From Pontibacter flavimaris (GTDB lineage: Bacteria; Bacteroidota; Bacteroidia; Cytophagales; Hymenobacteraceae), in assembly GCF_001907195.1 (NCBI RefSeq), contig NZ_LVWA01000005.1:62001-126000 (forward strand): a stretch of 64,000 bases of DNA, given 5' to 3'. Positions 1-64,000 of this stretch are shown here, piece by piece; position 1 is the first letter of the stretch; the number at the start of each line of letters is the position of its first letter. The notes under the pieces are model-generated. The model did no database searches, had not been told where the DNA came from, and saw nothing but the letters and a program-made list of their open reading frames with translations. The translations under genes were made by a program, and so were the position numbers.

Positions 1-779
1 AGGACGCTGTAGGTCAGTTGCCACGGCGAGACAGTGCCCTCTCCTAATAATGAAAGGCGGAAAGCCTCGAATAGGGGCGACAGAGGATTTAGCTGCACCA
101 GCCATCGCACCTTCTCCGGAACGGCAGACATGGGGTAAATGACAGGCGTCACATACATCAGCAGCCGAACGCCCAGGCTGATCACATAGCCCATATCACG
201 GTACTTGGCTGTGAGGACCGAGAAGAACAGCCCCATTCCCAGCGCTAGCAGCGCCGTGGCCAGCACCACCACAGGGAACCACATCACCGTTATACTTAGC
301 GTCGGGCGTAAATCCTGGAAGAGCCAATAATAGGCTACCAGGAGCAGCATCAGCAGGAATTGAATCAGAAAATTGTACAGCTGCGTGTGGATAACAGACA
401 GCGGGATGATGATCCTGGGAAAGTATACTTTGCTAAACAAGTGCACATTATCCCGGAACGTAGTGGCGGTGCCTGTAAAGCTGTCGTTGAAAAAACTCCA
501 AAGTATGATGCCGGCAAAATAAAACAGCACGGGAGGCAGCGTTCCGGTGGGGATACCCACCAGTTTGCCGAACACCAGCACATAGGTGACAAGGGTGAGC
601 AGCGGGGGAAAGAGTATCCAGAAGGGCCCCAGCACGGTTTGCTGGTAGCGCAGCAGGAAGTTTCGTTTCACGAGCCCTTCTAACAAATGACGGAAAGCCC
701 ACAGCTCCCGCAGGCTGGCCCCCCAGTAACTTGTTTGGCTGGTAATCTCCCAATCCCATTTAACTTTTGGTACAGACAT
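1..779 (-). CDS. ABC-2 type polysaccharide/polyol-phosphate export permease (partial)
   Basis: Inner-membrane permease of an ABC exporter of the Wzm/TagG/KpsM type, which moves lipid-linked polysaccharide across the inner membrane with an ATPase partner. Read from the ATG at 779 the frame stays open to the window edge, so the C-terminus is missing (about 259 residues seen). The N-terminus has the amphipathic stretch WAFRHLLEGLVKRNFLLRYQQ followed by TVLGPFWILFPPL, which is the family signature, then five or six hydrophobic segments and the AKYRDMGYVI and YVTPVIYP motifs common in this family. The ATPase partner should lie beyond the left edge. Family assignment is firm; the substrate is not known. 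Confidence 0.85.
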   Translation of the reverse strand, partial: MSVPKVKWDWEITSQTSYWGASLRELWAFRHLLEGLVKRNFLLRYQQTVLGPFWILFPPLLTLVTYVLVFGKLVGIPTGTLPPVLFYFAGIILWSFFNDSFTGTATTFRDNVHLFSKVYFPRIIIPLSVIHTQLYNFLIQFLLMLLLVAYYWLFQDLRPTLSITVMWFPVVVLATALLALGMGLFFSVLTAKYRDMGYVISLGVRLLMYVTPVIYPMSAVPEKVRWLVQLNPLSPLFEAFRLSLLGEGTVSPWQLTYSV

Positions 780-951
780 GAAACTCCTCAAAAAGCTGGG
801 TTATGTTATGCCACACTGCCGATTGACCGGGGGCTGCATGCTCGGAAGGGGTGACATCGGTGGCCCCTTAACCGTAACTTATACGAGGGATTGTGAGATG
901 CGTATAATTTATTGTTAAAAAAGTTTTATAAACGGGGCCCATCGGAACAAA

Positions 952-980
952 AGAGGCAGATAGGGTTGCTATCTGCCTCT
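952..980 (-). terminator. Rho-independent terminator of the beta-helix gene
   Basis: A perfect 12-bp stem (AGAGGCAGATAG / CTATCTGCCTCT) with a 5-base loop. It is followed on the minus strand by TTTGTTCCG. It lies 42 bases past the stop of the secreted beta-helix gene. Confidence 0.8.
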
Positions 981-1021
981 GAAGAAGTATAACCGCTTTG
1001 GCTTAACTTTTTATACTTCGC

Positions 1022-4000
1022 CTACTTTTTAACAAGTTTAAAATGATAGGTCTTGCCCTTGAAATAAGCGGTAAGGTAATAAAATCCTGCCTCCTGTACC
1101 TGCGGCAGGCTAATAGGGAGCCGGGTAAGCCCTGGCTGCAGCAGTGCAGTTGTATGCAAGATCTGGCGCCCCTTTGCATCTGTTAGCGTAAGTACCAGTG
1201 TCTCGCTGCCCGGGGATTCGATCTCGAGCATGATCCTGTCGAAGAAAGGATTGGGGTATACCGAAAAGTTGAGATCAGCCCGTGGGAACGCTACCGCCTT
1301 CACAGCAGAGTAGGAGGCAGTACCATCCAGGTCAACCTGCCGCAGCCGATAGTACCGGGTGCCTGCCTTGCCTGCTTCCGTGTCGCGGAAAGTATAGGAT
1401 AGTTTTGTTTGGGAGTTAGGGGACTTGCTTTGCACAAAGCCTAGCTGCCTGAATGTTTTTCCATCCTCCGAAACTTCCGCCCCGAAACCGGAATTATCTT
1501 TCTCAGAGGCTGTTTCCCATGCCAGCAGCACATCGGCACCCTGGCGGCTAGCCATAAACTTAGCCAAGGTGACAGGAAGGGGAGTCGGCACAGAGCTAGT
1601 GCTTGCCACTGTAAACGGGGAGAAGGACGATACGCCGCTCAGGGTGATGTTATACATATCTGGGATGCTGCCCTGTGTTACAGAGCCCATGCTGCTTTCC
1701 ATAACCTGCCAGGTTTCGCCCTCGTAGTGGCTTACAAAACTTTCGCCCCTGTTAAAGTATTCCGGCTCATCATACTTGCTCCACTGCAGCGCCAAGGTTA
1801 CATCAGACCCCCCTGTTACGGCCTCGTCAATATGCCATGTTTTGTTTATAGAGGTAGCCTGCTCCCCTGAATCGGTAAATACCTGGTTCCTTTCTTCCAC
1901 CCCTATGCTGAAGTTGTCTGGCGTGCCATTATTGATGAGTTTAACCGGCGCATAGCTTTTTGATGTTCCAATTGGAAAGACCCTCTCCTTTCCAGATCCC
2001 ATTGATTGGTAGGTTAACCTGCCTTCGCCGTCTGTCACAATGTAGTTGCTCGCGCTGTAGTTTTTAATAGTGGCCTGCTCCGCAAGGGCAAGGTTTTTAC
2101 CTCCCAGGTATACCTTCCCCTGTCCTAAATCCAGGAGGCTGGTAATAACAACGTCATCCTGCAGCTTTCTGGAGCCTGGGCCTGTTAAAACTAAATGACC
2201 GTAGGAGCCTCCGGGTACGACCTGCTGTGTATCGCTGGTAAGGATAATTCTGGAGGTGGGATGGGTTTGCAGCCCTGAACCAGACAGGTTGCCAAAAATC
2301 TCCAGAAAAGCATCTTGTTCCAGCACCAGGGCGGCTGCTGCATCAAGGTTAAGCACCTTGGCGTGCCTGCCCTGCATGATAACGGGATAAAAAAGTATAC
2401 TTTCATTTGGAGCAGGGATACTGACATCAATCAAAGAAGTCGGCACGCAGGTACTCCAGTTTTGCTGGTCGAACCAGTCGGAAGTGGCGCCGCCTCCGGT
2501 CCACGCCGTCTCCTGCGTATCGATTACCAGAACCGTATGATGGGCTATTTGCGTCGTTCCTTGCTCATCGGTGTAGGTATAGGCCAGGGCTTGGTTGCCT
2601 GCCCCGGCTGCTTGCGGGGTAAACATGCCTTCTGCCACGCCCGGACCGCTATAGATGCCTGTCGCGGCAAGCCCAAAGGTAAGTGGCTGCGGGCCGCCAT
2701 ACAGGCAGGCGCTGCTGCTGTTGGTTAGCTGATGCGCTCCGATGCACAGGTCGTTCCGCTGCGCAATGCTGTTGCCCCAGAAGTCCCTCTTGCCGGTGGC
2801 GATGCTGAAATCAGCTGCCAGGTTCAGTGCTTTGCCAATCAGGGGAGAGCTACGAAGCAGTTTGTAGCCCTCCAGCGTATAGAGCCGCTTGGGGTCAGCG
2901 ATGGTTATGCTTTTACCCGGCTCCTTCAGCACAGGGTTAAGCGCATAGCCGAGTGCTACTCCATTCCGCAACTCCTGCTTGGTATTGGTGCGCCAGTTGG
3001 TAAGCGAGTTGTACACCTTACCTGCCCAGTTAAAAGAAGGCGTGGCACCAGACGACCAGTAATTATTGCCTTCGAACCGCACATTGGCTGTCACCTTTGC
3101 ATCTACCTGCACCAGCCCCACTCCACCTGTGGTCACAAAGAGGTTGTTGCGGAAAGTCGCAGCCGTTGCACCACCCGTCTGCACCCACACGGCCTTCGGT
3201 GTTCCGTTAGCGGATGGCGTCAGGTAAATGGTGTTGTTGTAGATCTGCGCGTTCTGGATGCCGCCGTTTGAGCCGGAGGACCAAAGGTGAATGGCACCAT
3301 AGCCGTTCTTCCTGCCATCATTTTCGCTGATGTTGTAGCGGATGGTCAGGTCCTTCATCTCCTTGGCCTCATAGAATTGAGCTAAAAGATACCCGGCCCC
3401 TTCGTTGTCGTGGGAGTAGTTATACTGCAGGATGCAGTTCGTGCTGCCGCCGTCGATGTCAAACCCGCCGCCATCCTTGGTGGTGCCCGTTTTATTGTGG
3501 TGCGACTCGTTGTGCTGGATGATGACGTTGTTGCTGGTATAGCACCAGATTCCTACAGGACCGCCACTGGTCCAAGCATTCAGCCAGCCGTTATTATAGG
3601 CCTCGCAATATTCAATTACTCCCCCGTCAACACCGCCTATTACTATGCCGTTGCCGCTGTGAGAGTGTGTTTTGGTAGGAATACCGGCGTTATTATAGGC
3701 TTTGGAGTGGGCAATGTAGACATTCTGGTGCGGCAGTAGGTTATCCTGCGCCCATATAGCTATGCCCGCATCACCGTTATCATGGGAGGAGGTATTGGTA
3801 ATGGAGATATCGCGGAAGCCCTGGTCAGTATCCCAACTGCCGATGCTGATGCCCGCCTCGCGATAGCCGTATACTTCTACATTATGGATGGCAATATAAG
3901 GGAGCTTCGAGCCGGGCAAATCCATGTAAATCTCCATACCGGCAGTGGTGCTGATCGTTCTGCCGGCCCCCTCAAATACCAGGTCCTCGATCTTAAAGCC

Positions 4001-4336
4001 GGAGGTATTGTATAGCCAGAAGCCTTTCTGGGTGCCACTGCTGATAACGGCTCTGCCGGTCCCGAACGAGCCAAGCACGATCGGGTTCTGCGGAGTCCCT
4101 TTCACTTCTTCTCCAAAGCCCAGGCTCCCGGGGAAGATCTCTTCTCCTTCAAACAGGATGGTGTCTCCGGGTGCAAACTGCGTGGCGTTTACTTTGTCTA
4201 TACTTGCCCATGCGCTTGTTTTCGAAACGCCGGTATAACTGTCGTTGCCGGCGCGGCTGACATAGTAGGTTTCTGCCTGCACACACAGGTTCCCGAGCAC
4301 CATCACCAAACCGATGGTTAAGGATAATAGCCTCAT
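1022..4336 (-). CDS. Secreted parallel beta-helix protein with T9SS C-terminal sorting domain
   Basis: A 1104-residue exported protein. Residues 1-21 form a signal peptide (MRLLSLTIGLVMVLGNLCVQA). The segment TYYVSRAGNDSYTG opening the mature protein, and the repeated short N- and G-rich strands up to about residue 560 (IAHSKAYNN, IQHNESHHN, LQYNYSHDN, IYNNTIY), are typical of right-handed beta-helix polysaccharide lyase-like proteins. A middle region (about 570-1010) looks like beta-sandwich modules. The last 80 residues, with SVYPNPF and GFYYLTAYFKGKTYHFKLVKK-like ends, match a type A T9SS sorting domain. It is therefore expected to be exported by Sec, then T9SS, and released or anchored at the surface. 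A pectate/alginate-lyase-like or other glycan-binding role is possible; the catalytic residues cannot be assigned by eye. Confidence 0.85.
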   Translation of the reverse strand: MRLLSLTIGLVMVLGNLCVQAETYYVSRAGNDSYTGVSKTSAWASIDKVNATQFAPGDTILFEGEEIFPGSLGFGEEVKGTPQNPIVLGSFGTGRAVISSGTQKGFWLYNTSGFKIEDLVFEGAGRTISTTAGMEIYMDLPGSKLPYIAIHNVEVYGYREAGISIGSWDTDQGFRDISITNTSSHDNGDAGIAIWAQDNLLPHQNVYIAHSKAYNNAGIPTKTHSHSGNGIVIGGVDGGVIEYCEAYNNGWLNAWTSGGPVGIWCYTSNNVIIQHNESHHNKTGTTKDGGGFDIDGGSTNCILQYNYSHDNEGAGYLLAQFYEAKEMKDLTIRYNISENDGRKNGYGAIHLWSSGSNGGIQNAQIYNNTIYLTPSANGTPKAVWVQTGGATAATFRNNLFVTTGGVGLVQVDAKVTANVRFEGNNYWSSGATPSFNWAGKVYNSLTNWRTNTKQELRNGVALGYALNPVLKEPGKSITIADPKRLYTLEGYKLLRSSPLIGKALNLAADFSIATGKRDFWGNSIAQRNDLCIGAHQLTNSSSACLYGGPQPLTFGLAATGIYSGPGVAEGMFTPQAAGAGNQALAYTYTDEQGTTQIAHHTVLVIDTQETAWTGGGATSDWFDQQNWSTCVPTSLIDVSIPAPNESILFYPVIMQGRHAKVLNLDAAAALVLEQDAFLEIFGNLSGSGLQTHPTSRIILTSDTQQVVPGGSYGHLVLTGPGSRKLQDDVVITSLLDLGQGKVYLGGKNLALAEQATIKNYSASNYIVTDGEGRLTYQSMGSGKERVFPIGTSKSYAPVKLINNGTPDNFSIGVEERNQVFTDSGEQATSINKTWHIDEAVTGGSDVTLALQWSKYDEPEYFNRGESFVSHYEGETWQVMESSMGSVTQGSIPDMYNITLSGVSSFSPFTVASTSSVPTPLPVTLAKFMASRQGADVLLAWETASEKDNSGFGAEVSEDGKTFRQLGFVQSKSPNSQTKLSYTFRDTEAGKAGTRYYRLRQVDLDGTASYSAVKAVAFPRADLNFSVYPNPFFDRIMLEIESPGSETLVLTLTDAKGRQILHTTALLQPGLTRLPISLPQVQEAGFYYLTAYFKGKTYHFKLVKK

Positions 4337-4945
4337 AAACTTCAGTACTTATACGTTGGAGGCTAAATTAACTGCAGGGGTGCTGACGGAAAAGGGCAAG
4401 GCCAGCGGGTGCTGATGCATACCTGCCCGCGTAGTGTACCTGGGGATGAAGTGCAGAAAGGGCTTTATATAAAGATGCAGGAGGGTAAGTGTATGCCATA
4501 TAAACGCAATAAGGTAAGGAATTGTAAATTGTATTATTTTATACTTTGTCTCAGCTTTATTTTCCTGCAATAGTGATTATTATTTTGATGCGAACAAAAC
4601 CGCTCACGGAAAAGTTTAGTAAAAATGCTTTAAGGGATTGTATCGTTTAATTCTGTTCCGGAAATGTTATAACAAAGTTATGTGCGTTAATTAATTAGTA
4701 GTGAATGTGGTTGATCGGATGTTAGCGGGGAGGAAGGAACGGCCTAACTATATGGGATTGCCCGAATTTTCATACTTCGCCTAGAAGTATGAAGCGGCCT
4801 GTATACTTAATGTTGCAGCCGGCGTCATGGTTGTAAAATTAAACTTTTAGAGGGAGGTGCTCCTGCGAACAATGCCAAAAGTATACTTTAATCCTAGATT
4901 CTGTGGAATTCATGGTATGGTTGCCCAAGAGATTATAAAAAGAAA
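4337..4945. other. Non-coding spacer with AAGTATA-type hairpin
   Basis: No convincing gene. The stretch is AT-rich and should carry the promoter of the beta-helix gene. It contains several AAGTATA/TATACTT words and a perfect 10-bp hairpin at 4769-4793 (TTCATACTTC, loop GCCTA, GAAGTATGAA) without a T-tract. The short minus-strand frame at 4349-4570 has no family resemblance and is not called. Confidence 0.6.
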
Positions 4946-4973
4946 GCCCCTGCAGCGATTGAACTGCAGGGGC
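4946..4973 (-). terminator. Rho-independent terminator of the outer-membrane barrel gene
   Basis: A 10-bp perfect stem (GCCCCTGCAG / CTGCAGGGGC) with an 8-base loop, followed on the minus strand by TTTCTTTTTAT. It lies 23 bases past the stop of the gene. Confidence 0.85.
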
Positions 4974-4996
4974 CGCCACTTTAGAGGCATGACTTC

Positions 4997-6250
4997 CTAG
5001 AGCCGATAGCCCAGCATAACGTATACATGCCGGGCCTTGGCGGAAACAGAGTGGATAGCAGAGGAGTTTTCATTCGCCTCATATCTCACGCTCAATAACA
5101 AGGCCTTTCCTCCGAACGGGATGGACATGCCTGCGCCTGCCGTTATGCCCAGCGTGCGCTTCCTGAAGCCGCCCTCCCCGAAAGCTTCCTGCTCCCGCAC
5201 TCTGGGTTCGTCCGGGTCATAGTAGTCTGTTCGGGTGGCCTGCTGTGTTACCTGCACCGCCATGTTGTTCACAAGCCCCGCGCTAACGTATGGCCTGATT
5301 CTGCCATTCGGGTACGTATACATAAGCTGGACCGGCACTTTGAGGTAATCCACATCAAAAACAACGTCGTAGGCATAGTTGAAGCCAAGGTTGTTTCTGT
5401 GGTTGAAGGAGGCTGTCTGCCTGAAGGGCATGTATAAGAGATCGGCCTGAAGGGATAGTTTCTCGTTTAGCCGTGGAATGGTGACATTGGCAGTGATACC
5501 GCCCCCCAGGCCTACGGACTCATTTTTATACTTTCCCTGGCTAACCGGGTGCTCATCGCCTTTCAGCGTAAAGGTGCTGGAGGTGTAGGTCAGGGCAGGG
5601 GCAAAGGTAAGTTTAGATTTCTTTCTGCCGGCTTTTTGGGTAGGAGCTCCGTCGCCCACGCATTGGTTGTATGCCTCTGTTATGTCTGCCAGGGCACTAG
5701 CCGTGAACATCAGGTCTTTGTACCTGCTGGCTCTTATCTTCTCGCAGTCGGCAAAGGCTACGGCAATCGTGTTGGTATAGTCCCGTTTCTCCGCTTTATA
5801 CAGCTTCCCCGAGTTCAGGTCCTTCAGCTTGATCTCCTCGTAAATCAGTTCTATCAGTGGCTGGGCCTCCTTTTTAAGGAAGTAGCGGTCCTTGTGAAAC
5901 GAATCGCGGTAATAGTACACACTTGCACGGCCCTTCACCAGCACATCCAGGAACACCCGCTCCTTGGTCGTATCCGCTCCTGCTGTCACAGGAATGTCAA
6001 ATGCCTCAAAGTGTTTCTGTCCGCTATCAAATCCGTAGGCCGTAATGTCGTGGGGTGTGAAGGTTTGCTCAGCGGCGCTTTCCTGTTGCTTGAAAGTGGT
6101 GACCACGGAACTGCGCATGGCGCCCCGGTAGTCCACCAGGCCGCGAACTGTATCCCCGTGCTGCACAATATAGCCGGGCTGAAAGCTTTTCTGGGCGAAG
6201 GACAGGCTGCAAATAAACAGGAAGGTGAGGGTGATGTAAAGTTGTTTCAT
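4997..6250 (-). CDS. Outer-membrane beta-barrel protein (porin-like/PorT-type family)
   Basis: A predicted 417-residue protein with a Sec signal peptide (MKQLYITLTFLFICSLSFAQ). The start is set here rather than 15 codons upstream because this Met opens the signal peptide. The first half (about residues 20-200) is a soluble domain beginning GYIVQHGDTVRGLVDYRG, seen in Cytophagales outer-membrane proteins. From about residue 215 on, alternating hydrophobic strands (LSLQADLLYMPF, LKVPVQLMYTYP, RPYVSAGLVNNMA, LLLSVRYEAN, ending HVYVMLGYRL) indicate an 8- to 10-stranded barrel ending in an aromatic/Leu strand. It is a single gene with its own terminator. The function is unknown. Confidence 0.75.
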   Translation of the reverse strand: MKQLYITLTFLFICSLSFAQKSFQPGYIVQHGDTVRGLVDYRGAMRSSVVTTFKQQESAAEQTFTPHDITAYGFDSGQKHFEAFDIPVTAGADTTKERVFLDVLVKGRASVYYYRDSFHKDRYFLKKEAQPLIELIYEEIKLKDLNSGKLYKAEKRDYTNTIAVAFADCEKIRASRYKDLMFTASALADITEAYNQCVGDGAPTQKAGRKKSKLTFAPALTYTSSTFTLKGDEHPVSQGKYKNESVGLGGGITANVTIPRLNEKLSLQADLLYMPFRQTASFNHRNNLGFNYAYDVVFDVDYLKVPVQLMYTYPNGRIRPYVSAGLVNNMAVQVTQQATRTDYYDPDEPRVREQEAFGEGGFRKRTLGITAGAGMSIPFGGKALLLSVRYEANENSSAIHSVSAKARHVYVMLGYRL

Positions 6251-6356
6251 GGAAGTATGGAAGTCGAAAGGTCTTGAAACATGCAAGTACGCCATTCCAG
6301 TAAAACTTTCATATTTCTCCTATATATAAAAGCAGCATGTTGAGGCCCGGAAACAA

Positions 6357-6389
6357 AAACACCCCAGCCGGATTCCGGCTGGGGTGTTT
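6357..6389 (-). terminator. Rho-independent terminator of dnaK
   Basis: A very strong 15-bp perfect stem (AAACACCCCAGCCGG / CCGGCTGGGGTGTTT) with a 3-base loop, flanked by A-rich DNA on the left that gives a T-run on the minus strand. It lies 25 bases after the dnaK stop. Confidence 0.9.
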
Positions 6390-6413
6390 CACTATAGTTT
6401 GAGTTTTAGATGC

Positions 6414-8345
<1,932 letters not shown>

Positions 8346-8402
8346 TCTATAGTTTTATTTATAGTTGCTGATTCAATTTTCCTTTAAGGTTACTTCTGTT
8401 TT

Positions 8403-8419
8403 AACAAGGTATGTGCCAA
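8403..8419 (-). promoter_or_regulatory. Possible sigma-54-like -24/-12 element upstream of dnaK
   Basis: Read on the minus strand the sequence is TTGGCAC-ATACC-TTGTT, which resembles the sigma-54 consensus YTGGCAC-N5-TTGCW with one mismatch (TTGT for TTGC). Transcription would start near 8392, giving a leader of about 47 bases. No clear TAnnTTTG box or CIRCE inverted repeat was found between here and the start codon. Confidence 0.35.
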
Positions 8420-8694
8420 CAGGGAGATAACCCATTTTTTATGTCAATCTGTCAGCAAACGGCCACCCGTCCATACTTGTTGGCTGGACTGCCGGAGCAA
8501 ACCTGCCGCCACTGCGACATAATTACTGAAGTATACTTTACTTACAGGATGTGCTTCGAGTTGTAAAAGCAAGTATAAACCGAAAGGCGCTGCCAGGGCC
8601 GGCCTAACAGAAGGCACTCGTGCGCGGGAGCTGAAGCCATACTGTTTTCAAAATGGGTTCCTTAAAAGGCAGTTTGGGGGAGGGGAGGATGTGG
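8420..8694. other. Spacer between dnaK and the small envelope gene cluster
   Basis: No gene seen. It contains GTATACTT and AAGTATA words near 8530-8576. No clear terminator hairpin for the downstream minus-strand gene was identified. Confidence 0.5.
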
Positions 8695-9309
8695 CTATTG
8701 CCGGAACCCGGCGCTCAACTGCTGCACTTCCGCCTTATACGCTGGCAGGATGTCGCTGAGGCCTTCTTTGGCAGCGGCATAGGTTATCTCTACCTGCTTT
8801 TCGCCCATTCGGTAAGCCAGCAGGCCCTGCTGCTCCTCTGTCAGGTAGTATAGCTTGTCCGGCTCTGAGACTGTGGAAATGAGGTACGTGCGGAAACTGA
8901 AGCTGTTCTGGATGCGGTGCTGGGTGGGGGGACGGTTCTCGAGGTAGCGCTGCGTAACCACGGTGTCCAGGGCAATATTGCTTTGTATCTGCACGATGCT
9001 GCGGATCTCGCCTGCGTCAAACATCCAGCGGTGCACCTGGTGGGGGCCCTGCTGTTGCTGCACATAGGTGGCCTGGCTTAGATCGAGGTTAGCCACCAGC
9101 GCGAACAGCTGCAGGTCCTGTGCCACGGTCTCCACGGTGGGGCTCAGGTTGCTGTTGTCGCTGATGAAGTAGCTGCTAGCCTGCTGCAGGCGGTTGAGGT
9201 CTTTCTGCAGGTCCTGCTGCAGGCGCAGTTGCGAAGTGTCTGAAACTATAGAAGTGTCTGAAAGTATAAAGGAGAGGGGCAAGAGTATACTTAGGAGTAA
9301 TGTCGTCAT
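8695..9309 (-). CDS. Exported protein of unknown function
   Basis: A 204-residue product starting with a hydrophobic signal-like segment (MTTLLLSILLPLSFILSDTS), so it is probably periplasmic or membrane-anchored. The mature part is rich in Gln and Leu and probably helical at first (LRLQQDLQKDLNRLQQASSY), then mixed. I recognise no family. It is the last of three minus-strand genes for small exported or anchored proteins separated by 15-56 bases. GTATACTT and AAGTATA words sit in the signal-peptide coding segment. Confidence 0.55.
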   Translation of the reverse strand: MTTLLLSILLPLSFILSDTSIVSDTSQLRLQQDLQKDLNRLQQASSYFISDNSNLSPTVETVAQDLQLFALVANLDLSQATYVQQQQGPHQVHRWMFDAGEIRSIVQIQSNIALDTVVTQRYLENRPPTQHRIQNSFSFRTYLISTVSEPDKLYYLTEEQQGLLAYRMGEKQVEITYAAAKEGLSDILPAYKAEVQQLSAGFRQ

Positions 9310-9365
9310 CGTGTAGCTGGGTTTTATACGTTATACTTCTTCCACACAAATCTTGTGCTAGGAAA

Positions 9366-9611
9366 TTACTTTAGCTCAAACACCACCTTCACCACTGCCG
9401 ACACAGGGATGGTCTGCGGGAACTCCAGCAGGTTTGCGGCGCCGTAGCCTGCCACCGCCATCTCGTTGAGCATGCCCTTGCTATAGTTGCGGAAGGCCGG
9501 GTCGGTGTCTTCGGTGTCGGCTACTTTCACGATGCGGTTTTCAGGGGAGGTGGTTTGTGCCTTTGCTACCAGGCAGAGGAGCAGAAAAAGCAGGGTGAAG
9601 CTTCGTTTCAT
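9366..9611 (-). CDS. Small secreted protein of unknown function
   Basis: An 81-residue product with a clear signal peptide (MKRSFTLLFLLLCLVAKA, cut before Q). The mature protein of about 63 residues contains PAFRNYSKGMLNEMAVAGYGAANLLEFP and ends VVKVVFELK. It resembles no family I know. It ends in a beta-like segment and could be the N-terminal half of a TonB-like C-terminal-type fold, but this is only a guess. It lies 15 bases after the membrane-anchored protein gene, so the two are probably co-transcribed. Confidence 0.5.
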   Translation of the reverse strand: MKRSFTLLFLLLCLVAKAQTTSPENRIVKVADTEDTDPAFRNYSKGMLNEMAVAGYGAANLLEFPQTIPVSAVVKVVFELK

Positions 9612-9626
9612 ACTTTAGTTCATACT

Positions 9627-10142
9627 TTACAGCCGGTAGTCATCGATAACGGTCCAACTGATCCTGCCGTCCTTTACCTCATACTTCAGCAGCATGTAGC
9701 CGCCAATGTGGCCGTCCTCGTAGTAGGCCATGGCGTAGCGATCGTTCAGGATGCGGGTGTCGCGGATGGCCATGGTGCCGCCCAGCACGCCCTTAGTGGA
9801 CAGGAGTTCCTCTTGCTTGCGGTTCAGGTCGTTCATCAGGTCGGTTTCCGGGTTCTTCAGGCCCTTGCGCTTCAGGCGCTGGATGTCGCTTTGGCTCAGG
9901 GAGCCCAGCTCGTCCACAAACGCGGCGCCGCCCGGCGGCACCAGGTTCATGGTATCGGGCGGCAGCACCATTTCCTCCAGCGAGTCCACGGCCTCGGTTT
10001 GCTCCTCCAGTTCCTGGTCAATCTCAGCCACCTGGGTATCGGCAATATGCAGGCGGCTCTCGGCCTCGTTTTTCTGCCAGTAAAAGTATAGCGCCAGAAA
10101 CAGGAAAATGGCGGCCAGTATCCAGGGTAATATGCTTCTCAT
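9627..10142 (-). CDS. Membrane-anchored coiled-coil protein of unknown function
   Basis: A 171-residue protein. Residues 6-21 form one transmembrane segment (PWILAAIFLFLALYFY). A short coiled coil follows (ESRLHIADTQVAEIDQELEEQTEAVDSLEEM), then a soluble domain with ILNDRYAMAYYEDGHIGGYMLLKYEVKDGRISWTVIDDYRL-like beta strands at the C-terminus. It is probably the first gene of a three-gene unit with the two small exported proteins downstream. No family recognised. Confidence 0.55.
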   Translation of the reverse strand: MRSILPWILAAIFLFLALYFYWQKNEAESRLHIADTQVAEIDQELEEQTEAVDSLEEMVLPPDTMNLVPPGGAAFVDELGSLSQSDIQRLKRKGLKNPETDLMNDLNRKQEELLSTKGVLGGTMAIRDTRILNDRYAMAYYEDGHIGGYMLLKYEVKDGRISWTVIDDYRL

Positions 10143-10252
10143 AGTTTATGACTCGTGTAAGGTCAGGACAATGCGTAATAATATACCAATTTGCTAATTT
10201 ATACTTTGGCCACCGCAAAAAGTGCCGTTTTTTCTGAAGAATTTAAAAAGAA

Positions 10253-10278
10253 AGCCTGCTCCGGTTACGAAGCAGGCT
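10253..10278 (-). terminator. Rho-independent terminator of the E2 gene
   Basis: An 8-bp perfect stem (AGCCTGCT / AGCAGGCT) around a 10-base loop. An A-rich run on the left gives a T-run on the minus strand. It lies 28 bases past the stop of the acyltransferase gene. Confidence 0.75.
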
Positions 10279-10305
10279 CTATACTTTTACAAAAGTGCGG
10301 TAGGG

Positions 10306-11664
10306 TTAGATCGCCTGGTTCACGTCGAACTGCTCCAGGTAATCGGCCACACGGCGCACGAACATGCCGCCCAGCGAGCCGTCCACCACGCGGTGGTCGT
10401 AGGAGTGCGACAGGAACATGAAGTGGCGGATACCGATTAAATCACCCTCCGGCGTCTCGATCACAGCCGGCTTTTTCTTGATAGCGCCCACGGCCATGAT
10501 GGCCACCTGCGGCTGCATGATGATCGGCGTGCCCATCACGTTGCCGAAGGAGCCCACGTTAGACACGGTGTAGGTGCCGCCCGCCAGGTCGTCCGGCGTC
10601 AGTTTGTTGATGCGGCCACGGTTGGCCAGGTCGTTCACCTTCTTGGTCAGCCCGTTCAGGTTCAGCTGGTCGGCGTTCTTGATGTTGGGCACGATCAGGT
10701 TACCGCTTGGCAGGGCCACGGCCATACCGATGTTGATGTCCTTGTGGCGGATGATGGTGCCACCGTCTACTGACACGTTGATCATCGGGAAGTCCTGGAT
10801 GGCTTTGGCAATGGCCTGGATGAAGATCGGCGTGAAGGTCAGATTCTCGCCCTCGCGCTTCTTGTACTCGTTCTTCCACTTGTTTCGCCAGTTCACGAGG
10901 TTGGTCACGTCGGCCTCCACAAACGAGGTAACGTGCGGAGAGATGCGCTTGCTGTCCACCATGCGGTCGGCGATCATTTTGCGCATGCGGTCCATCTCGA
11001 TCAGCTCTGTGTTGCCACCGTAGGAGGCGGCCGGTTTCACCTGAGGGGCGGCTGCCTGTGGCTGAGCGGCAGGGGCAGGGGCGGCCTGTGGTTGTGGAGC
11101 AGCCGGAGCCTGTGCCTGCGGAGCGGCGGCAGGGGCGTTTTTACGGCTTTCTACATACTCCAGAATATCTTTCTTAGACACGCGACCTTCTTTGCCGGTA
11201 CCCGGAATATACTCCAGTTCCTGCATCGAAATGCCTTCCTCGCGGGCAATGTTGAGCACCAGCGGCGAGTAGAAGCGGCCAGTGGCGGGCTGGTCGAGTT
11301 TGGCTACAGCGCCGGCAGGGGCGGAGGCAGCGGCAGCTTGCTGAGATGCGGCCTCAGGGGCAGCCGCGGAAGTGGCGGGAGCCTCGGTAGCGGCAGGGGC
11401 AGCAGGAGCGCCGGTGTCCTCACCGTCGGTAGCGATAATGGCGATCGGAGCGCCAACGGCCACCACCTCACCCTCCTGTACCAGAATCTCCTTCAGGATA
11501 CCGCCTTGCAGGGCAGGCACCTCCGTGTCCACTTTATCTGTAGCTACCTCCAGCACCGATTCGTCCTGCTCAATGGGGTCACCCACGCTTTTGAGCCATT
11601 TCAGAACGGTACCTTCCATGATACTCTCGCCCATCTTGGGCATAATCATTTCTACAAGTGCCAT
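10306..11664 (-). CDS. 2-oxo acid dehydrogenase E2 component (dihydrolipoyl acyltransferase)
   Basis: Core subunit of a pyruvate, branched-chain or 2-oxoglutarate dehydrogenase complex; transfers the acyl group from lipoamide to CoA. 452 residues. The N-terminal lipoyl domain (about 1-80) has the lipoylated Lys in EVATDKVDTEVPAL. An Ala/Pro/Gln-rich linker follows, then a peripheral-subunit-binding domain (GRVSKKDILEYV, about 165-175), a second Ala/Pro linker, and the catalytic domain with the active-site HxxxDG in SHSYDHRVVDGSLGG near the C-terminus. No E1 or E3 gene is adjacent. The architecture fits the branched-chain type commonest in Cytophagales; the exact substrate is not settled by sequence alone. 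Confidence 0.92.
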   Translation of the reverse strand: MALVEMIMPKMGESIMEGTVLKWLKSVGDPIEQDESVLEVATDKVDTEVPALQGGILKEILVQEGEVVAVGAPIAIIATDGEDTGAPAAPAATEAPATSAAAPEAASQQAAAASAPAGAVAKLDQPATGRFYSPLVLNIAREEGISMQELEYIPGTGKEGRVSKKDILEYVESRKNAPAAAPQAQAPAAPQPQAAPAPAAQPQAAAPQVKPAASYGGNTELIEMDRMRKMIADRMVDSKRISPHVTSFVEADVTNLVNWRNKWKNEYKKREGENLTFTPIFIQAIAKAIQDFPMINVSVDGGTIIRHKDINIGMAVALPSGNLIVPNIKNADQLNLNGLTKKVNDLANRGRINKLTPDDLAGGTYTVSNVGSFGNVMGTPIIMQPQVAIMAVGAIKKKPAVIETPEGDLIGIRHFMFLSHSYDHRVVDGSLGGMFVRRVADYLEQFDVNQAI

Positions 11665-11789
11665 ATGTGTCGTTATACGTTGATCGTTTTTAATTCAGGA
11701 AAAGATGCAGGGCTCTCAAAAGCGAGTGAGTACTAACCCCTTTTCAGGCCTGCTGTGTGAAAAGTTGGAACAAAGTTAATTATTTTGAG

Positions 11790-13049
11790 CTATTCCTCAA
11801 CCGTTGGCTCCAAACTTTGGCGCAGCAGGTTCAGCACGGCCATGGTGGTGTACTCTATATTGAGCAGCCTGTTCTTATTGTAATTGAGCAGCTTGGCCTC
11901 GGTTTTATACTTGTCGGCGTAGGCGATCCAGATCGTGCCCACGGGCTTGTCGGGCGTGCCGCCATCGGGGCCGGCAATGCCGCTGGTGGCCAGGCCAATG
12001 TCGGTGCCGAACTTCTGGCGCACGTTCTCGGCCATGGCGCGCACGGTAGCCTCGCTTACGGCGCCTTGCTGCTGCAGGGTTTCGGGATGTATACTTAGCT
12101 CCCGTATTTTTACCTCGTTATGGTAGGCCACCAAGCCACCGGTAAAATAGGCCGAGCTGCCTGCTATGCTGGTGAATTTGTGGGCCAGAAAGCCGCCGGT
12201 GCAGCTTTCGGCAGTGGCCACCGTCAGGCCGCGCTCTTTCAGTAACCGCCCGATGGCCTCCTCCAGCGGCACCTCGCCGTAGGCAAAAATATACTTGCCG
12301 ATGAGGTCCGGTAGCTTGTCCACCTCCTGCTGCAGTTCCTGCTCCAGCGCGGCCTCGTCCATACTTTGGCCCGTCAGGCGGAGTCTCACGCCGCCCAGGT
12401 GCGGCAGGTAGGCCAGCTTCAGGTGTTCGGGCAGGCTGGTTTCCCAGGCCTCCAAGCGCTCGGCAAGTATAGACTCCGGCAGGCCCACGGTTTGTATCAC
12501 CCTGTGGATGATGTGCGGGGTTTTGAAGTAGGCTTTGAGCTGCGGCAGCACAAGGTCGGTCATCATGCGCTTCATCTCGAAGGGCACCCCCGGCATCGAC
12601 ACAAACACCTTCCCGTCCTGCTCAAACCACATGCCCGGCGCCGTTCCCAGCGCGTTGCGCACCGGCATGCAGCTCTCCGGCAGAAAAGCCTGCTGGCGGT
12701 TCAGCTCCGTCAGCTCGATGCCCCGCACCCTGAAGATGGCCGCGATGTCGGCCAGCGAGGGCTCGTGCAGCTTCAGGGAAGTATGGAAGTAGTCGGCCAG
12801 CACGTGCTTGGTCAAATCGTCCTTGGTGGGGCCCAGGCCGCCGGTGATCAGGATGATGTCGGCGCGGGTTTTAGCCTCGTCCAGGGCCTGCGCAATGTGG
12901 ACGGCGTTATCGGATATGGACGTAATTTGCTTTACCTTTACCCCGATTTTGGTGAGCTCGGTGCCCATCCAGGCGGAGTTGGTGTCCACGATCTGGCCGT
13001 ACAGGATCTCGTCTCCGATGGTGATTATCTCCGCAGTAACTGCTTTCAT
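11790..13049 (-). CDS. cinA: CinA family protein (nicotinamide-nucleotide amidase)
   Basis: A two-domain protein of 419 residues, the usual length. The N-terminal molybdopterin-binding-like domain carries TAEIITIGDEILYGQ and ITGGLGPTKDDLTK. The C-terminal PncC domain carries the catalytic TAESCTGG and GIAGPDGGTPDKPVGT. It recycles NMN or related by-products through deamidation and ADP-ribose pyrophosphatase activity. In some bacteria it is induced with competence, but the gene alone does not indicate competence. It stands alone, divergent from the DUF4197 gene. Confidence 0.95.
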   Translation of the reverse strand: MKAVTAEIITIGDEILYGQIVDTNSAWMGTELTKIGVKVKQITSISDNAVHIAQALDEAKTRADIILITGGLGPTKDDLTKHVLADYFHTSLKLHEPSLADIAAIFRVRGIELTELNRQQAFLPESCMPVRNALGTAPGMWFEQDGKVFVSMPGVPFEMKRMMTDLVLPQLKAYFKTPHIIHRVIQTVGLPESILAERLEAWETSLPEHLKLAYLPHLGGVRLRLTGQSMDEAALEQELQQEVDKLPDLIGKYIFAYGEVPLEEAIGRLLKERGLTVATAESCTGGFLAHKFTSIAGSSAYFTGGLVAYHNEVKIRELSIHPETLQQQGAVSEATVRAMAENVRQKFGTDIGLATSGIAGPDGGTPDKPVGTIWIAYADKYKTEAKLLNYNKNRLLNIEYTTMAVLNLLRQSLEPTVEE

Positions 13050-13196
13050 CTATCGTTGTGGTCTGATTTATGTTTAGCTCTCTTAAACCTGATAAAGGTA
13101 AAGATGTTGTGGCAGATCACACAAATTGCCGGAGCCATACTTTACAGGCCCGGGTTTTATACTTTTAAATCAAACAGAACCTATACCTACCCTTTT

Positions 13197-13928
13197 ATGA
13201 AGAAACTGATTTATACTTCTGCGATAGCCGTGGCGCTCGGCGCCTCCGCCTGCACCGTAACCGACCTGCAGCGCACCGTGGACGGCGTGCTGGCCGGCAC
13301 CGCGAACGCCCCGCTCACCCAAACCGAGGTAGCTGCCGGCCTGAAGCAGGCGCTGGAGGTGGGCATCGGCAACGGCGCGGGCAGGGCCTCCCAGACCGAC
13401 GGCTTTTACGGCAACTCCCTTATCCGTATCCCTTTCCCGAAGGATGTGCAGCGCGTGGAGAATACCCTGCGCCAGGTGGGTTTGGGCAACGAGGTGGATA
13501 AGTTCATCCTGACCCTGAACCGTGGCGCCGAGGACGCCGCCAAGAGTGCCGTGCCGATCTTCGTGAGCGCCATCAAACAGATGACCATACAGGATGCCTG
13601 GGGCATACTTCGGGGCGACAAGGACGCCGCCACCAACTACCTCAAGCGCACCACCTCGCAGCAGCTGTATGATGCTTTCAACCCGGTGATGGTCAGATCG
13701 CTGGAGAAGACGAACGCCACCCGCTACTACGCCGACCTGGTGAACCAGTACAACAAGATCCCGCTGGTGCAAAAAGTTAACCCCGACCTGGACGACTACG
13801 CTACCCAGAAAGCCATCGACGGCCTGTTCACGCTTGTGGCGGAGGAGGAGCTGAAGATACGCGAGAACCCGCTTGCCCGTACCACGGAGCTGCTGCGCAG
13901 GGTGTTCTCCCAGCAGAACCAATCCTGA
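13197..13928 (+). CDS. DUF4197 family putative lipoprotein
   Basis: A 243-residue protein starting MKKLIYTSAIAVALGASAC, a signal peptide ending in a likely lipidated Cys19 (GASAC, a loose lipobox). The body matches the DUF4197 pattern: ALEVGIGNGAGRASQTDGFYGNSLIRIPFP, then MTIQDAWGILRGDKDAATNYLK and a C-terminal GLFTLVAEEELKIRENP. The frame is open for another 277 codons upstream, but those overlap cinA antisense, and the signal peptide fixes the start here. Function is unknown; probably periplasmic or outer-membrane attached. Confidence 0.85.
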   Translation: MKKLIYTSAIAVALGASACTVTDLQRTVDGVLAGTANAPLTQTEVAAGLKQALEVGIGNGAGRASQTDGFYGNSLIRIPFPKDVQRVENTLRQVGLGNEVDKFILTLNRGAEDAAKSAVPIFVSAIKQMTIQDAWGILRGDKDAATNYLKRTTSQQLYDAFNPVMVRSLEKTNATRYYADLVNQYNKIPLVQKVNPDLDDYATQKAIDGLFTLVAEEELKIRENPLARTTELLRRVFSQQNQS

Positions 13929-13963
13929 TCAGGCAGCATACTTATACTTATACTTATAGGTTG

Positions 13964-13999
13964 CACCCGCTTTACTGCAGAAGTAGAGCGGGTGTTTTA
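13964..13999 (+). terminator. Rho-independent terminator after the DUF4197 gene
   Basis: A 12-bp stem with one G-U pair (CACCCGCTTTAC / GTAGAGCGGGTG) and a 7-base loop, followed by TTTTATTTTG. It lies 36 bases past the stop. Confidence 0.85.
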
Positions 14000-14079
14000 T
14001 TTTGTGGAACATAAACCGCTCAAGGAAAGTACAATACAGCACAATTCGATGACGCGCACGCATACTATTCACCACGGCT

Positions 14080-15360
14080 ATGGGACAGAAACCTTTTCAT
14101 TACACGGCACTCACAAAGGAGAAAGACCTGGATGTTTTACTGCAGGAGATTGGCGATGCCCGCGTGGTGATGCTGGGGGAGGCCTCGCACGGCACCTCCG
14201 AATACTATACCTGGCGCACGGCCATCTCTCGGCGGCTGATACAGGAGAAGGGCTTCCACTTTATTGCTGTGGAAGGAGACTGGCCCGAGTGCTATGCTGT
14301 GAACCGCCTGGTGAAGGGCTACCCCAACGCCGGCGGCAAGATTGCCGAGGTGCTGGAAGTATACCGCCGCTGGCCCACCTGGATGTGGGCCAACTGGGAG
14401 GTGGCGGCGCTGGTGGAGTGGCTGCGGGAGCACAACAATCAGCGCCTGCAGGGCGAGAAAGCCGGTTTTTACGGGCTGGACGTGTACAGCCTGTGGGAGA
14501 GCCTGGAGCAGATCGTGCACTACCTGGAGCGGAATGACGGGCAGGCCGCCGAGGCCGCGCGCCTGGCCATCAACTGCTTCGAGCCCTTTAACCGCGACCC
14601 CCAGAACTATGCCCGCGCCACCGCCTTCGTGCCCACCGACTGCGAGCGCGAGGTAATCGAGATGCTGCAGAAGGTACAGCAGCAGCGCAGCTTCGGCAAC
14701 GACCCCGAGCAGGATTTCAACACCCGGCAGAACGCCCTGGTGGCCGCAAACGCCGAGAAGTACTACCGGGCCATGATTGGTGGCAGCGCCAGCTCCTGGA
14801 ACGTGCGCGACAGCCATATGATGGAGACCCTGGACCGCCTGCTGGAGTTCCACGGCCCCGGCTCCAAAGCTATTGTCTGGGAGCACAACACGCACATCGG
14901 CGACGCCCGCTACACTGACATGGCCGACAACGGCATGCACAACATCGGCCAGCTGGCCCGCGAGAAGTATGGCCGCGCCAACGTGCGGCTGGTGGGCTTT
15001 GGCACCTACCAGGGCACCGTAATAGCGGGTAAGGCCTGGGGAGCGCCCATGCAGAAAATGGACGTACCGCCCGCCGCCAGCGGCAGCTGGGAGGAGTTCC
15101 TCCATAAGGTCAGCACCGACGACAAGATCATACTTTCCAAAGACCTGAAGCAGGTGCCGGAGGTGCAGGACTATATCGGCCACCGCGCCATCGGGGTGGT
15201 GTATGACCCGAAGTATGAGATGTTCGGCAATTACGTGCCCACCATCATCCCAGAGCGCTACGATGCCTTTTTATACTTTGAGGAAACCGAGGCGGTGCAC
15301 CCCATCCGGATGAAGAGCCGCGGCGCCAAAGAGCCGGACCTGTACCCGTGGAACTACTAG
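14080..15360 (+). CDS. Erythromycin esterase-like hydrolase
   Basis: A 426-residue protein of the EreA/EreB-like superfamily. The conserved blocks are DARVVMLGEASHGTSEYY near residue 28 (its His is the proposed catalytic base), FIAVEGDWPECYAVN near 63, MMETLDRLLEFHGPGSKAIVW near 247, and EHNTHIGDARYTDM just after. Chromosomal members in soil and marine Bacteroidetes are usually not proven resistance enzymes, so a macrolide-esterase role is unproven here. GTATAC, ATACTT and AAGTAT words occur inside the gene. Likely monocistronic. Confidence 0.85.
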   Translation: MGQKPFHYTALTKEKDLDVLLQEIGDARVVMLGEASHGTSEYYTWRTAISRRLIQEKGFHFIAVEGDWPECYAVNRLVKGYPNAGGKIAEVLEVYRRWPTWMWANWEVAALVEWLREHNNQRLQGEKAGFYGLDVYSLWESLEQIVHYLERNDGQAAEAARLAINCFEPFNRDPQNYARATAFVPTDCEREVIEMLQKVQQQRSFGNDPEQDFNTRQNALVAANAEKYYRAMIGGSASSWNVRDSHMMETLDRLLEFHGPGSKAIVWEHNTHIGDARYTDMADNGMHNIGQLAREKYGRANVRLVGFGTYQGTVIAGKAWGAPMQKMDVPPAASGSWEEFLHKVSTDDKIILSKDLKQVPEVQDYIGHRAIGVVYDPKYEMFGNYVPTIIPERYDAFLYFEETEAVHPIRMKSRGAKEPDLYPWNY

Positions 15361-15726
15361 GAGTTTGGGAGTTGGGGAGTTAGAGAGTTTGGGAGTGAGT
15401 GAGGAAGTATAAGTACAGGAGCCTTAAGAGCCACAGGTCTTGTCTTGCCTGATTCCGGAACGGGAAACGTGCCGAGCACCCTTTATACCTTTCATTCAAT
15501 CGATTTTAAGCATCACTCGCCCGCGCTCGCCTTTGGCGGGTGTGTTACTCCACGGCCGCTGAGGTTTATATTTTACTTGTTAGGCCTGAACCTATACATT
15601 TATACTTGTTGTGCTGCGTGGCGACACACTATTTGGTAACGCACCCTCCCCTAAGACAAACCATGGAACTGAGTTGTGTACCTTCTAACTCCCCAACTCT
15701 CTAACTCCACAACTCTTTAACTCCCT
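15361..15726. repeat. Spacer bounded by inverted AGTTAGA/GGGAGTT heptamer tracts
   Basis: The spacer starts with a degenerate tract of GAGTTTGGGAGTTGGGGAGT type (15361-15403) and ends with its inverted counterpart rich in CTAACTCC and CAACTCTT (15683-15725). The 280 bases between contain AAGTATA words and no credible gene. Related tracts occur near 27350-27390, 27740-27775, 51815-51838 and 57290-57345. Confidence 0.7.
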
Positions 15727-16689
15727 TCACTCCCGCATGATCAGATAGCCGAGATAGGCGAAGTAGGTGAGCAGGAAAACAATGCCGTTCCAGCGGTCGA
15801 TGGCGTTGCGTTTGCCGATGGGCAGGGCAAGTATGAGCATGGCGCTGGCCAGGATCATCATCACGATGTCGGAGTTATTCATCACGTTAAAAGGCAGGGG
15901 GCTGATGAGGGCACTCACGCCCAGGATCCAGAGCAGGTTAAAGATGTTGGAGCCCACCACGTTGCCCACCGCGATATCGATGTTGCGGCGATAGGCGGCC
16001 ATGGCCGAAGTAACCAGCTCCGGCAGCGAGGTGCCGATGGCCACCACCGTCAGGCCGATGAACGATTCGCTCAGGCCGAACGACTGTGCAATGTGCACGG
16101 CGCCGTCCACCACCCACTTGCCCCCCAGAAACAGGCCCACCATCCCCAGAAGTATGAAAAGTATGGATTTTCCCATCGACATGATGGGGCTGTCATCCTC
16201 GGGCAGCACCTCGTCTTTATTGGTTTTGGCAACGTTGTAGATGTAGACCATAAACATCCCGAAAAAGCCAAGCAGAACTGCCCCGTCCAGGCGACTGATG
16301 TAGAGCTCGTAGCGGCTGTTGAGCAGGGTGGCGTTGGCCAGGAAGCCCACCAGCAGCGTGGCGATCAGGGAGAAGGGGATTTCCGTGAGGATGGTGTTGC
16401 GCTTGATGGGAAGGGGGCAGATGAGCGCCGTTACCCCAAGTATGAGCAACAGGTTAGCCACGTTGCTGCCAAACACGTTGCCGATGGCCAGTTCCGGCTG
16501 CCCCTGCAAGCTTGCCAGCACGTTCACGATCAGCTCCGGCAGCGAGGTGCCAAAGGACACGATCGTCAGGCCCACCACCATATCAGGCAGGCCGTAGCGC
16601 TTGGCGATAGAGGAGGCGCCCTCCACCAGCACATCGGCACCTTTAATTAACAATACAAAGCCAATAGCAAAGAGAAAGTATAGCAGCAT
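15727..16689 (-). CDS. Calcium/sodium antiporter (YrbG/CaCA family)
   Basis: A 320-residue inner-membrane cation exchanger with about ten transmembrane segments. The two internal alpha-repeats are clear: SFGTSLPELIVNVLAS with IGNVFGSNVANLLLILGV, and AIGTSLPELVTSAMAA with VGNVVGSNIFNLLWILGV. Each has the acidic GTSLPE motif that binds the cation. A hydrophilic loop between the halves (AKTNKDEVLPEDDSP) is short. It probably exports Ca2+ against Na+. It is followed directly by the inverted heptamer tract, with no typical terminator seen. Confidence 0.93.
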   Translation of the reverse strand: MLLYFLFAIGFVLLIKGADVLVEGASSIAKRYGLPDMVVGLTIVSFGTSLPELIVNVLASLQGQPELAIGNVFGSNVANLLLILGVTALICPLPIKRNTILTEIPFSLIATLLVGFLANATLLNSRYELYISRLDGAVLLGFFGMFMVYIYNVAKTNKDEVLPEDDSPIMSMGKSILFILLGMVGLFLGGKWVVDGAVHIAQSFGLSESFIGLTVVAIGTSLPELVTSAMAAYRRNIDIAVGNVVGSNIFNLLWILGVSALISPLPFNVMNNSDIVMMILASAMLILALPIGKRNAIDRWNGIVFLLTYFAYLGYLIMRE

Positions 16690-16736
16690 GTGGGTTCGTT
16701 TTGTGTTAGCTAGGTGTGGTTACGTGATTTCAAACA

Positions 16737-16773
16737 AAAATGGCTGCCCCAGTATACCCGGGGCAGCCATTTT
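16737..16773 (-). terminator. Rho-independent terminator of the YebC gene
   Basis: A 14-bp perfect stem (AAAATGGCTGCCCC / GGGGCAGCCATTTT) with a 9-base loop that itself contains GTATAC. It lies 22 bases past the stop. The symmetric A/T ends allow function on either strand. Confidence 0.85.
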
Positions 16774-16794
16774 ACAGCTAAATTCTTTTCGGTA

Positions 16795-17502
16795 TTAGGC
16801 CATGTTGTGGTACACCGCCTGCACATCGTCATCTTCCTCAAAGCGCTCGATCAGGCTCAGCACCTCTTCCTCCTGCTCCTCGGTCAGCTCGGTGCGGGTG
16901 GTCGGGATGCGCTGCACTTCGGCACTAATTACGTTCAGCCCTTTCTCTTCCAGGCCCCGCTGCATGTTGCCAAACTCGGTGAAAGGCGTCTCGATGATGA
17001 TCTCGCCTTCGTGCTCGTAAATGTCATCGGCGCCAAAGTCGATCAGTTCCAGCTCCAGTTCCTCCAGGTCAGCCCCCTCCGAAGAGATCTTGAAAATACC
17101 CTTGCGGTCGAACATGAAGTCCAGGGAACCGGTTTTGCCCAGCGAGCCGCCGCCTTTCGAGAAGTGCATGCGCACGTTGGCTACGGTCCGGTTCAGGTTA
17201 TCGGTGGCGCACTCCACCACCACGGCAATGCCATGGGGCGCATAGCCCTCGTACACTATTTCCTCGTAATCCTTCTCCTCTTTAGAGGAAGCACGCTTGA
17301 TGGCCGCCTCAATGCGGTCTTTGGGCATGTTCACTCCCTTGGCGTTCTGGATGGCCGTCCGGAGGCGGGAGTTGGTATCGGGGTTGGGGCCGCTTTCCTT
17401 CACGGCCATCACTATCTCTTTGCCAAGGCGCGTAAAGGCCTTCGACATTTTATCCCAGCGTTTAAACTTACGGGCTTTTCTGAATTCAAATGCGCGTCCC
17501 AT
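16795..17502 (-). CDS. yebC: YebC/PmpR family regulator / translation factor
   Basis: A 235-residue protein of the YebC (TACO1) family. These were long annotated as DNA-binding regulators, and recent work links them to relief of ribosome stalling at proline-rich stretches. The start MGRAFEFRKARKFKRWDKM is the family N-terminus, so the eight extra codons upstream are excluded. Other family marks are GPNPDTNSRLRTAIQNAKGVNMPKD-type helix residues near 45-65 and YEGYAPHGIAVVVE near 95. It is preceded by a TAAATTTG box. Confidence 0.93.
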   Translation of the reverse strand: MGRAFEFRKARKFKRWDKMSKAFTRLGKEIVMAVKESGPNPDTNSRLRTAIQNAKGVNMPKDRIEAAIKRASSKEEKDYEEIVYEGYAPHGIAVVVECATDNLNRTVANVRMHFSKGGGSLGKTGSLDFMFDRKGIFKISSEGADLEELELELIDFGADDIYEHEGEIIIETPFTEFGNMQRGLEEKGLNVISAEVQRIPTTRTELTEEQEEEVLSLIERFEEDDDVQAVYHNMA

Positions 17503-17523
17503 CGTATTCGGTTTGTGTGCTTG

Positions 17524-17531
17524 CAAATTTA
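17524..17531 (-). promoter_or_regulatory. Bacteroidetes -7 box (TAAATTTG) of yebC
   Basis: Matches the TAnnTTTG -7 element used by the primary sigma factor of Bacteroidetes. It lies 22 bases upstream of the start codon. A clear -33 TTTG is not seen. Confidence 0.55.
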
Positions 17532-17772
17532 GGCAGCTTCGGTGTAAAATGGTAGTTTTTTAGTTAGCGGCTGCGGGTTATTTGTTAAGGGTTGATTGTT
17601 GTTCGTTACTGCAATCAGAGGCGCATGGTTTTGCAGCTTGCATGGGCGGCAGTAAGATGAAGTATGGCTGAGGCATCAAGTATAGCTTAAATATACGTAA
17701 GGCCAGTTATTTTACAGCCTTGGGTTTAAACAGTTTGATAATGTTGTTTCGAAGCGAGCCTGTTTGACAAAG

Positions 17773-17815
17773 GCTCTAAGTATAAGTATAAAACATTTAT
17801 ACTTATACTTAGAGC
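17773..17815. repeat. 20-bp perfect hairpin built of AAGTATA units
   Basis: The left arm GCTCTAAGTATAAGTATAAA is perfectly complementary to the right arm beginning at 17796, with a 3-base loop ACA. The arms contain tandem copies of the AAGTATA word in opposite orientations. There is no T-tract after it, so it is not an obvious terminator. Confidence 0.75.
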
Positions 17816-17830
17816 ATCGCTGCAACGGGT

Positions 17831-18118
17831 GCTATCGAACTGATACCAGTCCTTGGGTGGGGGTAGGGGCCCTCGACAAAGAGCGCCTTGTGAGATCCGG
17901 TGCCGCGCAAGCGGCAGCGCTCTGGCGCAGAAGGGAACACAGCGCGATGCCCGAGAGAGTTTACCCCGATGCATATCGGGGAGCCCTCCCGGCCATGAGG
18001 GAGCCAAAGTATGATGTGAAACTGTAGGCTTGTGGGAACTAGAGGATGAACGGCCGCTAGAAAGCATAACTTGGTTCAGGTACAGGAGGCAGCGGCTAAG
18101 AAAGTATAGCCAAAGCAA
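17831..18118. repeat. Dispersed structured repeat, copy A
   Basis: First of three copies of one intergenic element (others at 23278 and 61575). The exactly conserved blocks here are GAGCGCCTTGTGAGAT (17881-17896) and GGGAACACAGCGCGATGC (17933-17950). Between them lie small GC-rich hairpins (GCCGCGCAAGCGGC; GCGCTCTGGCGC). This copy has an extra hairpin (CCCCGATGCATATCGGGG). The tail contains GGAACTAGAG and ends in an AAGTATA word. No reading frame is conserved among the copies, so it is probably a non-coding mobile repeat or structured RNA/DNA element. Confidence 0.75.
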
Positions 18119-18128
18119 GTATGGCTTT

Positions 18129-18376
18129 TCAAGCCAGTCAAGTCAGAGACTTGACACCATTGCGAGACACAAGTCTGAAGACTTGCGCCAGGGAAGGGGA
18201 AAAGACACATGCGGACGCCCCGAAATGCTAAGGGACTTTCAGCTTGCGCCAGTAGAAGTATGGCAAAGTATAAATCGGCAAGTATAAAAGTATAGCCAAA
18301 GTATAAGTATGGCTTTTTAAGCCAGTCGGGTTGCAAACCCGACGCCATGGCAGGATACAAGTCTGAAGACTTGCAC
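18129..18376. repeat. Cluster of four covarying REP-like hairpins
   Basis: Two module types alternate. One is CAAGCCAG-hairpin: 18137-18155 has stem GTCAAGTC/GACTTGAC, and 18325-18343 has stem GTCGGGTT/AACCCGAC. The other is CAAGTCT-GA-AGACTTG, at 18170-18185 and 18358-18373. The flanks (GGCTTTT-AAGCCAG before, GAC-CC-AT after) are kept while the stems change on both sides together. Confidence 0.7.
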
Positions 18377-18423
18377 CATGAAAGGCTAGTATAGAAGTAT
18401 AGCTGAAGTATAACCCAAGTATA

Positions 18424-18482
18424 AATCCTGCTCATCCGGGGGTAAGGCCCCCTTTTAAATCCTGAAAATCCTGATTCAGTCA
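18424..18482. repeat. ATCCTG-type intergenic repeat
   Basis: A run of ATCCTG words (AAATCCTGAAAATCCTGA) preceded by CTCATCC and a small GGGGGTAAGGCCCCC hairpin. A close copy lies at 23657-23718 and a shorter one at 21686-21722. This repeat style is common between genes in Bacteroidetes. Confidence 0.6.
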
Positions 18483-18552
18483 AGCATAAAGATCTGCACC
18501 AGCCGGGGGAAGTACGAGTTGAAGCAAGCTACGAACCACCAGCAACCAATTA

Positions 18553-19185
18553 CTACTTGCGCGGCACTACGTGGTAGTCTGAAATGCGCAGCTGCTCATC
18601 GCAGAAGCTATACTCGTGCTGTATGTTGGAGCCGACAATGATCAGGCGGCCCTCTTTGTTCTGGGCCACATGCTCCTGGTACCAGGCCACGCCCTCCTGA
18701 TCGAGGTTGGTGGTGGGCTCATCGAGCAGGAGCAGGGAGCTGTTGGAGTAGATGGCCAACCCCAATTTGAGGCGCTGCTTCATGCCTGAGGAGAAGTCCT
18801 TCACAAACTTATTTTTGGAGCGCTGCAGGCCCATGCGGTCGATGAGCGCCGCGTTGGAGAGGCTGTGGCGGAGCGGCTTGAAGCGGGTGTGGAAGTCCAG
18901 CATCTCCAGGAGCGTGAATTCTTCCACCAGTTCCAGGTAGGGGGCAGTGAGGGTGAGTTGACGGTATACTTCGTCTTGCGGAATACTCTTGCCGCCCAAA
19001 GTATAGGTCAGTTGCCCCTCGCTTGCCAGGTTATGCCCGGCTATAATAGTGAGGAGAGTGGATTTGCCGGACCCGTTATGGCCCAGTATGGCATAGGAGG
19101 TTCCTGACTCGAACGTATACGTCAGCTTCCGGAAAATCCACTCGTAGTTGTAGCGTTTACCTAAGTCCGTTAGGTTAACTTGCAT
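18553..19185 (-). CDS. ABC transporter ATP-binding protein
   Basis: A 210-residue nucleotide-binding subunit. It has Walker A GHNGSGKST near residue 34, the signature FSSGMKQRLKLGL near 130, and Walker B SLLLLDEPTTNLD near 152. The start MQVNLTDLGKRYNYEW overlaps the end of lpxA by 11 bases, which suggests translational coupling. No permease gene follows in the window, since about 1 kb of repeats lies downstream. In related genomes this ATPase sits at the end of the lpx block, and its role there is not established, to my knowledge. An envelope-lipid role is a guess from position. Confidence 0.9.
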   Translation of the reverse strand: MQVNLTDLGKRYNYEWIFRKLTYTFESGTSYAILGHNGSGKSTLLTIIAGHNLASEGQLTYTLGGKSIPQDEVYRQLTLTAPYLELVEEFTLLEMLDFHTRFKPLRHSLSNAALIDRMGLQRSKNKFVKDFSSGMKQRLKLGLAIYSNSSLLLLDEPTTNLDQEGVAWYQEHVAQNKEGRLIIVGSNIQHEYSFCDEQLRISDYHVVPRK

Positions 19186-19966
19186 CTTTTGCGAAGTAGC
19201 CTTTAATGATGCCGCGGCCGGAGTTACGCACAAAGTTGATGATTTCGTCGCGCTCCTTGCTCGGCGAGAGCTCCACCTCGATCTTGTCCAGGGCCTGGCT
19301 GTTGTTCAGGCCGTTCATGAACAGGAGGCGGTACACGTGCTGTATGTCGTTGATCTGCTCGCTCACATAGCCCCTGCGGCGCATGCCAATGGAGTTGATG
19401 CCGGCATAGGAGAGGGGCTCGCGCGCGGCCTTAACAAACGGAGGCACGTCTTTAAGCACCAACGAACCGCCGGAGACAAACGAGTGGGCCCCTATCTTCG
19501 CGAACTGGTGCACCAGGGTAGCGGCGCTTACGATAGCATAATCGCCCACCTCTACGTGGCCGGCAAACTGCACCGAGTTTCCTACAATGCAGTTATCCCC
19601 CACCATACAGTCGTGGGCAACGTGGGCGTAGGCCATTACCAGGCAATTTTTGCCGATAACGGTCTTCATCTTATCAATGGTGCCGCGGCTAACGGTCACG
19701 TACTCACGCAAAACGGTGTTATCGCCTATGTGCGTAGTGGTTACCTCGCCGGCAAACTTGAGGTCCTGTGGGATAGAGGACACCACGGCACCCGGGAAAA
19801 TCTTGCAGTTCTTGCCGATGCGGGCACCTTCCATAATCACGGCATTGGAGCCGATCCAGGTGCCTTCGCCGATCTCCACGTTCTTATGTATAGTTACAAA
19901 CGGCTCAATAACAACGTTATGCGCGATCCTGGCTTCTGGGTGTACGTATGCTAATGGCTGGTTCAT
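19175..19966 (-). CDS. lpxA: Acyl-ACP--UDP-N-acetylglucosamine O-acyltransferase
   Basis: First enzyme of lipid A synthesis: transfers a 3-hydroxyacyl chain from ACP to the 3-OH of UDP-GlcNAc in the cytoplasm. 263 residues, the usual length. The left-handed beta-helix hexapeptides begin HPEARIAHNVVIEPFVTI, and the catalytic His lies in AYAHVAHDCMVGDN. The C-terminal helical domain includes IGMRRRGYV. The start overlaps the lpxC-fabZ stop by 4 bases (ATGA), and the end overlaps the ABC ATPase gene, so the three form one coupled operon. Confidence 0.97.
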   Translation of the reverse strand: MNQPLAYVHPEARIAHNVVIEPFVTIHKNVEIGEGTWIGSNAVIMEGARIGKNCKIFPGAVVSSIPQDLKFAGEVTTTHIGDNTVLREYVTVSRGTIDKMKTVIGKNCLVMAYAHVAHDCMVGDNCIVGNSVQFAGHVEVGDYAIVSAATLVHQFAKIGAHSFVSGGSLVLKDVPPFVKAAREPLSYAGINSIGMRRRGYVSEQINDIQHVYRLLFMNGLNNSQALDKIEVELSPSKERDEIINFVRNSGRGIIKGYFAKDAS

Positions 19967-21357
19967 GCGTCTTTCTTTACTATACTTGCCGACATTTCAG
20001 CTTCCATTACCAGCTGCCCGCCTACAAAGGCCTGACCGCTCATTTTGGCAATGCCGCGCTTGATAGGAGCCAGCAGTTCACATCTAAATATTATCGTATC
20101 GCCCGGAATGACCTTGCGCTTAAAGCGGCACTTATCTATCGCCAGGAAATAGGTCCAGTAATCCTCTGGATTCTCGACGGAGTTCAGAACAAGAATCCCA
20201 CCAGTTTGTGCCATGGCCTCAATCTGGATCACGCCCGGCAGCACCGGGTTGCCAGGGAAGTGGCCCTGAAAGAACGGCTCGTTCATGGTTATGTTCTTAA
20301 CGCCCATAACCATCGTTTCGTCTAGGTGGATGATTTTATCGATCAGCAGGAAAGGGTAGCGGTGCGGCAGGGTGGCGGCTATCTGGTTGATATCCATCAC
20401 CGGCTTTCTCTTCGGATCGTAGGTAGGCACGTTCTTGATCGTGGCCTCGTGGATCATCTTCTTCACCTTCTTGGCGAAGGCGATGTTGGCGGCGTGGCCG
20501 GGGCGTGCCGCCAGGATCTGCCCCTTGATCGGGCGGCCGATCAGGGCCAGATCGCCGAGCAGGTCCAGCAGCTTGTGGCGGGCCGGCTCGTTCTTGAAGC
20601 GCAGCTCGGTGTTGTTCAGGATGCCTTCCTCCTTCACCTCCACCTTCTTTTTCTGCAGCAGCTCCGAGAGGTGCGTCAGCTCATCGTCCTGCACCACACG
20701 ATCCACGATCACGATGGCGTTGTTCAGGTCGCCGCCCTTAATCAGGTTCTGCTTGTAGAGCATCTCCAGCTCGTGCAGGAACACGAAGGTGCGGCAAGGG
20801 GCGATCTCTTTCTCGAACTGGTCCAGGTCGGTAATCGAGGCGTGCTGGCTGCCCAGTACAGGCGAGTTATAGTCCACCATCACAGTTACGCGGTAGTCGT
20901 CCAGCGGCAGGGCAGCGATCTCCACGCCACGTGCATCGTCCTTGTAGCTAAGGCCCTGCGTTATCTCGAAGAAGTTGCGCAGCGCATTCTGCTCCTGGAA
21001 GCCCGCCTCGTGCAGCGCTTTTACGAACTCTATGGAGGAACCATCCATGATCGGGGGCTCCGGCCCGTCCAACTCAATAAGCACGTTGTCTATCTGCAGG
21101 CCAACAAGCGCTGCCAGGGTGTGCTCCACGGTGTTCACACGGGCGCCGTTCTGCTCGATGGTGGTTCCGCGGGAGAGGTCCACCACATTGTCCACATCAA
21201 CGTTCACAAGCGGCTTGCCAGGCAAATCTATGCGCTGGAATTTATAGCCATGGTTGATGGGGGCAGGGCGGAACGTCATGTTCGACACCACGCCGGTGTG
21301 CAAGCCAATGCCCGATACAGTTACCGGAGCCTTAATGGTGTGCTGTTTATCGTTCAT
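19963..21357 (-). CDS. lpxC-fabZ: Fused UDP-3-O-acyl-GlcNAc deacetylase / 3-hydroxyacyl-ACP dehydratase
   Basis: A bifunctional protein of 464 residues. Residues 1-300 are LpxC, the committed Zn-dependent deacetylase of lipid A synthesis: GIGLHTG near 17, zinc-site VEHTLAAL near 77, and RHKLLDLLGDLAL near 258. Residues about 315-464 are FabZ, with LPHRYPFLLID and GHFPGNPVLPGVIQIEAMAQ (catalytic His). The fusion is the normal arrangement in Bacteroidetes and couples lipid A with fatty-acid elongation. An 88-base leader separates it from a TAAGTTTG promoter box. Confidence 0.97.
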   Translation of the reverse strand: MNDKQHTIKAPVTVSGIGLHTGVVSNMTFRPAPINHGYKFQRIDLPGKPLVNVDVDNVVDLSRGTTIEQNGARVNTVEHTLAALVGLQIDNVLIELDGPEPPIMDGSSIEFVKALHEAGFQEQNALRNFFEITQGLSYKDDARGVEIAALPLDDYRVTVMVDYNSPVLGSQHASITDLDQFEKEIAPCRTFVFLHELEMLYKQNLIKGGDLNNAIVIVDRVVQDDELTHLSELLQKKKVEVKEEGILNNTELRFKNEPARHKLLDLLGDLALIGRPIKGQILAARPGHAANIAFAKKVKKMIHEATIKNVPTYDPKRKPVMDINQIAATLPHRYPFLLIDKIIHLDETMVMGVKNITMNEPFFQGHFPGNPVLPGVIQIEAMAQTGGILVLNSVENPEDYWTYFLAIDKCRFKRKVIPGDTIIFRCELLAPIKRGIAKMSGQAFVGGQLVMEAEMSASIVKKDA

Positions 21358-21450
21358 TCACGTATTTGTGTCGTGTTATTGCCAGTGATGCGTAAGCAGC
21401 TGCGCCGCTGTTGCACCATGAGCCTGTTGCCAGGCAGCACTTCGGCCCTG

Positions 21451-21458
21451 CAAACTTA
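21451..21458 (-). promoter_or_regulatory. Bacteroidetes -7 box (TAAGTTTG) for the lpxC-fabZ operon
   Basis: On the minus strand the sequence is CTTAAGTTTGCA, with TAAGTTTG matching TAnnTTTG. The same 10-base string TTAAGTTTGC precedes lpxD. The leader to the start codon would be about 85 bases. The -33 element is not clear. Confidence 0.55.
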
Positions 21459-21780
21459 AGATATAAAATAGGGTATTGCCAATTTTTGTAGATAAAGTAG
21501 CGGAAAGTATGGCGCAGGACAAACGTTTGACAAGATGCAACTGGCTGCAGAACAAATTTACCTGCCCGCAAGCGGGGGAGAAGGGTGGCTATACTAATTT
21601 ATAGCCGGCACAGGTTCGTAAAAACTGACACAATATACTTGCAAGAGGCTCATAAACAGGACAGGAGTGGCTGAAAAGTATAGCGCCTATCCTGTTAATT
21701 CTGCAGATCCTGGTTCAGGCAATGTATCGGTGCATGATTTCTCATTGTACCGGCCTTTTCCAGCAAAGTATGGTTTCCCG
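21459..21780. other. Spacer between lpxD and lpxC-fabZ
   Basis: No gene. It contains AAGTATA-type words (near 21500 and 21675) and an ATCCTG-type repeat at 21686-21722. No classic terminator for lpxD was found. Confidence 0.5.
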
Positions 21781-22803
21781 CTATACTTTCTCCTTCAGCA
21801 TTTCCAGCTCGCGCTGCAGCTCCGGTAGTTTGCGGAACACGGTCATGGCGCGCAGGTTCTGCTTATAGTCAAAAGCCGGGGAGCCCTGGATGATCAGCCC
21901 TTCCTCTTTCACCGATTTGGAGACGCCGGACTGGGCGCCTATGGTGGTTTTGTTGGCGATGGTGATATGGCCTACCACCCCTACCTGGCCTGCGATAACG
22001 CAGTTGTTCCCGATCTTTGTGGAGCCGGATATGCCGGTCTGGGAAGCGATCACGGTGTCGGTGCCGACCTCTACATTGTGGGCGATCTGCACCAGGTTAT
22101 CGATTTTGGTGCCCTTGCGGATGATGGTAGAGCCCATGGTGGCGCAGTCGATGGCGGTGTTGGCCCCGATGGAGATATCGTCCTCCAGCACAACGTTGCC
22201 GATTTGGGGAACGGCTTTGTAGGTGCCGTCCGGCTGCGGTGCCCAGCCAAAGCCGTCGCTACCGATCACGACGCCGGAGTGGATCGTGCAGTTGCTGCCC
22301 ACTACGGTGTTGGCATACAGCTTTACGCCGGCAAAAAGGGTCGTGTTATCGCCGATCGTTACGTTATCCCCGATATAGGCCTGCGGGAAAATGCGCACAT
22401 TGCTGCCAATCTTGCAGTTGCTGCCGATGTAAGAGAAGGCGCCACGGTAATGGTTTTCGCCGATCTGGCTGCCCTGGCCCATGAAACAAGGCTCTTCCAC
22501 ACCAACCTTAGAGGCCAGTAGCGCCGTCTGGTAGTAGTGCAGCAAAGTGGAGAAGCTGGAGTAGGGATCTGCTACGCGGATAAGGGTGGCGCCGGTGGCC
22601 TTCTTAAGTTCCAGCGTGTCCGACACGATCACGACGCTGGCACTGGTACTATATAAATAGGACTCGTACTTCGGATTGGAAAGAAAAGCGAGGGCACCTG
22701 CCTGGGCTTCCTCGATTTTGGCTAAGGTGCTGACCTTGACAGAGCTATCTCCCTCTACCTTGCCCTGTAGCAGGTCAGCTATCTGTTGTACTGTAAATTC
22801 CAT
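21781..22803 (-). CDS. lpxD: UDP-3-O-(3-hydroxyacyl)glucosamine N-acyltransferase
   Basis: Third step of lipid A synthesis: adds the N-linked hydroxyacyl chain. 340 residues. The N-terminal uridine-binding domain (about 1-100) starts MEFTVQQIADLLQGKVEGD. It is followed by beta-helix hexapeptides with the catalytic His region IAHNVEVGTDTVIASQTGISGS near 240. A C-terminal helix (FRKLPELQRELEMLKEKV) completes the trimer. It has its own TAAGTTTG promoter box 49 bases upstream and is separated from lpxC-fabZ by about 420 bases. Confidence 0.96.
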   Translation of the reverse strand: MEFTVQQIADLLQGKVEGDSSVKVSTLAKIEEAQAGALAFLSNPKYESYLYSTSASVVIVSDTLELKKATGATLIRVADPYSSFSTLLHYYQTALLASKVGVEEPCFMGQGSQIGENHYRGAFSYIGSNCKIGSNVRIFPQAYIGDNVTIGDNTTLFAGVKLYANTVVGSNCTIHSGVVIGSDGFGWAPQPDGTYKAVPQIGNVVLEDDISIGANTAIDCATMGSTIIRKGTKIDNLVQIAHNVEVGTDTVIASQTGISGSTKIGNNCVIAGQVGVVGHITIANKTTIGAQSGVSKSVKEEGLIIQGSPAFDYKQNLRAMTVFRKLPELQRELEMLKEKV

Positions 22804-22851
22804 GTTGTAAAATTAGAGCAAAAACTCAAAAACGCCAGTGCTTTGGGGGTG

Positions 22852-22859
22852 CAAACTTA
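22852..22859 (-). promoter_or_regulatory. Bacteroidetes -7 box (TAAGTTTG) of lpxD
   Basis: The minus strand reads GTTAAGTTTGCACC. The box is identical to that of lpxC-fabZ. No convincing -33 TTTG at standard spacing, although TTTTTTGTTAAG lies immediately upstream. Confidence 0.5.
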
Positions 22860-22975
22860 ACAAAAAATCCCGCCACCTCCTTCTGTTTTAAGTTTATACT
22901 TTGAAAGCGCCCCGTCCTGCCCTTTTTCTAAAGAGCCGCTCTACCTGTGCAGGAGAGGGTTATGGAGTACAAGGT

Positions 22976-23048
22976 TCAAGCACCCCTGCCCCTCAGAGCT
23001 ACGCTTGCTACCTTCGAACTCGCATTCTCGGTAGTCCAAGGAGGGGAA
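22976..23048. repeat. CACCCCTGCCCCTC ... GAGGGG intergenic repeat, long form
   Basis: Starts CACCCCTGCCCCTCAGAGCT and ends GTAGTCCAAGGAGGGGAATC. The outer CCCCTC/GAGGGG parts pair, with a GAACTCGCATTCTCGGTAG segment inside. A near-identical copy lies at 61438-61508. Shorter relatives lie near 27395, 27508, 51312 and 51479. Confidence 0.7.
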
Positions 23049-23099
23049 TCTGTAGCTGCTACTTCCAAAGTATAAGTTTCACAGTTGAGGCTATCGCAC

Positions 23100-23119
23100 G
23101 GACAGGTCGCGACTTGTCC
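23100..23119. repeat. GGACAGGTC palindrome, copy 1
   Basis: GGACAGGTC-GC-GACTTGTCC, a 9-bp stem with one G-U pair, followed by CTACAAG. Other copies lie at 27438, 51633 and 51774. Confidence 0.7.
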
Positions 23120-23139
23120 CTACAAGTATAAACCCGCCT

Positions 23140-23184
23140 CAGAGAGTGGCATTCAATACTTTCAGAGAGTGGCATTCAATACTT
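23140..23184. repeat. Two tandem copies of a 23-base repeat
   Basis: CAGAGAGTGGCATTCAATAC plus TTT occurs twice head to tail, the second copy lacking the last base. Confidence 0.8.
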
Positions 23185-23196
23185 GTTATACTTCAT

Positions 23197-23266
23197 TGTC
23201 ATCTCGAGCAGGGCGAGAGATCTATCTGGAATCCTAAAGGGATCTCTCCCGATGGTCGAGATGACA
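23197..23266. repeat. 70-bp MITE-like palindromic element
   Basis: The ends TGTCATCTCGA and TCGAGATGACA are perfect 11-bp inverted repeats. Inside, GAGAGATCTATC and GGGATCTCTCCC continue an imperfect stem. Elements of this type (GTCATTTCGAGCG...GAGATTTCTC...) are widespread in Bacteroidetes genomes. Confidence 0.7.
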
Positions 23267-23277
23267 GAAAGCCGCGG

Positions 23278-23503
23278 CTATTGAATCTGATCCCAGTCTT
23301 TCCGTTGAGCGCCTTGTGAGATCCGGTGCCACGATAGTAGCAGCGCCCTGGCGCAGGAGGGAACACAGCGCGATGCGGGAAGACGAGCCCTCTCGGGCTT
23401 GAGAGCACCAAAGCCGGAAATGCAACGGTAGGCTTGTGGGAACTAGAGAATCAGCGGTGTTTTGAAAGTATAGCTTGTGTCAGGTTGCAGGAAGCAGGGG
23501 CTA
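23278..23503. repeat. Dispersed structured repeat, copy B
   Basis: Second copy of the element at 17831. The conserved 16-mer is at 23307-23322 and the conserved 18-mer at 23359-23376. It keeps the GCGCCCTGGCGC hairpin, and the GCCCTCTCGGGC hairpin is followed by GAGAGCACCAAAG, shared with copy C. The tail has GGCTTGTGGGAACTAGAGAA, then an AAGTATA word and GAAGCAGGGGCTAAGAGAG. Confidence 0.75.
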
Positions 23504-23510
23504 AGAGAGG

Positions 23511-23624
23511 CACAAGCGGACGCTTGCGCCAGCATCGGGCATAGCCAAAGCAAGTATGGCTTTTCAAGCCAGCCGAGTTACAGACTCGACATCATAGTAA
23601 GGCACAAGCGGACGCTTGCGCCAG
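23511..23624. repeat. REP-like hairpin cluster (three hairpins)
   Basis: GGCACAAGCGGACGCTTGCG appears at 23509-23528 and again at 23601-23620, each with the 6-bp stem CAAGCG/CGCTTG and GA loop. Between them is a CAAGCCAG-type hairpin with stem CGAGT/ACTCG (23574-23588). Confidence 0.7.
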
Positions 23625-23656
23625 AAACTGGAAGTATAAAAGTATAACCCAAGTAT

Positions 23657-23718
23657 AAAATTCTGCTCATCCCGGGGTAGGTGCCCTCTTTTAAATCCCT
23701 AAAATCCTGACCCAGGTA
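23657..23718. repeat. ATCCTG-type intergenic repeat, second copy
   Basis: TTCTGCTCATCCCGGGGTAG, then CCTCTTTTAAATCCCTAAAA and TCCTGACCCAGG. It parallels the element at 18424 in order and spacing. Confidence 0.55.
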
Positions 23719-23833
23719 AGTATAGACTATAGCACAAGTTTAAAGTATAGCTAACGCAGACACGCACGTCCGCAGCAGAATGGCTCCGGACTAGGATGTA
23801 CGGAACAGCAAAAGTTTTAAGGCAAAGCCTAGA

Positions 23834-25117
23834 TTACAACAACGCCACCTCCTTCGGGTAGCAGACAAAGTGCTTCTCCACTTTATAGCTCAGCGCGCGG
23901 ATATTGGGCAGGTCAGAGGCCTCGGCCACGTCCACCACATACCCGGACTTGGTGAGCATATCGATGGTCTGGCCTTCCACGTCATAGGCGTTGTTACCGA
24001 TCTTGCCCGAGATCATGAGGTATTTTATCTCCTCTTCCGCTAGGTTATACTTGTCCTGCACCAGCTCTTTTATACCCAGCAGCATGTCTTGGTCGATGGG
24101 TTTGGCGGAGATGTATACTTTAAAAAGCTTGCGGCTCAGGATGCTCTGGGCCAGGTACGAAAGTATAAAGTCCGCGTGCTGGGACCATTCCTTTATCCCG
24201 CTCCAGATGTCGTGGTCGTCCAGGGACACGAAACGGCTCAGTATACTTTTGTCGCGCTTAAAGTCGTCCATGGTCAGGTCGGAGGAGAGGAAGAAGCGGA
24301 GGCAGGGGCTTGCCGGCACGTCCACGCCGCGCTGCATGAGCTCCCGGGCACGCTGCACCACGCGCAGCACCATGTTCTCGGCGCTGATCACGGTCTTGTG
24401 CAGGTATACCTGCCAGTACATCAGGCGGCGGCTCACCAGGAAATTCTCGATGCTATAGATGGCCTTTTCCTCCACCACCAGCTTGTCGTTGGCCACGTCC
24501 AGCATCTTAATAATACGGTCGGCCCCGATCTTGCCCTCGTAAACACCCGTATAGAAGCTGTCACGGTTCAGGTAATCGAGGCGGTCCACATCCAATTGGC
24601 TCGAAACGAGCTGGTGCAGGAAGCGGCGCGGGTAGTTATCGGTGAAAATATCGATGGCCATGCCCAATCTTCCGCCGAAGTGCTCGTTCAGCAGGTGCAT
24701 GATGTGCAGCGAGAGGTGCTCGTGGTGCACGTTTTTGAAGATGGCCGTCTCCAGCGCATGCGAGAAAGGGCCGTGGCCCACGTCGTGCAGCAGGATGGCG
24801 ATGAGCGACGCCTCATACTCGGCATCATTTATTTCGTTATTTTTACTGCGAAGCGTCTGCAGCGCCGTATCCATCAGGTGCATGGCGCCCAGCGCATGGT
24901 GAAAGCGGGTATGGAGCGCCCCTGGGTATACCATCTCCGTGAGACCCAGTTGCTTAATGCGGCGCAGGCGCTGGAAGTATGGGTGCTCTATAATATCGAA
25001 TATGAGTTCTGTCGGAGCCGTGATAAAGCCATAAACAGGGTCATTGAAGATCTTTTTCTTATTCACAAAGCCGGAGGTTTGAGGATTCAGTTGGTAAACC
25101 AGGTATATATACTGCAA
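23834..25117 (-). CDS. HD-domain phosphohydrolase (SAMHD1/dGTPase-like)
   Basis: A 427-residue cytoplasmic protein with a metal-binding HD domain: TRFHHALGAMHLM near residue 70 and LLHDVGHGPFSHALE near 110 give the H...HD...D set, and LVSSQLDVDRLDYLNRD near 170 supplies the last Asp. Related proteins hydrolyse dNTPs. The start is uncertain: a downstream GTG giving VNKKKIFNDPVYGFI would be closer to family N-termini. It lies between lpxD and the divergent porX gene, a neighbourhood conserved in Bacteroidetes. Substrate not known. Confidence 0.9.
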   Translation of the reverse strand: MQYIYLVYQLNPQTSGFVNKKKIFNDPVYGFITAPTELIFDIIEHPYFQRLRRIKQLGLTEMVYPGALHTRFHHALGAMHLMDTALQTLRSKNNEINDAEYEASLIAILLHDVGHGPFSHALETAIFKNVHHEHLSLHIMHLLNEHFGGRLGMAIDIFTDNYPRRFLHQLVSSQLDVDRLDYLNRDSFYTGVYEGKIGADRIIKMLDVANDKLVVEEKAIYSIENFLVSRRLMYWQVYLHKTVISAENMVLRVVQRARELMQRGVDVPASPCLRFFLSSDLTMDDFKRDKSILSRFVSLDDHDIWSGIKEWSQHADFILSYLAQSILSRKLFKVYISAKPIDQDMLLGIKELVQDKYNLAEEEIKYLMISGKIGNNAYDVEGQTIDMLTKSGYVVDVAEASDLPNIRALSYKVEKHFVCYPKEVALL

Positions 25118-25372
25118 GTTTTCAACTTGTGGCGGAAATGAGGCGAGTTTTTAACTGCCGATCTGTTAAGCTGGAAACCTGCCTCAAGATGAGCCACGAG
25201 GTACAGCCTTGCAGCAGAAACAAGCACTTCAGCTAACAAGCCAGAGCGAAGCAATTATTAAGTACATTTGATTGTTATCACTGCAAAGGAAGGTTGTTTC
25301 AAAGTATACTGCTTAACAACTGCGCCTTTCAACCGTTATACAAACTAGCCATACTTACACAAGTATAAAACT

Positions 25373-26932
25373 ATGCAAAGATACAATATTTTATGGGCCG
25401 ATGACGAGATCGACCTGCTCAAGCCGCACATCCTGTTCCTGGAAGACCGCGGCTACGACATCACGCCAGTAAACAGCGGCACCGATGCTATCGAGGAGTT
25501 CCGCGACCGCAACTTCGACATCGTGTTCCTGGATGAGAACATGCCCGGCATCAGCGGCCTGGAGACGCTCAACGAACTCAAAACCATACGCCCCGCCGTG
25601 CCCGTGATCATGATCACCAAAAGCGAGGAAGAGCATATCATGGAAGAGGCCATTGGCTCCAAGATCACCGATTACCTGATTAAACCCCTGAATCCGAACC
25701 AGATCCTGCTGTCGGTGAAAAAAGCCCTGGAGAACAAGCGCCTGGTGAGCGAGAAGACCAACATGAGCTACCAGCGCGACTTCCGGCAGCTGGGCATGGC
25801 CTTCGGCGAGCGCCTGAGCCAGCAGGAGTGGGCCGACATCTACAAAAAACTGGTGTACTGGGAGCTGGAGATCGACGAGACAGAGAATAAAAGTATGGCC
25901 GACGTGATCAACATGCAGAAAGATGAGGCCAACTCCAACTTCGCCAAGTTCATCATGGATAACTATGAGGACTGGATCAACGGCGATGAGGAAGCTCCGC
26001 TGATGTCGCACCAGCTGTTTAAGCAGCGCGTGTTCCCGATGATGAAGGAGAGCGATCGCCCCGTATACTTTGTTTTGATCGATAACCTGCGCTACGACCA
26101 GTGGAAGGTGCTGGAGCCGCTTATCTCGGACTATTTCTCGGTGGATTCGGAGGAGATGTTCTATTCTATACTTCCCACCACCACGGCCTACGCCCGAAAC
26201 GCCATTTTCTCAGGTATGCTGCCCACCGAGATTGCCAAAAAATACCCTAACATGTGGGTGAGCGACGATGAGGAAGAGGGCAAGAACCTGCACGAGGCCG
26301 ATTTTCTGGACATCCAGTTCCAGCAGAACCGCATCACCGACAAGCACAGCTACCATAAGATCACCAACGTGCAGGCCGGCCGCGACCTGCTCAGCAAATT
26401 CAGCAACCTGGACAACAACAAGCTGAACGTGATCGTGTACAACTTCGTGGACATGCTCTCGCACGCCCGTACCGACAGCAACATGGTGCGCGAGCTGGCC
26501 CCGGATGAGTCAGCTTACCGCTCCATCACCAAATCCTGGTTCCTGCACTCGCCGCTGTTCGACACGTTAAAGGCTATCGCCGAGAAAAAAGGCAGGCTCG
26601 TGATCACCACCGACCACGGCACCATCCGGGTAAAAAGGCCTTTCAAGATCATTGGCGACAGGAACACCAACACCAACCTACGCTACAAGCACGGTAAGAA
26701 CCTGGGTTATACTGATAAAGATGTGTTTACGGTGCGTAAGCCGGAGCGATTTTTCTTGCCAAAGGCCAACGTTTCCACTACGTTTGTATTCGCGATAGAG
26801 GATTACTTTTTCGCCTATCCGAACAACTATAACTACTATGTGAACTACTACAAAGACACCTTCCAGCATGGGGGCGTGTCGCTGGAGGAGTGCATCATAC
26901 CTTATATTACGCTTACACCGAAGAATGCATAA
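25373..26932 (+). CDS. porX: T9SS response regulator PorX (receiver plus PglZ domain)
   Basis: A 519-residue response regulator. The N-terminal receiver (about 1-120) has the acidic pocket ADDE at 9-12, phospho-acceptor D54 in VFLDENMPG, and conserved Lys in DYLIKPLNP. The C-terminal PglZ/alkaline-phosphatase-like domain carries FVLIDNLRYDQW near 225, PTTTAYARNA (nucleophile region) near 270 and TTDHGTI near 420. PorX works with the histidine kinase PorY and sigma factor SigP to control type IX secretion genes. This fits the T9SS cargo gene at the left of the window. It is followed by the overlapping tsaE. Confidence 0.95.
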   Translation: MQRYNILWADDEIDLLKPHILFLEDRGYDITPVNSGTDAIEEFRDRNFDIVFLDENMPGISGLETLNELKTIRPAVPVIMITKSEEEHIMEEAIGSKITDYLIKPLNPNQILLSVKKALENKRLVSEKTNMSYQRDFRQLGMAFGERLSQQEWADIYKKLVYWELEIDETENKSMADVINMQKDEANSNFAKFIMDNYEDWINGDEEAPLMSHQLFKQRVFPMMKESDRPVYFVLIDNLRYDQWKVLEPLISDYFSVDSEEMFYSILPTTTAYARNAIFSGMLPTEIAKKYPNMWVSDDEEEGKNLHEADFLDIQFQQNRITDKHSYHKITNVQAGRDLLSKFSNLDNNKLNVIVYNFVDMLSHARTDSNMVRELAPDESAYRSITKSWFLHSPLFDTLKAIAEKKGRLVITTDHGTIRVKRPFKIIGDRNTNTNLRYKHGKNLGYTDKDVFTVRKPERFFLPKANVSTTFVFAIEDYFFAYPNNYNYYVNYYKDTFQHGGVSLEECIIPYITLTPKNA

Positions 26933-27377
26933 GACCGGAGTAGAGAGAGCAAGTATAAAGATGTCGTCGTTGGAGGATCTGCCAGCGGCGGCTTCTGTGC
27001 TTTTGGAGGAGGCCGCTGCGGCATCCGTCATACTTTTCGAGGGACCGATGGGGGCCGGTAAAACCACACTGATCAAGGAGCTTTGCCGCCAGCTGGGGGT
27101 GCAGGAGAACGTGAGCAGCCCTACCTTTGCCTTGGTAAATGAGTATGAGGGGCGCGACAGGAAACTAATTTACCATTTTGATTTTTATAGGATTAACGAC
27201 GAGCGCGAGGCGCTGGACATAGGAGCCCCGGAATACTTCGAATCCGGCAACCTGTGCCTGATCGAGTGGCCCTCCCTGATCCCAAGCCTGCTGCCGGAGC
27301 ATTACCTGCTGGTGGAGATAGAGCCTGATGCGGAAGGGAAGGAGAGAGAGATGAGAGTTAGAAAGTTTGGAAGTTAG
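26925..27377 (+). CDS. tsaE: tRNA threonylcarbamoyladenosine synthesis ATPase TsaE
   Basis: The ATPase that, with TsaB and TsaD, makes the t6A modification at position 37 of ANN-decoding tRNAs. About 150 residues. The P-loop is FEGPMGAGKTTLIKEL; further marks are SSPTFALVNEYEG and YHFDFYRI, and LCLIEWPSLIPSLLPEHYL lies near the end. The chosen start overlaps the porX stop by 8 bases; a second ATG 36 bases later (MSSLEDLPAAA) is an equally good start. Co-transcription with porX is likely. Confidence 0.92.
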   Translation: MHKTGVERASIKMSSLEDLPAAASVLLEEAAAASVILFEGPMGAGKTTLIKELCRQLGVQENVSSPTFALVNEYEGRDRKLIYHFDFYRINDEREALDIGAPEYFESGNLCLIEWPSLIPSLLPEHYLLVEIEPDAEGKEREMRVRKFGS

Positions 27378-27392
27378 AAGGTTAGAAAATTA
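27347..27392. repeat. AGTTAGA-type heptamer tract
   Basis: A degenerate tract (GAGAGTTAGAAAGTTTGGAA, then GTTAGAAGGTTAGAAAATT) that begins inside the last codons of tsaE. It resembles the tracts at 15361 and 57290. Confidence 0.65.
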
Positions 27393-27780
27393 TTATTCCC
27401 CTCAAGGGAGGGGTTGGGGTGGGTTTAAACTCTGTAGGGACAGGTGGCGACCTGTCCGCGCAAGGACAGCGGCAATGAAAAGTATACCTTAGCCAACAGT
27501 AACAAGTTCCCCGCCTTAGTTAAGTCTTGGATCCCGAACTTGTTTCGGGAGAGGGGATTAAGGGGTGGTTGGACCCGGCACAACAGGCTGAAACAAGTAT
27601 AACGAATAAGCTCTCATAGCTGGTGCAAGCTTATAACCCTTGTCAGCAAGAGGCAGTCTGAAAAGCCAGCAGTAAAGTATAAAGTATGATTTTTACATAT
27701 AATTTGAGTCAGGGAATAGAGTTTTATGTAAGGGAGCTAACTCTTCGCTTTTAACTCTAAACTCTTAACTAAATGAACGT
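27393..27780. other. Repeat-filled spacer between tsaE and ald
   Basis: No gene. It holds a CCCCTC/GAGGGG pair (27397-27411), a GGACAGGT palindrome (GGACAGGT-GGCG-ACCTGTCC, 27438-27457), and a second box of TTCCCCGCCTTAG type ending GGGGTGGTTGG (27508-27572). AAGTATA words and an inverted heptamer tract (27740-27775) complete it. The promoter of ald must lie near the right end but is not obvious. Confidence 0.6.
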
Positions 27781-29007
27781 ATGACGGAGAAGTTCGCCGT
27801 AGAATTCGCTAAGCTTGCTACTAGCCAAGCCTTGTACCCAAAGGAGTCGATGCTGGCGGTGGAAGAGCGGCGCAGGAGCCTGTTTATCGGCCTCCCGAAG
27901 GAGTCTTCGTTCCAGGAGAACCGCATCGGCCTGACGCCGGATGCCGTGAAGCAACTCACCGATCAGGGGCATCGCATCCAGATAGAGGCAGGCGCCGGAA
28001 GCCCCTCCAAATACTCCGACAACGAGTATTCTGAGGCGGGTGCCCGTATTGTTTACTCCACTGATGAAGTTTACGAAGCGGACATCATCCTGAAAATCGC
28101 TCCCCCTACCTACGACGAGATAGAATACCTGCGTCCGGGCCAGACATTGGTCTCCGCCCTGCACTTTGGTAACCTGACCTCCGATTACATCAACGCCCTG
28201 CTCCGCAAGAAGATCAACGCCATTTCCTTTGAGTTAATCCGGGATAAATCGGATGCCAAACCCGTAGTGCGTGCCATGAGCGAGATTGCCGGCAGCACCG
28301 TGATGATGGTGGCCGCCGAGTACCTGAGCAGCAGCAATGAAGGCAAAGGCATTATACTTGGGGGGATCACCGGCGTGGCTCCGACGAAGGTAGTTATACT
28401 TGGTGCGGGCTCTGTGGCCGAGTTTGCTGCCCGCGCTGCTCTGGGCTTAGGGGCAGAGGTGCGGGTATTCGACAACCACATCTACAAACTCCGCCGCCTG
28501 AAGCACAACGTGGGGGCGCAGATCTTCACCTCCACCCTCGACAAGGCGATCATGTACAATGAGATCAAGCAGGCAGACGTGGTGATCGGTGCCTTTGTGG
28601 CCGACGAGGGGCAGATTACCTGCGTGGTGGAGGAGAGCATAGTGGCCCAAATGAACCCCGGCTCCATCATCATCGACGTTTGCATCGACCAGGGCGGCTG
28701 CTTTGAAACCTCTGAGGTTACTTCTCACTCCCGGCCGGTCTTTCGCAAGTATGACATCATCCACTACTGCGTACCCAACATACCCTCCCGGGTGCCCCGC
28801 ACGGCTTCTCAGGCGCTTAGCAATATTTTTACACCTATCTTTACCGAGTTCTCCAAGTATGGCGGCATCAACGAGGTGCTGTTCATGAACGAGCACTACC
28901 GCAGTGGCGTCTACATCTACAAAGGCAGCCTGACTAATGCGCATATTGCCAAGCGGTTTGGCATGCGGTACAAGGAGTTGGGGCTGATGATTGCGGTGAG
29001 GAATTAA
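27781..29007 (+). CDS. ald: Alanine dehydrogenase
   Basis: NAD-dependent enzyme interconverting L-alanine and pyruvate plus ammonia. 408 residues, the longer form typical of Bacteroidetes with about 35 extra N-terminal residues before the core IGLPKESSFQENRIGLTP. NAD-binding fold VVILGAGSVAEFAARAALGLGAEVRVFDN lies near 205-230. Substrate-side residues ALHFGNLTSDY and DVCIDQGGCFETS are present. ATACTT words occur twice in the gene as rare ATA-CTT codon pairs. It is the last GC-rich gene before the AT-rich polysaccharide island. Confidence 0.93.
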   Translation: MTEKFAVEFAKLATSQALYPKESMLAVEERRRSLFIGLPKESSFQENRIGLTPDAVKQLTDQGHRIQIEAGAGSPSKYSDNEYSEAGARIVYSTDEVYEADIILKIAPPTYDEIEYLRPGQTLVSALHFGNLTSDYINALLRKKINAISFELIRDKSDAKPVVRAMSEIAGSTVMMVAAEYLSSSNEGKGIILGGITGVAPTKVVILGAGSVAEFAARAALGLGAEVRVFDNHIYKLRRLKHNVGAQIFTSTLDKAIMYNEIKQADVVIGAFVADEGQITCVVEESIVAQMNPGSIIIDVCIDQGGCFETSEVTSHSRPVFRKYDIIHYCVPNIPSRVPRTASQALSNIFTPIFTEFSKYGGINEVLFMNEHYRSGVYIYKGSLTNAHIAKRFGMRYKELGLMIAVRN

Positions 29008-29037
29008 GACAATAATTATTTAATCCAATAGTTGACT

Positions 29038-29066
29038 TTTGCTCTATGGTTATATCCTTATCTTTG
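29038..29066 (+). promoter_or_regulatory. Bacteroidetes-type promoter at the head of the polysaccharide locus
   Basis: TTTG (29038-29041), 17 bases, then TATCTTTG (29059-29066), a full match to the TTTG / TAnnTTTG promoter of Bacteroidetes. Transcription would start near 29073, giving a leader of about 50 bases. It is the best promoter seen in the window. Confidence 0.75.
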
Positions 29067-29121
29067 TGAAGATAAGGAGCTTTTTAGTTTCCATTTGTGG
29101 AGTAGATATCTTTGTTGAATA

Positions 29122-30120
29122 ATGAATTTAAAGAATAAAAAAGTATTAGTTACCGGCGCAGATGGCTTTATTGGAAGCCATTTAGTGGAGCGTTTGCTAG
29201 AAGAAGGTTGTCAAGTTAGAGCTTTTACATACTACAACTCTTTTAATAGCTGGGGATGGCTGGATAATTTCCCTAAAGATAAGCTATCTCAAATAGAGAT
29301 ATTCTCGGGAGATATCAGGGATCCAAATGGTGTACGAACAGCCATGAAAGGTATAGATGTGGTATTTCACCTGGCGGCACTGATTGCTATACCTTTTAGT
29401 TACCATTCTCCTGATAGCTACATCGATACCAATGTAAAAGGGACTTTAAATATTATTCAGGCAGCAAAGGACTTAGGGGTAGAGAGAGTATTAGTAACAT
29501 CTACCTCAGAAGTATATGGTACAGCACAATACATTCCGATAGATGAGAAGCACCCACGGCAGCCACAATCTCCTTATTCAGCTTCTAAAATTGGTGCAGA
29601 TTGTATAGCAGACTCCTTTTACAGGAGTTTCAACCTGCCACTCACTATTGTGCGACCATTTAATACGTATGGCCCTCGCCAATCAGCTAGAGCTGTTATT
29701 CCTACTATTATTACACAGTTGCTACAGGGTAAGACCGAAATCAAATTAGGAGATCTGGCACCTACACGCGATCTGCTTTTTGTGAAGGACACAGCCAATG
29801 GGTTTGTTGAAATTGCTAAGGCTGATAGCCTTATAGGAGAAGATTGTAACATCGCGACAGAGTCTGAAATATCTGTTGGAGATCTCGCACAGAGCCTGAT
29901 CAATCAAATTAATCCTGAGGCAAGAATTATTCAGGATGATGTTCGTTTAAGGCCTGAGAAGAGCGAGGTATTTCGTTTATTTGGTGCTAACAGTAAAATC
30001 AAGAGCCACACAAACTGGGAGATGAAGTATACATTAGAGGAAGGACTTGCAGAAACAATTGAGTGGTTCCGTAACAAAGAAAATCTTCGCCAGTATAAGG
30101 CTGACATTTACAATATCTAA
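29122..30120 (+). CDS. legB: LegB-like nucleotide-sugar 4,6-dehydratase
   Basis: An NAD-dependent short-chain dehydratase of 332 residues that makes the 4-keto-6-deoxy form of an activated N-acetylglucosamine, the first step to 2,4-diacetamido-trideoxy sugars and legionaminic acid. It has the Rossmann motif GADGFIGSHLVERL at 15-28, STSEVYG near 132 and the catalytic YSASK near 157. Cofactor-site ARAVIPTII and TRDLLFVKDTANG follow. In Campylobacter the LegB substrate is GDP-GlcNAc. The nearby PtmE-like guanylyltransferase supports the same here, but the nucleotide is inferred. Confidence 0.85.
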   Translation: MNLKNKKVLVTGADGFIGSHLVERLLEEGCQVRAFTYYNSFNSWGWLDNFPKDKLSQIEIFSGDIRDPNGVRTAMKGIDVVFHLAALIAIPFSYHSPDSYIDTNVKGTLNIIQAAKDLGVERVLVTSTSEVYGTAQYIPIDEKHPRQPQSPYSASKIGADCIADSFYRSFNLPLTIVRPFNTYGPRQSARAVIPTIITQLLQGKTEIKLGDLAPTRDLLFVKDTANGFVEIAKADSLIGEDCNIATESEISVGDLAQSLINQINPEARIIQDDVRLRPEKSEVFRLFGANSKIKSHTNWEMKYTLEEGLAETIEWFRNKENLRQYKADIYNI

Positions 30121-30152
30121 CCGATTACCAAGGTAATTTTATTAAGACACTT

Positions 30153-31310
30153 ATGGGGCAGACTTCTCAGTATAGCCACATTATACAATACATAAAATCT
30201 CTCTTCCCGAATCAGGATTTTATTCCCTTACATGAGCCAAGATTCATAGGAAATGAAAAGAAGTACTTAGCAGATGCTATTGACTCAACTTTTGTGTCTT
30301 CAGTAGGTGCTTATGTGAACCGATTCGAAAAAATGATGCAGGATATTACGGGAGCCAGGTACGCCATTGCGACGGTAAATGGTACTGCAGCCCTGCATAT
30401 GGCACTTATTGTAGCTGGCGTAAAGCAGGGAGATGAAGTGCTTTCTCAAGATCTTACCTTTATTGCTACTGCCAATGCCATCAGTTACATTGGTGCAAGA
30501 CCTGTTTTTCTGGATATCGATAGAAAAACCCTTGGCTTGAGTGCTGAAAAACTTGAGGCGTTTTTAAAGGAGTTTGGTAAACGAGAAGGTGGTGCTACTT
30601 TTAACAGCAAAACAGGTAACCGAATTGCTGCTTGTGTACCTATGCATAGCTTTGGTTTCCCTTGTGAAATAGATCGCATTGCTGCCATTTGTCAGGAGTG
30701 GAATATACCTCTGGTGGAAGATGCCGCAGAATCTATAGGAAGCTACTATAAAGGGAATCATACAGGCAATTTTGGCTTGTTAGGTACTTTCAGTTTTAAT
30801 GGGAATAAGACGGTTACCTGTGGTGGGGGAGGAGCAATCGTAACAAATGATGAGCGTATAGCAAAGCTGGCTAAACATCTCACCACTCAAGCTAAGACAC
30901 CACATACCTGGGAGTTTAACCACGATTATATTGGGTATAATTACCGCATGCCAAACCTCAATGCAGCTTTAGCCTGCGCTCAATTAGAGCAATTAAATGC
31001 TTTCGTGGAAAATAAGCGTAAACTGGCTGAAAATTATAAAAACTTCTTTGAGAGGTTAGAAGGAATAGAGTTTGTAGCAGAAGGTAAGGATGCGAAAGCA
31101 AATTACTGGCTGAATACGCTTCTACTTGAAAGTAAGGCAGAACGCGATGCTTTTTTAGGCGAAGTTAATAATAGTGGCGTTATGACTCGACCAGCGTGGA
31201 CTTTGATGCATAAGCTGCCAATGTTCCAGGATTGCTTAAGAGATGACTTACAAGTAAGCCATTGGGTAGAGGAGAGGCTCGTAAATATTCCAAGTAGCGT
31301 GAGAATATAA
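30153..31310 (+). CDS. legC: LegC-like PLP-dependent sugar aminotransferase
   Basis: DegT/DnrJ/EryC1-family aminotransferase, 385 residues, which aminates C4 of the 4-keto sugar made by LegB using PLP and glutamate. It has ATVNGTAALHMALIVAG near 73, the PLP-binding VEDAAESIGS near 193 and the Schiff-base Lys in FSFNGNKTVTCGGGG near 218. The N-terminal extension with FIPLHEPRFIGNEKKYL is typical of LegC. It lies 32 bases after legB and is followed 2 bases later by the acetyltransferase gene. Confidence 0.85.
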   Translation: MGQTSQYSHIIQYIKSLFPNQDFIPLHEPRFIGNEKKYLADAIDSTFVSSVGAYVNRFEKMMQDITGARYAIATVNGTAALHMALIVAGVKQGDEVLSQDLTFIATANAISYIGARPVFLDIDRKTLGLSAEKLEAFLKEFGKREGGATFNSKTGNRIAACVPMHSFGFPCEIDRIAAICQEWNIPLVEDAAESIGSYYKGNHTGNFGLLGTFSFNGNKTVTCGGGGAIVTNDERIAKLAKHLTTQAKTPHTWEFNHDYIGYNYRMPNLNAALACAQLEQLNAFVENKRKLAENYKNFFERLEGIEFVAEGKDAKANYWLNTLLLESKAERDAFLGEVNNSGVMTRPAWTLMHKLPMFQDCLRDDLQVSHWVEERLVNIPSSVRI

Positions 31311-31312
31311 TT

Positions 31313-31939
31313 ATGAATCAGTTTGCTCTATTTGGATATTCAGGCCATGCCTTTGTTATAGCAGATGCCATCAAAATGATGGGGGATGACATGATAGGAT
31401 ATTACGATAGAGCAGAAGCCAAAGTAGATCCATTTAATTTGAAGTACTTAGGTGACGAAAAAGATGAGGTCGCTTTAGATAAAATTAAAGATTCAGGAGC
31501 AAGTTTTTTTGTAAGTATCGGTGATAATTCCATAAGAAAAACGCTGATTAGGCATCTAATTGAGAAAGGATTTGTCACAACTTCCGTTATTCATCCTACT
31601 TCCATTTTCTCTACTTTGGCTACTATTGGAGCTGGAAGCTTTGTGGCCGCTGGAGCAATTATAAATCCCTTGGCCAAGATAGGAGTTGGTGCAATTATCA
31701 ATACAGGTGCAATTGTTGAACATGAATGTCGCATAGGAGACTATGTACACATTGCACCGGGTGCCGTGCTTGCTGGAAGTGTGCATGTAGGTGATGGAAG
31801 TTTTATAGGAGCAAATGCCGTAGTGAAGCATGGCGTTAAAATTGGTTCAAATGTGATAATAGGTGCAGGATCTGTAGTCTTAAAAGATATTGCAATGAGT
31901 CAAACCTGGGTGGGAAATCCAGCTAAACGTCTGGGATAG
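31313..31939 (+). CDS. PglD/LegH-type sugar N-acetyltransferase
   Basis: A left-handed beta-helix acetyltransferase of 208 residues. The N-terminal Rossmann-like domain begins MNQFALFGYSGHAFVIADAI, as in PglD/NeuD proteins. Hexapeptide repeats run from about residue 95 (IGAGSFVAAGAIINP) to VVLKDI. The catalytic His is in IVEHECRIGDYVHIAPG. It should acetylate the new 4-amino group from acetyl-CoA, completing a 2,4-diacetamido-2,4,6-trideoxyhexose. It starts 2 bases after legC, so the three genes are one unit. Confidence 0.85.
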   Translation: MNQFALFGYSGHAFVIADAIKMMGDDMIGYYDRAEAKVDPFNLKYLGDEKDEVALDKIKDSGASFFVSIGDNSIRKTLIRHLIEKGFVTTSVIHPTSIFSTLATIGAGSFVAAGAIINPLAKIGVGAIINTGAIVEHECRIGDYVHIAPGAVLAGSVHVGDGSFIGANAVVKHGVKIGSNVIIGAGSVVLKDIAMSQTWVGNPAKRLG

Positions 31940-32029
31940 ATTTTAGAGTTTTAATGCAGACATTTATCCAAAGTTGATCATTTTCTAAAGTCTTGAAAGA
32001 TATCTTCAGTTAAGCATAAGGAGTAAAAA

Positions 32030-33100
32030 ATGATTTATTCAAAAAGAATTCAGGAGCGAATAATTTCTCCAAATGCCACTATGCTAGAGGCATTGAAATT
32101 AATGGATGACTTAGATAAGAAGCTTTTGCTGATAGTTAATGATAAAAAATTTGTTAGCATCATAAGTGCAGGTGATATACAAAGAGCGATCATAAAGAAA
32201 ATAGATTTAAATACTCAGATATCGAATGTGCTGCGTGAGCATGTTAGAGTAGCTACCTCTAATGATAGTATGGAAGATATTGAGAAATTGATGCTTTCAT
32301 ATCGAATGGAATTTTGCCCTGTTATTAGTAATGAGCAAGACCTGTTAGATGTACACTTCTGGGAAGACATTTTTAAAGATTCAAAGCCAAAACCTACTTT
32401 TCAGTTTGATCTGCCAGTAGTTATTATGGCAGGTGGTTTTGGAACAAGGCTAAAACCATTAACAAATGTTGTCCCCAAGCCTTTAATTCCAATGGGCAAT
32501 GGCACTATGTTAGAGGAGATTTTTTCGAGATTTAGCAGCCATGGTGTAAATGATTTTTTCTTATCTGTAAATTATAAGGCCTCCTTAATAAAATTTTATC
32601 TGGAAGAACTAAAACTTCCCTACAACATCAATTTCATCAAAGAAGATGAACCACGAGGTACGGCTGGTAGTCTTAGTTTACTGAAAGGTAAAATTGAAAG
32701 AACGTTTTTTGTTACAAATTGTGATATAATTATTGATCAGGATTATTCCGATATTCTGAAATACCATCAAGATAGCAGAAACGAATTAACTATAGTTGCT
32801 GCCCTTAAACATTATCAAATCCCTTATGGTACAGTTGAGACAGGTGATAATGGAGAACTAATTGATATACAAGAAAAGCCTAATCAGTCGGTATGGGTAA
32901 ATACTGGCATGTATATTTTAGAACCTCAGCTTTTAAGTGAAATTCCTGAGTTTGGTTTTTTTCATATTACTGAGCTGATCGATAACTTAAAAAAAGAAAG
33001 TCGCAAAATTGGTGTATATCCGGTAAGTGAAGGCTCTTGGATGGATACAGGGGAATGGCAGGAATACGACAAAACAGTTAAAAGACTTGATGGAAAGTAG
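32030..33100 (+). CDS. ptmE: PtmE-like sugar-phosphate nucleotidyltransferase with CBS domains
   Basis: A 356-residue fusion. Residues about 1-115 are two CBS repeats (NATMLEALKLMDDLDKKLLL; IEKLMLSYRMEFCPVIS). Residues 125-356 are a nucleotidyltransferase with VIMAGGFGTRLKPLTNVVPKPL and FVTNCDIIIDQDY. The same CBS plus transferase layout is that of PtmE, the glucosamine-1-phosphate guanylyltransferase of the Campylobacter legionaminic acid pathway. That would provide GDP-GlcN for the LegB route. The nucleotide specificity is inferred from architecture and neighbours. Confidence 0.75.
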   Translation: MIYSKRIQERIISPNATMLEALKLMDDLDKKLLLIVNDKKFVSIISAGDIQRAIIKKIDLNTQISNVLREHVRVATSNDSMEDIEKLMLSYRMEFCPVISNEQDLLDVHFWEDIFKDSKPKPTFQFDLPVVIMAGGFGTRLKPLTNVVPKPLIPMGNGTMLEEIFSRFSSHGVNDFFLSVNYKASLIKFYLEELKLPYNINFIKEDEPRGTAGSLSLLKGKIERTFFVTNCDIIIDQDYSDILKYHQDSRNELTIVAALKHYQIPYGTVETGDNGELIDIQEKPNQSVWVNTGMYILEPQLLSEIPEFGFFHITELIDNLKKESRKIGVYPVSEGSWMDTGEWQEYDKTVKRLDGK

Positions 33101-34328
33101 AAAACGAATTCTTGTAACTGGAATTGGACAAAGCAATTTTTTAAAGCAGCTCTATTCATCCATACATCATGTTACACCGAATACCTATGAATTCGATATT
33201 TTTGGGCTTAATGAGTTGTCAGGGAAAGATGAGTATGGAATAGAAATATTTAGCAAGGTCTACGCTGTACGAAAAAAGGTTTTATTTAAAGATATTAAAA
33301 ATTTATTCGATCTCAAGCTATTCACCCTTTCCATAAAGTTTGTCAGGTATGGGCTTTCTTTCAGAAGCGTAAAGAATTTTGCAAAAAAGTACATTATCAC
33401 AAAAAGTCTGTTTGAAGAGTATAACTTTAATGACTATGATGGGGTGCATATTCATTTTCCTACATTCGATAAGCTAGATATTTACTGGCATATTCCGGCT
33501 AAAATGAAATGCATTGTTTCCTTTTGGGGATCAGATTTGATGAGAAGCAAAGGGTTGTTTAATTATTATATACAAGACCATATAACTAATAGGGCTGATT
33601 TAATTACAACCCATGGGAATGAAATGAAACAACAAATGCTTACAAAGTTTGGGAGGCAATTAGAGAATAAAATCCTTTTTACGCGATTCGCTCCGTTTGA
33701 TCACCTGTATTCTTTAATGGAAGAAAAACTAAGCCATCCGAAGAAAGATTTTGGTTCCTTTCTTACGAAATATCATATACCCGTAAATAAAAAAATTGTA
33801 GTAATTGGTCATAATGGAAGTCCTGGGAATAATCATTTAAAAATTATTGAAGCATTAAAAAAGCTCTCAATCGAAATAAAAGACAGTTCCTTTTTTGTAT
33901 TACCCTTTGCTTACAAACCTTCTAAGGATGATTCTTATGCAGCAAAATGTCAAGAGGCCCTAGTAAAGGCAGGGCTGCAAGGTATGCTGCTGAAAGACTT
34001 TCTTTCGTGGGACGATCTGGCAATATTTAAACGGATTACAGACATAATGATTCACATGCCTGTTTCTGATGCCTTGAGTGGAGCAATGACCGAAGCACTT
34101 TTTTCAGGTTCAAAAGTTATTACAGGCGACTGGTTACCATATAGTCCATTTACAAAGGAAGGGTTGATTTTCGAATCAACCGACTTTGACAATTTACCTG
34201 AGGATTTTATCAAAGCATATAATGCTCTTCCAGAAGAAGAAAAGGTAGTGTTGAAGAATAGAGCAATAATAAAAAATAGGTTCCTATCAGATTATTGTGC
34301 TAAAACCTGGCTCCCGGTTTTTAATTAA
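33090..34328 (+). CDS. Glycosyltransferase (GT-B type)
   Basis: A 412-residue putative transferase. It has the motifs FWGSDLMRSKG near 148 and DITDRADL-like ITNRADLITTHGNEM near 167, and a C-terminal GT-B-like half with VVIGHNGSPGNNHLKIIEAL near 250 and DALSGAMTEALFSGSKVITGDW near 345, in place of the usual E-x7-E loop. The start overlaps the ptmE stop by 11 bases, indicating translational coupling. It probably transfers the diacetamido sugar or another residue to the lipid-linked chain. The acceptor and donor are unknown. Confidence 0.7.
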   Translation: MESRKRILVTGIGQSNFLKQLYSSIHHVTPNTYEFDIFGLNELSGKDEYGIEIFSKVYAVRKKVLFKDIKNLFDLKLFTLSIKFVRYGLSFRSVKNFAKKYIITKSLFEEYNFNDYDGVHIHFPTFDKLDIYWHIPAKMKCIVSFWGSDLMRSKGLFNYYIQDHITNRADLITTHGNEMKQQMLTKFGRQLENKILFTRFAPFDHLYSLMEEKLSHPKKDFGSFLTKYHIPVNKKIVVIGHNGSPGNNHLKIIEALKKLSIEIKDSSFFVLPFAYKPSKDDSYAAKCQEALVKAGLQGMLLKDFLSWDDLAIFKRITDIMIHMPVSDALSGAMTEALFSGSKVITGDWLPYSPFTKEGLIFESTDFDNLPEDFIKAYNALPEEEKVVLKNRAIIKNRFLSDYCAKTWLPVFN

Positions 34329-34332
34329 TAGC

Positions 34333-35754
34333 ATGTTACAAACTAAGGTTAAGAGTGGATTGAAGTGGAATATTATCAACCAGGTAGTATCTCAGCTTAT
34401 TTTTGTGTGGTTTGGAATCTATTTGGCTAGATTACTTGGTCCAGAGGCATACGGACTGGTCGGTATGATTACTGTTTTTTCAGGTTTTGCTAATTTATTT
34501 GTTGATTTTGGCTTTAGCTCAGCCATTATTTACGATCAAAACCTAACCCAAAAGAAGGTATCCAGTGTCTTTTGGTTTAATTTGTTTATAGGTGTAGTAG
34601 TATACCTGTTGTTCTTTATGTTTTCACCACTGATTGCTGATTTCTACAAAGAACCTAAATTGATTCTGCTAACAAGGGTAGTTACTTTAGGCCTGTTAAT
34701 TAACTCTCTTGCGGGCATTCCGAATACACTACTAAGTAAAAATATAGATTTCAAGCAAAAAATAATTGCTGCCTGGATAGCTACTTTCCTTAGTTATGGG
34801 GTTGCGTTTTGGATGGCTTATAATAATTGGGGAGTGTGGAGTTTAGTATTTCAGGGGATAACCTCTTCTATTATAAATCTGATCTTCGTGTGGAGAATTG
34901 CAAAATGGAGCCCTTTATTTCACTTTTCCTGGAGTGAGATCAAAGGTTTGTTTAGCTATGGTTCAGGTATTGTAGGGACCAATCTGCTCGGATATTTAAC
35001 GAGGAATTTGGATAACCTATTAATCGGTAAGTTCTTAGGAAATGCTTCATTAGGAATTTATACAAGAAGTTATACTTTAATGATGTTGCCAATTACAAAT
35101 GTGACCAATGTCTTTAAGAAGGTATTGTTTCCGGCATTTTCTATTATACAAAATGATAAAGAAAAGATTGCGTTACACTACTTAAAGGTTATTAAGTTCA
35201 TAGCCTTAATAACTTTCCCATTGATGGTAGGATTGTTCACAGTAACGGAAGAGTTTGTTATGTTAATTCTGGGAGTTAAATGGGAAGAAGCAATTCCTGT
35301 TATTAAAATGCTTAGTCTACTGGGTGCTTTCCAATCCATACTTTCATTGAATGGAATAATCTACAATGCGACAGGAAATGCTGTGAAAGCATTTAAAGTA
35401 ACATTATACCTTAATGCAGTATTGATTCCATCCTGGATACTAGGCTTATACCTAGGTGGATTGCAGGGCTTGGTGTTAGCTTATTTAATTGTAGGAACAC
35501 TTGGCGCGATACCAATCCTATATGGGTCCTTAAGGCTTGTAAATCTAGATCTAATGGATGTTTGGAGGCAACTGGACAAAGTAGTTTTGGGCTGTTTCTT
35601 TATTTTTCTCGTCAGTTTTTTAGTAGGCAAATTTAATTTAACTCTAGAGATGAGCTTGTTATATAAAGTAGTATTCAGTGGTATTTCATATGCTGCAATA
35701 ATTTTCCTATTAGAAAGAAATACGGTGAAAGATTTAATTAAAAAAATGAAATAA
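34333..35754 (+). CDS. Wzx-like polysaccharide flippase (MOP superfamily)
   Basis: A 473-residue inner-membrane protein with about 12-14 hydrophobic segments. The start MLQTKVKSGLKWNIINQVVSQ and the following LIFVWFGIYLARLLGPEAYGLVGMI are the standard opening of lipopolysaccharide O-unit flippases. It should turn the undecaprenyl-linked repeat unit to the periplasmic face. It follows the glycosyltransferase stop by 4 bases. With the Wzy candidate it implies Wzx/Wzy-dependent assembly, although an ABC-type permease also lies at the left of the window. Confidence 0.88.
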   Translation: MLQTKVKSGLKWNIINQVVSQLIFVWFGIYLARLLGPEAYGLVGMITVFSGFANLFVDFGFSSAIIYDQNLTQKKVSSVFWFNLFIGVVVYLLFFMFSPLIADFYKEPKLILLTRVVTLGLLINSLAGIPNTLLSKNIDFKQKIIAAWIATFLSYGVAFWMAYNNWGVWSLVFQGITSSIINLIFVWRIAKWSPLFHFSWSEIKGLFSYGSGIVGTNLLGYLTRNLDNLLIGKFLGNASLGIYTRSYTLMMLPITNVTNVFKKVLFPAFSIIQNDKEKIALHYLKVIKFIALITFPLMVGLFTVTEEFVMLILGVKWEEAIPVIKMLSLLGAFQSILSLNGIIYNATGNAVKAFKVTLYLNAVLIPSWILGLYLGGLQGLVLAYLIVGTLGAIPILYGSLRLVNLDLMDVWRQLDKVVLGCFFIFLVSFLVGKFNLTLEMSLLYKVVFSGISYAAIIFLLERNTVKDLIKKMK

Positions 35755-35781
35755 ATGTTAGGGGAATTAAGCAAATATTAA

Positions 35782-36291
35782 AAAAGTTTTTTAAAAAGGG
35801 GTGAAGTTATAAAGCGTGAAGTTAAATATAAAATAGGCAATATCAAGCATTCTAACTCTCTCATTGACACCTTGACACCACAGTTGATTGAGATTAGAGA
35901 TAACTTTATATCAGCGCCGGGTTCAATCATCTTGGCTCATGATGCCAGCTTATTTCTGTACACTGGCAAATATAGATGTGAGAAAACAATAATTGGCAAT
36001 AATGTTTTTGTAGGTGCAAATGCCACTGTTTTACCAGGAATCACTATAGGAGATGGTGCTATTATCGGTGCAGGTTCTGTAGTTACAAAGAATGTAGAAC
36101 CTTATACTATAGTCGCAGGGAATCCAGCTAAATTCATGTGCCATGTAAAGGAGTATGTTGCAAAATGCGAAGAGAGGAAGGTAATGTTTTCACCTCCTGA
36201 ATCTTTTAAAAGTATATATAAAGGTGAAAAAATATCGAAACTTCAGGTTTTAGAATTTCAGGAGAAATATAAGGCTGAGAACTACGGATAA
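35782..36291 (+). pseudogene. Acyltransferase of the hexapeptide family, 5'-truncated
   Basis: The frame encodes a beta-helix O-acetyltransferase C-terminus: [23 protein letters not shown], then [24 protein letters not shown] and [22 protein letters not shown]. The catalytic His in LAHDASL is kept. The only plausible start codon is a TTG at 35872, yet family-like sequence (YKIGN...SLIDTLTPQ) continues upstream of it, in frame, to a stop at 35779. About 40-60 expected N-terminal residues are missing. It is either a remnant or an enzyme with a non-canonical start. Confidence 0.6.
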
Positions 36292-36504
36292 TATTTTCTC
36301 TACATGTAAAGGTATAAAGTATAAATCTAGCATTGAAAATAAGAATTTGTGCTGGTGTAGTAAAGTTTTGTTTAATCTCAAGCTTATTCGGTCTGCTAGT
36401 TACTAACTTGCCACAGCGACAGCAGGTGCAGTAGTTTGTATATAAAAAGCAAAAATATACTACCTAGGAGAGTTGGAAATAAAACATGATCATAATTTAA
36501 ATAA

Positions 36505-37386
36505 ATGGATGCACTAGTAAGTATTGTTATTCCTGTATACAACCGAAAGGATCTGATCCAAGATACATTGGAGTCTATACTTAATCAGACATATACACAT
36601 TGGGAATGTATTCTTGTGGATGATCATTCTAATGATGGCACTTTCGAGTATTTAGCTTCTTATATCAAGTCTGATCAAAGATTCAAATTATATAGTAGGC
36701 CTGAAAGTTTGATGAAAGGTGGCCCTTCATGTAGAAACTACGGCTTTACTCAAGCGAAAGGGGAGTATATCCAATGGTTTGACTCTGATGATTTAATGCA
36801 CCAGGATATGCTAAAGTTAAAAGTGCAGGCAATTGAATCCGGAAAACATGACTATGTAGTATGTTTGATGGATGAGTTTGAGGATAAAACAACTATAGAG
36901 AAAAGCTATCAAATTCACTCTAAAAGACCTGTCTTAGATTATTTTTGCAACAAGCTCTTTTTTTTCACTCCAGGCCCACTTTTTTCCAGAACATTTTTAC
37001 AAGAACAGGTTGTTGACTTATTTCAGCCCGCTTTAAGACGGCATCAGGAGTGGGAGTTCTACTTTAGAGTAATAGTTACTTCATTAAACTATAAGCCAAT
37101 AGATAAAGTATTGATTCATAGACGTATTCATAAAGAATCTTTGTCCAAGAAAATTAAAGTGTCAGAAAGCGCTGAATTTTACCTTAAGTCACGAATACTT
37201 GCATTACAATTTCTTCGGGATAAAAGATTAAGTATCAATTCTTCGAATAGCTTTTTCTCAAAAAATCTTAAAGGTTTCTTTCTCTTGTCTATAAGAAAAG
37301 GGAGTTTCAATGTATTAAAGCTCACTTTAGCTTACATGTTTTTGATGATCGAAGTTAATCTTCTGGAAAAAAAGAAAGTGTTATAA
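36505..37386 (+). CDS. Family 2 glycosyltransferase
   Basis: A 293-residue GT-A enzyme. It has VSIVIPVYNRKDLIQDTLESIL at the N-terminus, SCRNYGFTQAKGEYIQWFDSDDLM with the metal-binding DSDD near residue 93, and ending in a weakly hydrophobic C-terminal helix. It adds one sugar to the repeat unit at the cytoplasmic face. A run of eight T lies inside the gene at 36958-36965. The acceptor is unknown. Confidence 0.85.
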   Translation: MDALVSIVIPVYNRKDLIQDTLESILNQTYTHWECILVDDHSNDGTFEYLASYIKSDQRFKLYSRPESLMKGGPSCRNYGFTQAKGEYIQWFDSDDLMHQDMLKLKVQAIESGKHDYVVCLMDEFEDKTTIEKSYQIHSKRPVLDYFCNKLFFFTPGPLFSRTFLQEQVVDLFQPALRRHQEWEFYFRVIVTSLNYKPIDKVLIHRRIHKESLSKKIKVSESAEFYLKSRILALQFLRDKRLSINSSNSFFSKNLKGFFLLSIRKGSFNVLKLTLAYMFLMIEVNLLEKKKVL

Positions 37387-37448
37387 ACCAGAATATTTTT
37401 TGATAAACTTAAATAGGATGAATTTAACCAGATTAATATTTAAATAAG

Positions 37449-38288
37449 GTGACGAGGGAAAGTTTTAATTTTAAAGTATCTGTTATAGTCCCAGTTTATA
37501 ATGCTGCTAAATTTGTAAGAAAGGCAGTTGAATCAGCTGTCCATGTAGACGAAGTAGGTGAAATTATACTTATCGAAGATGCCTCTCCTGACAATGCTTT
37601 AGAGATATGTACGCAATTAGAGAAAGAATATGATAAAGTAATACTATTTAGGCATCCTAATGGTGAGAATAGAGGCGCAGGAGCAAGTAGAAATTTGGGA
37701 ATCGTAAACGCGAGTTGTGAATATGTTGCCTTTTTGGATGCTGATGATTATTATTTATCTAATAGGTTTGAAGTTGACAAAATTAAATTCCAGGATAGAA
37801 GTGTAGCTGGAGTCTACAATGCTGTAGTGAATGTAAATTTAGATAAAGCTGACTTTCATAAGATTTACACCATTATAAAACCCATTGATCCAGATAAACT
37901 ATTTCATTATTTGTTGAGAGGTACATACGGACATTTTCATACGAATGGAGTAACGCTTAAAAAAGATTTATTAGATAAATTAAGGGGTTTTAAAACTGAT
38001 TTACCTCTTCATCAAGATTCAGAATTATGGTTAAGATGCGCTTTGGCAGGTAAAATAGTTGCCGGATGCATTGCGGAGCCTACTTCAGTAGTTGTTACTC
38101 ATGGTAGCAATCGCATAACTTCTAAATCAAACAAATCTAAACTCAAATACTGGTTATCACTGATGGAAGAGGTATCAGTTGGTAAAATCGGCCCCTATAA
38201 CTACCTAATATTATTACGTAATGTTTTTTTGAAGATGACTAGCTTTATGGATATATTAAATGTCATTAGGAGAATAAGATTATTATAG
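37449..38288 (+). CDS. Family 2 glycosyltransferase
   Basis: A 279-residue GT-A enzyme with a GTG start. It has VSVIVPVYNAAKFVRKAVESA, then GAGASRNLGIVNASCEYVAFLDADDYY (metal-binding DADD near 97) and LPLHQDSELWLRCALAG near 195, the catalytic-base region. It lies 62 bases after the previous transferase gene. Its donor and acceptor sugars cannot be told from sequence. Confidence 0.85.
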   Translation: MTRESFNFKVSVIVPVYNAAKFVRKAVESAVHVDEVGEIILIEDASPDNALEICTQLEKEYDKVILFRHPNGENRGAGASRNLGIVNASCEYVAFLDADDYYLSNRFEVDKIKFQDRSVAGVYNAVVNVNLDKADFHKIYTIIKPIDPDKLFHYLLRGTYGHFHTNGVTLKKDLLDKLRGFKTDLPLHQDSELWLRCALAGKIVAGCIAEPTSVVVTHGSNRITSKSNKSKLKYWLSLMEEVSVGKIGPYNYLILLRNVFLKMTSFMDILNVIRRIRLL

Positions 38289-38459
38289 TCTATTAGTATT
38301 TAGATCATCGTTTTCTTATTCAGAATTTCTATAATGCTGATTCTCTTGAAAAGCAGACATTTTATTTAAGGATGGATCATTATAAATCCTGAATTAAGAA
38401 TAAGGCAATCCGAAGAGAATTACTTAGTATTCAACTAATTATTATTTAACATAAAAAGT

Positions 38460-39242
38460 ATGCTTACTACTGTACTTCACGCCGCGACAAAAGCAGGAAG
38501 AGAAATTTCAAAAATTTATAGAAGTGAAATCGGCGTTGAATATAAAGCTGATTTATCACCCATAACAAAGGCCGATAGAAAGGGTCATGCGATTATTGTT
38601 GATTATTTGAAACGAAACACAGACATACCTATACTTAGCGAAGAAGGGGCTAACATTCCATATGAAACCAGAGCCGATTGGTCTGAATATTGGCTAATTG
38701 ATCCTTTAGATGGAACAAAAGAGTTTATTAATCGAAATGGAGAATTTACTGTTAACATTGCTCTAATTAGAGGAGGTTTACCAGTACTTGGTGTAGTCTA
38801 TGCCCCTGTAAAGCAGTGGCTATACATCGGCATAGAAGGGGAAGGAGCTTGGAGGCTTGAATTAGAAAATCATCAATTACCCGCTGATTGGAATTCAGTC
38901 GGAAATAAATTGCCACTCCAGCATTCCAACAAAGGGAAATATACCATTGTAGGTAGCCGGTCACATGCCTCTAAAGAAACAGATGAATACATTACTAAGC
39001 TTGAAGCGTTGCATACAAATCTAGACTTCATCTCTATGGGCAGTTCATTAAAGATTTGTCTAGTAGCTGAAGGCAAAGCAGATCTTTATCCTCGTCTGGC
39101 CCCAACCATGGAATGGGATACTGCTGCTGGTGATGCTATTGCACGAGCCGCAGGTTGTAAAGTGATACAATATGGAACAGGAGAGCCTTTGCGGTATAAT
39201 AAAGAAAACCTGTTAAACCCTTGGTTTATAGTACAGCGTTAA
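38460..39242 (+). CDS. cysQ: 3'(2'),5'-bisphosphate nucleotidase CysQ
   Basis: A 260-residue Mg-dependent phosphatase that removes the 3'-phosphate of PAP, the by-product of sulfotransferase reactions, so that PAP does not accumulate. Motifs: ADLSPITKADRKGHAII near 31, LSEEG, DPLDGTKEFINRNGEFTVNIALI near 81, and EWDTAAGDAIARAAG near 217. The stop codon overlaps the ATG of the permease gene by one base (TAATG). Together with the downstream genes it forms a sulfate activation unit. Confidence 0.93.
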   Translation: MLTTVLHAATKAGREISKIYRSEIGVEYKADLSPITKADRKGHAIIVDYLKRNTDIPILSEEGANIPYETRADWSEYWLIDPLDGTKEFINRNGEFTVNIALIRGGLPVLGVVYAPVKQWLYIGIEGEGAWRLELENHQLPADWNSVGNKLPLQHSNKGKYTIVGSRSHASKETDEYITKLEALHTNLDFISMGSSLKICLVAEGKADLYPRLAPTMEWDTAAGDAIARAAGCKVIQYGTGEPLRYNKENLLNPWFIVQR

Positions 39243-41014
39243 TGGCTGACTTTCCGATAGAGAAATGGGTAACAGCGCTCGTCCTTTTATGGTGCGTGAT
39301 AGGCTTGTTACTTGATAAGATACGGCCTGCTATCGTCTTCCTAAGTGGGGTAATTATATTAATAGTCGCAAGGGTAGTGGAGCCTGTTGATTTTTTGCGG
39401 AGTTTAAGTAACGAATCCATTGTAACTATCTTTCTACTGATCTTTATTACAGCAGGGATAAGAGGGCACTTCAACCTGGTTGGTTTTTTAAACATCTTAT
39501 TCAGATCAGCCAAAACTCCCCGCGGCTTTATGATACGCATGACGGCTGGAGTATCACTCATATCATCAGTTGTTAACAATACGCCGATTGTCGCTTTGAT
39601 GATTCCGTATGTGTATCAATGGTCAAAGAGACACAAAGTGGCTCCATCCAAACTGTTAATTCCGCTCTCATTTGCTACCATTGTCGGTGGCATGATGACA
39701 GTCGTGGGAACATCCACCAACCTTGTATTAAATGGCTTTATCCTTTCTAAGGAGCCGGAAGGATTAGGATTTCTTGACTTTCTGATACCTGGTGCATTGG
39801 TAACTGTGGTTGGGTTAGTTTTCCTGGCCACATTCGGATATAAATTGCTACCTTCCCGTACTAACCCTCTAGATGAGTTTAAAACAAATGCCAGAGAATA
39901 TTTGGTGGAGACTTATATAGCCCCAGGCTCAATGTTGGCTGGTAAAAGTATCGCTGCTGCTAATCTGCGCAATCTGGAGGGTATATATCTATTTGAAATC
40001 GTTCGTGATGGAGAGGTGATTAATGCGGTTGACCCTGAGGAAATACTTCAGGCGGATGATCACCTATACTTTGCTGGTGATACAGAAAAAGTAGTAGAGT
40101 TACTTCAGCATGACAATGGTTTACAAATACCTCGTTCTAACGAACTTGGTATGGAGGAGCATGTTAATCTAGTTGAAACGGTCATCCCCAGAAATAGTGA
40201 GTTAATAGGGCGTACGTTAAAAGAGACGGACTTCAGGGACAAATATGATGCAGCGGTTGTTGCGGTTCATCGGAATGGAGAAAACTTGCGGGGCAAAATT
40301 GGCTCTATAGTGCTGGAACCAGGAGACCTACTTATTCTGTCAGCAGGACAAAAATTTCTTACCCGAAACAAAAATGATCGGGACCTTTATACTGTTTCCG
40401 TTTTGTCGAGAAACAATGGTTTGCCTAAGTGGAAAAAGATAGCCTTTGTGCTGGGGTCTATCTTATTTATCGGTTTAATGTTGTTTGGTGTTTTCAAACT
40501 CTTTCTTAGCCTCTTCCTTATAGCTGTTTTAATGATTGGCTTAGGATTATTGCGAACAGAAGCAATAAAGAAATTGTTAGACCTCGACTTGCTAATAATT
40601 TTAGGGAGTGCCCTTACGCTCAGCAAAGCATTGATTGATACTGGAGTTGCCCATGAGGCGGCTACTACAATTATATCATTTTTTGAGACAGGAGGTAAAT
40701 ATGGGGTTTTGGTCGGATTATTTCTGATTACTGTTCTGTTGACTTCATTTGTTACAAATGTGGCCGCCGTTTCTATAGCCTTTCCTATAGCATACTCTAT
40801 AAGCCATACCATGGGCTTAAACCCCACTGGGCTTTATGTCGCCATTGCTTTTGGGGCTTCAGCATCTTTCCTGACCCCTGTAGGGTATCAAACAAACCTG
40901 ATGATTTATGGCCCAGGCTCTTATAAGGCAAAAGATTTCATTAAAATAGGGGTTCCTTTTACGATACTTTATTCCTTAACTTGTCTCACTTACATCATTT
41001 ACAGGTACTTTTGA
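39242..41014 (+). CDS. SLC13-family sulfate permease with two TrkA-C domains
   Basis: A 590-residue inner-membrane symporter. About ten to twelve hydrophobic segments flank a central soluble part (about residues 210-385) holding two RCK-C/TrkA-C domains (LAGKSIAAANLRNLEGIYLFEIVRDG and LIGRTLKETDFRDKYDAAVVAVHRNG). SLC13 marks are SSVVNNTPIVALMIPYV near 105 and MMTVVGTSTNLVLNGF near 150, and FVTNVAAVSIAFPIA near 502. Position between cysQ and cysC makes sulfate the likely substrate. The true start is the ATG overlapping the cysQ stop. Confidence 0.88.
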   Translation: MADFPIEKWVTALVLLWCVIGLLLDKIRPAIVFLSGVIILIVARVVEPVDFLRSLSNESIVTIFLLIFITAGIRGHFNLVGFLNILFRSAKTPRGFMIRMTAGVSLISSVVNNTPIVALMIPYVYQWSKRHKVAPSKLLIPLSFATIVGGMMTVVGTSTNLVLNGFILSKEPEGLGFLDFLIPGALVTVVGLVFLATFGYKLLPSRTNPLDEFKTNAREYLVETYIAPGSMLAGKSIAAANLRNLEGIYLFEIVRDGEVINAVDPEEILQADDHLYFAGDTEKVVELLQHDNGLQIPRSNELGMEEHVNLVETVIPRNSELIGRTLKETDFRDKYDAAVVAVHRNGENLRGKIGSIVLEPGDLLILSAGQKFLTRNKNDRDLYTVSVLSRNNGLPKWKKIAFVLGSILFIGLMLFGVFKLFLSLFLIAVLMIGLGLLRTEAIKKLLDLDLLIILGSALTLSKALIDTGVAHEAATTIISFFETGGKYGVLVGLFLITVLLTSFVTNVAAVSIAFPIAYSISHTMGLNPTGLYVAIAFGASASFLTPVGYQTNLMIYGPGSYKAKDFIKIGVPFTILYSLTCLTYIIYRYF

Positions 41015-41017
41015 ATT

Positions 41018-41626
41018 ATGAATGAAAAGCTACATATTATACCGCATCTACACCAGGTGAACAGGCAATTGCGCAACAGTATGAAAGGTCATCGTTCTAT
41101 GGTCATATGGTTTACTGGCTTTTCAGGCAGTGGCAAGTCCACACTTTCTAACAAACTGGAGGGATATCTCTATAACCAGGGATATCATACATCTACTTTG
41201 GATGGAGATAATGTACGTAAAGGCTTAAATAGTGATCTGGACTTTTCTGATGAAGCCCGGAAGGAGAATATCAGAAGGATAGGAGAAGTTACCCAACTAA
41301 TGGCTGATGCTGGACTTGTTGTGCTTTCAGCGTTTGTCTCCCCCTTCAAAGAAGATAGGGAGCAAGTAAAATCTATTGTGGGAAGTGATAGCTTCATTGA
41401 AGTATTCGTAGATTGTCCTATAGAGGTATGTGAGCAACGGGATGTAAAGGGTTTATATAAGAAGGCCCGTAATGGAGAAATTAGTAACTTTACCGGAATT
41501 AGCTCGCCTTTTGAGGCGCCGGAACAACCGGATGTACATATATATTCTGATAGGGAAACACTAGAAGAGTCTCTACATAAGCTAATCTCTTACATTGAAC
41601 CAAAATTGAAACTGAATAATGAGTAA
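41018..41626 (+). CDS. cysC: Adenylylsulfate (APS) kinase
   Basis: A 202-residue kinase that phosphorylates APS to PAPS, the sulfate donor for sulfotransferases. P-loop WFTGFSGSGKSTLSNKL near residue 32, LDGDNVRKGLNSDLDFSDEARKENIRR near 62 and VDCPIEVCEQRDVKGLYKKA near 130. It starts 3 bases after the permease stop and overlaps cysD by 8 bases. No reductase genes (cysH, cysI, cysJ) are nearby, so PAPS is probably used for sulfation. Confidence 0.95.
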   Translation: MNEKLHIIPHLHQVNRQLRNSMKGHRSMVIWFTGFSGSGKSTLSNKLEGYLYNQGYHTSTLDGDNVRKGLNSDLDFSDEARKENIRRIGEVTQLMADAGLVVLSAFVSPFKEDREQVKSIVGSDSFIEVFVDCPIEVCEQRDVKGLYKKARNGEISNFTGISSPFEAPEQPDVHIYSDRETLEESLHKLISYIEPKLKLNNE

Positions 41627-42524
41627 TTATTTTTTAAGCCATCTGAAAGAACTAGAGGCTGAAGCTATTTATGTCATCAGGGAAGTTATTGCCCAGTTTG
41701 AGCGGCCGGCAATTTTATTTTCCGGTGGGAAAGACTCTATTGTGGTTACTCATTTAGCCAGAAAAGCTTTTTTTCCGGCTAAAATTCCCATGCCGCTAAT
41801 CCACATAGATACAGGTCATAATTTTCCAGAGACCATTGCATTCAGAAATAATCTGGTAGAAGAGTTAGGTGTGCAACTAATAGTAGGCTCTGTACAGGAA
41901 TCCATCAATGAGGGGCGTGCGGTAGAAGAGTCAGGGCGCAACGCCAGCCGAAATGCGTTACAGACCGTTACGTTGCTTGAAGCAATTGAAAGTAATAAGA
42001 TTGATGCCGCGCTAGGAGGTGCCCGTCGAGATGAAGAAAAGGCTAGGGCAAAGGAAAGGTTTTTCTCTCACCGTGATGACTATGGGCAATGGGACCCAAA
42101 GAATCAGCGGCCTGAACTGTGGAACCTTTTCAATGGTAAAAAAAGTCATGGGGAACATTTCAGAGTTTTTCCGATTAGTAACTGGACAGAGATGGATATA
42201 TGGCAGTATATATTGACAGAAAATATTGCCATACCCTCACTTTACTTTGCCCATAACCGGGAAGTAATTTATCGTGATAATACTTGGTTGCCTGTGTCTG
42301 AATTTATTACTGTGCGTGAAGAAGAGACAGTAATAAAAAAGCAGATCAGATTCAGGACGCTGGGTGATATTACAATTACTGGTGGAATAGAGTCTGACGC
42401 TGATACCCTGGACAAAATTGTAATGGAAGTAGCTGCTTCAAGGCATACTGAGCGAGGTAATAGAGCGGACGACAAGCGGTCTGAGACCTCAATGGAAGAT
42501 AGAAAGAAGCAGGGTTATTTTTAA
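41619..42524 (+). CDS. cysD: Sulfate adenylyltransferase subunit 2
   Basis: A 301-residue ATP-PPase subunit that makes APS from sulfate and ATP, driven by the GTPase CysN. The PP-loop is FSGGKDSIVVTHLARKAFFP near 34. Further marks are LIHIDTGHNFPETIAFR near 60 and AALGGARRDEEKARAKERFFSHRD near 136. The C-terminal RGNRADDKRSETSMEDRKKQGYF is the standard family ending. It is placed between cysC and cysN. Confidence 0.97.
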   Translation: MSNYFLSHLKELEAEAIYVIREVIAQFERPAILFSGGKDSIVVTHLARKAFFPAKIPMPLIHIDTGHNFPETIAFRNNLVEELGVQLIVGSVQESINEGRAVEESGRNASRNALQTVTLLEAIESNKIDAALGGARRDEEKARAKERFFSHRDDYGQWDPKNQRPELWNLFNGKKSHGEHFRVFPISNWTEMDIWQYILTENIAIPSLYFAHNREVIYRDNTWLPVSEFITVREEETVIKKQIRFRTLGDITITGGIESDADTLDKIVMEVAASRHTERGNRADDKRSETSMEDRKKQGYF

Positions 42525-42533
42525 TTTATAGAG

Positions 42534-43778
42534 ATGGAACTACTAAGATTTACGACGGCAGGCAGTGTGGATGATGGTAAAAGCACTTTGATCGGCCGTT
42601 TACTATATGACTCGAAATCAATTTTTGAGGAACAGATTGAGGCAGTAAAGAATTCAAGTAAAAAGAAAGGGCTTGAGCATGTGGACCTCTCCCTGCTAAC
42701 GGATGGTCTTAAAGATGAGAGGGAGCAAGGAATCACTATAGACGTTGCTTACCGCTACTTTGCTACACCGAAGCGTAAGTTTATCATTGCAGATACGCCT
42801 GGACACATTCAGTATACTCGTAACATGGTGACAGGTGCTTCTACGGCTAACCTAGCCCTCATTTTGATAGATGCTCGCAAAGGAGTAGTAGAGCAAACCT
42901 CGCGACACTCTTTTATCGCTTCATTACTTCAAATTCCGCACGTTATTGTATGTGTGAATAAGATGGACTTGGTTGATTACTCTGAGGAGCAATTCGATAA
43001 AGTCGTTGAGCAATACAAGGAGTTCGCAGCAAAGCTAAATGTGAAAGATATTCGCTTTGTGCCAATCAGTGCACTACATGGTGATAACGTAGTGAATCGC
43101 TCAGAGAATATGCCTTGGTATCAGGGAGAAACTTTACTGCATACTCTTGAAACCATTCATATTGGGAATGACAATAATCTGATTGATTGCCGTTTCCCGG
43201 TTCAGACAGTGATCAGGCCTCATAACAATGAATACCACGATTATCGTGGCTATGCTGGTCGTGTAGCAGGGGGTGTATTCAAGATTGGGGATAAAGTATT
43301 AGTACTTCCATCTGGCTTTAGTAGCACTATCAAGCAAATTGACACATATGATGGTCCTTTGCAGGAAGCATATCCCCCTATGTCGGTAACTATTGTTTTG
43401 GATGACGATATAGATATTAGCAGGGGAGACATGATTGTGAGAGAGAACAATCAGCCACAAGTTAGTCAAGAAATTGATGTGATGCTGTGTTGGCTAAATG
43501 TTAGAGGACCTGTCCCGAATGGAAAGTACATCCTGCGCCATACAACTAATGAAGTACGTACCATGATAAAGGAGGTACTTTATAAAGTTGATATTAACAC
43601 ACTGCATAGAATTGAAGATGATAAAGTTATCCGGATGAATGAGATCAGCCGGGTTCGCTTACGAACGACTAAACCTTTATTGGCGGATTCCTATACCCGT
43701 AACAGGCAGACCGGTAGCTTAATACTTGTAGATGAGTCTACAAATGAAACTGTAGCAGCAGGTATGATCATCGACTAA
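42534..43778 (+). CDS. cysN: Sulfate adenylyltransferase subunit 1 (GTPase)
   Basis: A 414-residue EF-Tu-like GTPase that powers APS synthesis by CysD. G1 is GSVDDGKSTLIGRLLYDS near 10; G2/G3 are EQGITIDVAYRYF and IADTPGHIQYTRNMVTGA near 80-105; G4 is CVNKMDLVDY near 140. The length is that of CysN without a fused APS kinase, which matches the separate cysC. It lies 9 bases after cysD and completes the sulfate activation set. Confidence 0.97.
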   Translation: MELLRFTTAGSVDDGKSTLIGRLLYDSKSIFEEQIEAVKNSSKKKGLEHVDLSLLTDGLKDEREQGITIDVAYRYFATPKRKFIIADTPGHIQYTRNMVTGASTANLALILIDARKGVVEQTSRHSFIASLLQIPHVIVCVNKMDLVDYSEEQFDKVVEQYKEFAAKLNVKDIRFVPISALHGDNVVNRSENMPWYQGETLLHTLETIHIGNDNNLIDCRFPVQTVIRPHNNEYHDYRGYAGRVAGGVFKIGDKVLVLPSGFSSTIKQIDTYDGPLQEAYPPMSVTIVLDDDIDISRGDMIVRENNQPQVSQEIDVMLCWLNVRGPVPNGKYILRHTTNEVRTMIKEVLYKVDINTLHRIEDDKVIRMNEISRVRLRTTKPLLADSYTRNRQTGSLILVDESTNETVAAGMIID

Positions 43779-43807
43779 AGGAGTTACAAGTTAGGCAAGT
43801 GTTTAAA

Positions 43808-44758
43808 ATGGGAGTTGAGACTTTGGTTAGTGTTGTTGTTCCTCTTTACAATAAAGAGGATTATATATTAGATACGGTTAAATCTATCTTAGATCAAACT
43901 TTCTCTGATTTTGAGCTCCTCATTATCAATGATGGGAGTATTGATAATTCACTTGAACGGTTAAAAGGAATCAGTGACTCTAGGGTTAAGGTTATAAATC
44001 AAGAAAATCAAGGAGTCTCGGCTGCAAGAAATAAAGGTGTTAAATTAGCATCAGGGAAATGGGTAGCTTTTTTGGACGCAGATGATTATTGGGATCAAAC
44101 CTTTTTAGAAAAGCTAACTCGTTTAATTAATCAATATCCAGATGGTAAAATTTTTTCCTCAGGCAGGCGATTAAGATTTAAGGATAAAATAGAAGAATAT
44201 AATAATCCACTTTTGCCTGATCCTGGATCTTCTGCAAGTGTAGATTATATTCAGATTATTGAAAAGTATTTACCACCCATACATTCGTCTTCATGCTTGA
44301 TATGTCGGGATTTGTTGGTTGAAAGTAGTGGCTTTAGACCTGGAATGAGGAAGTTTGAAGATCATGATCTTTGGATTAGGTTAGCTTACAATAGACCTGT
44401 TTTCTTTCTAAATGACCCGCTCCTAACTTATAGAAAGGATGTGGAAGTTAAATTTAGTGGTTCCAAATGTACTTTAACTGCACCTGACTTTATTGCCTAT
44501 TTATCCACATTAGCAGATATAAAATCTAAAGTTATAAACTTAGAGCACATTGTATGTATAGAAAATTATGCGTTTAGATTCTGTATTTATAATTTTGTAC
44601 TTCATGCAAATTCCTTTATAAGTAAGGAGAAAAAAGAGATCCTATGCTTAATGAAGGGGCTATTAGGTAAGTACCATTATACTATACTCTACTTTATAAT
44701 GACACTTAAACCATCACTATTGAACCTACTACTACTTATGTATAGAAAAGTTAAATAG
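43808..44758 (+). CDS. Family 2 glycosyltransferase
   Basis: A 316-residue GT-A enzyme. It has LVSVVVPLYNKEDYILDTVKSIL, then GVSAARNKGVKLASGKWVAFLDADDYW (metal-binding DADD) and MRKFEDHDLWIRLAYNRPV near 180, the catalytic-base region. A GTG three codons upstream is an alternative start; ATG is chosen. It stands between the sulfate activation genes and the sulfotransferase, so the residue it adds may be the one sulfated, which is inference. Confidence 0.85.
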   Translation: MGVETLVSVVVPLYNKEDYILDTVKSILDQTFSDFELLIINDGSIDNSLERLKGISDSRVKVINQENQGVSAARNKGVKLASGKWVAFLDADDYWDQTFLEKLTRLINQYPDGKIFSSGRRLRFKDKIEEYNNPLLPDPGSSASVDYIQIIEKYLPPIHSSSCLICRDLLVESSGFRPGMRKFEDHDLWIRLAYNRPVFFLNDPLLTYRKDVEVKFSGSKCTLTAPDFIAYLSTLADIKSKVINLEHIVCIENYAFRFCIYNFVLHANSFISKEKKEILCLMKGLLGKYHYTILYFIMTLKPSLLNLLLLMYRKVK

Positions 44759-44785
44759 GTAAATCCTTACACTTACATGTAACCT

Positions 44786-45688
44786 ATGAGCCAAAAAGTA
44801 AATTTGTTCCTAGTCGGAGCAATGAAGGCAGGAACAACAAGTTTAACTAAACTTTTGGATATGCACCAACAAATTTTTGTGTGTCCAATTAAGGAACCAA
44901 ACTTTTTTATAACCGATTTGCCTAAATCACTTGATGATACTTCTGGGACGTTTAATCTAAGAAACTTTATTGACACTTTACAGCCAGAAAGCAAAAAGCA
45001 TTATGCTCATGTAAAAGATTTTCACGATTATGAAGCGCTATTTAAGTTCCATAATCATGAAATGTATTTGGCTGACTGTAGTACAGCATATCTTCATTCA
45101 AAAGAGGCAGCCGAAGCTATCAAGAAATATAATCCAGATGCTAAAATCATCATTTTGATAAGAGATCCTGTTAAAAGAGCATTTTCACATTACAAGATGG
45201 ATCTTGGGATTGGTAGAACTGACAAAAGTTTCTTAGAAGAATGGGGAGCAATAGATAGGAAGAAGGGAGAATGGAATTATTATAGTATGAGCCTATATGC
45301 AGATGCCATAGCCTATTATCAGCGATTATTTGGTGCAGACCAAGTACTGGTAGAAACTTTAGAAAATATGAACGCAAGACCTGAACCTTTTAAGCTTAGA
45401 CTTGGCCAATTTTTGTCCTTAGATTTCGAAAATATAGAGATAAACAAAGAAAACGAATCTGTAAATCCTCGATTCCCTCTTCTCAATAATATTATGCATA
45501 GAATGGGTACTAAGAGAGCGTTTAGAAAAATCCTTTCCGAAGAAACAATTATGCTGGGTAAGTCATTTTTCTATACTAATCGTCGGGAAACGCTTGATAC
45601 AGCAACTTATCAAGAGATAAAAGAATGTTTCTGCCTAGATATAGAAAGAACAGAAAAGCTTATAGGCTTCAAATTAAACTATAACTAG
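44786..45688 (+). CDS. PAPS-dependent sulfotransferase
   Basis: A 300-residue sulfotransferase of the carbohydrate/heparan type. The PAPS 5'-phosphosulfate loop is FLVGAMKAGTTSLTKLLDMH at 8-27. The 3'-phosphate motif is IILIRDPVKRAFSHYKMD near 122-139. A KEPNFF segment near 35 is common in this group. It should transfer sulfate from PAPS to a hydroxyl or amino group of the glycan or its precursor. It is encoded just downstream of the enzymes that supply PAPS and the nucleotidase that clears PAP, which strongly supports the function. Confidence 0.9.
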   Translation: MSQKVNLFLVGAMKAGTTSLTKLLDMHQQIFVCPIKEPNFFITDLPKSLDDTSGTFNLRNFIDTLQPESKKHYAHVKDFHDYEALFKFHNHEMYLADCSTAYLHSKEAAEAIKKYNPDAKIIILIRDPVKRAFSHYKMDLGIGRTDKSFLEEWGAIDRKKGEWNYYSMSLYADAIAYYQRLFGADQVLVETLENMNARPEPFKLRLGQFLSLDFENIEINKENESVNPRFPLLNNIMHRMGTKRAFRKILSEETIMLGKSFFYTNRRETLDTATYQEIKECFCLDIERTEKLIGFKLNYN

Positions 45689-45732
45689 TTGTAAAGCTTT
45701 TTGATTAATTATTTAGAAAAGAAAATTAACAC

Positions 45733-46848
45733 ATGCGGATTCTGTTCCTAATTACTGGGTTGGATTATGGTGGAGCTGAAAAGCTTCTTTTTACTATAAG
45801 TAGTTATTTCGTTAAAAAAGGGCACAATGTAAAAGTAGTAACTTTACTACAACCGCAAGCTCTTATTAAGGAATTTAGCAGTTTAAACGTACAAGTAGAA
45901 ACTCTTCATTTAAATGGGTTTCTTAACGTACCAAAGGCCCTAATGCGGTATAAAGAAATTGTCTATAACTTCCAGCCTGACATTGTACATGCACATATGG
46001 TGCACGCAAATATTTTATCTAGATTAGGCATAAAGGTTACACAAGAAAAATATCCTTTAATAAATACAGTACATGATCCAAGCTATGGAACAAACAGATT
46101 AAGGAATTTTTTTTTCAGGTTTACCAATAGATATACAAATCTTATTACAACTATTTCTAAAGAATCATTTGACAATTATATAAGATACACAAAAGCTCCT
46201 GTTTCTAAAGTAATTTACATGGACAATTTTGTCGATGTTGATTTCTTTAAAAAAGATGAAGGAATCGCTAATGTATATAGAAAAAAGCTCAAGCTGGAAG
46301 AGAAATTCGTTTGGATTTCAATTGGAAGGTTGTACGAACAAAAAGATTATCCAAATCTGATTAGAGCCTATGAACGTTTAGCTAAAGATAATGAAGGTTC
46401 TGTACTATTAATTGTTGGCAGGGGACCACTGGAAGAGGAGTTGAAGGCCATGATTAAACAAAAGGGACTATCAGGAAGGATTATTATGTTAGGTGTAAGA
46501 AATGATATCCGTGAATTGCTTAATGTAGCAGATGCGTATGTCATGTCATCTGCTTGGGAAGGGCAACCAATAGCTCTTTTGGAAGCTGCAGCAAGTGGGC
46601 TGCCTATTGTCGCTACCAATGTTGGTGGTAATCATACGGTAGTATCTGACCAGGAAAATGGATTTCTAGTAAAGTCAAACGATTCAGGAGAACTATATAA
46701 AAAGATGAAACTAATAGAACTACAGGATACTTCAACTAGAAATAAAATGGGAGATTGCTCAAGGGCTTTAGTTGAAAAAAAATATTCTGCAAATGTTATG
46801 ACAGATAAGCTGTTAGCTCTGTACCAACACGAAGCTGCAAAGAAATAA
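45733..46848 (+). CDS. Family 4 glycosyltransferase
   Basis: A 371-residue GT-B enzyme. The N-terminus RILFLITGLDYGGAEKLLFTISSYF has the family glycine loop. The nucleotide-sugar side has WISIGRLYEQKDYPNLIRAYERL near 198 and SSAWEGQPIALLEAAASGLPIVATNVGG near 280 with the E-x7-E signature. A run of nine T lies in the gene at 46107-46115. It probably adds a hexose or related residue to the repeat unit. Confidence 0.9.
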   Translation: MRILFLITGLDYGGAEKLLFTISSYFVKKGHNVKVVTLLQPQALIKEFSSLNVQVETLHLNGFLNVPKALMRYKEIVYNFQPDIVHAHMVHANILSRLGIKVTQEKYPLINTVHDPSYGTNRLRNFFFRFTNRYTNLITTISKESFDNYIRYTKAPVSKVIYMDNFVDVDFFKKDEGIANVYRKKLKLEEKFVWISIGRLYEQKDYPNLIRAYERLAKDNEGSVLLIVGRGPLEEELKAMIKQKGLSGRIIMLGVRNDIRELLNVADAYVMSSAWEGQPIALLEAAASGLPIVATNVGGNHTVVSDQENGFLVKSNDSGELYKKMKLIELQDTSTRNKMGDCSRALVEKKYSANVMTDKLLALYQHEAAKK

Positions 46849-46927
46849 TTAGCTGGGTTATTTATAGTGTTTATAAGAGCTCCTGCCAGTTAAAGTTTTT
46901 AAATGAAAATTAGTAAGGTGGTGAAAA

Positions 46928-48169
46928 ATGTTTGAGTATTTTCCTTTTGATAAATTTTCATTTAATGCTCCAGATCTGTTATTTATTTTTATCTACTTTT
47001 TTATAAGTTTTATCTTATTAAATTCTCTAAAAAAAGCAGATAAAAAAATCATACCTGTTTTTACCTGTATAATATTCTTACACTCCGCTATCACTATAGG
47101 ATATTGGTATTATACAACCATAAATCCGGCAGATTCAATAGGATATTATAGTGAAGCTTCTAAGTTAGGATCAGAAGGTGGCATATTCCGGCAAATCGGT
47201 CAAGGAGCAGATTTTATATTGTTTATTCTTGCCCCTTTTGTTGCAATCTTTAATTTGTCCTATTTTGGAAGCTTTTTTGTTTTCTCTACCTTTGGTTTAG
47301 GAGGATACTACTATCTAATAAAAACTATAATAGAATTAGCTGCTAGACAGCAAGCAAGTTATAAAACTAATCAATTTTACTTCCTACTACTTCCGGGGAT
47401 ACATTTTTGGAGCTGTTCAGTTGGTAAGGAACCAGTCATTTTCCTTGGAATTACAATGTTGCTTTTTGGCTTCCTAAGTAAAAGAGCTTTTCATCTTATT
47501 GTTGGAGTAATATTGGTTGGATTTGTTCGATCTCATGTTCTACTAATTATAAGCACAGGAGTTGTTTTAGGATATGTTTTTCTAGCGAAAGGGATTAGCA
47601 AGGCATATAAGGTAATGGTCTTACTAGCTTCTTCAATGATCCTTTATCTTCTTCTACCTTTTGTAATGCAAAGGTTGGGACTTGATGAATTGAATACAAC
47701 AAATGTTGAAAGTTATGTAAGTCAACATGAAGGATACAACCAAAGAGGGGGGGGAGCTGTGGATTTGAGTAATAGTAATATTGCTTTCAAGATGATAAGC
47801 TATCTTTATAGGCCTTTTTTTATAGACGCAAGGAGTGTATTTGGAATTATTACGTCTTTCGAAAATATTGCTTGGGTAGTCCTAACGTGGCAAGTATTTA
47901 AGCAACTTAGAATGAAAATTCTTGACAATAATTTATCTGAGTCTTATGCCCCATTATTTTTTAGTTTCTTATTATTGTTAATAGGCTCGTCATCAATATT
48001 AAACAATTTGGGAATAGCAGCAAGGCAAAAGACCATGTTATTTCCAATGGTCTTTTTAATGTACTTTTTAAGTTTATGGTGGGGGAAAACAATAAAAGCC
48101 CAAACGCCAGCAAAAGTTCGATTAGCTAAATACAAGCACTATGAGTTTAATTCAAGAAAGAATATATAA
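46928..48169 (+). CDS. Candidate Wzy-type polysaccharide polymerase
   Basis: A 413-residue protein with about ten hydrophobic segments and a hydrophilic periplasmic-type loop (about 245-290, TTNVESYVSQHEGYNQRGGGAVDL). It has no strong motif, but size, topology, the GIAARQKTMLFPMVFLMYF ending and location among Wzx and glycosyltransferase genes fit the O-unit polymerase. An 8-base G run at 47747-47754 codes for the GG of RGGGAV. A change of one base either way would end the protein within ten codons. It overlaps the next gene by 29 bases. Confidence 0.65.
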   Translation: MFEYFPFDKFSFNAPDLLFIFIYFFISFILLNSLKKADKKIIPVFTCIIFLHSAITIGYWYYTTINPADSIGYYSEASKLGSEGGIFRQIGQGADFILFILAPFVAIFNLSYFGSFFVFSTFGLGGYYYLIKTIIELAARQQASYKTNQFYFLLLPGIHFWSCSVGKEPVIFLGITMLLFGFLSKRAFHLIVGVILVGFVRSHVLLIISTGVVLGYVFLAKGISKAYKVMVLLASSMILYLLLPFVMQRLGLDELNTTNVESYVSQHEGYNQRGGGAVDLSNSNIAFKMISYLYRPFFIDARSVFGIITSFENIAWVVLTWQVFKQLRMKILDNNLSESYAPLFFSFLLLLIGSSSILNNLGIAARQKTMLFPMVFLMYFLSLWWGKTIKAQTPAKVRLAKYKHYEFNSRKNI

Positions 48170-49517
48170 AAGCCTTCCAAATGTGCTCCAAAATGGTTTA
48201 GTTACTTTTTTTGATTATATACAATATAAGAAGCGACATTCGGGAGTTTATGGACAGTTCCTTGCAGAATATAAGAATGCTAAGTCTTTGAATATAGAAG
48301 AACTAATATTTCTTCAAAAAGAGTGCCTTATTGAGTTCTTAAATTATGCTAAACACAGTTCCACGTATTATAAGAATCTACTCAATGATTTTCCGTTTAA
48401 TCAAGATGTTTTCCAAGCTTATAAAACTATACCCATTCAATCTAAAGAGGATATTAGAGAAAATTTAGGGCGTATCTTTACAATTTCGAAGAAAAAAGCC
48501 ATTTTGTCCAAAACAGGAGGAACTACAGGTAAATCTATGGAGGTCCGATTCCGCCCTGATGATATGCAAAAGAGATTTGCTATACTGGATGCCTGGAGAG
48601 AAAGTTTCGGATACAAATTAGGTGACAAAGTCGCCTGGTTCAGTGGTAAATCGCTATTAACTGACAAAGATGTAAAAGCTAATAAGTATTGGAAATACGA
48701 TTTTCTGTATAAAATTCGATACTATTCTACTTTCCACATACATGATAACAGTATTCGGCACTATATAGATGATTTAAACAATTTTAAACCATTATTTGCT
48801 ATTGGCTTCCCCTCTAGTATGTATGAAATAGCCAAATGGGGTTTGAAAAACAATTTTCCTCTTAAGTATAAGATGGAGACCTTGTTCCCAACAGCTGAAA
48901 CTATTATTGATGAAGAAAGGAGGGTTTTAGAAACCTTCTTCGGAGGAAGAGTCGTTAATCAATATGCTTCCTCTGAAGGCGCACCATTTATATTAGAATG
49001 TAAAAAAGGAAAGTTACACCTGGAGATGCTCAGCGGTTTTTTCGAAGTTCTGGATGAACAAGGATTACCTGCTCAAAGTGGAGAACTAGTCTTTACTTCA
49101 TTTTCAACCCACGGGACTCCTTTAATCCGGTATGCAATTAAGGATAGGATTGTGTTATCGGATGAAATTTGTGATTGTGGCAATCACAACCCTGTGGTTA
49201 AAAGCATTGAGGGTAGAGTAAATGATTTTATTTATTCAAAAGAAAGAGGAAAGATAAACTTAGGTAATATATCGAATTGTATAAAATATGTCAAGGGTGT
49301 TATTAAGTTTCAGATTATTCAAAATCAAGAAGATGCAGTTCTTGTCTTAGTTGTTAAGTCCTCTGAGTATAGCCTTAATGATGAGAAGATGTTTAGGCAT
49401 GAGTTAGTGCAAAGACTAGGCGAGAAAGTAGATATTAAGTTTCAATATGTGAGCGATATACCAAGAGAGTCTAGTGGTAAATACCGAATTGTAAAAAATA
49501 ATTTAAAATTAGCGTAG
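48141..49517 (+). CDS. CapK/phenylacetate-CoA ligase-like adenylate-forming enzyme
   Basis: A 458-residue member of the CapK branch of the adenylate-forming (ANL) enzymes. It has the ATP loop SKTGGTTGKSMEVRF near 130, NQYASSEGAPF near 275 and LIRYAIKDRIVLSDEICDCG near 335. Members are frequent in capsule and O-antigen clusters but their reaction there is not established. Activation of an acyl or amino-acid group to decorate the glycan is plausible. Its start lies within the end of the polymerase gene. Confidence 0.8.
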   Translation: MSLIQERIYKSLPNVLQNGLVTFFDYIQYKKRHSGVYGQFLAEYKNAKSLNIEELIFLQKECLIEFLNYAKHSSTYYKNLLNDFPFNQDVFQAYKTIPIQSKEDIRENLGRIFTISKKKAILSKTGGTTGKSMEVRFRPDDMQKRFAILDAWRESFGYKLGDKVAWFSGKSLLTDKDVKANKYWKYDFLYKIRYYSTFHIHDNSIRHYIDDLNNFKPLFAIGFPSSMYEIAKWGLKNNFPLKYKMETLFPTAETIIDEERRVLETFFGGRVVNQYASSEGAPFILECKKGKLHLEMLSGFFEVLDEQGLPAQSGELVFTSFSTHGTPLIRYAIKDRIVLSDEICDCGNHNPVVKSIEGRVNDFIYSKERGKINLGNISNCIKYVKGVIKFQIIQNQEDAVLVLVVKSSEYSLNDEKMFRHELVQRLGEKVDIKFQYVSDIPRESSGKYRIVKNNLKLA

Positions 49518-49524
49518 GTAATCT

Positions 49525-50721
49525 ATGCATGTTTGGTATATGCCAAAACTTTTCCGTATCACAACAGTACCACTTTCACTACAAAAGCTCATCACAGGGC
49601 AACTGCCTTATATGCGCACAAAGGGCTTTGAACCGCTGATGATCTCGGCGGATGGGCCAGAAGCAAAGGCGGTGGTAGTGGAGCAGGAGTGCGAGCATGT
49701 GCTGGTGCCGATGACCCGCAAGATCACACCGCTGCAGGACCTGAAGGCGCTGTGGGCTTTCTACAGGCTTTGCAAAAAGCATAAGCCCGAGATTATTCAC
49801 TCACACACCCCCAAAGCCGGCATCATAGGCATGTTGGGTGGTATGCTGGCAGGAGTGCCCGTTCGTCTGCACACGGTGGCGGGATTGCCGTTGATGGAAA
49901 CAGCCGGAATTACGCGTAAAATTCTGAATGCTGTTGAAAAGCTTACGTATGCCTGCGCCACCAAAGTATACCCCAACTCCACTGTACTGAAAGATTTTAT
50001 ACTTCGGAGCGGCTACTGCGGTCCGGAGAAGGTAAAGGTGATCGGCAATGGCAGCAGCAATGGCATCAATACTGATTTCTTTAGCGCAGAGGCGCTGGAT
50101 GCGGCAAAGCTCCGGCAACTCAGACAGGAACTGAATATACAGGACGAGGATTTTGTGTTTCTGTTTATTGGCAGGCTGGTAAAGGACAAGGGTGTGCGGG
50201 TACTGGTGGAAGCCTTTAAAGCTTTGCAGGCGAAGTATAAACAAGCCAAACTTATACTTGTCGGGCCACTGGAGCAAGACCTTGACCCACTGCCACCCGA
50301 AACGTTGCGGGACATCGAGCAAAACGAGCGAATTTTATCAGTAGGATACCAAAACGATGTACGGCCCTACCTGGCGCTGAGCCATGCCTTGGCTTTTCCG
50401 TCATACCGCGAGGGATTTCCGAATGTGCCCATGCAGGCGGGCTGTTTTGAGCTGCCCAGCATTGTAACTGATATCAATGGTTGCAACGAAATTATTGTGG
50501 AGGGGGAAAACGGGCTGATCATCCCGCCGAAGAATGAACAGAAATTGCTGGAGGCGATGAAAAGTCTGCTAACGGATAAGGAGCTTTATACTTACCTGAA
50601 GTCCAACGCCAGGCGAATGATTGTGGAGCGTTACGACCAGCAGCATTTCTGGGAGTTACTGTACCAGGAGTATGAGGAACATTTGAAAAAACATGAACTG
50701 GCTATATCGAAATTTTCTTAA
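49525..50721 (+). CDS. Family 4 glycosyltransferase (PglA/CapM-like)
   Basis: A 398-residue GT-B enzyme. N-terminal [20 protein letters not shown] is typical of the CapM/PglA group that adds the second sugar to a PglC product. [20 protein letters not shown] lies near 213 and [25 protein letters not shown] near 293 (E-x7-E-like, with the second Glu replaced by Gln-Ala-Gly context). The first 75 bases are AT-rich and the remainder is GC-rich, so the island boundary lies inside the gene. It overlaps the sugar transferase gene by 29 bases. Confidence 0.88.
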
Positions 50722-51310
50722 GCGCATCCTCGATTTCATACTTAGCCTAACGGCCTTTATCATGTTGCTGCCGGTTTTCCTGGTGGTAACGGGTTTGTTA
50801 TACTTTGCTAACCATGGGAAGCCTTTTTTCCTGCAGCCACGACCGGGCAGAAACGGGAAGATCTTCCGGGTGATCAAGTATAAAACGATGAACGACCAGA
50901 AGGATCCGCAGGGAAACCTGCTGCCTGATGAGTTGCGGCTGACGCCGGTGGGTGCATTTGTGCGCAAAACGTCTCTGGACGAGATCCCGCAGCTGCTGAA
51001 TGTGATCAAAGGGGATATGAGCCTGATCGGCCCACGGCCTTTGCTGGTGGAATACCTGCCCCTTTATAACGAAGTGCAGCAGCGAAGACATGAAGTTAGA
51101 CCCGGCATAACGGGTTGGGCGCAGGTAAACGGACGCAACGCCATCAGCTGGGATGCGAAGTTTACCTATGATGTGTGGTATGTGGACAACATGTCGCCCT
51201 GGCTGGACCTGAAGATCATCTTTTTAACCATTTTTAAGATTTTTAAATCAGAAGGGATTAGTGCGGAGGGAGTAGCCACCATGCCGAAGTTCCAGGGGAA
51301 TGAGAGGTAA
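50693..51310 (+). CDS. PglC-like initiating phosphoglycosyl transferase
   Basis: A 205-residue monotopic phosphoglycosyl transferase that moves a sugar phosphate from its UDP carrier to undecaprenyl phosphate, starting the lipid-linked glycan. It has one N-terminal membrane helix ([20 protein letters not shown]), IKYKTMND near 62, the catalytic Asp-Glu in [14 protein letters not shown] near 96, SLIGPRP, and [19 protein letters not shown] near 135. The short form and the last motif match PglC rather than WbaP/WcaJ. UDP-diacetamido sugar is the likely substrate, given the PglD/E/F-like genes downstream. Confidence 0.9.
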
Positions 51311-51311
51311 T

Positions 51312-51516
51312 CCAACCACCCCTAGCCCCTCTTTGTTTAAGGTGGGGAATTTATACTTACTATTTTGTCTGCTATCATACTGGCACAGCCTTTACTTTTT
51401 GTCATTCTGATGGGGTCTTGTATGAACGAAAGTCAGGCAGATACAACATAGCTTTTAAGTTAAAAGAGTAATAATTTATTCCCCGCCTTAGACAAGTAGG
51501 GGCTAAGGGTGGTTGG
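51312..51516. repeat. 205-bp MITE-like unit with nested inverted repeats
   Basis: Terminal 19-base arms CCAACCACCCCTAGCCCCT and AGGGGCTAAGGGTGGTTGG are inverted repeats with one mismatch. Inside them a second inverted pair (TTAAGGTGGGGAAT / ATTCCCCGCCTTA) repeats the symmetry. The core contains TATACTTA. No coding capacity. It sits between the PglC-like and PglD-like genes. Confidence 0.7.
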
Positions 51517-51841
51517 AACCAATATTCCTTGCTGCCCTTGCATTTGCAGATTACAAATTAGCGGCTAGTTGCTTTCGGATTACAAATCCGATAGAGCGGG
51601 TGATTGGATGACGTTATTCTTTACTTTCGCAGGGGCAGGTCGTGACCTGTCCGCGCATCAGCCTGACTAAAAAAAAGTGTGTAAGTGTAGAAAAGCTTTT
51701 GCTATCGAAAATCATGTTCATCCATACATCCTGTAAATACCAAATCAGACGAACATAATTTTGGGAACAATTCGGACAGGTCACGACTTGTCACTACAAG
51801 GGTATGATACAACTCTTCACTTTTAACTCTTAACTAAAACC
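51517..51841. other. Hairpin-rich spacer before the PglD-like gene
   Basis: No gene. It contains a TCGGATT-ACA-AATCCGA hairpin (51575-51591) preceded by a diverged half copy (GATTACAAATTAGCGG). There are two GGACAGGTC palindromes (51633-51652 with a G-U pair, and 51774-51793), plus an ATCCTG-like segment (51716-51735) and an AACTCTTAACT tract (51815-51838). Confidence 0.6.
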
Positions 51842-52438
51842 ATGTACCTATACGGAGCCAGCGGACATGCCAAGGTCATCATCGACATCCTGCAAAGTAT
51901 GGGCGTGCCGGTGCAAGGGTTATTTGATGATAACCCGGACCTGAAGGAGCTTTGCGGCATTAAGGTGCTGGGGAAATTTTCTCCAGGCCACGAACTGGAT
52001 GCCCCGCTGATAATCAGCATCGGCAACAACCGTATACGCGCCAGCATTGCTTGGCAGCTGCCGGTAAAGTATGGGCAGGCTATCTCCAATACTGCTAACT
52101 TATCGCCGAGTGCTTCGGTGGGGGAAGGTACGGTGGTGATGCAGGGAGCCATACTTCAGGCGGAGGTAGAGGTGGGCAAACACGCCATTATCAACACAGG
52201 GGCTAAAATAGACCACGATTGTGTGGTGGGAGATTTTGCACATGTCTCGCCGGGTGCCGTACTTTGCGGGAACGTGTCGGTGGGCGAGGGTACCTGGATC
52301 GGAGCCGGGGCCGTGGTGATACCGGGCATAAAAATAGGAAAGTGGTGCCAGATCGGGGCCGGGGCAGTCGTCATTCGTGACATTCCGGACAAGGCAGTGG
52401 CCGTGGGCAACCCTAGTAAGATTATAAAATACTGTTAA
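51842..52438 (+). CDS. PglD-like sugar N-acetyltransferase
   Basis: A 198-residue acetyltransferase: N-terminal Rossmann-like domain starting MYLYGASGHAKVIIDIL, then beta-helix repeats from about residue 85. The catalytic His is in KIDHDCVVGDFAHVSPGAVL near 125, and the tail VIRDIPDKAVAVGNPSKII is standard. It should N-acetylate UDP-4-amino-sugar to UDP-diacetamido-trideoxyhexose. It lies one base before the aminotransferase gene. It resembles the protein at 31313 in fold but differs in composition and clearly belongs to the GC-rich set. Confidence 0.88.
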   Translation: MYLYGASGHAKVIIDILQSMGVPVQGLFDDNPDLKELCGIKVLGKFSPGHELDAPLIISIGNNRIRASIAWQLPVKYGQAISNTANLSPSASVGEGTVVMQGAILQAEVEVGKHAIINTGAKIDHDCVVGDFAHVSPGAVLCGNVSVGEGTWIGAGAVVIPGIKIGKWCQIGAGAVVIRDIPDKAVAVGNPSKIIKYC

Positions 52439-52439
52439 T

Positions 52440-53576
52440 ATGAACGAAAAAATCTGGCTGTCTTCCCCGCACATGGGTGAGAGCGAGTTCAAGAATGTAA
52501 AAGAGGCTTTTGATACCAACTGGATTGCACCGCTCGGCCCGCACGTGGACGGCTTTGAGCGTGATCTGGCTTCATACTTAGGCGAAGGCGTGCATGTGGC
52601 GGCATTAAGCTCTGGAACCGCTGCTCTGCACCTGGCCCTAATCATACTTGGTGTGCAGGCGGGTGATGAGGTGATTTGCCAATCGATGACCTTCTCAGCT
52701 TCGGCGAACCCTATTGCTTACCAGGGCGCTACGCCTGTATTTGTAGACAGCGAGGAAGAGACCTGGAACATGTCGCCGGAGCTTCTGGAGACTGCTATAC
52801 AGGACAGAATCAGCAAAGGCAAAAAGCCAAAGGCTATTATTGTGGTGCACCTGTACGGCATGCCAGCGCAGATGAACCGCATCATGGCCGTGGCCGACAA
52901 GTATGAGATACCGGTGGTAGAAGACGCAGCAGAGGCTTTGGGTTCATCTTACAAAGGCCAGATGTTGGGTACTTTCGGGGCCATGAGCATCCTCTCCTTC
53001 AACGGTAACAAGATCATCACCACTTCCGGTGGCGGTGCGCTTGTTTCTAGGAACGAGGAGTGGATCAGGAAGTCGCGCTTTCTGGCGACGCAGGCGCGTG
53101 ATGCGGCCCCGCACTACCAGCACTCGCACATTGGCTACAATTATCGCATGAGCAATGTATGCGCAGGCATAGGTCGTGGGCAAATGGAGGTGCTGCCGCA
53201 GCGTGTGGAGAAACGCCGCAGCAACTATGCTTTCTACAAGGAGGCTTTCGCAGAGATTGATTCTATAAAATTTGCCGAGGAGCCGACCGAAGGTTTCTAC
53301 TCTAACAGGTGGCTGAGCACCGTTTTGGTGGAGGGAGAGATGACAAGAGAAGATATTCGCCTGCACCTGGAGAAAGATAACATCGAGACGCGGCCGCTCT
53401 GGAAGCCAATGCACCTGCAGCCCGTTTTTGCGGATGCCCCTTTCTACGGCGACGGCACCAGCGAACGGCTTTTCGAGCAGGGCCTGTGCCTGCCTTCCGG
53501 CTCCAACCTAACCGCGGCTGACCTGGAACGGGTTGTGTCGCAACTGAAGCAGCTTTACCAGGAGGCTAAAGTATAA
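52440..53576 (+). CDS. PglE-like UDP-4-keto-sugar aminotransferase
   Basis: A 378-residue DegT/DnrJ/EryC1 enzyme. It starts MNEKIWLSSPHMGESEFKNV, a PglE-type opening, with AALSSGTAALHLALIILG near 62, VEDAAEALGSSYKG near 161, and PLP-Lys in LSFNGNKIITTSGGGA near 186. It aminates C4 of the 4-keto sugar produced by the PglF-like dehydratase. It parallels LegC in the AT-rich half of the locus, with different start and end motifs. Confidence 0.9.
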   Translation: MNEKIWLSSPHMGESEFKNVKEAFDTNWIAPLGPHVDGFERDLASYLGEGVHVAALSSGTAALHLALIILGVQAGDEVICQSMTFSASANPIAYQGATPVFVDSEEETWNMSPELLETAIQDRISKGKKPKAIIVVHLYGMPAQMNRIMAVADKYEIPVVEDAAEALGSSYKGQMLGTFGAMSILSFNGNKIITTSGGGALVSRNEEWIRKSRFLATQARDAAPHYQHSHIGYNYRMSNVCAGIGRGQMEVLPQRVEKRRSNYAFYKEAFAEIDSIKFAEEPTEGFYSNRWLSTVLVEGEMTREDIRLHLEKDNIETRPLWKPMHLQPVFADAPFYGDGTSERLFEQGLCLPSGSNLTAADLERVVSQLKQLYQEAKV

Positions 53577-54345
53577 CGCCATACTTTTTACTAAAAATTA
53601 TTTCAAACCTCCGGGGCCTATATGGTGTCGGAGGTTTGGCTATTTAGGAGCATGCTTGAATCATTCTTTTGAGCATCTGGACAGCCCTTAGTCGTTTGAT
53701 TCATACTTTAGCTTAAGCTTTGTATGCAACGTGACGCTACCTATATGCACAGGACCCTTCTACATTCTGGACGAGGAAAGCTTTGTGTACTTAGTTTGGT
53801 ATAAGGGTGTCTTTGGGAACGGCAAAGTATAAGCTGACCGGCTGCACTGGAATTTAATTTTCTGGTGAACCTCTAACCCATTGCCTCTGCCATCACCATA
53901 CACGTACATCCTATGCCTGCTTTCAACTTTTCAGCTTACTTTTAAAAACTTATCCACAATATAGACATGATTTTACTGGCTATATATCGGTTTTTAATGT
54001 TATATTTGCACAGTTTTTAGTAAAGGATGCATTTTGCTTTGCTAATATTCATTTTCCGGTGACAGAAGGCTATCAGGGTGTCTAATTAGGGATTACCAGC
54101 CTACAGGTGGTACAACTAAACCCTGCTCTTTGCGTTCTTATCTACGGATTGAAGTGATGGATACCGTATTACGCACATAATTATTTAACATTACCTATAT
54201 AGTACAGGTGTTGTTAGTATATTTATGTGTCTTATTTCGTTTGGTATTTGATTGAATAGTTTTACAAAAGAATACAGTTTTCCTTTTGTGTAGGCGTTGT
54301 AGCAAGCGGCTACGGTGGAGGTGGATACTGTAAGGGTTATACTAT
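53577..54345. other. Long spacer and leader before the PglF-like gene
   Basis: About 770 bases without a gene. Near the left end a 10-bp hairpin (CAAACCTCCG / CGGAGGTTTG, 53604-53638, 15-base loop) may end the upstream transcript, although no T-tract follows. A TATATTTG promoter box lies at 54001-54008. The following 340 bases are AT-rich with no repeat of the families seen elsewhere. Confidence 0.55.
54001..54008 (+). promoter_or_regulatory. Bacteroidetes -7 box (TATATTTG) with long leader
   Basis: Exact TAnnTTTG match followed by CACAGTTTTTAG. If used, transcription starts near 54015 and leaves a leader of about 330 bases before the PglF-like gene, long enough for a regulatory structure. 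A -33 TTTG is not evident. Confidence 0.45.
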
Positions 54346-56277
54346 ATGAAAATTTTACTTAATAAGTCACTGCCGAAATGGATAGTGCTGTTAATCGACC
54401 AACTGATTATGAGTTGGTCTTTTGCCCTTTCGTTCTTTATCATAAAGCAGTTCCACTTCGAGGAGATCATGCGTGGGCACTTTCTCGTGTACATTGGCCT
54501 TTTCGGGCTGGTGTCGCTGATCACCTTTTATGCCATGCGCATCCATACCGGCCTTATCCGGTATTCCAGCATCTACGATATTTACCGCATTTTCACGGCT
54601 GTGCTTATTGCCAGCCTTTCCTATGGTGCCCTGATAGGTCTTTGGGTGGCGCCCGTACATGGCATCGATTCCGTTAACATTTACCTGGTGCTGCTGATCA
54701 GTTTCTTTGTTTCCTCCACGTTGCTTACGCTGGTACGAATGGGGGCGAAGGCACTGTTCCTTTTCTTTAAGCGCGGCGGCTCCGGCGAGCGCGAGCGGGT
54801 GCTCATCTATGGGGCCAACGGCTATTCCATCCTGCTAAAGCAGGCCCTGGAAACCAGCGACACGGGGCGCTTCCATATTGCGGGTTTCCTGGACGAGAAT
54901 TCCAATAAGGTCAACAAGAACATCCACCAAATCCGTGTGTACCATATCGATGACATTGAGCGGCTGCAGCAAAAGCTGCGGGTGGACAAGGTGCTGGTGT
55001 TTGCCGACGACCTGAAGTCCGATAACCAGAAACTGTTTGTGGAGCGGTGCGTGGAACTGGGTGTTAAAGTGCTTACTGTGCCGCCAACCGAGCAGTGGAT
55101 GTCGGGCCAGCTAAGTATGAACCAGATCAAAGACCTGAAGATCGAGGATCTGCTCCAGCGTCCGCCCATCGTTATAGAGAATGACCGTGTTAGTAGCGAC
55201 CTGCGCGGCAAGCGGGTGCTGGTAACTGGTGGGGCAGGCTCCATTGGCTCTGAGATCGTGCGGCAGGTGATGAGTTATGGTCCGGAACTGCTGATCGTGT
55301 GCGACCAGGCGGAGTCGCCTTTGCATGAGCTGCAGTTGGAGATGGAGGAGCAGTATCCGGGCACCAAGATGGCGATCTTTATCGGGGACATCACCAACTC
55401 CACCAGGATGTACTCTATGTTTAAAGAGTTTACTCCTGATGTAGTATACCATGCCGCGGCTTACAAGCACGTGCCGATGATGGAAAACAACCCTTGTGAG
55501 GCGGTGCTGACAAATGTATTGGGAACGAGAACCCTCGCGGACCTCTCACTTACCTTTGATGTGGAGAAGTTCGTGATGATATCCACGGATAAGGCCGTGA
55601 ACCCGACCAATGTGATGGGAACCTCCAAGCGCATTGCGGAGATCTACATACAGTCGCTCAACAACCTGAACCAAGGCAAGGTGAACGGCAACAAACACCC
55701 CTACAAGCAGGTGACGCAAACAAAGTTCATCACCACGCGCTTTGGCAATGTGCTCGGGTCTAACGGTTCGGTCATCCCGCGCTTCCGCCAGCAGATTGAG
55801 AAAGGCGGGCCGGTTACAGTGACCCACCCGGACATCACCCGTTACTTTATGACCATACCGGAGGCGGTGCAGCTGGTGCTGGAGGCTGGCACAATGGGCA
55901 ATGGGGGCGAGATCTTTATCTTTGACATGGGCGAGCCGGTGAAGATCGTGGACCTGGCAAGGAAGATGATTAAGCTGGCGGGCCTGATTCCGGATGTGGA
56001 TATCCCGGTTACCTTCACCGGCCTGCGGCCAGGCGAGAAGTTATTCGAGGAGCTGCTGAACGAGGAAGAACTGACCATCCCGACGCACCACGGCAAGATC
56101 AAGATATCCAAAGTAAGGAACTACAGCTACGATGATGTGGTGAACGACATTGACGAGCTGATGCAGCTGAATAAGACCAAGGATGAGCTGATGGTGGTGC
56201 GAAAAATGAAGCAGATCGTGCCGGAGTATATCAGCAAGAATTCCCGCTTCGAGGAACTGGACCTGCAGATGAACTAA
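54346..56277 (+). CDS. PglF/CapD-like membrane nucleotide-sugar 4,6-dehydratase
   Basis: A 643-residue membrane enzyme. Four N-terminal transmembrane helices (about 12-135), a linker Rossmann domain (VLIYGANGYSILLKQALETS near 150), then the catalytic SDR domain with VLVTGGAGSIGSEIVRQVM near 290, ISTDKAVNPTNVMGTSKRIAE near 412 and RFGNVLGSNGSVIPRF near 465. It removes water from UDP-GlcNAc to give the 4-keto-6-deoxy sugar. It is the first enzyme of the UDP-diacetamido-sugar route completed by the PglE- and PglD-like genes upstream. A very strong terminator follows. Confidence 0.92.
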   Translation: MKILLNKSLPKWIVLLIDQLIMSWSFALSFFIIKQFHFEEIMRGHFLVYIGLFGLVSLITFYAMRIHTGLIRYSSIYDIYRIFTAVLIASLSYGALIGLWVAPVHGIDSVNIYLVLLISFFVSSTLLTLVRMGAKALFLFFKRGGSGERERVLIYGANGYSILLKQALETSDTGRFHIAGFLDENSNKVNKNIHQIRVYHIDDIERLQQKLRVDKVLVFADDLKSDNQKLFVERCVELGVKVLTVPPTEQWMSGQLSMNQIKDLKIEDLLQRPPIVIENDRVSSDLRGKRVLVTGGAGSIGSEIVRQVMSYGPELLIVCDQAESPLHELQLEMEEQYPGTKMAIFIGDITNSTRMYSMFKEFTPDVVYHAAAYKHVPMMENNPCEAVLTNVLGTRTLADLSLTFDVEKFVMISTDKAVNPTNVMGTSKRIAEIYIQSLNNLNQGKVNGNKHPYKQVTQTKFITTRFGNVLGSNGSVIPRFRQQIEKGGPVTVTHPDITRYFMTIPEAVQLVLEAGTMGNGGEIFIFDMGEPVKIVDLARKMIKLAGLIPDVDIPVTFTGLRPGEKLFEELLNEEELTIPTHHGKIKISKVRNYSYDDVVNDIDELMQLNKTKDELMVVRKMKQIVPEYISKNSRFEELDLQMN

Positions 56278-56286
56278 TAATCCGTA

Positions 56287-56343
56287 AAAGTATAAAACAG
56301 AAAAGGCCCGCTTTACCAGCGGGCCTTTTCTGTTTTATACTTT
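56287..56343 (+). terminator. 26-bp perfect terminator hairpin closing the polysaccharide locus
   Basis: The left arm (56287-56312) and right arm (56318-56343) are perfectly complementary over 26 bases with a 5-base loop TTACC. The core is AAAAGGCCCGCT / AGCGGGCCTTTT, and the outer ends are AAAGTATAAA and TTTATACTTT. It can act for both convergent genes. Confidence 0.9.
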
Positions 56344-56344
56344 A

Positions 56345-56370
56345 ATGGCGCAAGCGTCCGCTTGCGCCAT
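56345..56370. repeat. REP-like hairpin CAAGCG/CGCTTG
   Basis: A 12-bp perfect stem (ATGGCGCAAGCG / CGCTTGCGCCAT) with a 2-base loop, starting 2 bases after the terminator. Same family as 23513, 23605 and 61847, here with TC in place of GA as loop and GCGC in place of GCAC at the base. Confidence 0.75.
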
Positions 56371-56382
56371 GGTGAAAGTAAC

Positions 56383-57282
56383 CTATACTTTGCCGCCCAA
56401 CAGCAGCACCTTCCAGGCCTGTTCTACCTGGTTATCCTCCAGCAGTTGCTTGCCCAAGTGCTCAAGTTCCTGCCGCAGCCTGATGGGGTCGTTTTTATAC
56501 TTGGAGAAAGTATAGCTTACCAGCGGGTCAGCTTCATAGGCCTCTACCTCTGCTTCTGAAGGTATGGCTTCAGAATTTCCAAGGCGGGCCAGGTTATTCC
56601 CGGTAAGTATACCGCTGTTGCGTATGAAGCCTGGAAGCTGATCCAGGCCAATGCCTTTGTTGCGGATAGGCTTGGGTAATTCAAAAATACAGTCGCCGTT
56701 GGCGCGCAGGTAGTAATCGCCGCCCATGCGGGCCACGGCATCCAGTTTATACGGGTCTACCTTGCCGTTCTCGTCCAGTATACTTTCGTTTACATGGATC
56801 AACAGCACCTCACAGATAACCAGGTTACCGGCTCCTCCCTCAGGCCCGAGGCTGATTATATCGTTTACCTTACACTCAAAAGCTACCGGGGCCTCCTTTA
56901 CACGCGGGGGCTGCACAAGTACTGACGCCTCAGGGGTTAAGCCCGATTTAATGAATTCGTTTATGCCCCGGTCATACTCAGTGCTGGCCAGCGACATCTG
57001 CTCCACGATAGCATAGTTAGCAATGTTGATCACCACCTCGCGGTTTTCCAGCACATTCTCCAATGTATGCTTGCTGGTATTGTCGCGCACGCGGCGGGCA
57101 GGGGAGAAGACAAGTATGGGAGGCTTAGCGCTGAACACGTTGAAGAAGCTGAAGGGGCTTAGGTTTACGTTCCCCTCCCCGTCGGTTGTGCTGGCAAAAG
57201 CAATGGGGCGCGGGGCGATGGCTCCGAGCAGCAGCGCGTGCACCTCTGCCGTTTTAACGTCCTGCGGATCTATGGTTTTCAT
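56383..57282 (-). CDS. Flavin reductase family protein
   Basis: A 299-residue FMN-binding split-barrel protein. Marks: LLGAIAPRPIAFASTTDGEGNVNLSPFSFFNVFSAKPP-type N-terminal block (about 17-54) and VINIANYAIVEQM near 87. In the middle, FECKVNDIISLGPEGGAGNLVICEVLLIHV (about 135-163) follows the family. It probably reduces or binds flavin; the partner is unknown. It converges on the polysaccharide locus terminator and may be co-transcribed with fumarylacetoacetase upstream, although a repeat array separates them. Confidence 0.85.
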   Translation of the reverse strand: MKTIDPQDVKTAEVHALLLGAIAPRPIAFASTTDGEGNVNLSPFSFFNVFSAKPPILVFSPARRVRDNTSKHTLENVLENREVVINIANYAIVEQMSLASTEYDRGINEFIKSGLTPEASVLVQPPRVKEAPVAFECKVNDIISLGPEGGAGNLVICEVLLIHVNESILDENGKVDPYKLDAVARMGGDYYLRANGDCIFELPKPIRNKGIGLDQLPGFIRNSGILTGNNLARLGNSEAIPSEAEVEAYEADPLVSYTFSKYKNDPIRLRQELEHLGKQLLEDNQVEQAWKVLLLGGKV

Positions 57283-57289
57283 GGGAAGT

Positions 57290-57346
57290 TTGGGAGTTAG
57301 AGGATTTAGGAGTTAGAAAGTTAGAAGGTTAAAAAGTTAGAAAGTT
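57290..57346. repeat. AGTTAGA-type heptamer tract
   Basis: Degenerate repeats of GTTAGAAAGTTAGAAGG type, directly upstream of the flavin reductase start. Same family as the tracts at 15361 and 27347. Confidence 0.7.
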
Positions 57347-57370
57347 ACAGTACACATTAATTAAAAAATT

Positions 57371-57505
57371 AATAACGATCAACTAATAACGATCAACTAA
57401 TAACGATCAACTAATAACGATCAACTAATAACGATCAACTAATAACGATCAACTAATAACGATCAACTAATAACGATCAACTAATAACGATCAACTAATA
57501 ACCGA
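57371..57505. repeat. Nine-copy 14-bp tandem array
   Basis: AATAACGATCAACT is repeated nine times without change (57371-57496), followed by a broken tenth copy (AATAACCGAT). It ends within a few bases of the fumarylacetoacetase stop. The unit length is not a multiple of three and no frame uses it. Likely a length-variable minisatellite. Confidence 0.9.
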
Positions 57506-57508
57506 TAC

Positions 57509-58780
57509 CTAAACCGCCGGCAGCACCTTTGCTTTCACCTCCCCGAAGCCGATGCGGATACCGTTGCGCTCGCTGTGGCCGCGCATGATCACGGTGTCGC
57601 CGTCGTTGATGAACTTGCGCTCTGAACCGTCGGAGAGTTGAATGGGATTGGTGCCGCGCCAGGTCAGCTCCAACATAGAGCCATACGAGTCTTTATCGGA
57701 GCCGCTGATCGTGCCCGAGGCATACAGATCACCTACCTGAATGTTGCAGCCGTTGCTGCTCTGGTGGGCGAGTTGCTGGTTCATGTTCCAGTACATATAC
57801 TTGTAGTTGGAGCGGCAGATGCTGTTCTCCTCATCGCCTTCAGGCTGCAGCAGCACCTCCAGCCTGATATCATAGTTGTGGTTGCCGGTGAACTCCAGGT
57901 AGGGCAGCGGTTTAGGGTCCTGCATCGGCCCCTTTACCTTGAATGGCTCCAGTGCGTCGAGCGTTACCACCCACGGTGAAATGGAAGAGGCAAAGCTTTT
58001 CGCCAGGAACGGCCCCAGCGGCACATACTCCCACGTCTGCATATCGCGGGCCGACCAGTCGTTAAAGAGCACCAGTCCGAAGATGTAGTCATCCGCCTCA
58101 TTAGGCGTTATACTTTGTCCCAATTCAGTTTCCCGACCTGTGATAAACGCCACCTCCAGCTCGAAATCCAGCAGTTTGGTAGGGCCAAAGGTAGGGGCCT
58201 CGGTATCCGGCGCCTTCGTCTGGCCTTTCGGGCGACGGATATCTGTGCCGGAAACGATGATGGAAGAGGCGCGCCCGTGATAGCCGATCGGGATGTGCTT
58301 CCAGTTGGGGAGCAGTGCGTTTTTAGGGTCCCGGAACATGGTGCCCACGTTGGTGGCGTGCTCTATGCTGGAGTAGAAGTCGGTATAATTGCCCACTTTT
58401 ACCGGCAGCAGCATTTCGGCCTCGCTCTGCTTCACCAGCACCGCACGGATCAGGTTGCTGTTGCCGCTGATCTCGTCGTTGTCGTTGCGGAGCAGTTCGG
58501 ACACGCGGTTGCGCACGGCCCGCCAGATGGGTTTGCCCAAAGCGATAAAGTCGTTGAGGTAAGGGCGGTGGAAAACGGTCGGGTCCAGGTCGATAAGCTC
58601 AAAGAAGTCGCGGCGACCCAGCTCGCAAAGGTCCAGGATGTACTCGCCGATGGCCACCCCTACACGTGGGTCGCGCTCGGACGTGCGGAAAATACCGAAG
58701 GGCAGGTTCTGAATGGGGAAATCGCTGGAAGCATCAATCTCGATCCAGGAATGCAGCGATGGGTCGTTTGCTCTTATCAT
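57509..58780 (-). CDS. fahA: Fumarylacetoacetase
   Basis: Last enzyme of tyrosine and homogentisate breakdown: splits fumarylacetoacetate to fumarate and acetoacetate. 423 residues. N-terminal SH3-like domain with FGIFRTSERDPRVGVAIGEYILDL near 28, and catalytic domain with YTDFYSSIEHATNVG near 130, PIGYHGRASSIIVSG near 160, LDFELEVAFITGRETELG (metal ligands) near 198 and VLFNDWSARDMQTWEYVPLGPFLAKSF-type block near 235. A TATATTTG box lies 31 bases upstream. Other tyrosine-degradation genes are not in the window. Confidence 0.96.
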   Translation of the reverse strand: MIRANDPSLHSWIEIDASSDFPIQNLPFGIFRTSERDPRVGVAIGEYILDLCELGRRDFFELIDLDPTVFHRPYLNDFIALGKPIWRAVRNRVSELLRNDNDEISGNSNLIRAVLVKQSEAEMLLPVKVGNYTDFYSSIEHATNVGTMFRDPKNALLPNWKHIPIGYHGRASSIIVSGTDIRRPKGQTKAPDTEAPTFGPTKLLDFELEVAFITGRETELGQSITPNEADDYIFGLVLFNDWSARDMQTWEYVPLGPFLAKSFASSISPWVVTLDALEPFKVKGPMQDPKPLPYLEFTGNHNYDIRLEVLLQPEGDEENSICRSNYKYMYWNMNQQLAHQSSNGCNIQVGDLYASGTISGSDKDSYGSMLELTWRGTNPIQLSDGSERKFINDGDTVIMRGHSERNGIRIGFGEVKAKVLPAV

Positions 58781-58810
58781 GGTATGGACTAGTTCTGGTT
58801 AGCTATAGTA

Positions 58811-58818
58811 CAAATATA
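58811..58818 (-). promoter_or_regulatory. Bacteroidetes -7 box (TATATTTG) of fahA
   Basis: Exact TAnnTTTG match on the minus strand, leader about 25 bases. The -33 element is not clear. Confidence 0.5.
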
Positions 58819-59299
58819 GCTTTTCGCCCGCTGATTTAGAATCATAAAGCGGAATTCGCAGATTTTATACTTTCCTGACTGACTTCGGCGGGCGGAGCCC
58901 TCAAGTTCTCTATTTAGCTTCATAATGGCGCGAGCGTTCTCGCCTTATCTTGTCCTCTTGCTGGCGCGGGTTTGTAACCCGACTGGGCCAGCCTGTCCCG
59001 GGGAGGACAAATCTATAGGCAATCACGAGCGTGGACTCCCGCGCCACATACTGCTATTTTTGCAGAATGAAACGGCTCTAGCTTTGAGAAGAATTGATTT
59101 ATTCTTTCATGCCGATGATACATGAACACCAAAGTATGACACAAGTATAAAGTATGAGGCCGCTTCACTGCTGGTGTTCTCACCAACAGTTTATACTTCA
59201 GCTAGTTCGCTTGCTGGTGAAAACACGCAGCAAGGGCATCAGGGTCAGCATAAGGAACAAACAACGTTACATTCCATCACTAAGAACCAAAACAAAAAA
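58819..59299. other. Spacer with REP-like hairpins
   Basis: No credible gene. It holds a GGCGCGAGCGTTCTCGCC hairpin (58927-58944) and a CGGGTT-TGT-AACCCG hairpin (58967-58981), each flanked as in the other covarying hairpins (GGCG before, CTGGGCC or CC after). AAGTATA words follow near 59133-59155. Confidence 0.6.
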
Positions 59300-59327
59300 A
59301 GGTGTGGCCACAGCAGCAGCCACACCT
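59300..59327 (-). terminator. Rho-independent terminator of the nifU-mrp operon
   Basis: A 9-bp perfect stem (AGGTGTGGC / GCCACACCT) around a CAGCAG-rich loop, with seven A on the left giving a T-run on the minus strand. It lies 30 bases past the NifU-type stop. Confidence 0.85.
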
Positions 59328-59356
59328 CTCGGTATCTCTTGTATAAAGCTTATACT

Positions 59357-59626
59357 TTAAAACTCGGTAGGAGTCATGTTGATGGCTTCCACGGCCTTGA
59401 TCTCGGGTATGGCGCGCAGCACCGACTGCTCCACGCCCGCCTTCAGCGTCATGGTAGACATGGGGCAGGTGCCGCAGGCACCTAGCAGTTCGAGTTTCAG
59501 CACCATCTCGTCTGTTACCTCCAGCACTTTTACGTTCCCGCCATCGGCCTCCAGGTAAGGTCTTATCTGGTCGAGGGCCGACTCGATGCGGAGCATGAAA
59601 TCCTGATCTACGTTTATGGCTGCCAT
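59357..59626 (-). CDS. NifU-like Fe-S scaffold domain protein
   Basis: An 89-residue protein consisting only of the NifU C-terminal (Nfu) domain, which carries or transfers an Fe-S cluster. It has IRPYLEADGGNVKVLEV near 20 and the cluster-binding CxxC in LGACGTCPMSTMTLKAGVEQ near 48. It lies 6 bases after mrp, so the two are co-transcribed, which fits joint work in cluster delivery. Confidence 0.93.
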   Translation of the reverse strand: MAAINVDQDFMLRIESALDQIRPYLEADGGNVKVLEVTDEMVLKLELLGACGTCPMSTMTLKAGVEQSVLRAIPEIKAVEAINMTPTEF

Positions 59627-59632
59627 GTATCT

Positions 59633-60736
59633 TTAGGTTTTAATTTCTACTGGTTTTGTTTTGGCCATGGTGGCGTTGCGCAGCGATACCTGCTGGGCTA
59701 CAGACTGGGCCAACTCTTTAAAAACACCGCTGGCCGGAGAATCGTTCTGCAACACCACCGGAGTACCGGCGTCACCGCTCTCGCGGATGCTCTGCACGAT
59801 CGGCACCTGGCCCAGCAGGGCTACGTTGAACTTATCGGCAAGCGACTGTCCGCCGCCCTGTCCGAAAATGTAGTATTTGTTCTCCGGAAGCTCGGCAGGT
59901 GTAAAGTACGCCATATTCTCCACAATGCCCAGCACCGGCACGTTTATCTGCGGCTGTCGGAACATCTGCAGACCGCGCACGGCATCGGCCAGGGCTACTT
60001 TCTGCGGCGTGGTCACGATCACCGCGCCTGTTACCGGCAGGGCCTGCACCATGGTCAGGTGTATGTCGGAGGTTCCCGGCGGAAGGTCCAGCAGCAGGTA
60101 GTCCAGCTCGCCCCAATCCACGTCGGAGATGAACTGGCGCAGCGCAGAGCTGGCCATCGGGCCTCTCCACACCACCGCGTCGTCCGCTGGCGTCAGGAAG
60201 CCTATCGACATCATCTTCACGCCATACTTCTCCACCGGATGGATGTAGTTCTTACCGTGGTCTCCCTGCACCATGTACGGGCGCTCCTGCTCCACACCAA
60301 ACATCGTCGGAATGGAGGGACCGGAGATGTCGGCATCGATCAAGCCTACGCGGGCGCCGCTCTCGGCCAGGGCAATAGCCAGGTTAGAGGTTACGGTAGA
60401 CTTGCCCACTCCGCCTTTACCGGAGGCAATGGCGATGATGTTCTTCACGCCACGCAGCACCTCGGAGGTGTCGCCGCGGCCGGAGGTAACGCGCGAGGTC
60501 ATGTTCACGGTAACGTCGGCCTCCTTGTCCACCAAAGTATGGATGGCATTTACGCAGGCGTTGCGGATCAAATCTTTGAGCGGGCAGGCCGGTGTGGTCA
60601 GTATAACCGTGAAGCTCACGTTCTTGCCATTCACCTGCACGTCCTCTATCATGTTGAGCGTCACCAGGTCCTTGCCCAGGTCCGGCTCCTCCACATAGCT
60701 GAGGGCTTTTAGTATATCTTCTTTTGTGATAGCCAT
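59633..60736 (-). CDS. mrp: Mrp/ApbC family Fe-S cluster carrier ATPase
   Basis: A 367-residue protein. N-terminal MIP18/DUF59 domain (about 1-90, SYVEEPDLGKDLVTLNMI) and deviant-Walker ATPase domain with AIASGKGGVGKSTVTSNLAIAL near 97, DADISGPSIPTMFG near 128 and YLLLDLPPGTSD near 205. The start is placed at MAITKEDILKAL, excluding 11 codons. The region where ApbC/Nbp35 proteins have a cluster-binding CPxC reads NMAYFTPAELPENKYYIFG here, without cysteines. It probably moves Fe-S clusters with the NifU-like protein downstream. Confidence 0.92.
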   Translation of the reverse strand: MAITKEDILKALSYVEEPDLGKDLVTLNMIEDVQVNGKNVSFTVILTTPACPLKDLIRNACVNAIHTLVDKEADVTVNMTSRVTSGRGDTSEVLRGVKNIIAIASGKGGVGKSTVTSNLAIALAESGARVGLIDADISGPSIPTMFGVEQERPYMVQGDHGKNYIHPVEKYGVKMMSIGFLTPADDAVVWRGPMASSALRQFISDVDWGELDYLLLDLPPGTSDIHLTMVQALPVTGAVIVTTPQKVALADAVRGLQMFRQPQINVPVLGIVENMAYFTPAELPENKYYIFGQGGGQSLADKFNVALLGQVPIVQSIRESGDAGTPVVLQNDSPASGVFKELAQSVAQQVSLRNATMAKTKPVEIKT

Positions 60737-60758
60737 AGTATTATTAGCGATTGCCTGA

Positions 60759-60766
60759 CAAAGATA
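60759..60766 (-). promoter_or_regulatory. Bacteroidetes -7 box (TATCTTTG) of mrp
   Basis: Exact TAnnTTTG match on the minus strand in the divergent spacer between mrp and the macro-domain gene. The leader is about 15-20 bases. TTTGTTTG directly precedes it. Confidence 0.5.
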
Positions 60767-60880
60767 CAAACAAATTATTCCTCCTGAAAAGACAAAACGT
60801 ATAAGTGCAACAAGTGTAGCAACCGAATAGTTTTAGCGTAAAAGTATATTGAGATAATTGATCAGAACAAAGTATAAAGG

Positions 60881-61408
60881 ATGGGAAAAACGATGCTTGA
60901 GGTACAGCAGGGCGATATTACAAAGGTAGAAGTTGATGCCGTGGTGAACGCCGCCAACAGCAGCCTTTTGGGTGGTGGAGGGGTGGACGGCACCATCCAC
61001 CGCGCCGGCGGCCCCGCAATTCTGGAAGAGTGCCGGCAGATACGGGCAAAACAGGGGGGCTGCCCTACCGGAGAGGCGGTAATCACGACAGCCGGCAAGC
61101 TGCCTGCCCGGTTTGTAATCCACACCGTAGGGCCGGTTTGGAACGGCGGGAGCAAAGGCGAGCCCGACCTGCTGGCCAACTGTTACCGCAACAGCCTCAG
61201 GCTAGCCGGGGAAAACGGCGTGGAAAGTATCGCTTTCCCCAACATCAGCACCGGCGTGTATGGTTATCCTAAAGATAAAGCCGCAAAAGTGGCAGTAGAG
61301 ACGGTGAAATCATACTTGCAGGAGCATAACCTAAGTATAAAGCGGGTGGTTTTTGTGTGTTTTGATGAGGAGAATTACAGGCTGTATCAGGAGTTAATTG
61401 CGAAGTAG
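60881..61408 (+). CDS. Macro-domain protein (O-acetyl-ADP-ribose deacetylase type)
   Basis: A 175-residue macro domain of the YmdB/MacroD class that hydrolyses O-acetyl-ADP-ribose or mono-ADP-ribose. The family residues are in [24 protein letters not shown] near 24-46 (catalytic Asn and Asp) and [17 protein letters not shown] near 115-130 (ribose loop). Full length, single gene, divergent from mrp. Confidence 0.94.
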
Positions 61409-61437
61409 AGGGACATAGTTTGATAAACACCGGGTCC

Positions 61438-61508
61438 AACCACCCCTGCCCCTCAGAGCTACGCTCGCTACCATCGAACTCGCGTTCTCGGTAGTCTAAG
61501 GAGGGGAG
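61438..61508. repeat. CACCCCTGCCCCTC ... GAGGGG repeat, long form, second copy
   Basis: Nearly identical to the element at 22976, with the same inner segment (GAACTCGCGTTCTCGGTAG, now a better palindrome). It is followed by CACCTCTCCCC and CCCTCTCC boxes. Confidence 0.7.
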
Positions 61509-61574
61509 TTTCACCTCTCCCCAACCCTCTCCTAAAAACAGGAGAGGGGGCTCCGTTTACGTTGCATAGCAAGT

Positions 61575-61816
61575 AGCTATCGAACTGATCCCAGTCCTTA
61601 GGTTGAGCGCCTTGTGAGATTCCGGTGCCGCCTTGGCGGCATTGCGACGTAGGAGCAAAGGAAGGGAACACAGCGCGATGCCTAAGGACGAGCCCTCTCG
61701 GGCTAGAGAGCACCAAAGTATGAAATGAAACAAGCTGGTTGTAAAGCCGTGGATCAACGGCAGCTAGAAAGTATAGCTTGTGTCAAGTTGAGGGAAGCAG
61801 CGGCTAGGAAAGTATA
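61575..61816. repeat. Dispersed structured repeat, copy C
   Basis: Third copy of the element at 17831 and 23278. The conserved 16-mer is at 61605-61620 and the 18-mer at 61664-61681. The hairpin after the 16-mer reads GCCGCCTTGGCGGC here, against GCCGCGCAAGCGGC in copy A. GCCCTCTCGGGC and GAGAGCACCAAAG are shared with copy B. The tail has GGCAGCTAGAAAGTATAGCT and ends in an AAGTATA word. Confidence 0.75.
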
Positions 61817-61844
61817 AATTGGTAAGTATCAAAGTATAAAAAGG

Positions 61845-61958
61845 CACAAGCGGACGCTTGCGCCAGAGACGTATAGCAGCAAGTATAAAACAGCAAGTAT
61901 AAAAGTATAGCCAACGTATACATGAGGATTTTCGAGCCAACCCAGGTTGCAAACCCAG
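61845..61958. repeat. REP-like hairpins after copy C
   Basis: CAAGCG-GA-CGCTTG (61847-61860) in the usual GGCA...CGCC frame, then AAGTATA words, then a GAGCCAACCCAGGTTGCAAA-type hairpin (GGTT-GCA-AACC, 61945-61955). The order (long repeat, then these hairpins) is the same as at copies A and B. Confidence 0.65.
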
Positions 61959-62029
61959 CATTATAGCAAAACTGGAGAGACTCTTCTGTAATCCGGAAAA
62001 ATCAGCCACTCAAAATTAGAGAGAACTCT

Positions 62030-62037
62030 TATCTTTG
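62030..62037 (+). promoter_or_regulatory. Bacteroidetes -7 box (TATCTTTG) of dnaG
   Basis: Exact TAnnTTTG match 23 bases before the dnaG start. The -33 TTTG is not evident. Confidence 0.5.
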
Positions 62038-62060
62038 TCATCCGCTCATACTTTTTGCCC

Positions 62061-63977
62061 ATGTCCCTCATCCCAAAAGAAATAGTTGACCAGGTTATTG
62101 CCCAAGCCGATATTACGGAGGTGGTAGGCGATTTCGTGTCGCTGAAGAAGAAGGGGCAGAACATGTGGGCCTGCTGTCCGTTCCACCACGAGAAATCCCC
62201 GTCCTTTTCTGTATCTCCTGCTAAGGGCATTTACAAGTGCTTTGGCTGCGGCAAGGCGGGCAACGCGGTGCAGTTCATCATGGATGTAGAGGGCACTGGC
62301 TTTCCCGAGGCCATTAAATACCTGGCTAAGAAGTATGGCATCGAGATACCCGAGGAGCAGCACGACCCGGAGTACGCCCGGGAGCAGAGCGAGCGCGATA
62401 GTTTGTTCATCGTTTCCGATTTTGCGGCTAAGCACTTCCAGCAGCGCCTGATCGCCCATGAGCAGGGAAGCATCGGGCAATCCTACCTAAAGCAGCGGGG
62501 CCTCAGTGCCGGCACCATTAAGAGGTTTGAGCTGGGCTACAGCCTGGATGAGTGGACCGATTTGACCGACACGGCACTGAAGGCCGGTTATAAGCAGCAG
62601 TACCTGGAGGCGTCGGGCCTGACGATCGTGAAGGAGGACGGCAAGAAGTATGACCGCTTCCGGGGACGCGTTATGTTCCCGATCCACAACGTGTCGGGGC
62701 GCGTGGTGGGCTTTGGGGCCAGAACGCTCAAATCCAACGACAAGAAAAGCCCGAAGTACCTTAACTCCCCGGAGTCCGACATTTACCACAAGAGCCATGT
62801 GCTGTATGGTTTGTTTCAGGCAAAGCAAGCCATGCGCATGCAGGACATGTGCTATATGGTGGAGGGTTACCTGGATGTGCTCTCGCTGCACCAGGGCGGG
62901 ATCGAGAACGTGGTGGCCTCGTCCGGAACCTCGCTTACGGAGGGGCAGATCAAGCTAATTTCCCGCTATACCCAGAACATCACCGTCCTCTACGACGGCG
63001 ACGCGGCGGGTATAAAAGCCTCTCTGCGCGGGATAGACCTGATCCTGGAACTGGGCCTGAACGTAAGTGTGGTGACTTTTCCGGCAGGCGAGGACCCGGA
63101 CTCCTACATCCAGAAGGTGGGTGATACGGCTTTCAAGGCCTACCTGCAGGAGCACGCACAGGATTTTATCTCCTTCAAGACAAGCCTTTATGCCAAGGAG
63201 GCGGCCGGTAACCCGGTTAAGAAAGCCGAGGCGATAAAAGAGGTGGTGGCCTCCATCTCTAAAATTCCGGATGCCATCAAGCGTACAGTGTTCTTCCGCA
63301 GCTGCAGCCTCATTTTCGATATTGATGAGCAGGTACTGATATCGGAATACAACAAAATGCACCTGCAGGGGCGGCAGCAACAGCAGCGGTCTAGCGGCCC
63401 GGAGCCTGATTTTGCGCCGCCGATGCCGGAAGAGGAGCCGGAAAAGCCTGCTTCTGATGCCGATGTCCTCAAAAGGTATGAGCGGGAGATCGTGCGCATG
63501 CTGCTGAACTACCCGAACCGCATGCTGGACGATGGCCTGACGACCAGCCAGTACATGCTGGAGCAACTGGAGGACATCGAATTCCGCACGCCGCTGTATG
63601 TACATTTGCTAAATTTAATTAAAGAGAAGCTTAAAGAAGGGGCTTTGCCTACGTCTGAGGACTTTGTGAATTATCCTGACCAAAGAATTAGAGAGGAGGC
63701 ATCAGGTTTGCTTCTTGAAAAGTACGAAATAAGCAAAGGGTGGGAAACACATCATATTTTTGTCCCACATGAGACCGATCAATTACCTTATGGATCTGAG
63801 AGAGCTGTATTAAGATTAAAATGGCGAAATGTTGAGTTAATGATCAAAGAAGAAGTGGAGAAGCTGCGACTTGTTACTGATCCACAAGAGCAAATTCATC
63901 AGATGACTTTTATACGCAATCTCAGCACGCTCTACAAACAGCTAGGAGATATGCTCGGGATAGTGGTGAATAGGTGA
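62061..63977 (+). CDS. dnaG: DNA primase
   Basis: Makes the RNA primers for replication, working with the DnaB helicase. 638 residues. N-terminal zinc-binding domain with CPFHHEKSPSFSVSPAKGIYKCFGCGKAG-type CHC2 ligands (about 38-66), catalytic TOPRIM core with YMVEGYLDVLSLHQGGIENVVASSGTSL-type block (about 265) and LYDGDAAGIKA near 310. A Gln-rich linker near 440 leads to the C-terminal helicase-binding domain. ATG is preferred to a TTG two codons upstream. From about base 63600 the DNA becomes clearly more AT-rich while the frame stays open. Confidence 0.96.
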   Translation: MSLIPKEIVDQVIAQADITEVVGDFVSLKKKGQNMWACCPFHHEKSPSFSVSPAKGIYKCFGCGKAGNAVQFIMDVEGTGFPEAIKYLAKKYGIEIPEEQHDPEYAREQSERDSLFIVSDFAAKHFQQRLIAHEQGSIGQSYLKQRGLSAGTIKRFELGYSLDEWTDLTDTALKAGYKQQYLEASGLTIVKEDGKKYDRFRGRVMFPIHNVSGRVVGFGARTLKSNDKKSPKYLNSPESDIYHKSHVLYGLFQAKQAMRMQDMCYMVEGYLDVLSLHQGGIENVVASSGTSLTEGQIKLISRYTQNITVLYDGDAAGIKASLRGIDLILELGLNVSVVTFPAGEDPDSYIQKVGDTAFKAYLQEHAQDFISFKTSLYAKEAAGNPVKKAEAIKEVVASISKIPDAIKRTVFFRSCSLIFDIDEQVLISEYNKMHLQGRQQQQRSSGPEPDFAPPMPEEEPEKPASDADVLKRYEREIVRMLLNYPNRMLDDGLTTSQYMLEQLEDIEFRTPLYVHLLNLIKEKLKEGALPTSEDFVNYPDQRIREEASGLLLEKYEISKGWETHHIFVPHETDQLPYGSERAVLRLKWRNVELMIKEEVEKLRLVTDPQEQIHQMTFIRNLSTLYKQLGDMLGIVVNR

Positions 63978-64000
63978 TATTGATCGACTCTTCTTAACTT

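What the first reader, a model, noticed from the sequence alone, without database searches (positions are those of the whole stretch)
1..64000. AAGTATA/TATACTT word heavily over-represented in genes and spacers of the GC-rich DNA
The 7-mer AAGTATA or its complement appears about 19 times by eye in the first 10.3 kb (both orientations; palindromic GTATAC cases count twice). I would expect about one by chance at this GC content. It continues to 29 kb and from 50 kb on. Inside GC-rich genes it is kept as otherwise unusual codon pairs (ATA-CTT in ald, porX and the esterase gene; AAG-TAT and AGT-ATA elsewhere). In the AT-rich island it falls to roughly what composition predicts. A word dense in the host genome but not in acquired DNA resembles DNA uptake sequences, or sites for a chromosome-organising or restriction-like system. 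Its function is unknown.
Basis: partly seen in the sequence, partly recalled or inferred. Interest (0 to 1): 0.72.

Follow-up and report, generated by a model that had tools for sequence, protein, structure and literature searches.

The report
Species-specific DNA words in Pontibacter
Pontibacter chromosomes carry thousands of copies of a seven-letter DNA word that differs between species, probably a badge by which cells recognise and take up DNA of their own kind, though uptake itself has not been tested.

Summary
Observation confirmed and stronger than stated. AAGTATA occurs 10,628 times in the window's own 4.62 Mb genome, against 276 for the reversed word. It is dense in genes (about 10x synonymous-codon shuffles, all six frames), denser in spacers (7/kb), and at background in the 29-50 kb polysaccharide island. 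Flanks are random, so it is not a repeat family.

The genus is Pontibacter. Of 50 genomes, 23 are rich in AAGTATA, 12 in AGGTATA and 8 in AACTATA (4 of these 8 are also among the 23); 11 are poor in all three. The four mixed genomes form a gradient from AAGTATA to AACTATA, as if a replacement were in progress. Some Hymenobacter and a third genus carry other words, CTACCCC and CCTAGG.

Best reading: an uptake-sequence-like self-recognition word kept up by natural transformation, as in Neisseriaceae, but with no full-length type IV pilus ATPase found. ComEC, a ComEA-like protein and DprA occur genus-wide; the one genome with all three broken has depleted words, though another depleted genome keeps all three. 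The reader protein is unknown.

The parts
1..29007 (.). Word-rich chromosome: AAGTATA/TATACTT throughout, in genes and spacers
   Evidence: Positions; coding and spacer densities of own sequence
421..430 (.). Palindromic AAGTATACTT (others start at 2393, 4879, 8529)
985..1018 (.). Inverted pair AAGTATA...TATACTT just outside the end of the T9SS-tail gene 1022-4336
17660..18423 (.). Spacer cluster of words, mostly on one strand, including a short inverted array at 17778-17810
23466..23749 (+). Spacer cluster of same-strand words
61769..61909 (+). Spacer cluster of same-strand words
29122..50000 (.). Word-poor AT-rich surface polysaccharide region (NAD-dependent epimerase/dehydratase, aminotransferase, nucleotidyl transferase, flippase-type protein, glycosyltransferases, sulfotransferase)
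50001..64000 (.). Word-rich chromosome resumes

Best explanation
AAGTAT[A/G] is a self-recognition word of DNA-uptake-sequence type. SHOWN: it is scattered through the chromosome, differs between clades (AAGTATA, AACTATA, AGGTATA; shared core A[A/G][G/C]TATA), lies in gene alignments without gaps (so arises by substitution, not insertion), and changes along the tree with mixed genomes between two dialects. INFERRED: an envelope reader prefers DNA bearing the word; the DNA enters through the ComEA-like protein and ComEC and is recombined with DprA and RecA; repeated preferential uptake makes words accumulate across chromosomal DNA. With no full-length type IV pilus ATPase found, the outer-membrane step must differ from Neisseria and Haemophilus; a surface protein plus beta-barrel route such as that proposed for Riemerella is possible but speculative.
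For: Genome-wide 38-fold enrichment on both strands. All six frames, 9.7x synonymous shuffle, 7.1/kb in spacers with no clear preference for gene starts or ends. Ungapped: 3 of 619 and 0 of 412 gapped comparisons. Dialects in 50 genomes and in 23 named Pontibacter loci (7 A, 1 B, 9 C, 1 weak GGGTATA, 5 unclear). 10 of the 12 AGGTATA genomes are in the ComEC tree and form one clade. A-to-B gradient. Few words in the polysaccharide island and on second contigs of G052 (2 and 3 per 20 kb) and G129 (11 and 6). ComEC in 50 of 50, ComEA-like protein intact in 49 of 50, DprA intact in 48 of 50; G087, single contig, has all three broken and depleted words with an intergenic/coding ratio of 1.63 against 4.43, 2.24 and 4.03 in three sets of word-rich genomes.
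Against: No uptake experiment and no reader identified. No full-length T2SSE/PilB ATPase. The three competence genes do not predict the word: all 11 word-poor genomes keep them. The G087 argument is a single case: one-mismatch forms are not clearly raised (excess 0.51 per perfect word against 0.26-0.40), and G073 with G049, both with intact genes, show a similar low ratio (1.82, only 35 words). G046 and G119 have broken ComEC but full word counts. One of two stretches of the second contig of G073 has 20 words. Close pairs are same-strand tandems (116 against 21 at 5-15 bp), unlike the inverted pairs I recall for DUS.
Confidence: 0.55

Rival explanations
1. Binding site of an abundant cytoplasmic chromosomal protein (nucleoid or domain organiser) whose specificity diverged between clades.
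For: Very dense in spacers; close pairs favour the same strand and spacings of 6-8, 11-12 and 18-22 bp in the A word.
Against: Many word-poor relatives live without it; no clear positional preference in tandem spacers; a shift of specificity over thousands of sites is harder to imagine without a spreading mechanism (inference).
Confidence: 0.17
2. Self-marking site of a methyltransferase or defence system (HIP1-like): modified words protect the chromosome.
For: Dense, island-poor and clade-specific; HIP1 of cyanobacteria contains a methylated core (PMC6604393, start of abstract in a listing).
Against: The A word is not palindromic and enriched restriction sites are unusual (recalled). Not tested directly.
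Confidence: 0.12
3. Sequence-specific mutation or conversion bias that writes the word without function.
For: Explains all frames and spacers, and dialects if the enzyme drifts.
Against: One-mismatch neighbours are not broadly depleted (0.6-2.9x) and relatives without the dialect usually differ at 1-4 of 7 bases, so one-step conversion is not enough; peptide identity at A sites is lower than in random windows (0.41 against 0.55).
Confidence: 0.08
4. Polar recombination or segregation site (Chi or KOPS type).
For: Abundant chromosomal oligomer with lineage-specific sequence.
Against: No skew in 6 of 6 stretches of G083. In the own genome 5 of 17 segments have p below 0.05, but the sign flips between neighbouring segments.
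Confidence: 0.04
5. Remnants of a mobile or repeat element.
For: Some spacer clusters sit in repeat-like hairpin DNA.
Against: Random flanks of 980 strand-counted occurrences and ungapped gene alignments.
Confidence: 0.02

Closest known systems
DNA uptake sequence (DUS) dialects of Neisseriaceae (PMC3630211: abstract and found passages seen)
   Same: Thousands of scattered copies; several dialects (eight there) following the phylogeny; invariant core (CTG there, TATA preceded by G/C here); a genome with two dialects; family members without any.
   Different: Shorter word; same-strand tandems; no type IV pilus ATPase found; uptake and receptor unproven.
Uptake signal sequence of Pasteurellaceae (listing only)
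   Same: Species words in thousands of copies that mark self DNA.
   Different: Other phylum and other word; pilus-based machinery there.
Natural transformation of Riemerella anatipestifer (PMC8459023: outline, abstract and sections 19-21 read)
   Same: Bacteroidota; ComEC, DprA and a periplasmic helix-hairpin-helix protein, as found here.
   Different: The sections read mention no uptake word; its DUF5689 surface protein does not track the word in Pontibacter.
HIP1 of cyanobacteria (start of an abstract in a listing; otherwise recalled)
   Same: Very dense chromosomal word.
   Different: HIP1 is a palindrome with a methylated core; AAGTATA is not a palindrome and methylation was not tested.

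Membership tests
DNA uptake sequence (Neisseriaceae/Pasteurellaceae type) | Thousands of scattered copies on both strands, in genes and spacers | tested here: met
DNA uptake sequence (Neisseriaceae/Pasteurellaceae type) | Species dialects with a fixed core, following phylogeny | tested here: met
DNA uptake sequence (Neisseriaceae/Pasteurellaceae type) | Scarce in acquired DNA | tested here: met
   Polysaccharide island at background; second contigs, presumed plasmids, low in G052 and G129, mixed in G073 (4 and 20 per 20 kb)
DNA uptake sequence (Neisseriaceae/Pasteurellaceae type) | Type IV pilus machinery with a pilin receptor | tested here: not met
   PF00437: only about 60 of 370 positions matched in any genome; 3 of 50 pass the cut-off with that short stretch; at most 31 first-look candidates per genome were scored. 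Pilin families were not searched.
DNA uptake sequence (Neisseriaceae/Pasteurellaceae type) | Competence genes comEC, comEA-like, dprA | tested here: met
   50 of 50, 50 of 50 and 50 of 50 with a match; broken in G087 (all three), G046 (comEC, dprA) and G119 (comEC frame break)
DNA uptake sequence (Neisseriaceae/Pasteurellaceae type) | Inverted pairs as gene-end hairpins | tested here: not met
   Close pairs are mostly same-strand: 116 against 21 at 5-15 bp, 136 against 84 at 31-60 bp; single hairpins exist, e.g. window 985-1018. The feature itself is recalled.
DNA uptake sequence (Neisseriaceae/Pasteurellaceae type) | Word-dependent uptake or transformation | not testable with these tools
   Needs experiment
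Chi or KOPS polar sites | Strand skew along the replichore | tested here: not met
   G083, 6 of 6 stretches without skew
HIP1-type methylated palindrome | Palindromic word | tested here: not met
   AAGTATAA is by far the commonest 8-mer form, 276 against 69 for AAGTATAC; AACTATAG genomes do show the palindrome ACTATAGT
HIP1-type methylated palindrome | Base modification at the word | not testable with these tools
   Needs a methylome
Dispersed repeat element | Conserved flanks or insertion gaps | tested here: not met

The most novel reading that the evidence does not exclude
Hymenobacteraceae have evolved, independently of Neisseria and Haemophilus and without type IV pili, a DNA self-recognition system whose short words diverge into dialects between species (AAGTATA, AACTATA, AGGTATA, CTACCCC, CCTAGG and others), one Pontibacter clade being caught midway through rewriting thousands of words from one dialect to another.
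Probability: 0.45. Interest if true: 0.93.

Novelty: new variant of a known kind. Interest (0 to 1): 0.85.

Why it matters
Uptake words are known to me (recalled) only from two proteobacterial families with pilus-based uptake. An independent case in Bacteroidota, with several dialects in one genus, natural transitional genomes, word-poor relatives and a genome with broken competence genes, would make open questions directly testable: how such words spread, how reader and word co-evolve, and whether they act as species barriers to recombination. It also offers a handle for finding the unknown outer-membrane DNA receptor of Bacteroidota.

Tried and rejected
DUF5689 (PF18942) as reader, suggested by the Riemerella screen: 22 of 50 genomes, none in the own genome, no match with word status. 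Ten ORFs around comEC in the own genome (including PhoH-like, GNAT, ABC ATPase and DnaJ-like) gave no obvious outer-membrane receptor (not every ORF there was scanned). CGAAATC in one H. negativus locus dropped: no intergenic copies. P. mangrovi first looked like a loss of the word, but only 3.9 kb of alignable genes were available: undecided. Decay products in G087 not clearly raised. G046 as a second competence-loss case left out of the argument because neighbouring genes there are also broken or doubled in the assembly. Gene calls in my scripts are greedy longest ORFs, not a trained gene finder; genes under 600 nt were not counted as coding, and genes with N were dropped. One search stopped with an error part way; the remaining sets were run. 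ComEC of G091, G093 and G111 was not fetched, so the tree has 47 of 50 genomes. In counting distinct enriched words, words found at fewer than 12 separated places were not shown.

Full report
THE OBSERVATION. The window has 64 AAGTATA and 58 TATACTT, against about 4 expected per strand from dinucleotides. The own genome (4,623,791 bases, 13 contigs) has 10,628, against 276 for the reversed word. In 383 kb of own sequence the motif reads (A)AAGTAT[A>G](A)A; apart from one base 5' and two bases 3', flanking positions carry 0.03 bits or less. In ORFs of 600 nt or more it occurs at 1.58/kb: 443 observed against a mean of 45.7 and a maximum of 57 in 30 synonymous-codon shuffles, with 60-88 copies in each of six frames and orientations; in spacers at 7.1/kb. 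The reversed word falls below its shuffle mean (8 against 16.8). The polysaccharide region at 29-50 kb is at shuffle level (8 against 5.7; gene content).

WHAT THE SITES ARE NOT. They are not inserted: in codon alignments of 12 window genes with named relatives, 3 of 619 (A word) and 0 of 412 (C word) comparisons had gaps, and most relatives lacking the dialect differ at 1-4 of the 7 bases. There is some protein cost for the A word: peptide identity at its sites is 0.41 against 0.55 in random windows; for the C word 0.49 against 0.53. They show no clear promoter or terminator position: in tandem spacers density is roughly flat with distance to either gene (noisy, 4-13 per kb per 20-bp bin), with convergent spacers at 8.7/kb and divergent at 5.1/kb. 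In divergent spacers 36 of 50 words share one orientation relative to the nearest gene, not followed up. They are not polar: 6 of 6 stretches of the single-contig genome G083 show no skew; in the own genome 5 of 17 segments have p below 0.05 (chi2 47 for 17 segments), with signs that flip between neighbours, perhaps because words cluster in same-strand tandems.

DIALECTS. All 50 genus genomes held were counted for three words. AAGTATA of 4,000 or more: 23 genomes. AGGTATA of 5,000 or more: 12. AACTATA of 3,500 or more: 8, of which 4 are also among the 23. The other 11 are poor; of these G115 has 3,132 AGGTATA and 3,450 GGGTATA. These cut-offs are mine. On a ComEC tree of 47 of the 50, the 10 AGGTATA genomes present form one clade with the AAGTATA genome G103 as its sister; G083, G097, G117, G119, G018, G058 and G033 form another, and G043 branches next to the midpoint root beside it. 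AAGTATA, the most widespread word, is probably ancestral (inference). In the order G043, G058, G033, G018, G083 the intergenic density of AAGTATA falls 6.9, 5.3, 3.7, 1.9, 1.0 per kb while AACTATA rises 2.3, 2.35, 4.3, 6.1, 8.9; in genes the old word lingers (1.2/kb in G018). That order is by word content, not by the tree alone. A single reader of relaxed specificity, two readers, or imported genes could each give mixed genomes.

BEYOND THE GENUS. In 100 sampled genomes of five other genera AAGTATA stays within about 2.5-fold of its control. CTACCCC reaches 3,370-7,401 copies in 8 of 66 sampled genomes of genus g5, taken as Hymenobacter (contig length ties G059 to H. polaris); in four such loci it is 5.6x synonymous shuffle. 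CCTAGG[G/C] has 13,907 strand-counted matches in G059, 9,977 in G137 and 2,593 in G080, and 5,170-5,978 in 3 of 8 genomes of another genus (g4), against 57-1,088 in the other 144 of 150 genomes (the near-palindrome is partly counted on both strands and its reversed control is unreliable, so genomes were compared with each other). TAGGCCA is enriched in one 21-kb locus of H. wooponensis (18 in genes against 3.7). I saw no comparable word in the Cyclobacteriaceae and other outgroup loci, a reading of one short locus per genome.

MECHANISM. The pattern matches uptake sequences: Frye et al. (PMC3630211, abstract and passages) describe eight neisserial dialects, an invariant CTG core, a genome with two dialects and genomes with none. 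No full-length PilB/PilT-type ATPase match was found in 50 genomes (short P-loop matches in all, 3 over the cut-off), so classical membership fails. ComEC matches in 50 of 50; a 304-346-aa ComEA-like helix-hairpin-helix protein is intact in 49 of 50; DprA is intact in 48 of 50. G087, a single-contig genome nested with AAGTATA genomes, has all three broken, while five neighbouring ORFs probed from G055 are intact. G087 has 5,476 words; in the 120 kb read they stand at 1.19/kb in genes and 1.94/kb in spacers, ratio 1.63, against 4.43 in the own genome and 2.24 and 4.03 in two pools of word-rich genomes. Decay after loss of competence predicts this, but it is one genome; one-mismatch forms are not clearly raised; G073 with G049, genes intact, have a ratio of 1.82 on 35 words, and G073 has the lowest AAGTATA count of the unmixed genomes among the 23 (4,114). 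G046 (comEC and dprA broken, 9,303 AGGTATA) and G119 (comEC frame break, 13,109 AACTATA) keep full words; G046's region looks poorly assembled. The 11 word-poor genomes keep all three genes, so a separate reader must exist if this model is right. In Riemerella, transformation needs ComEC, DprA, ComF, RecA, a helix-hairpin-helix protein, a DUF1343 protein and a surface protein with an outer-membrane barrel (PMC8459023, abstract and sections 19-21); DUF5689 does not track the word here.

LITERATURE. In the held open-access library: Pontibacter with DNA uptake sequence, 0 papers; Bacteroidota with DNA uptake sequence, 0; Pontibacter with natural transformation, 1, on LexA by its listing; Hymenobacter with overrepresented and uptake, 6, none on this by listing; AAGTATA with Bacteroidetes, 12, of which 8 listed, none on this by listing; a general search, 11. 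I found no report of this; most subscription journals and bioRxiv preprints are not held.

VERDICT. A real, genome-wide, clade-specific word system, best explained as uptake-sequence-like. The reader protein and uptake itself are unproven.

Noticed in passing
window 17640-18560, 23440-23840, 61400-62000: Spacers share repeat-like hairpin DNA (e.g. a recurring CACAAGCGGACGCTTGCGCCAG stretch) in which words cluster in same-strand tandems with spacings near 6-8, 11-12 and 18-22 bp.
   Followed up: partly
L108 (Hymenobacter negativus): CGAAATC is enriched only inside genes, mostly in one sense frame (14 of 21), with none in spacers: looks like a codon-pair preference rather than a DNA word.
   Followed up: partly
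L227 (G046:C76:150001-170000): comEC and some neighbours are broken and other neighbours appear twice in the contig: poor assembly or a decayed, duplicated region.
   Followed up: partly
window 14080-15360: Distant relative of EreB-type erythromycin esterases (36.5 bits against a cut-off of 750), so not a called resistance gene.
   Followed up: no
own genome stretches, divergent spacers: 36 of 50 words in divergent spacers share one orientation relative to the nearest gene.
   Followed up: no
family search, genus g4 (G004, G015, G030): CCTAGG[G/C] is 5,170-5,978 in three genomes but 175-362 in five other genomes of the same genus.
   Followed up: no
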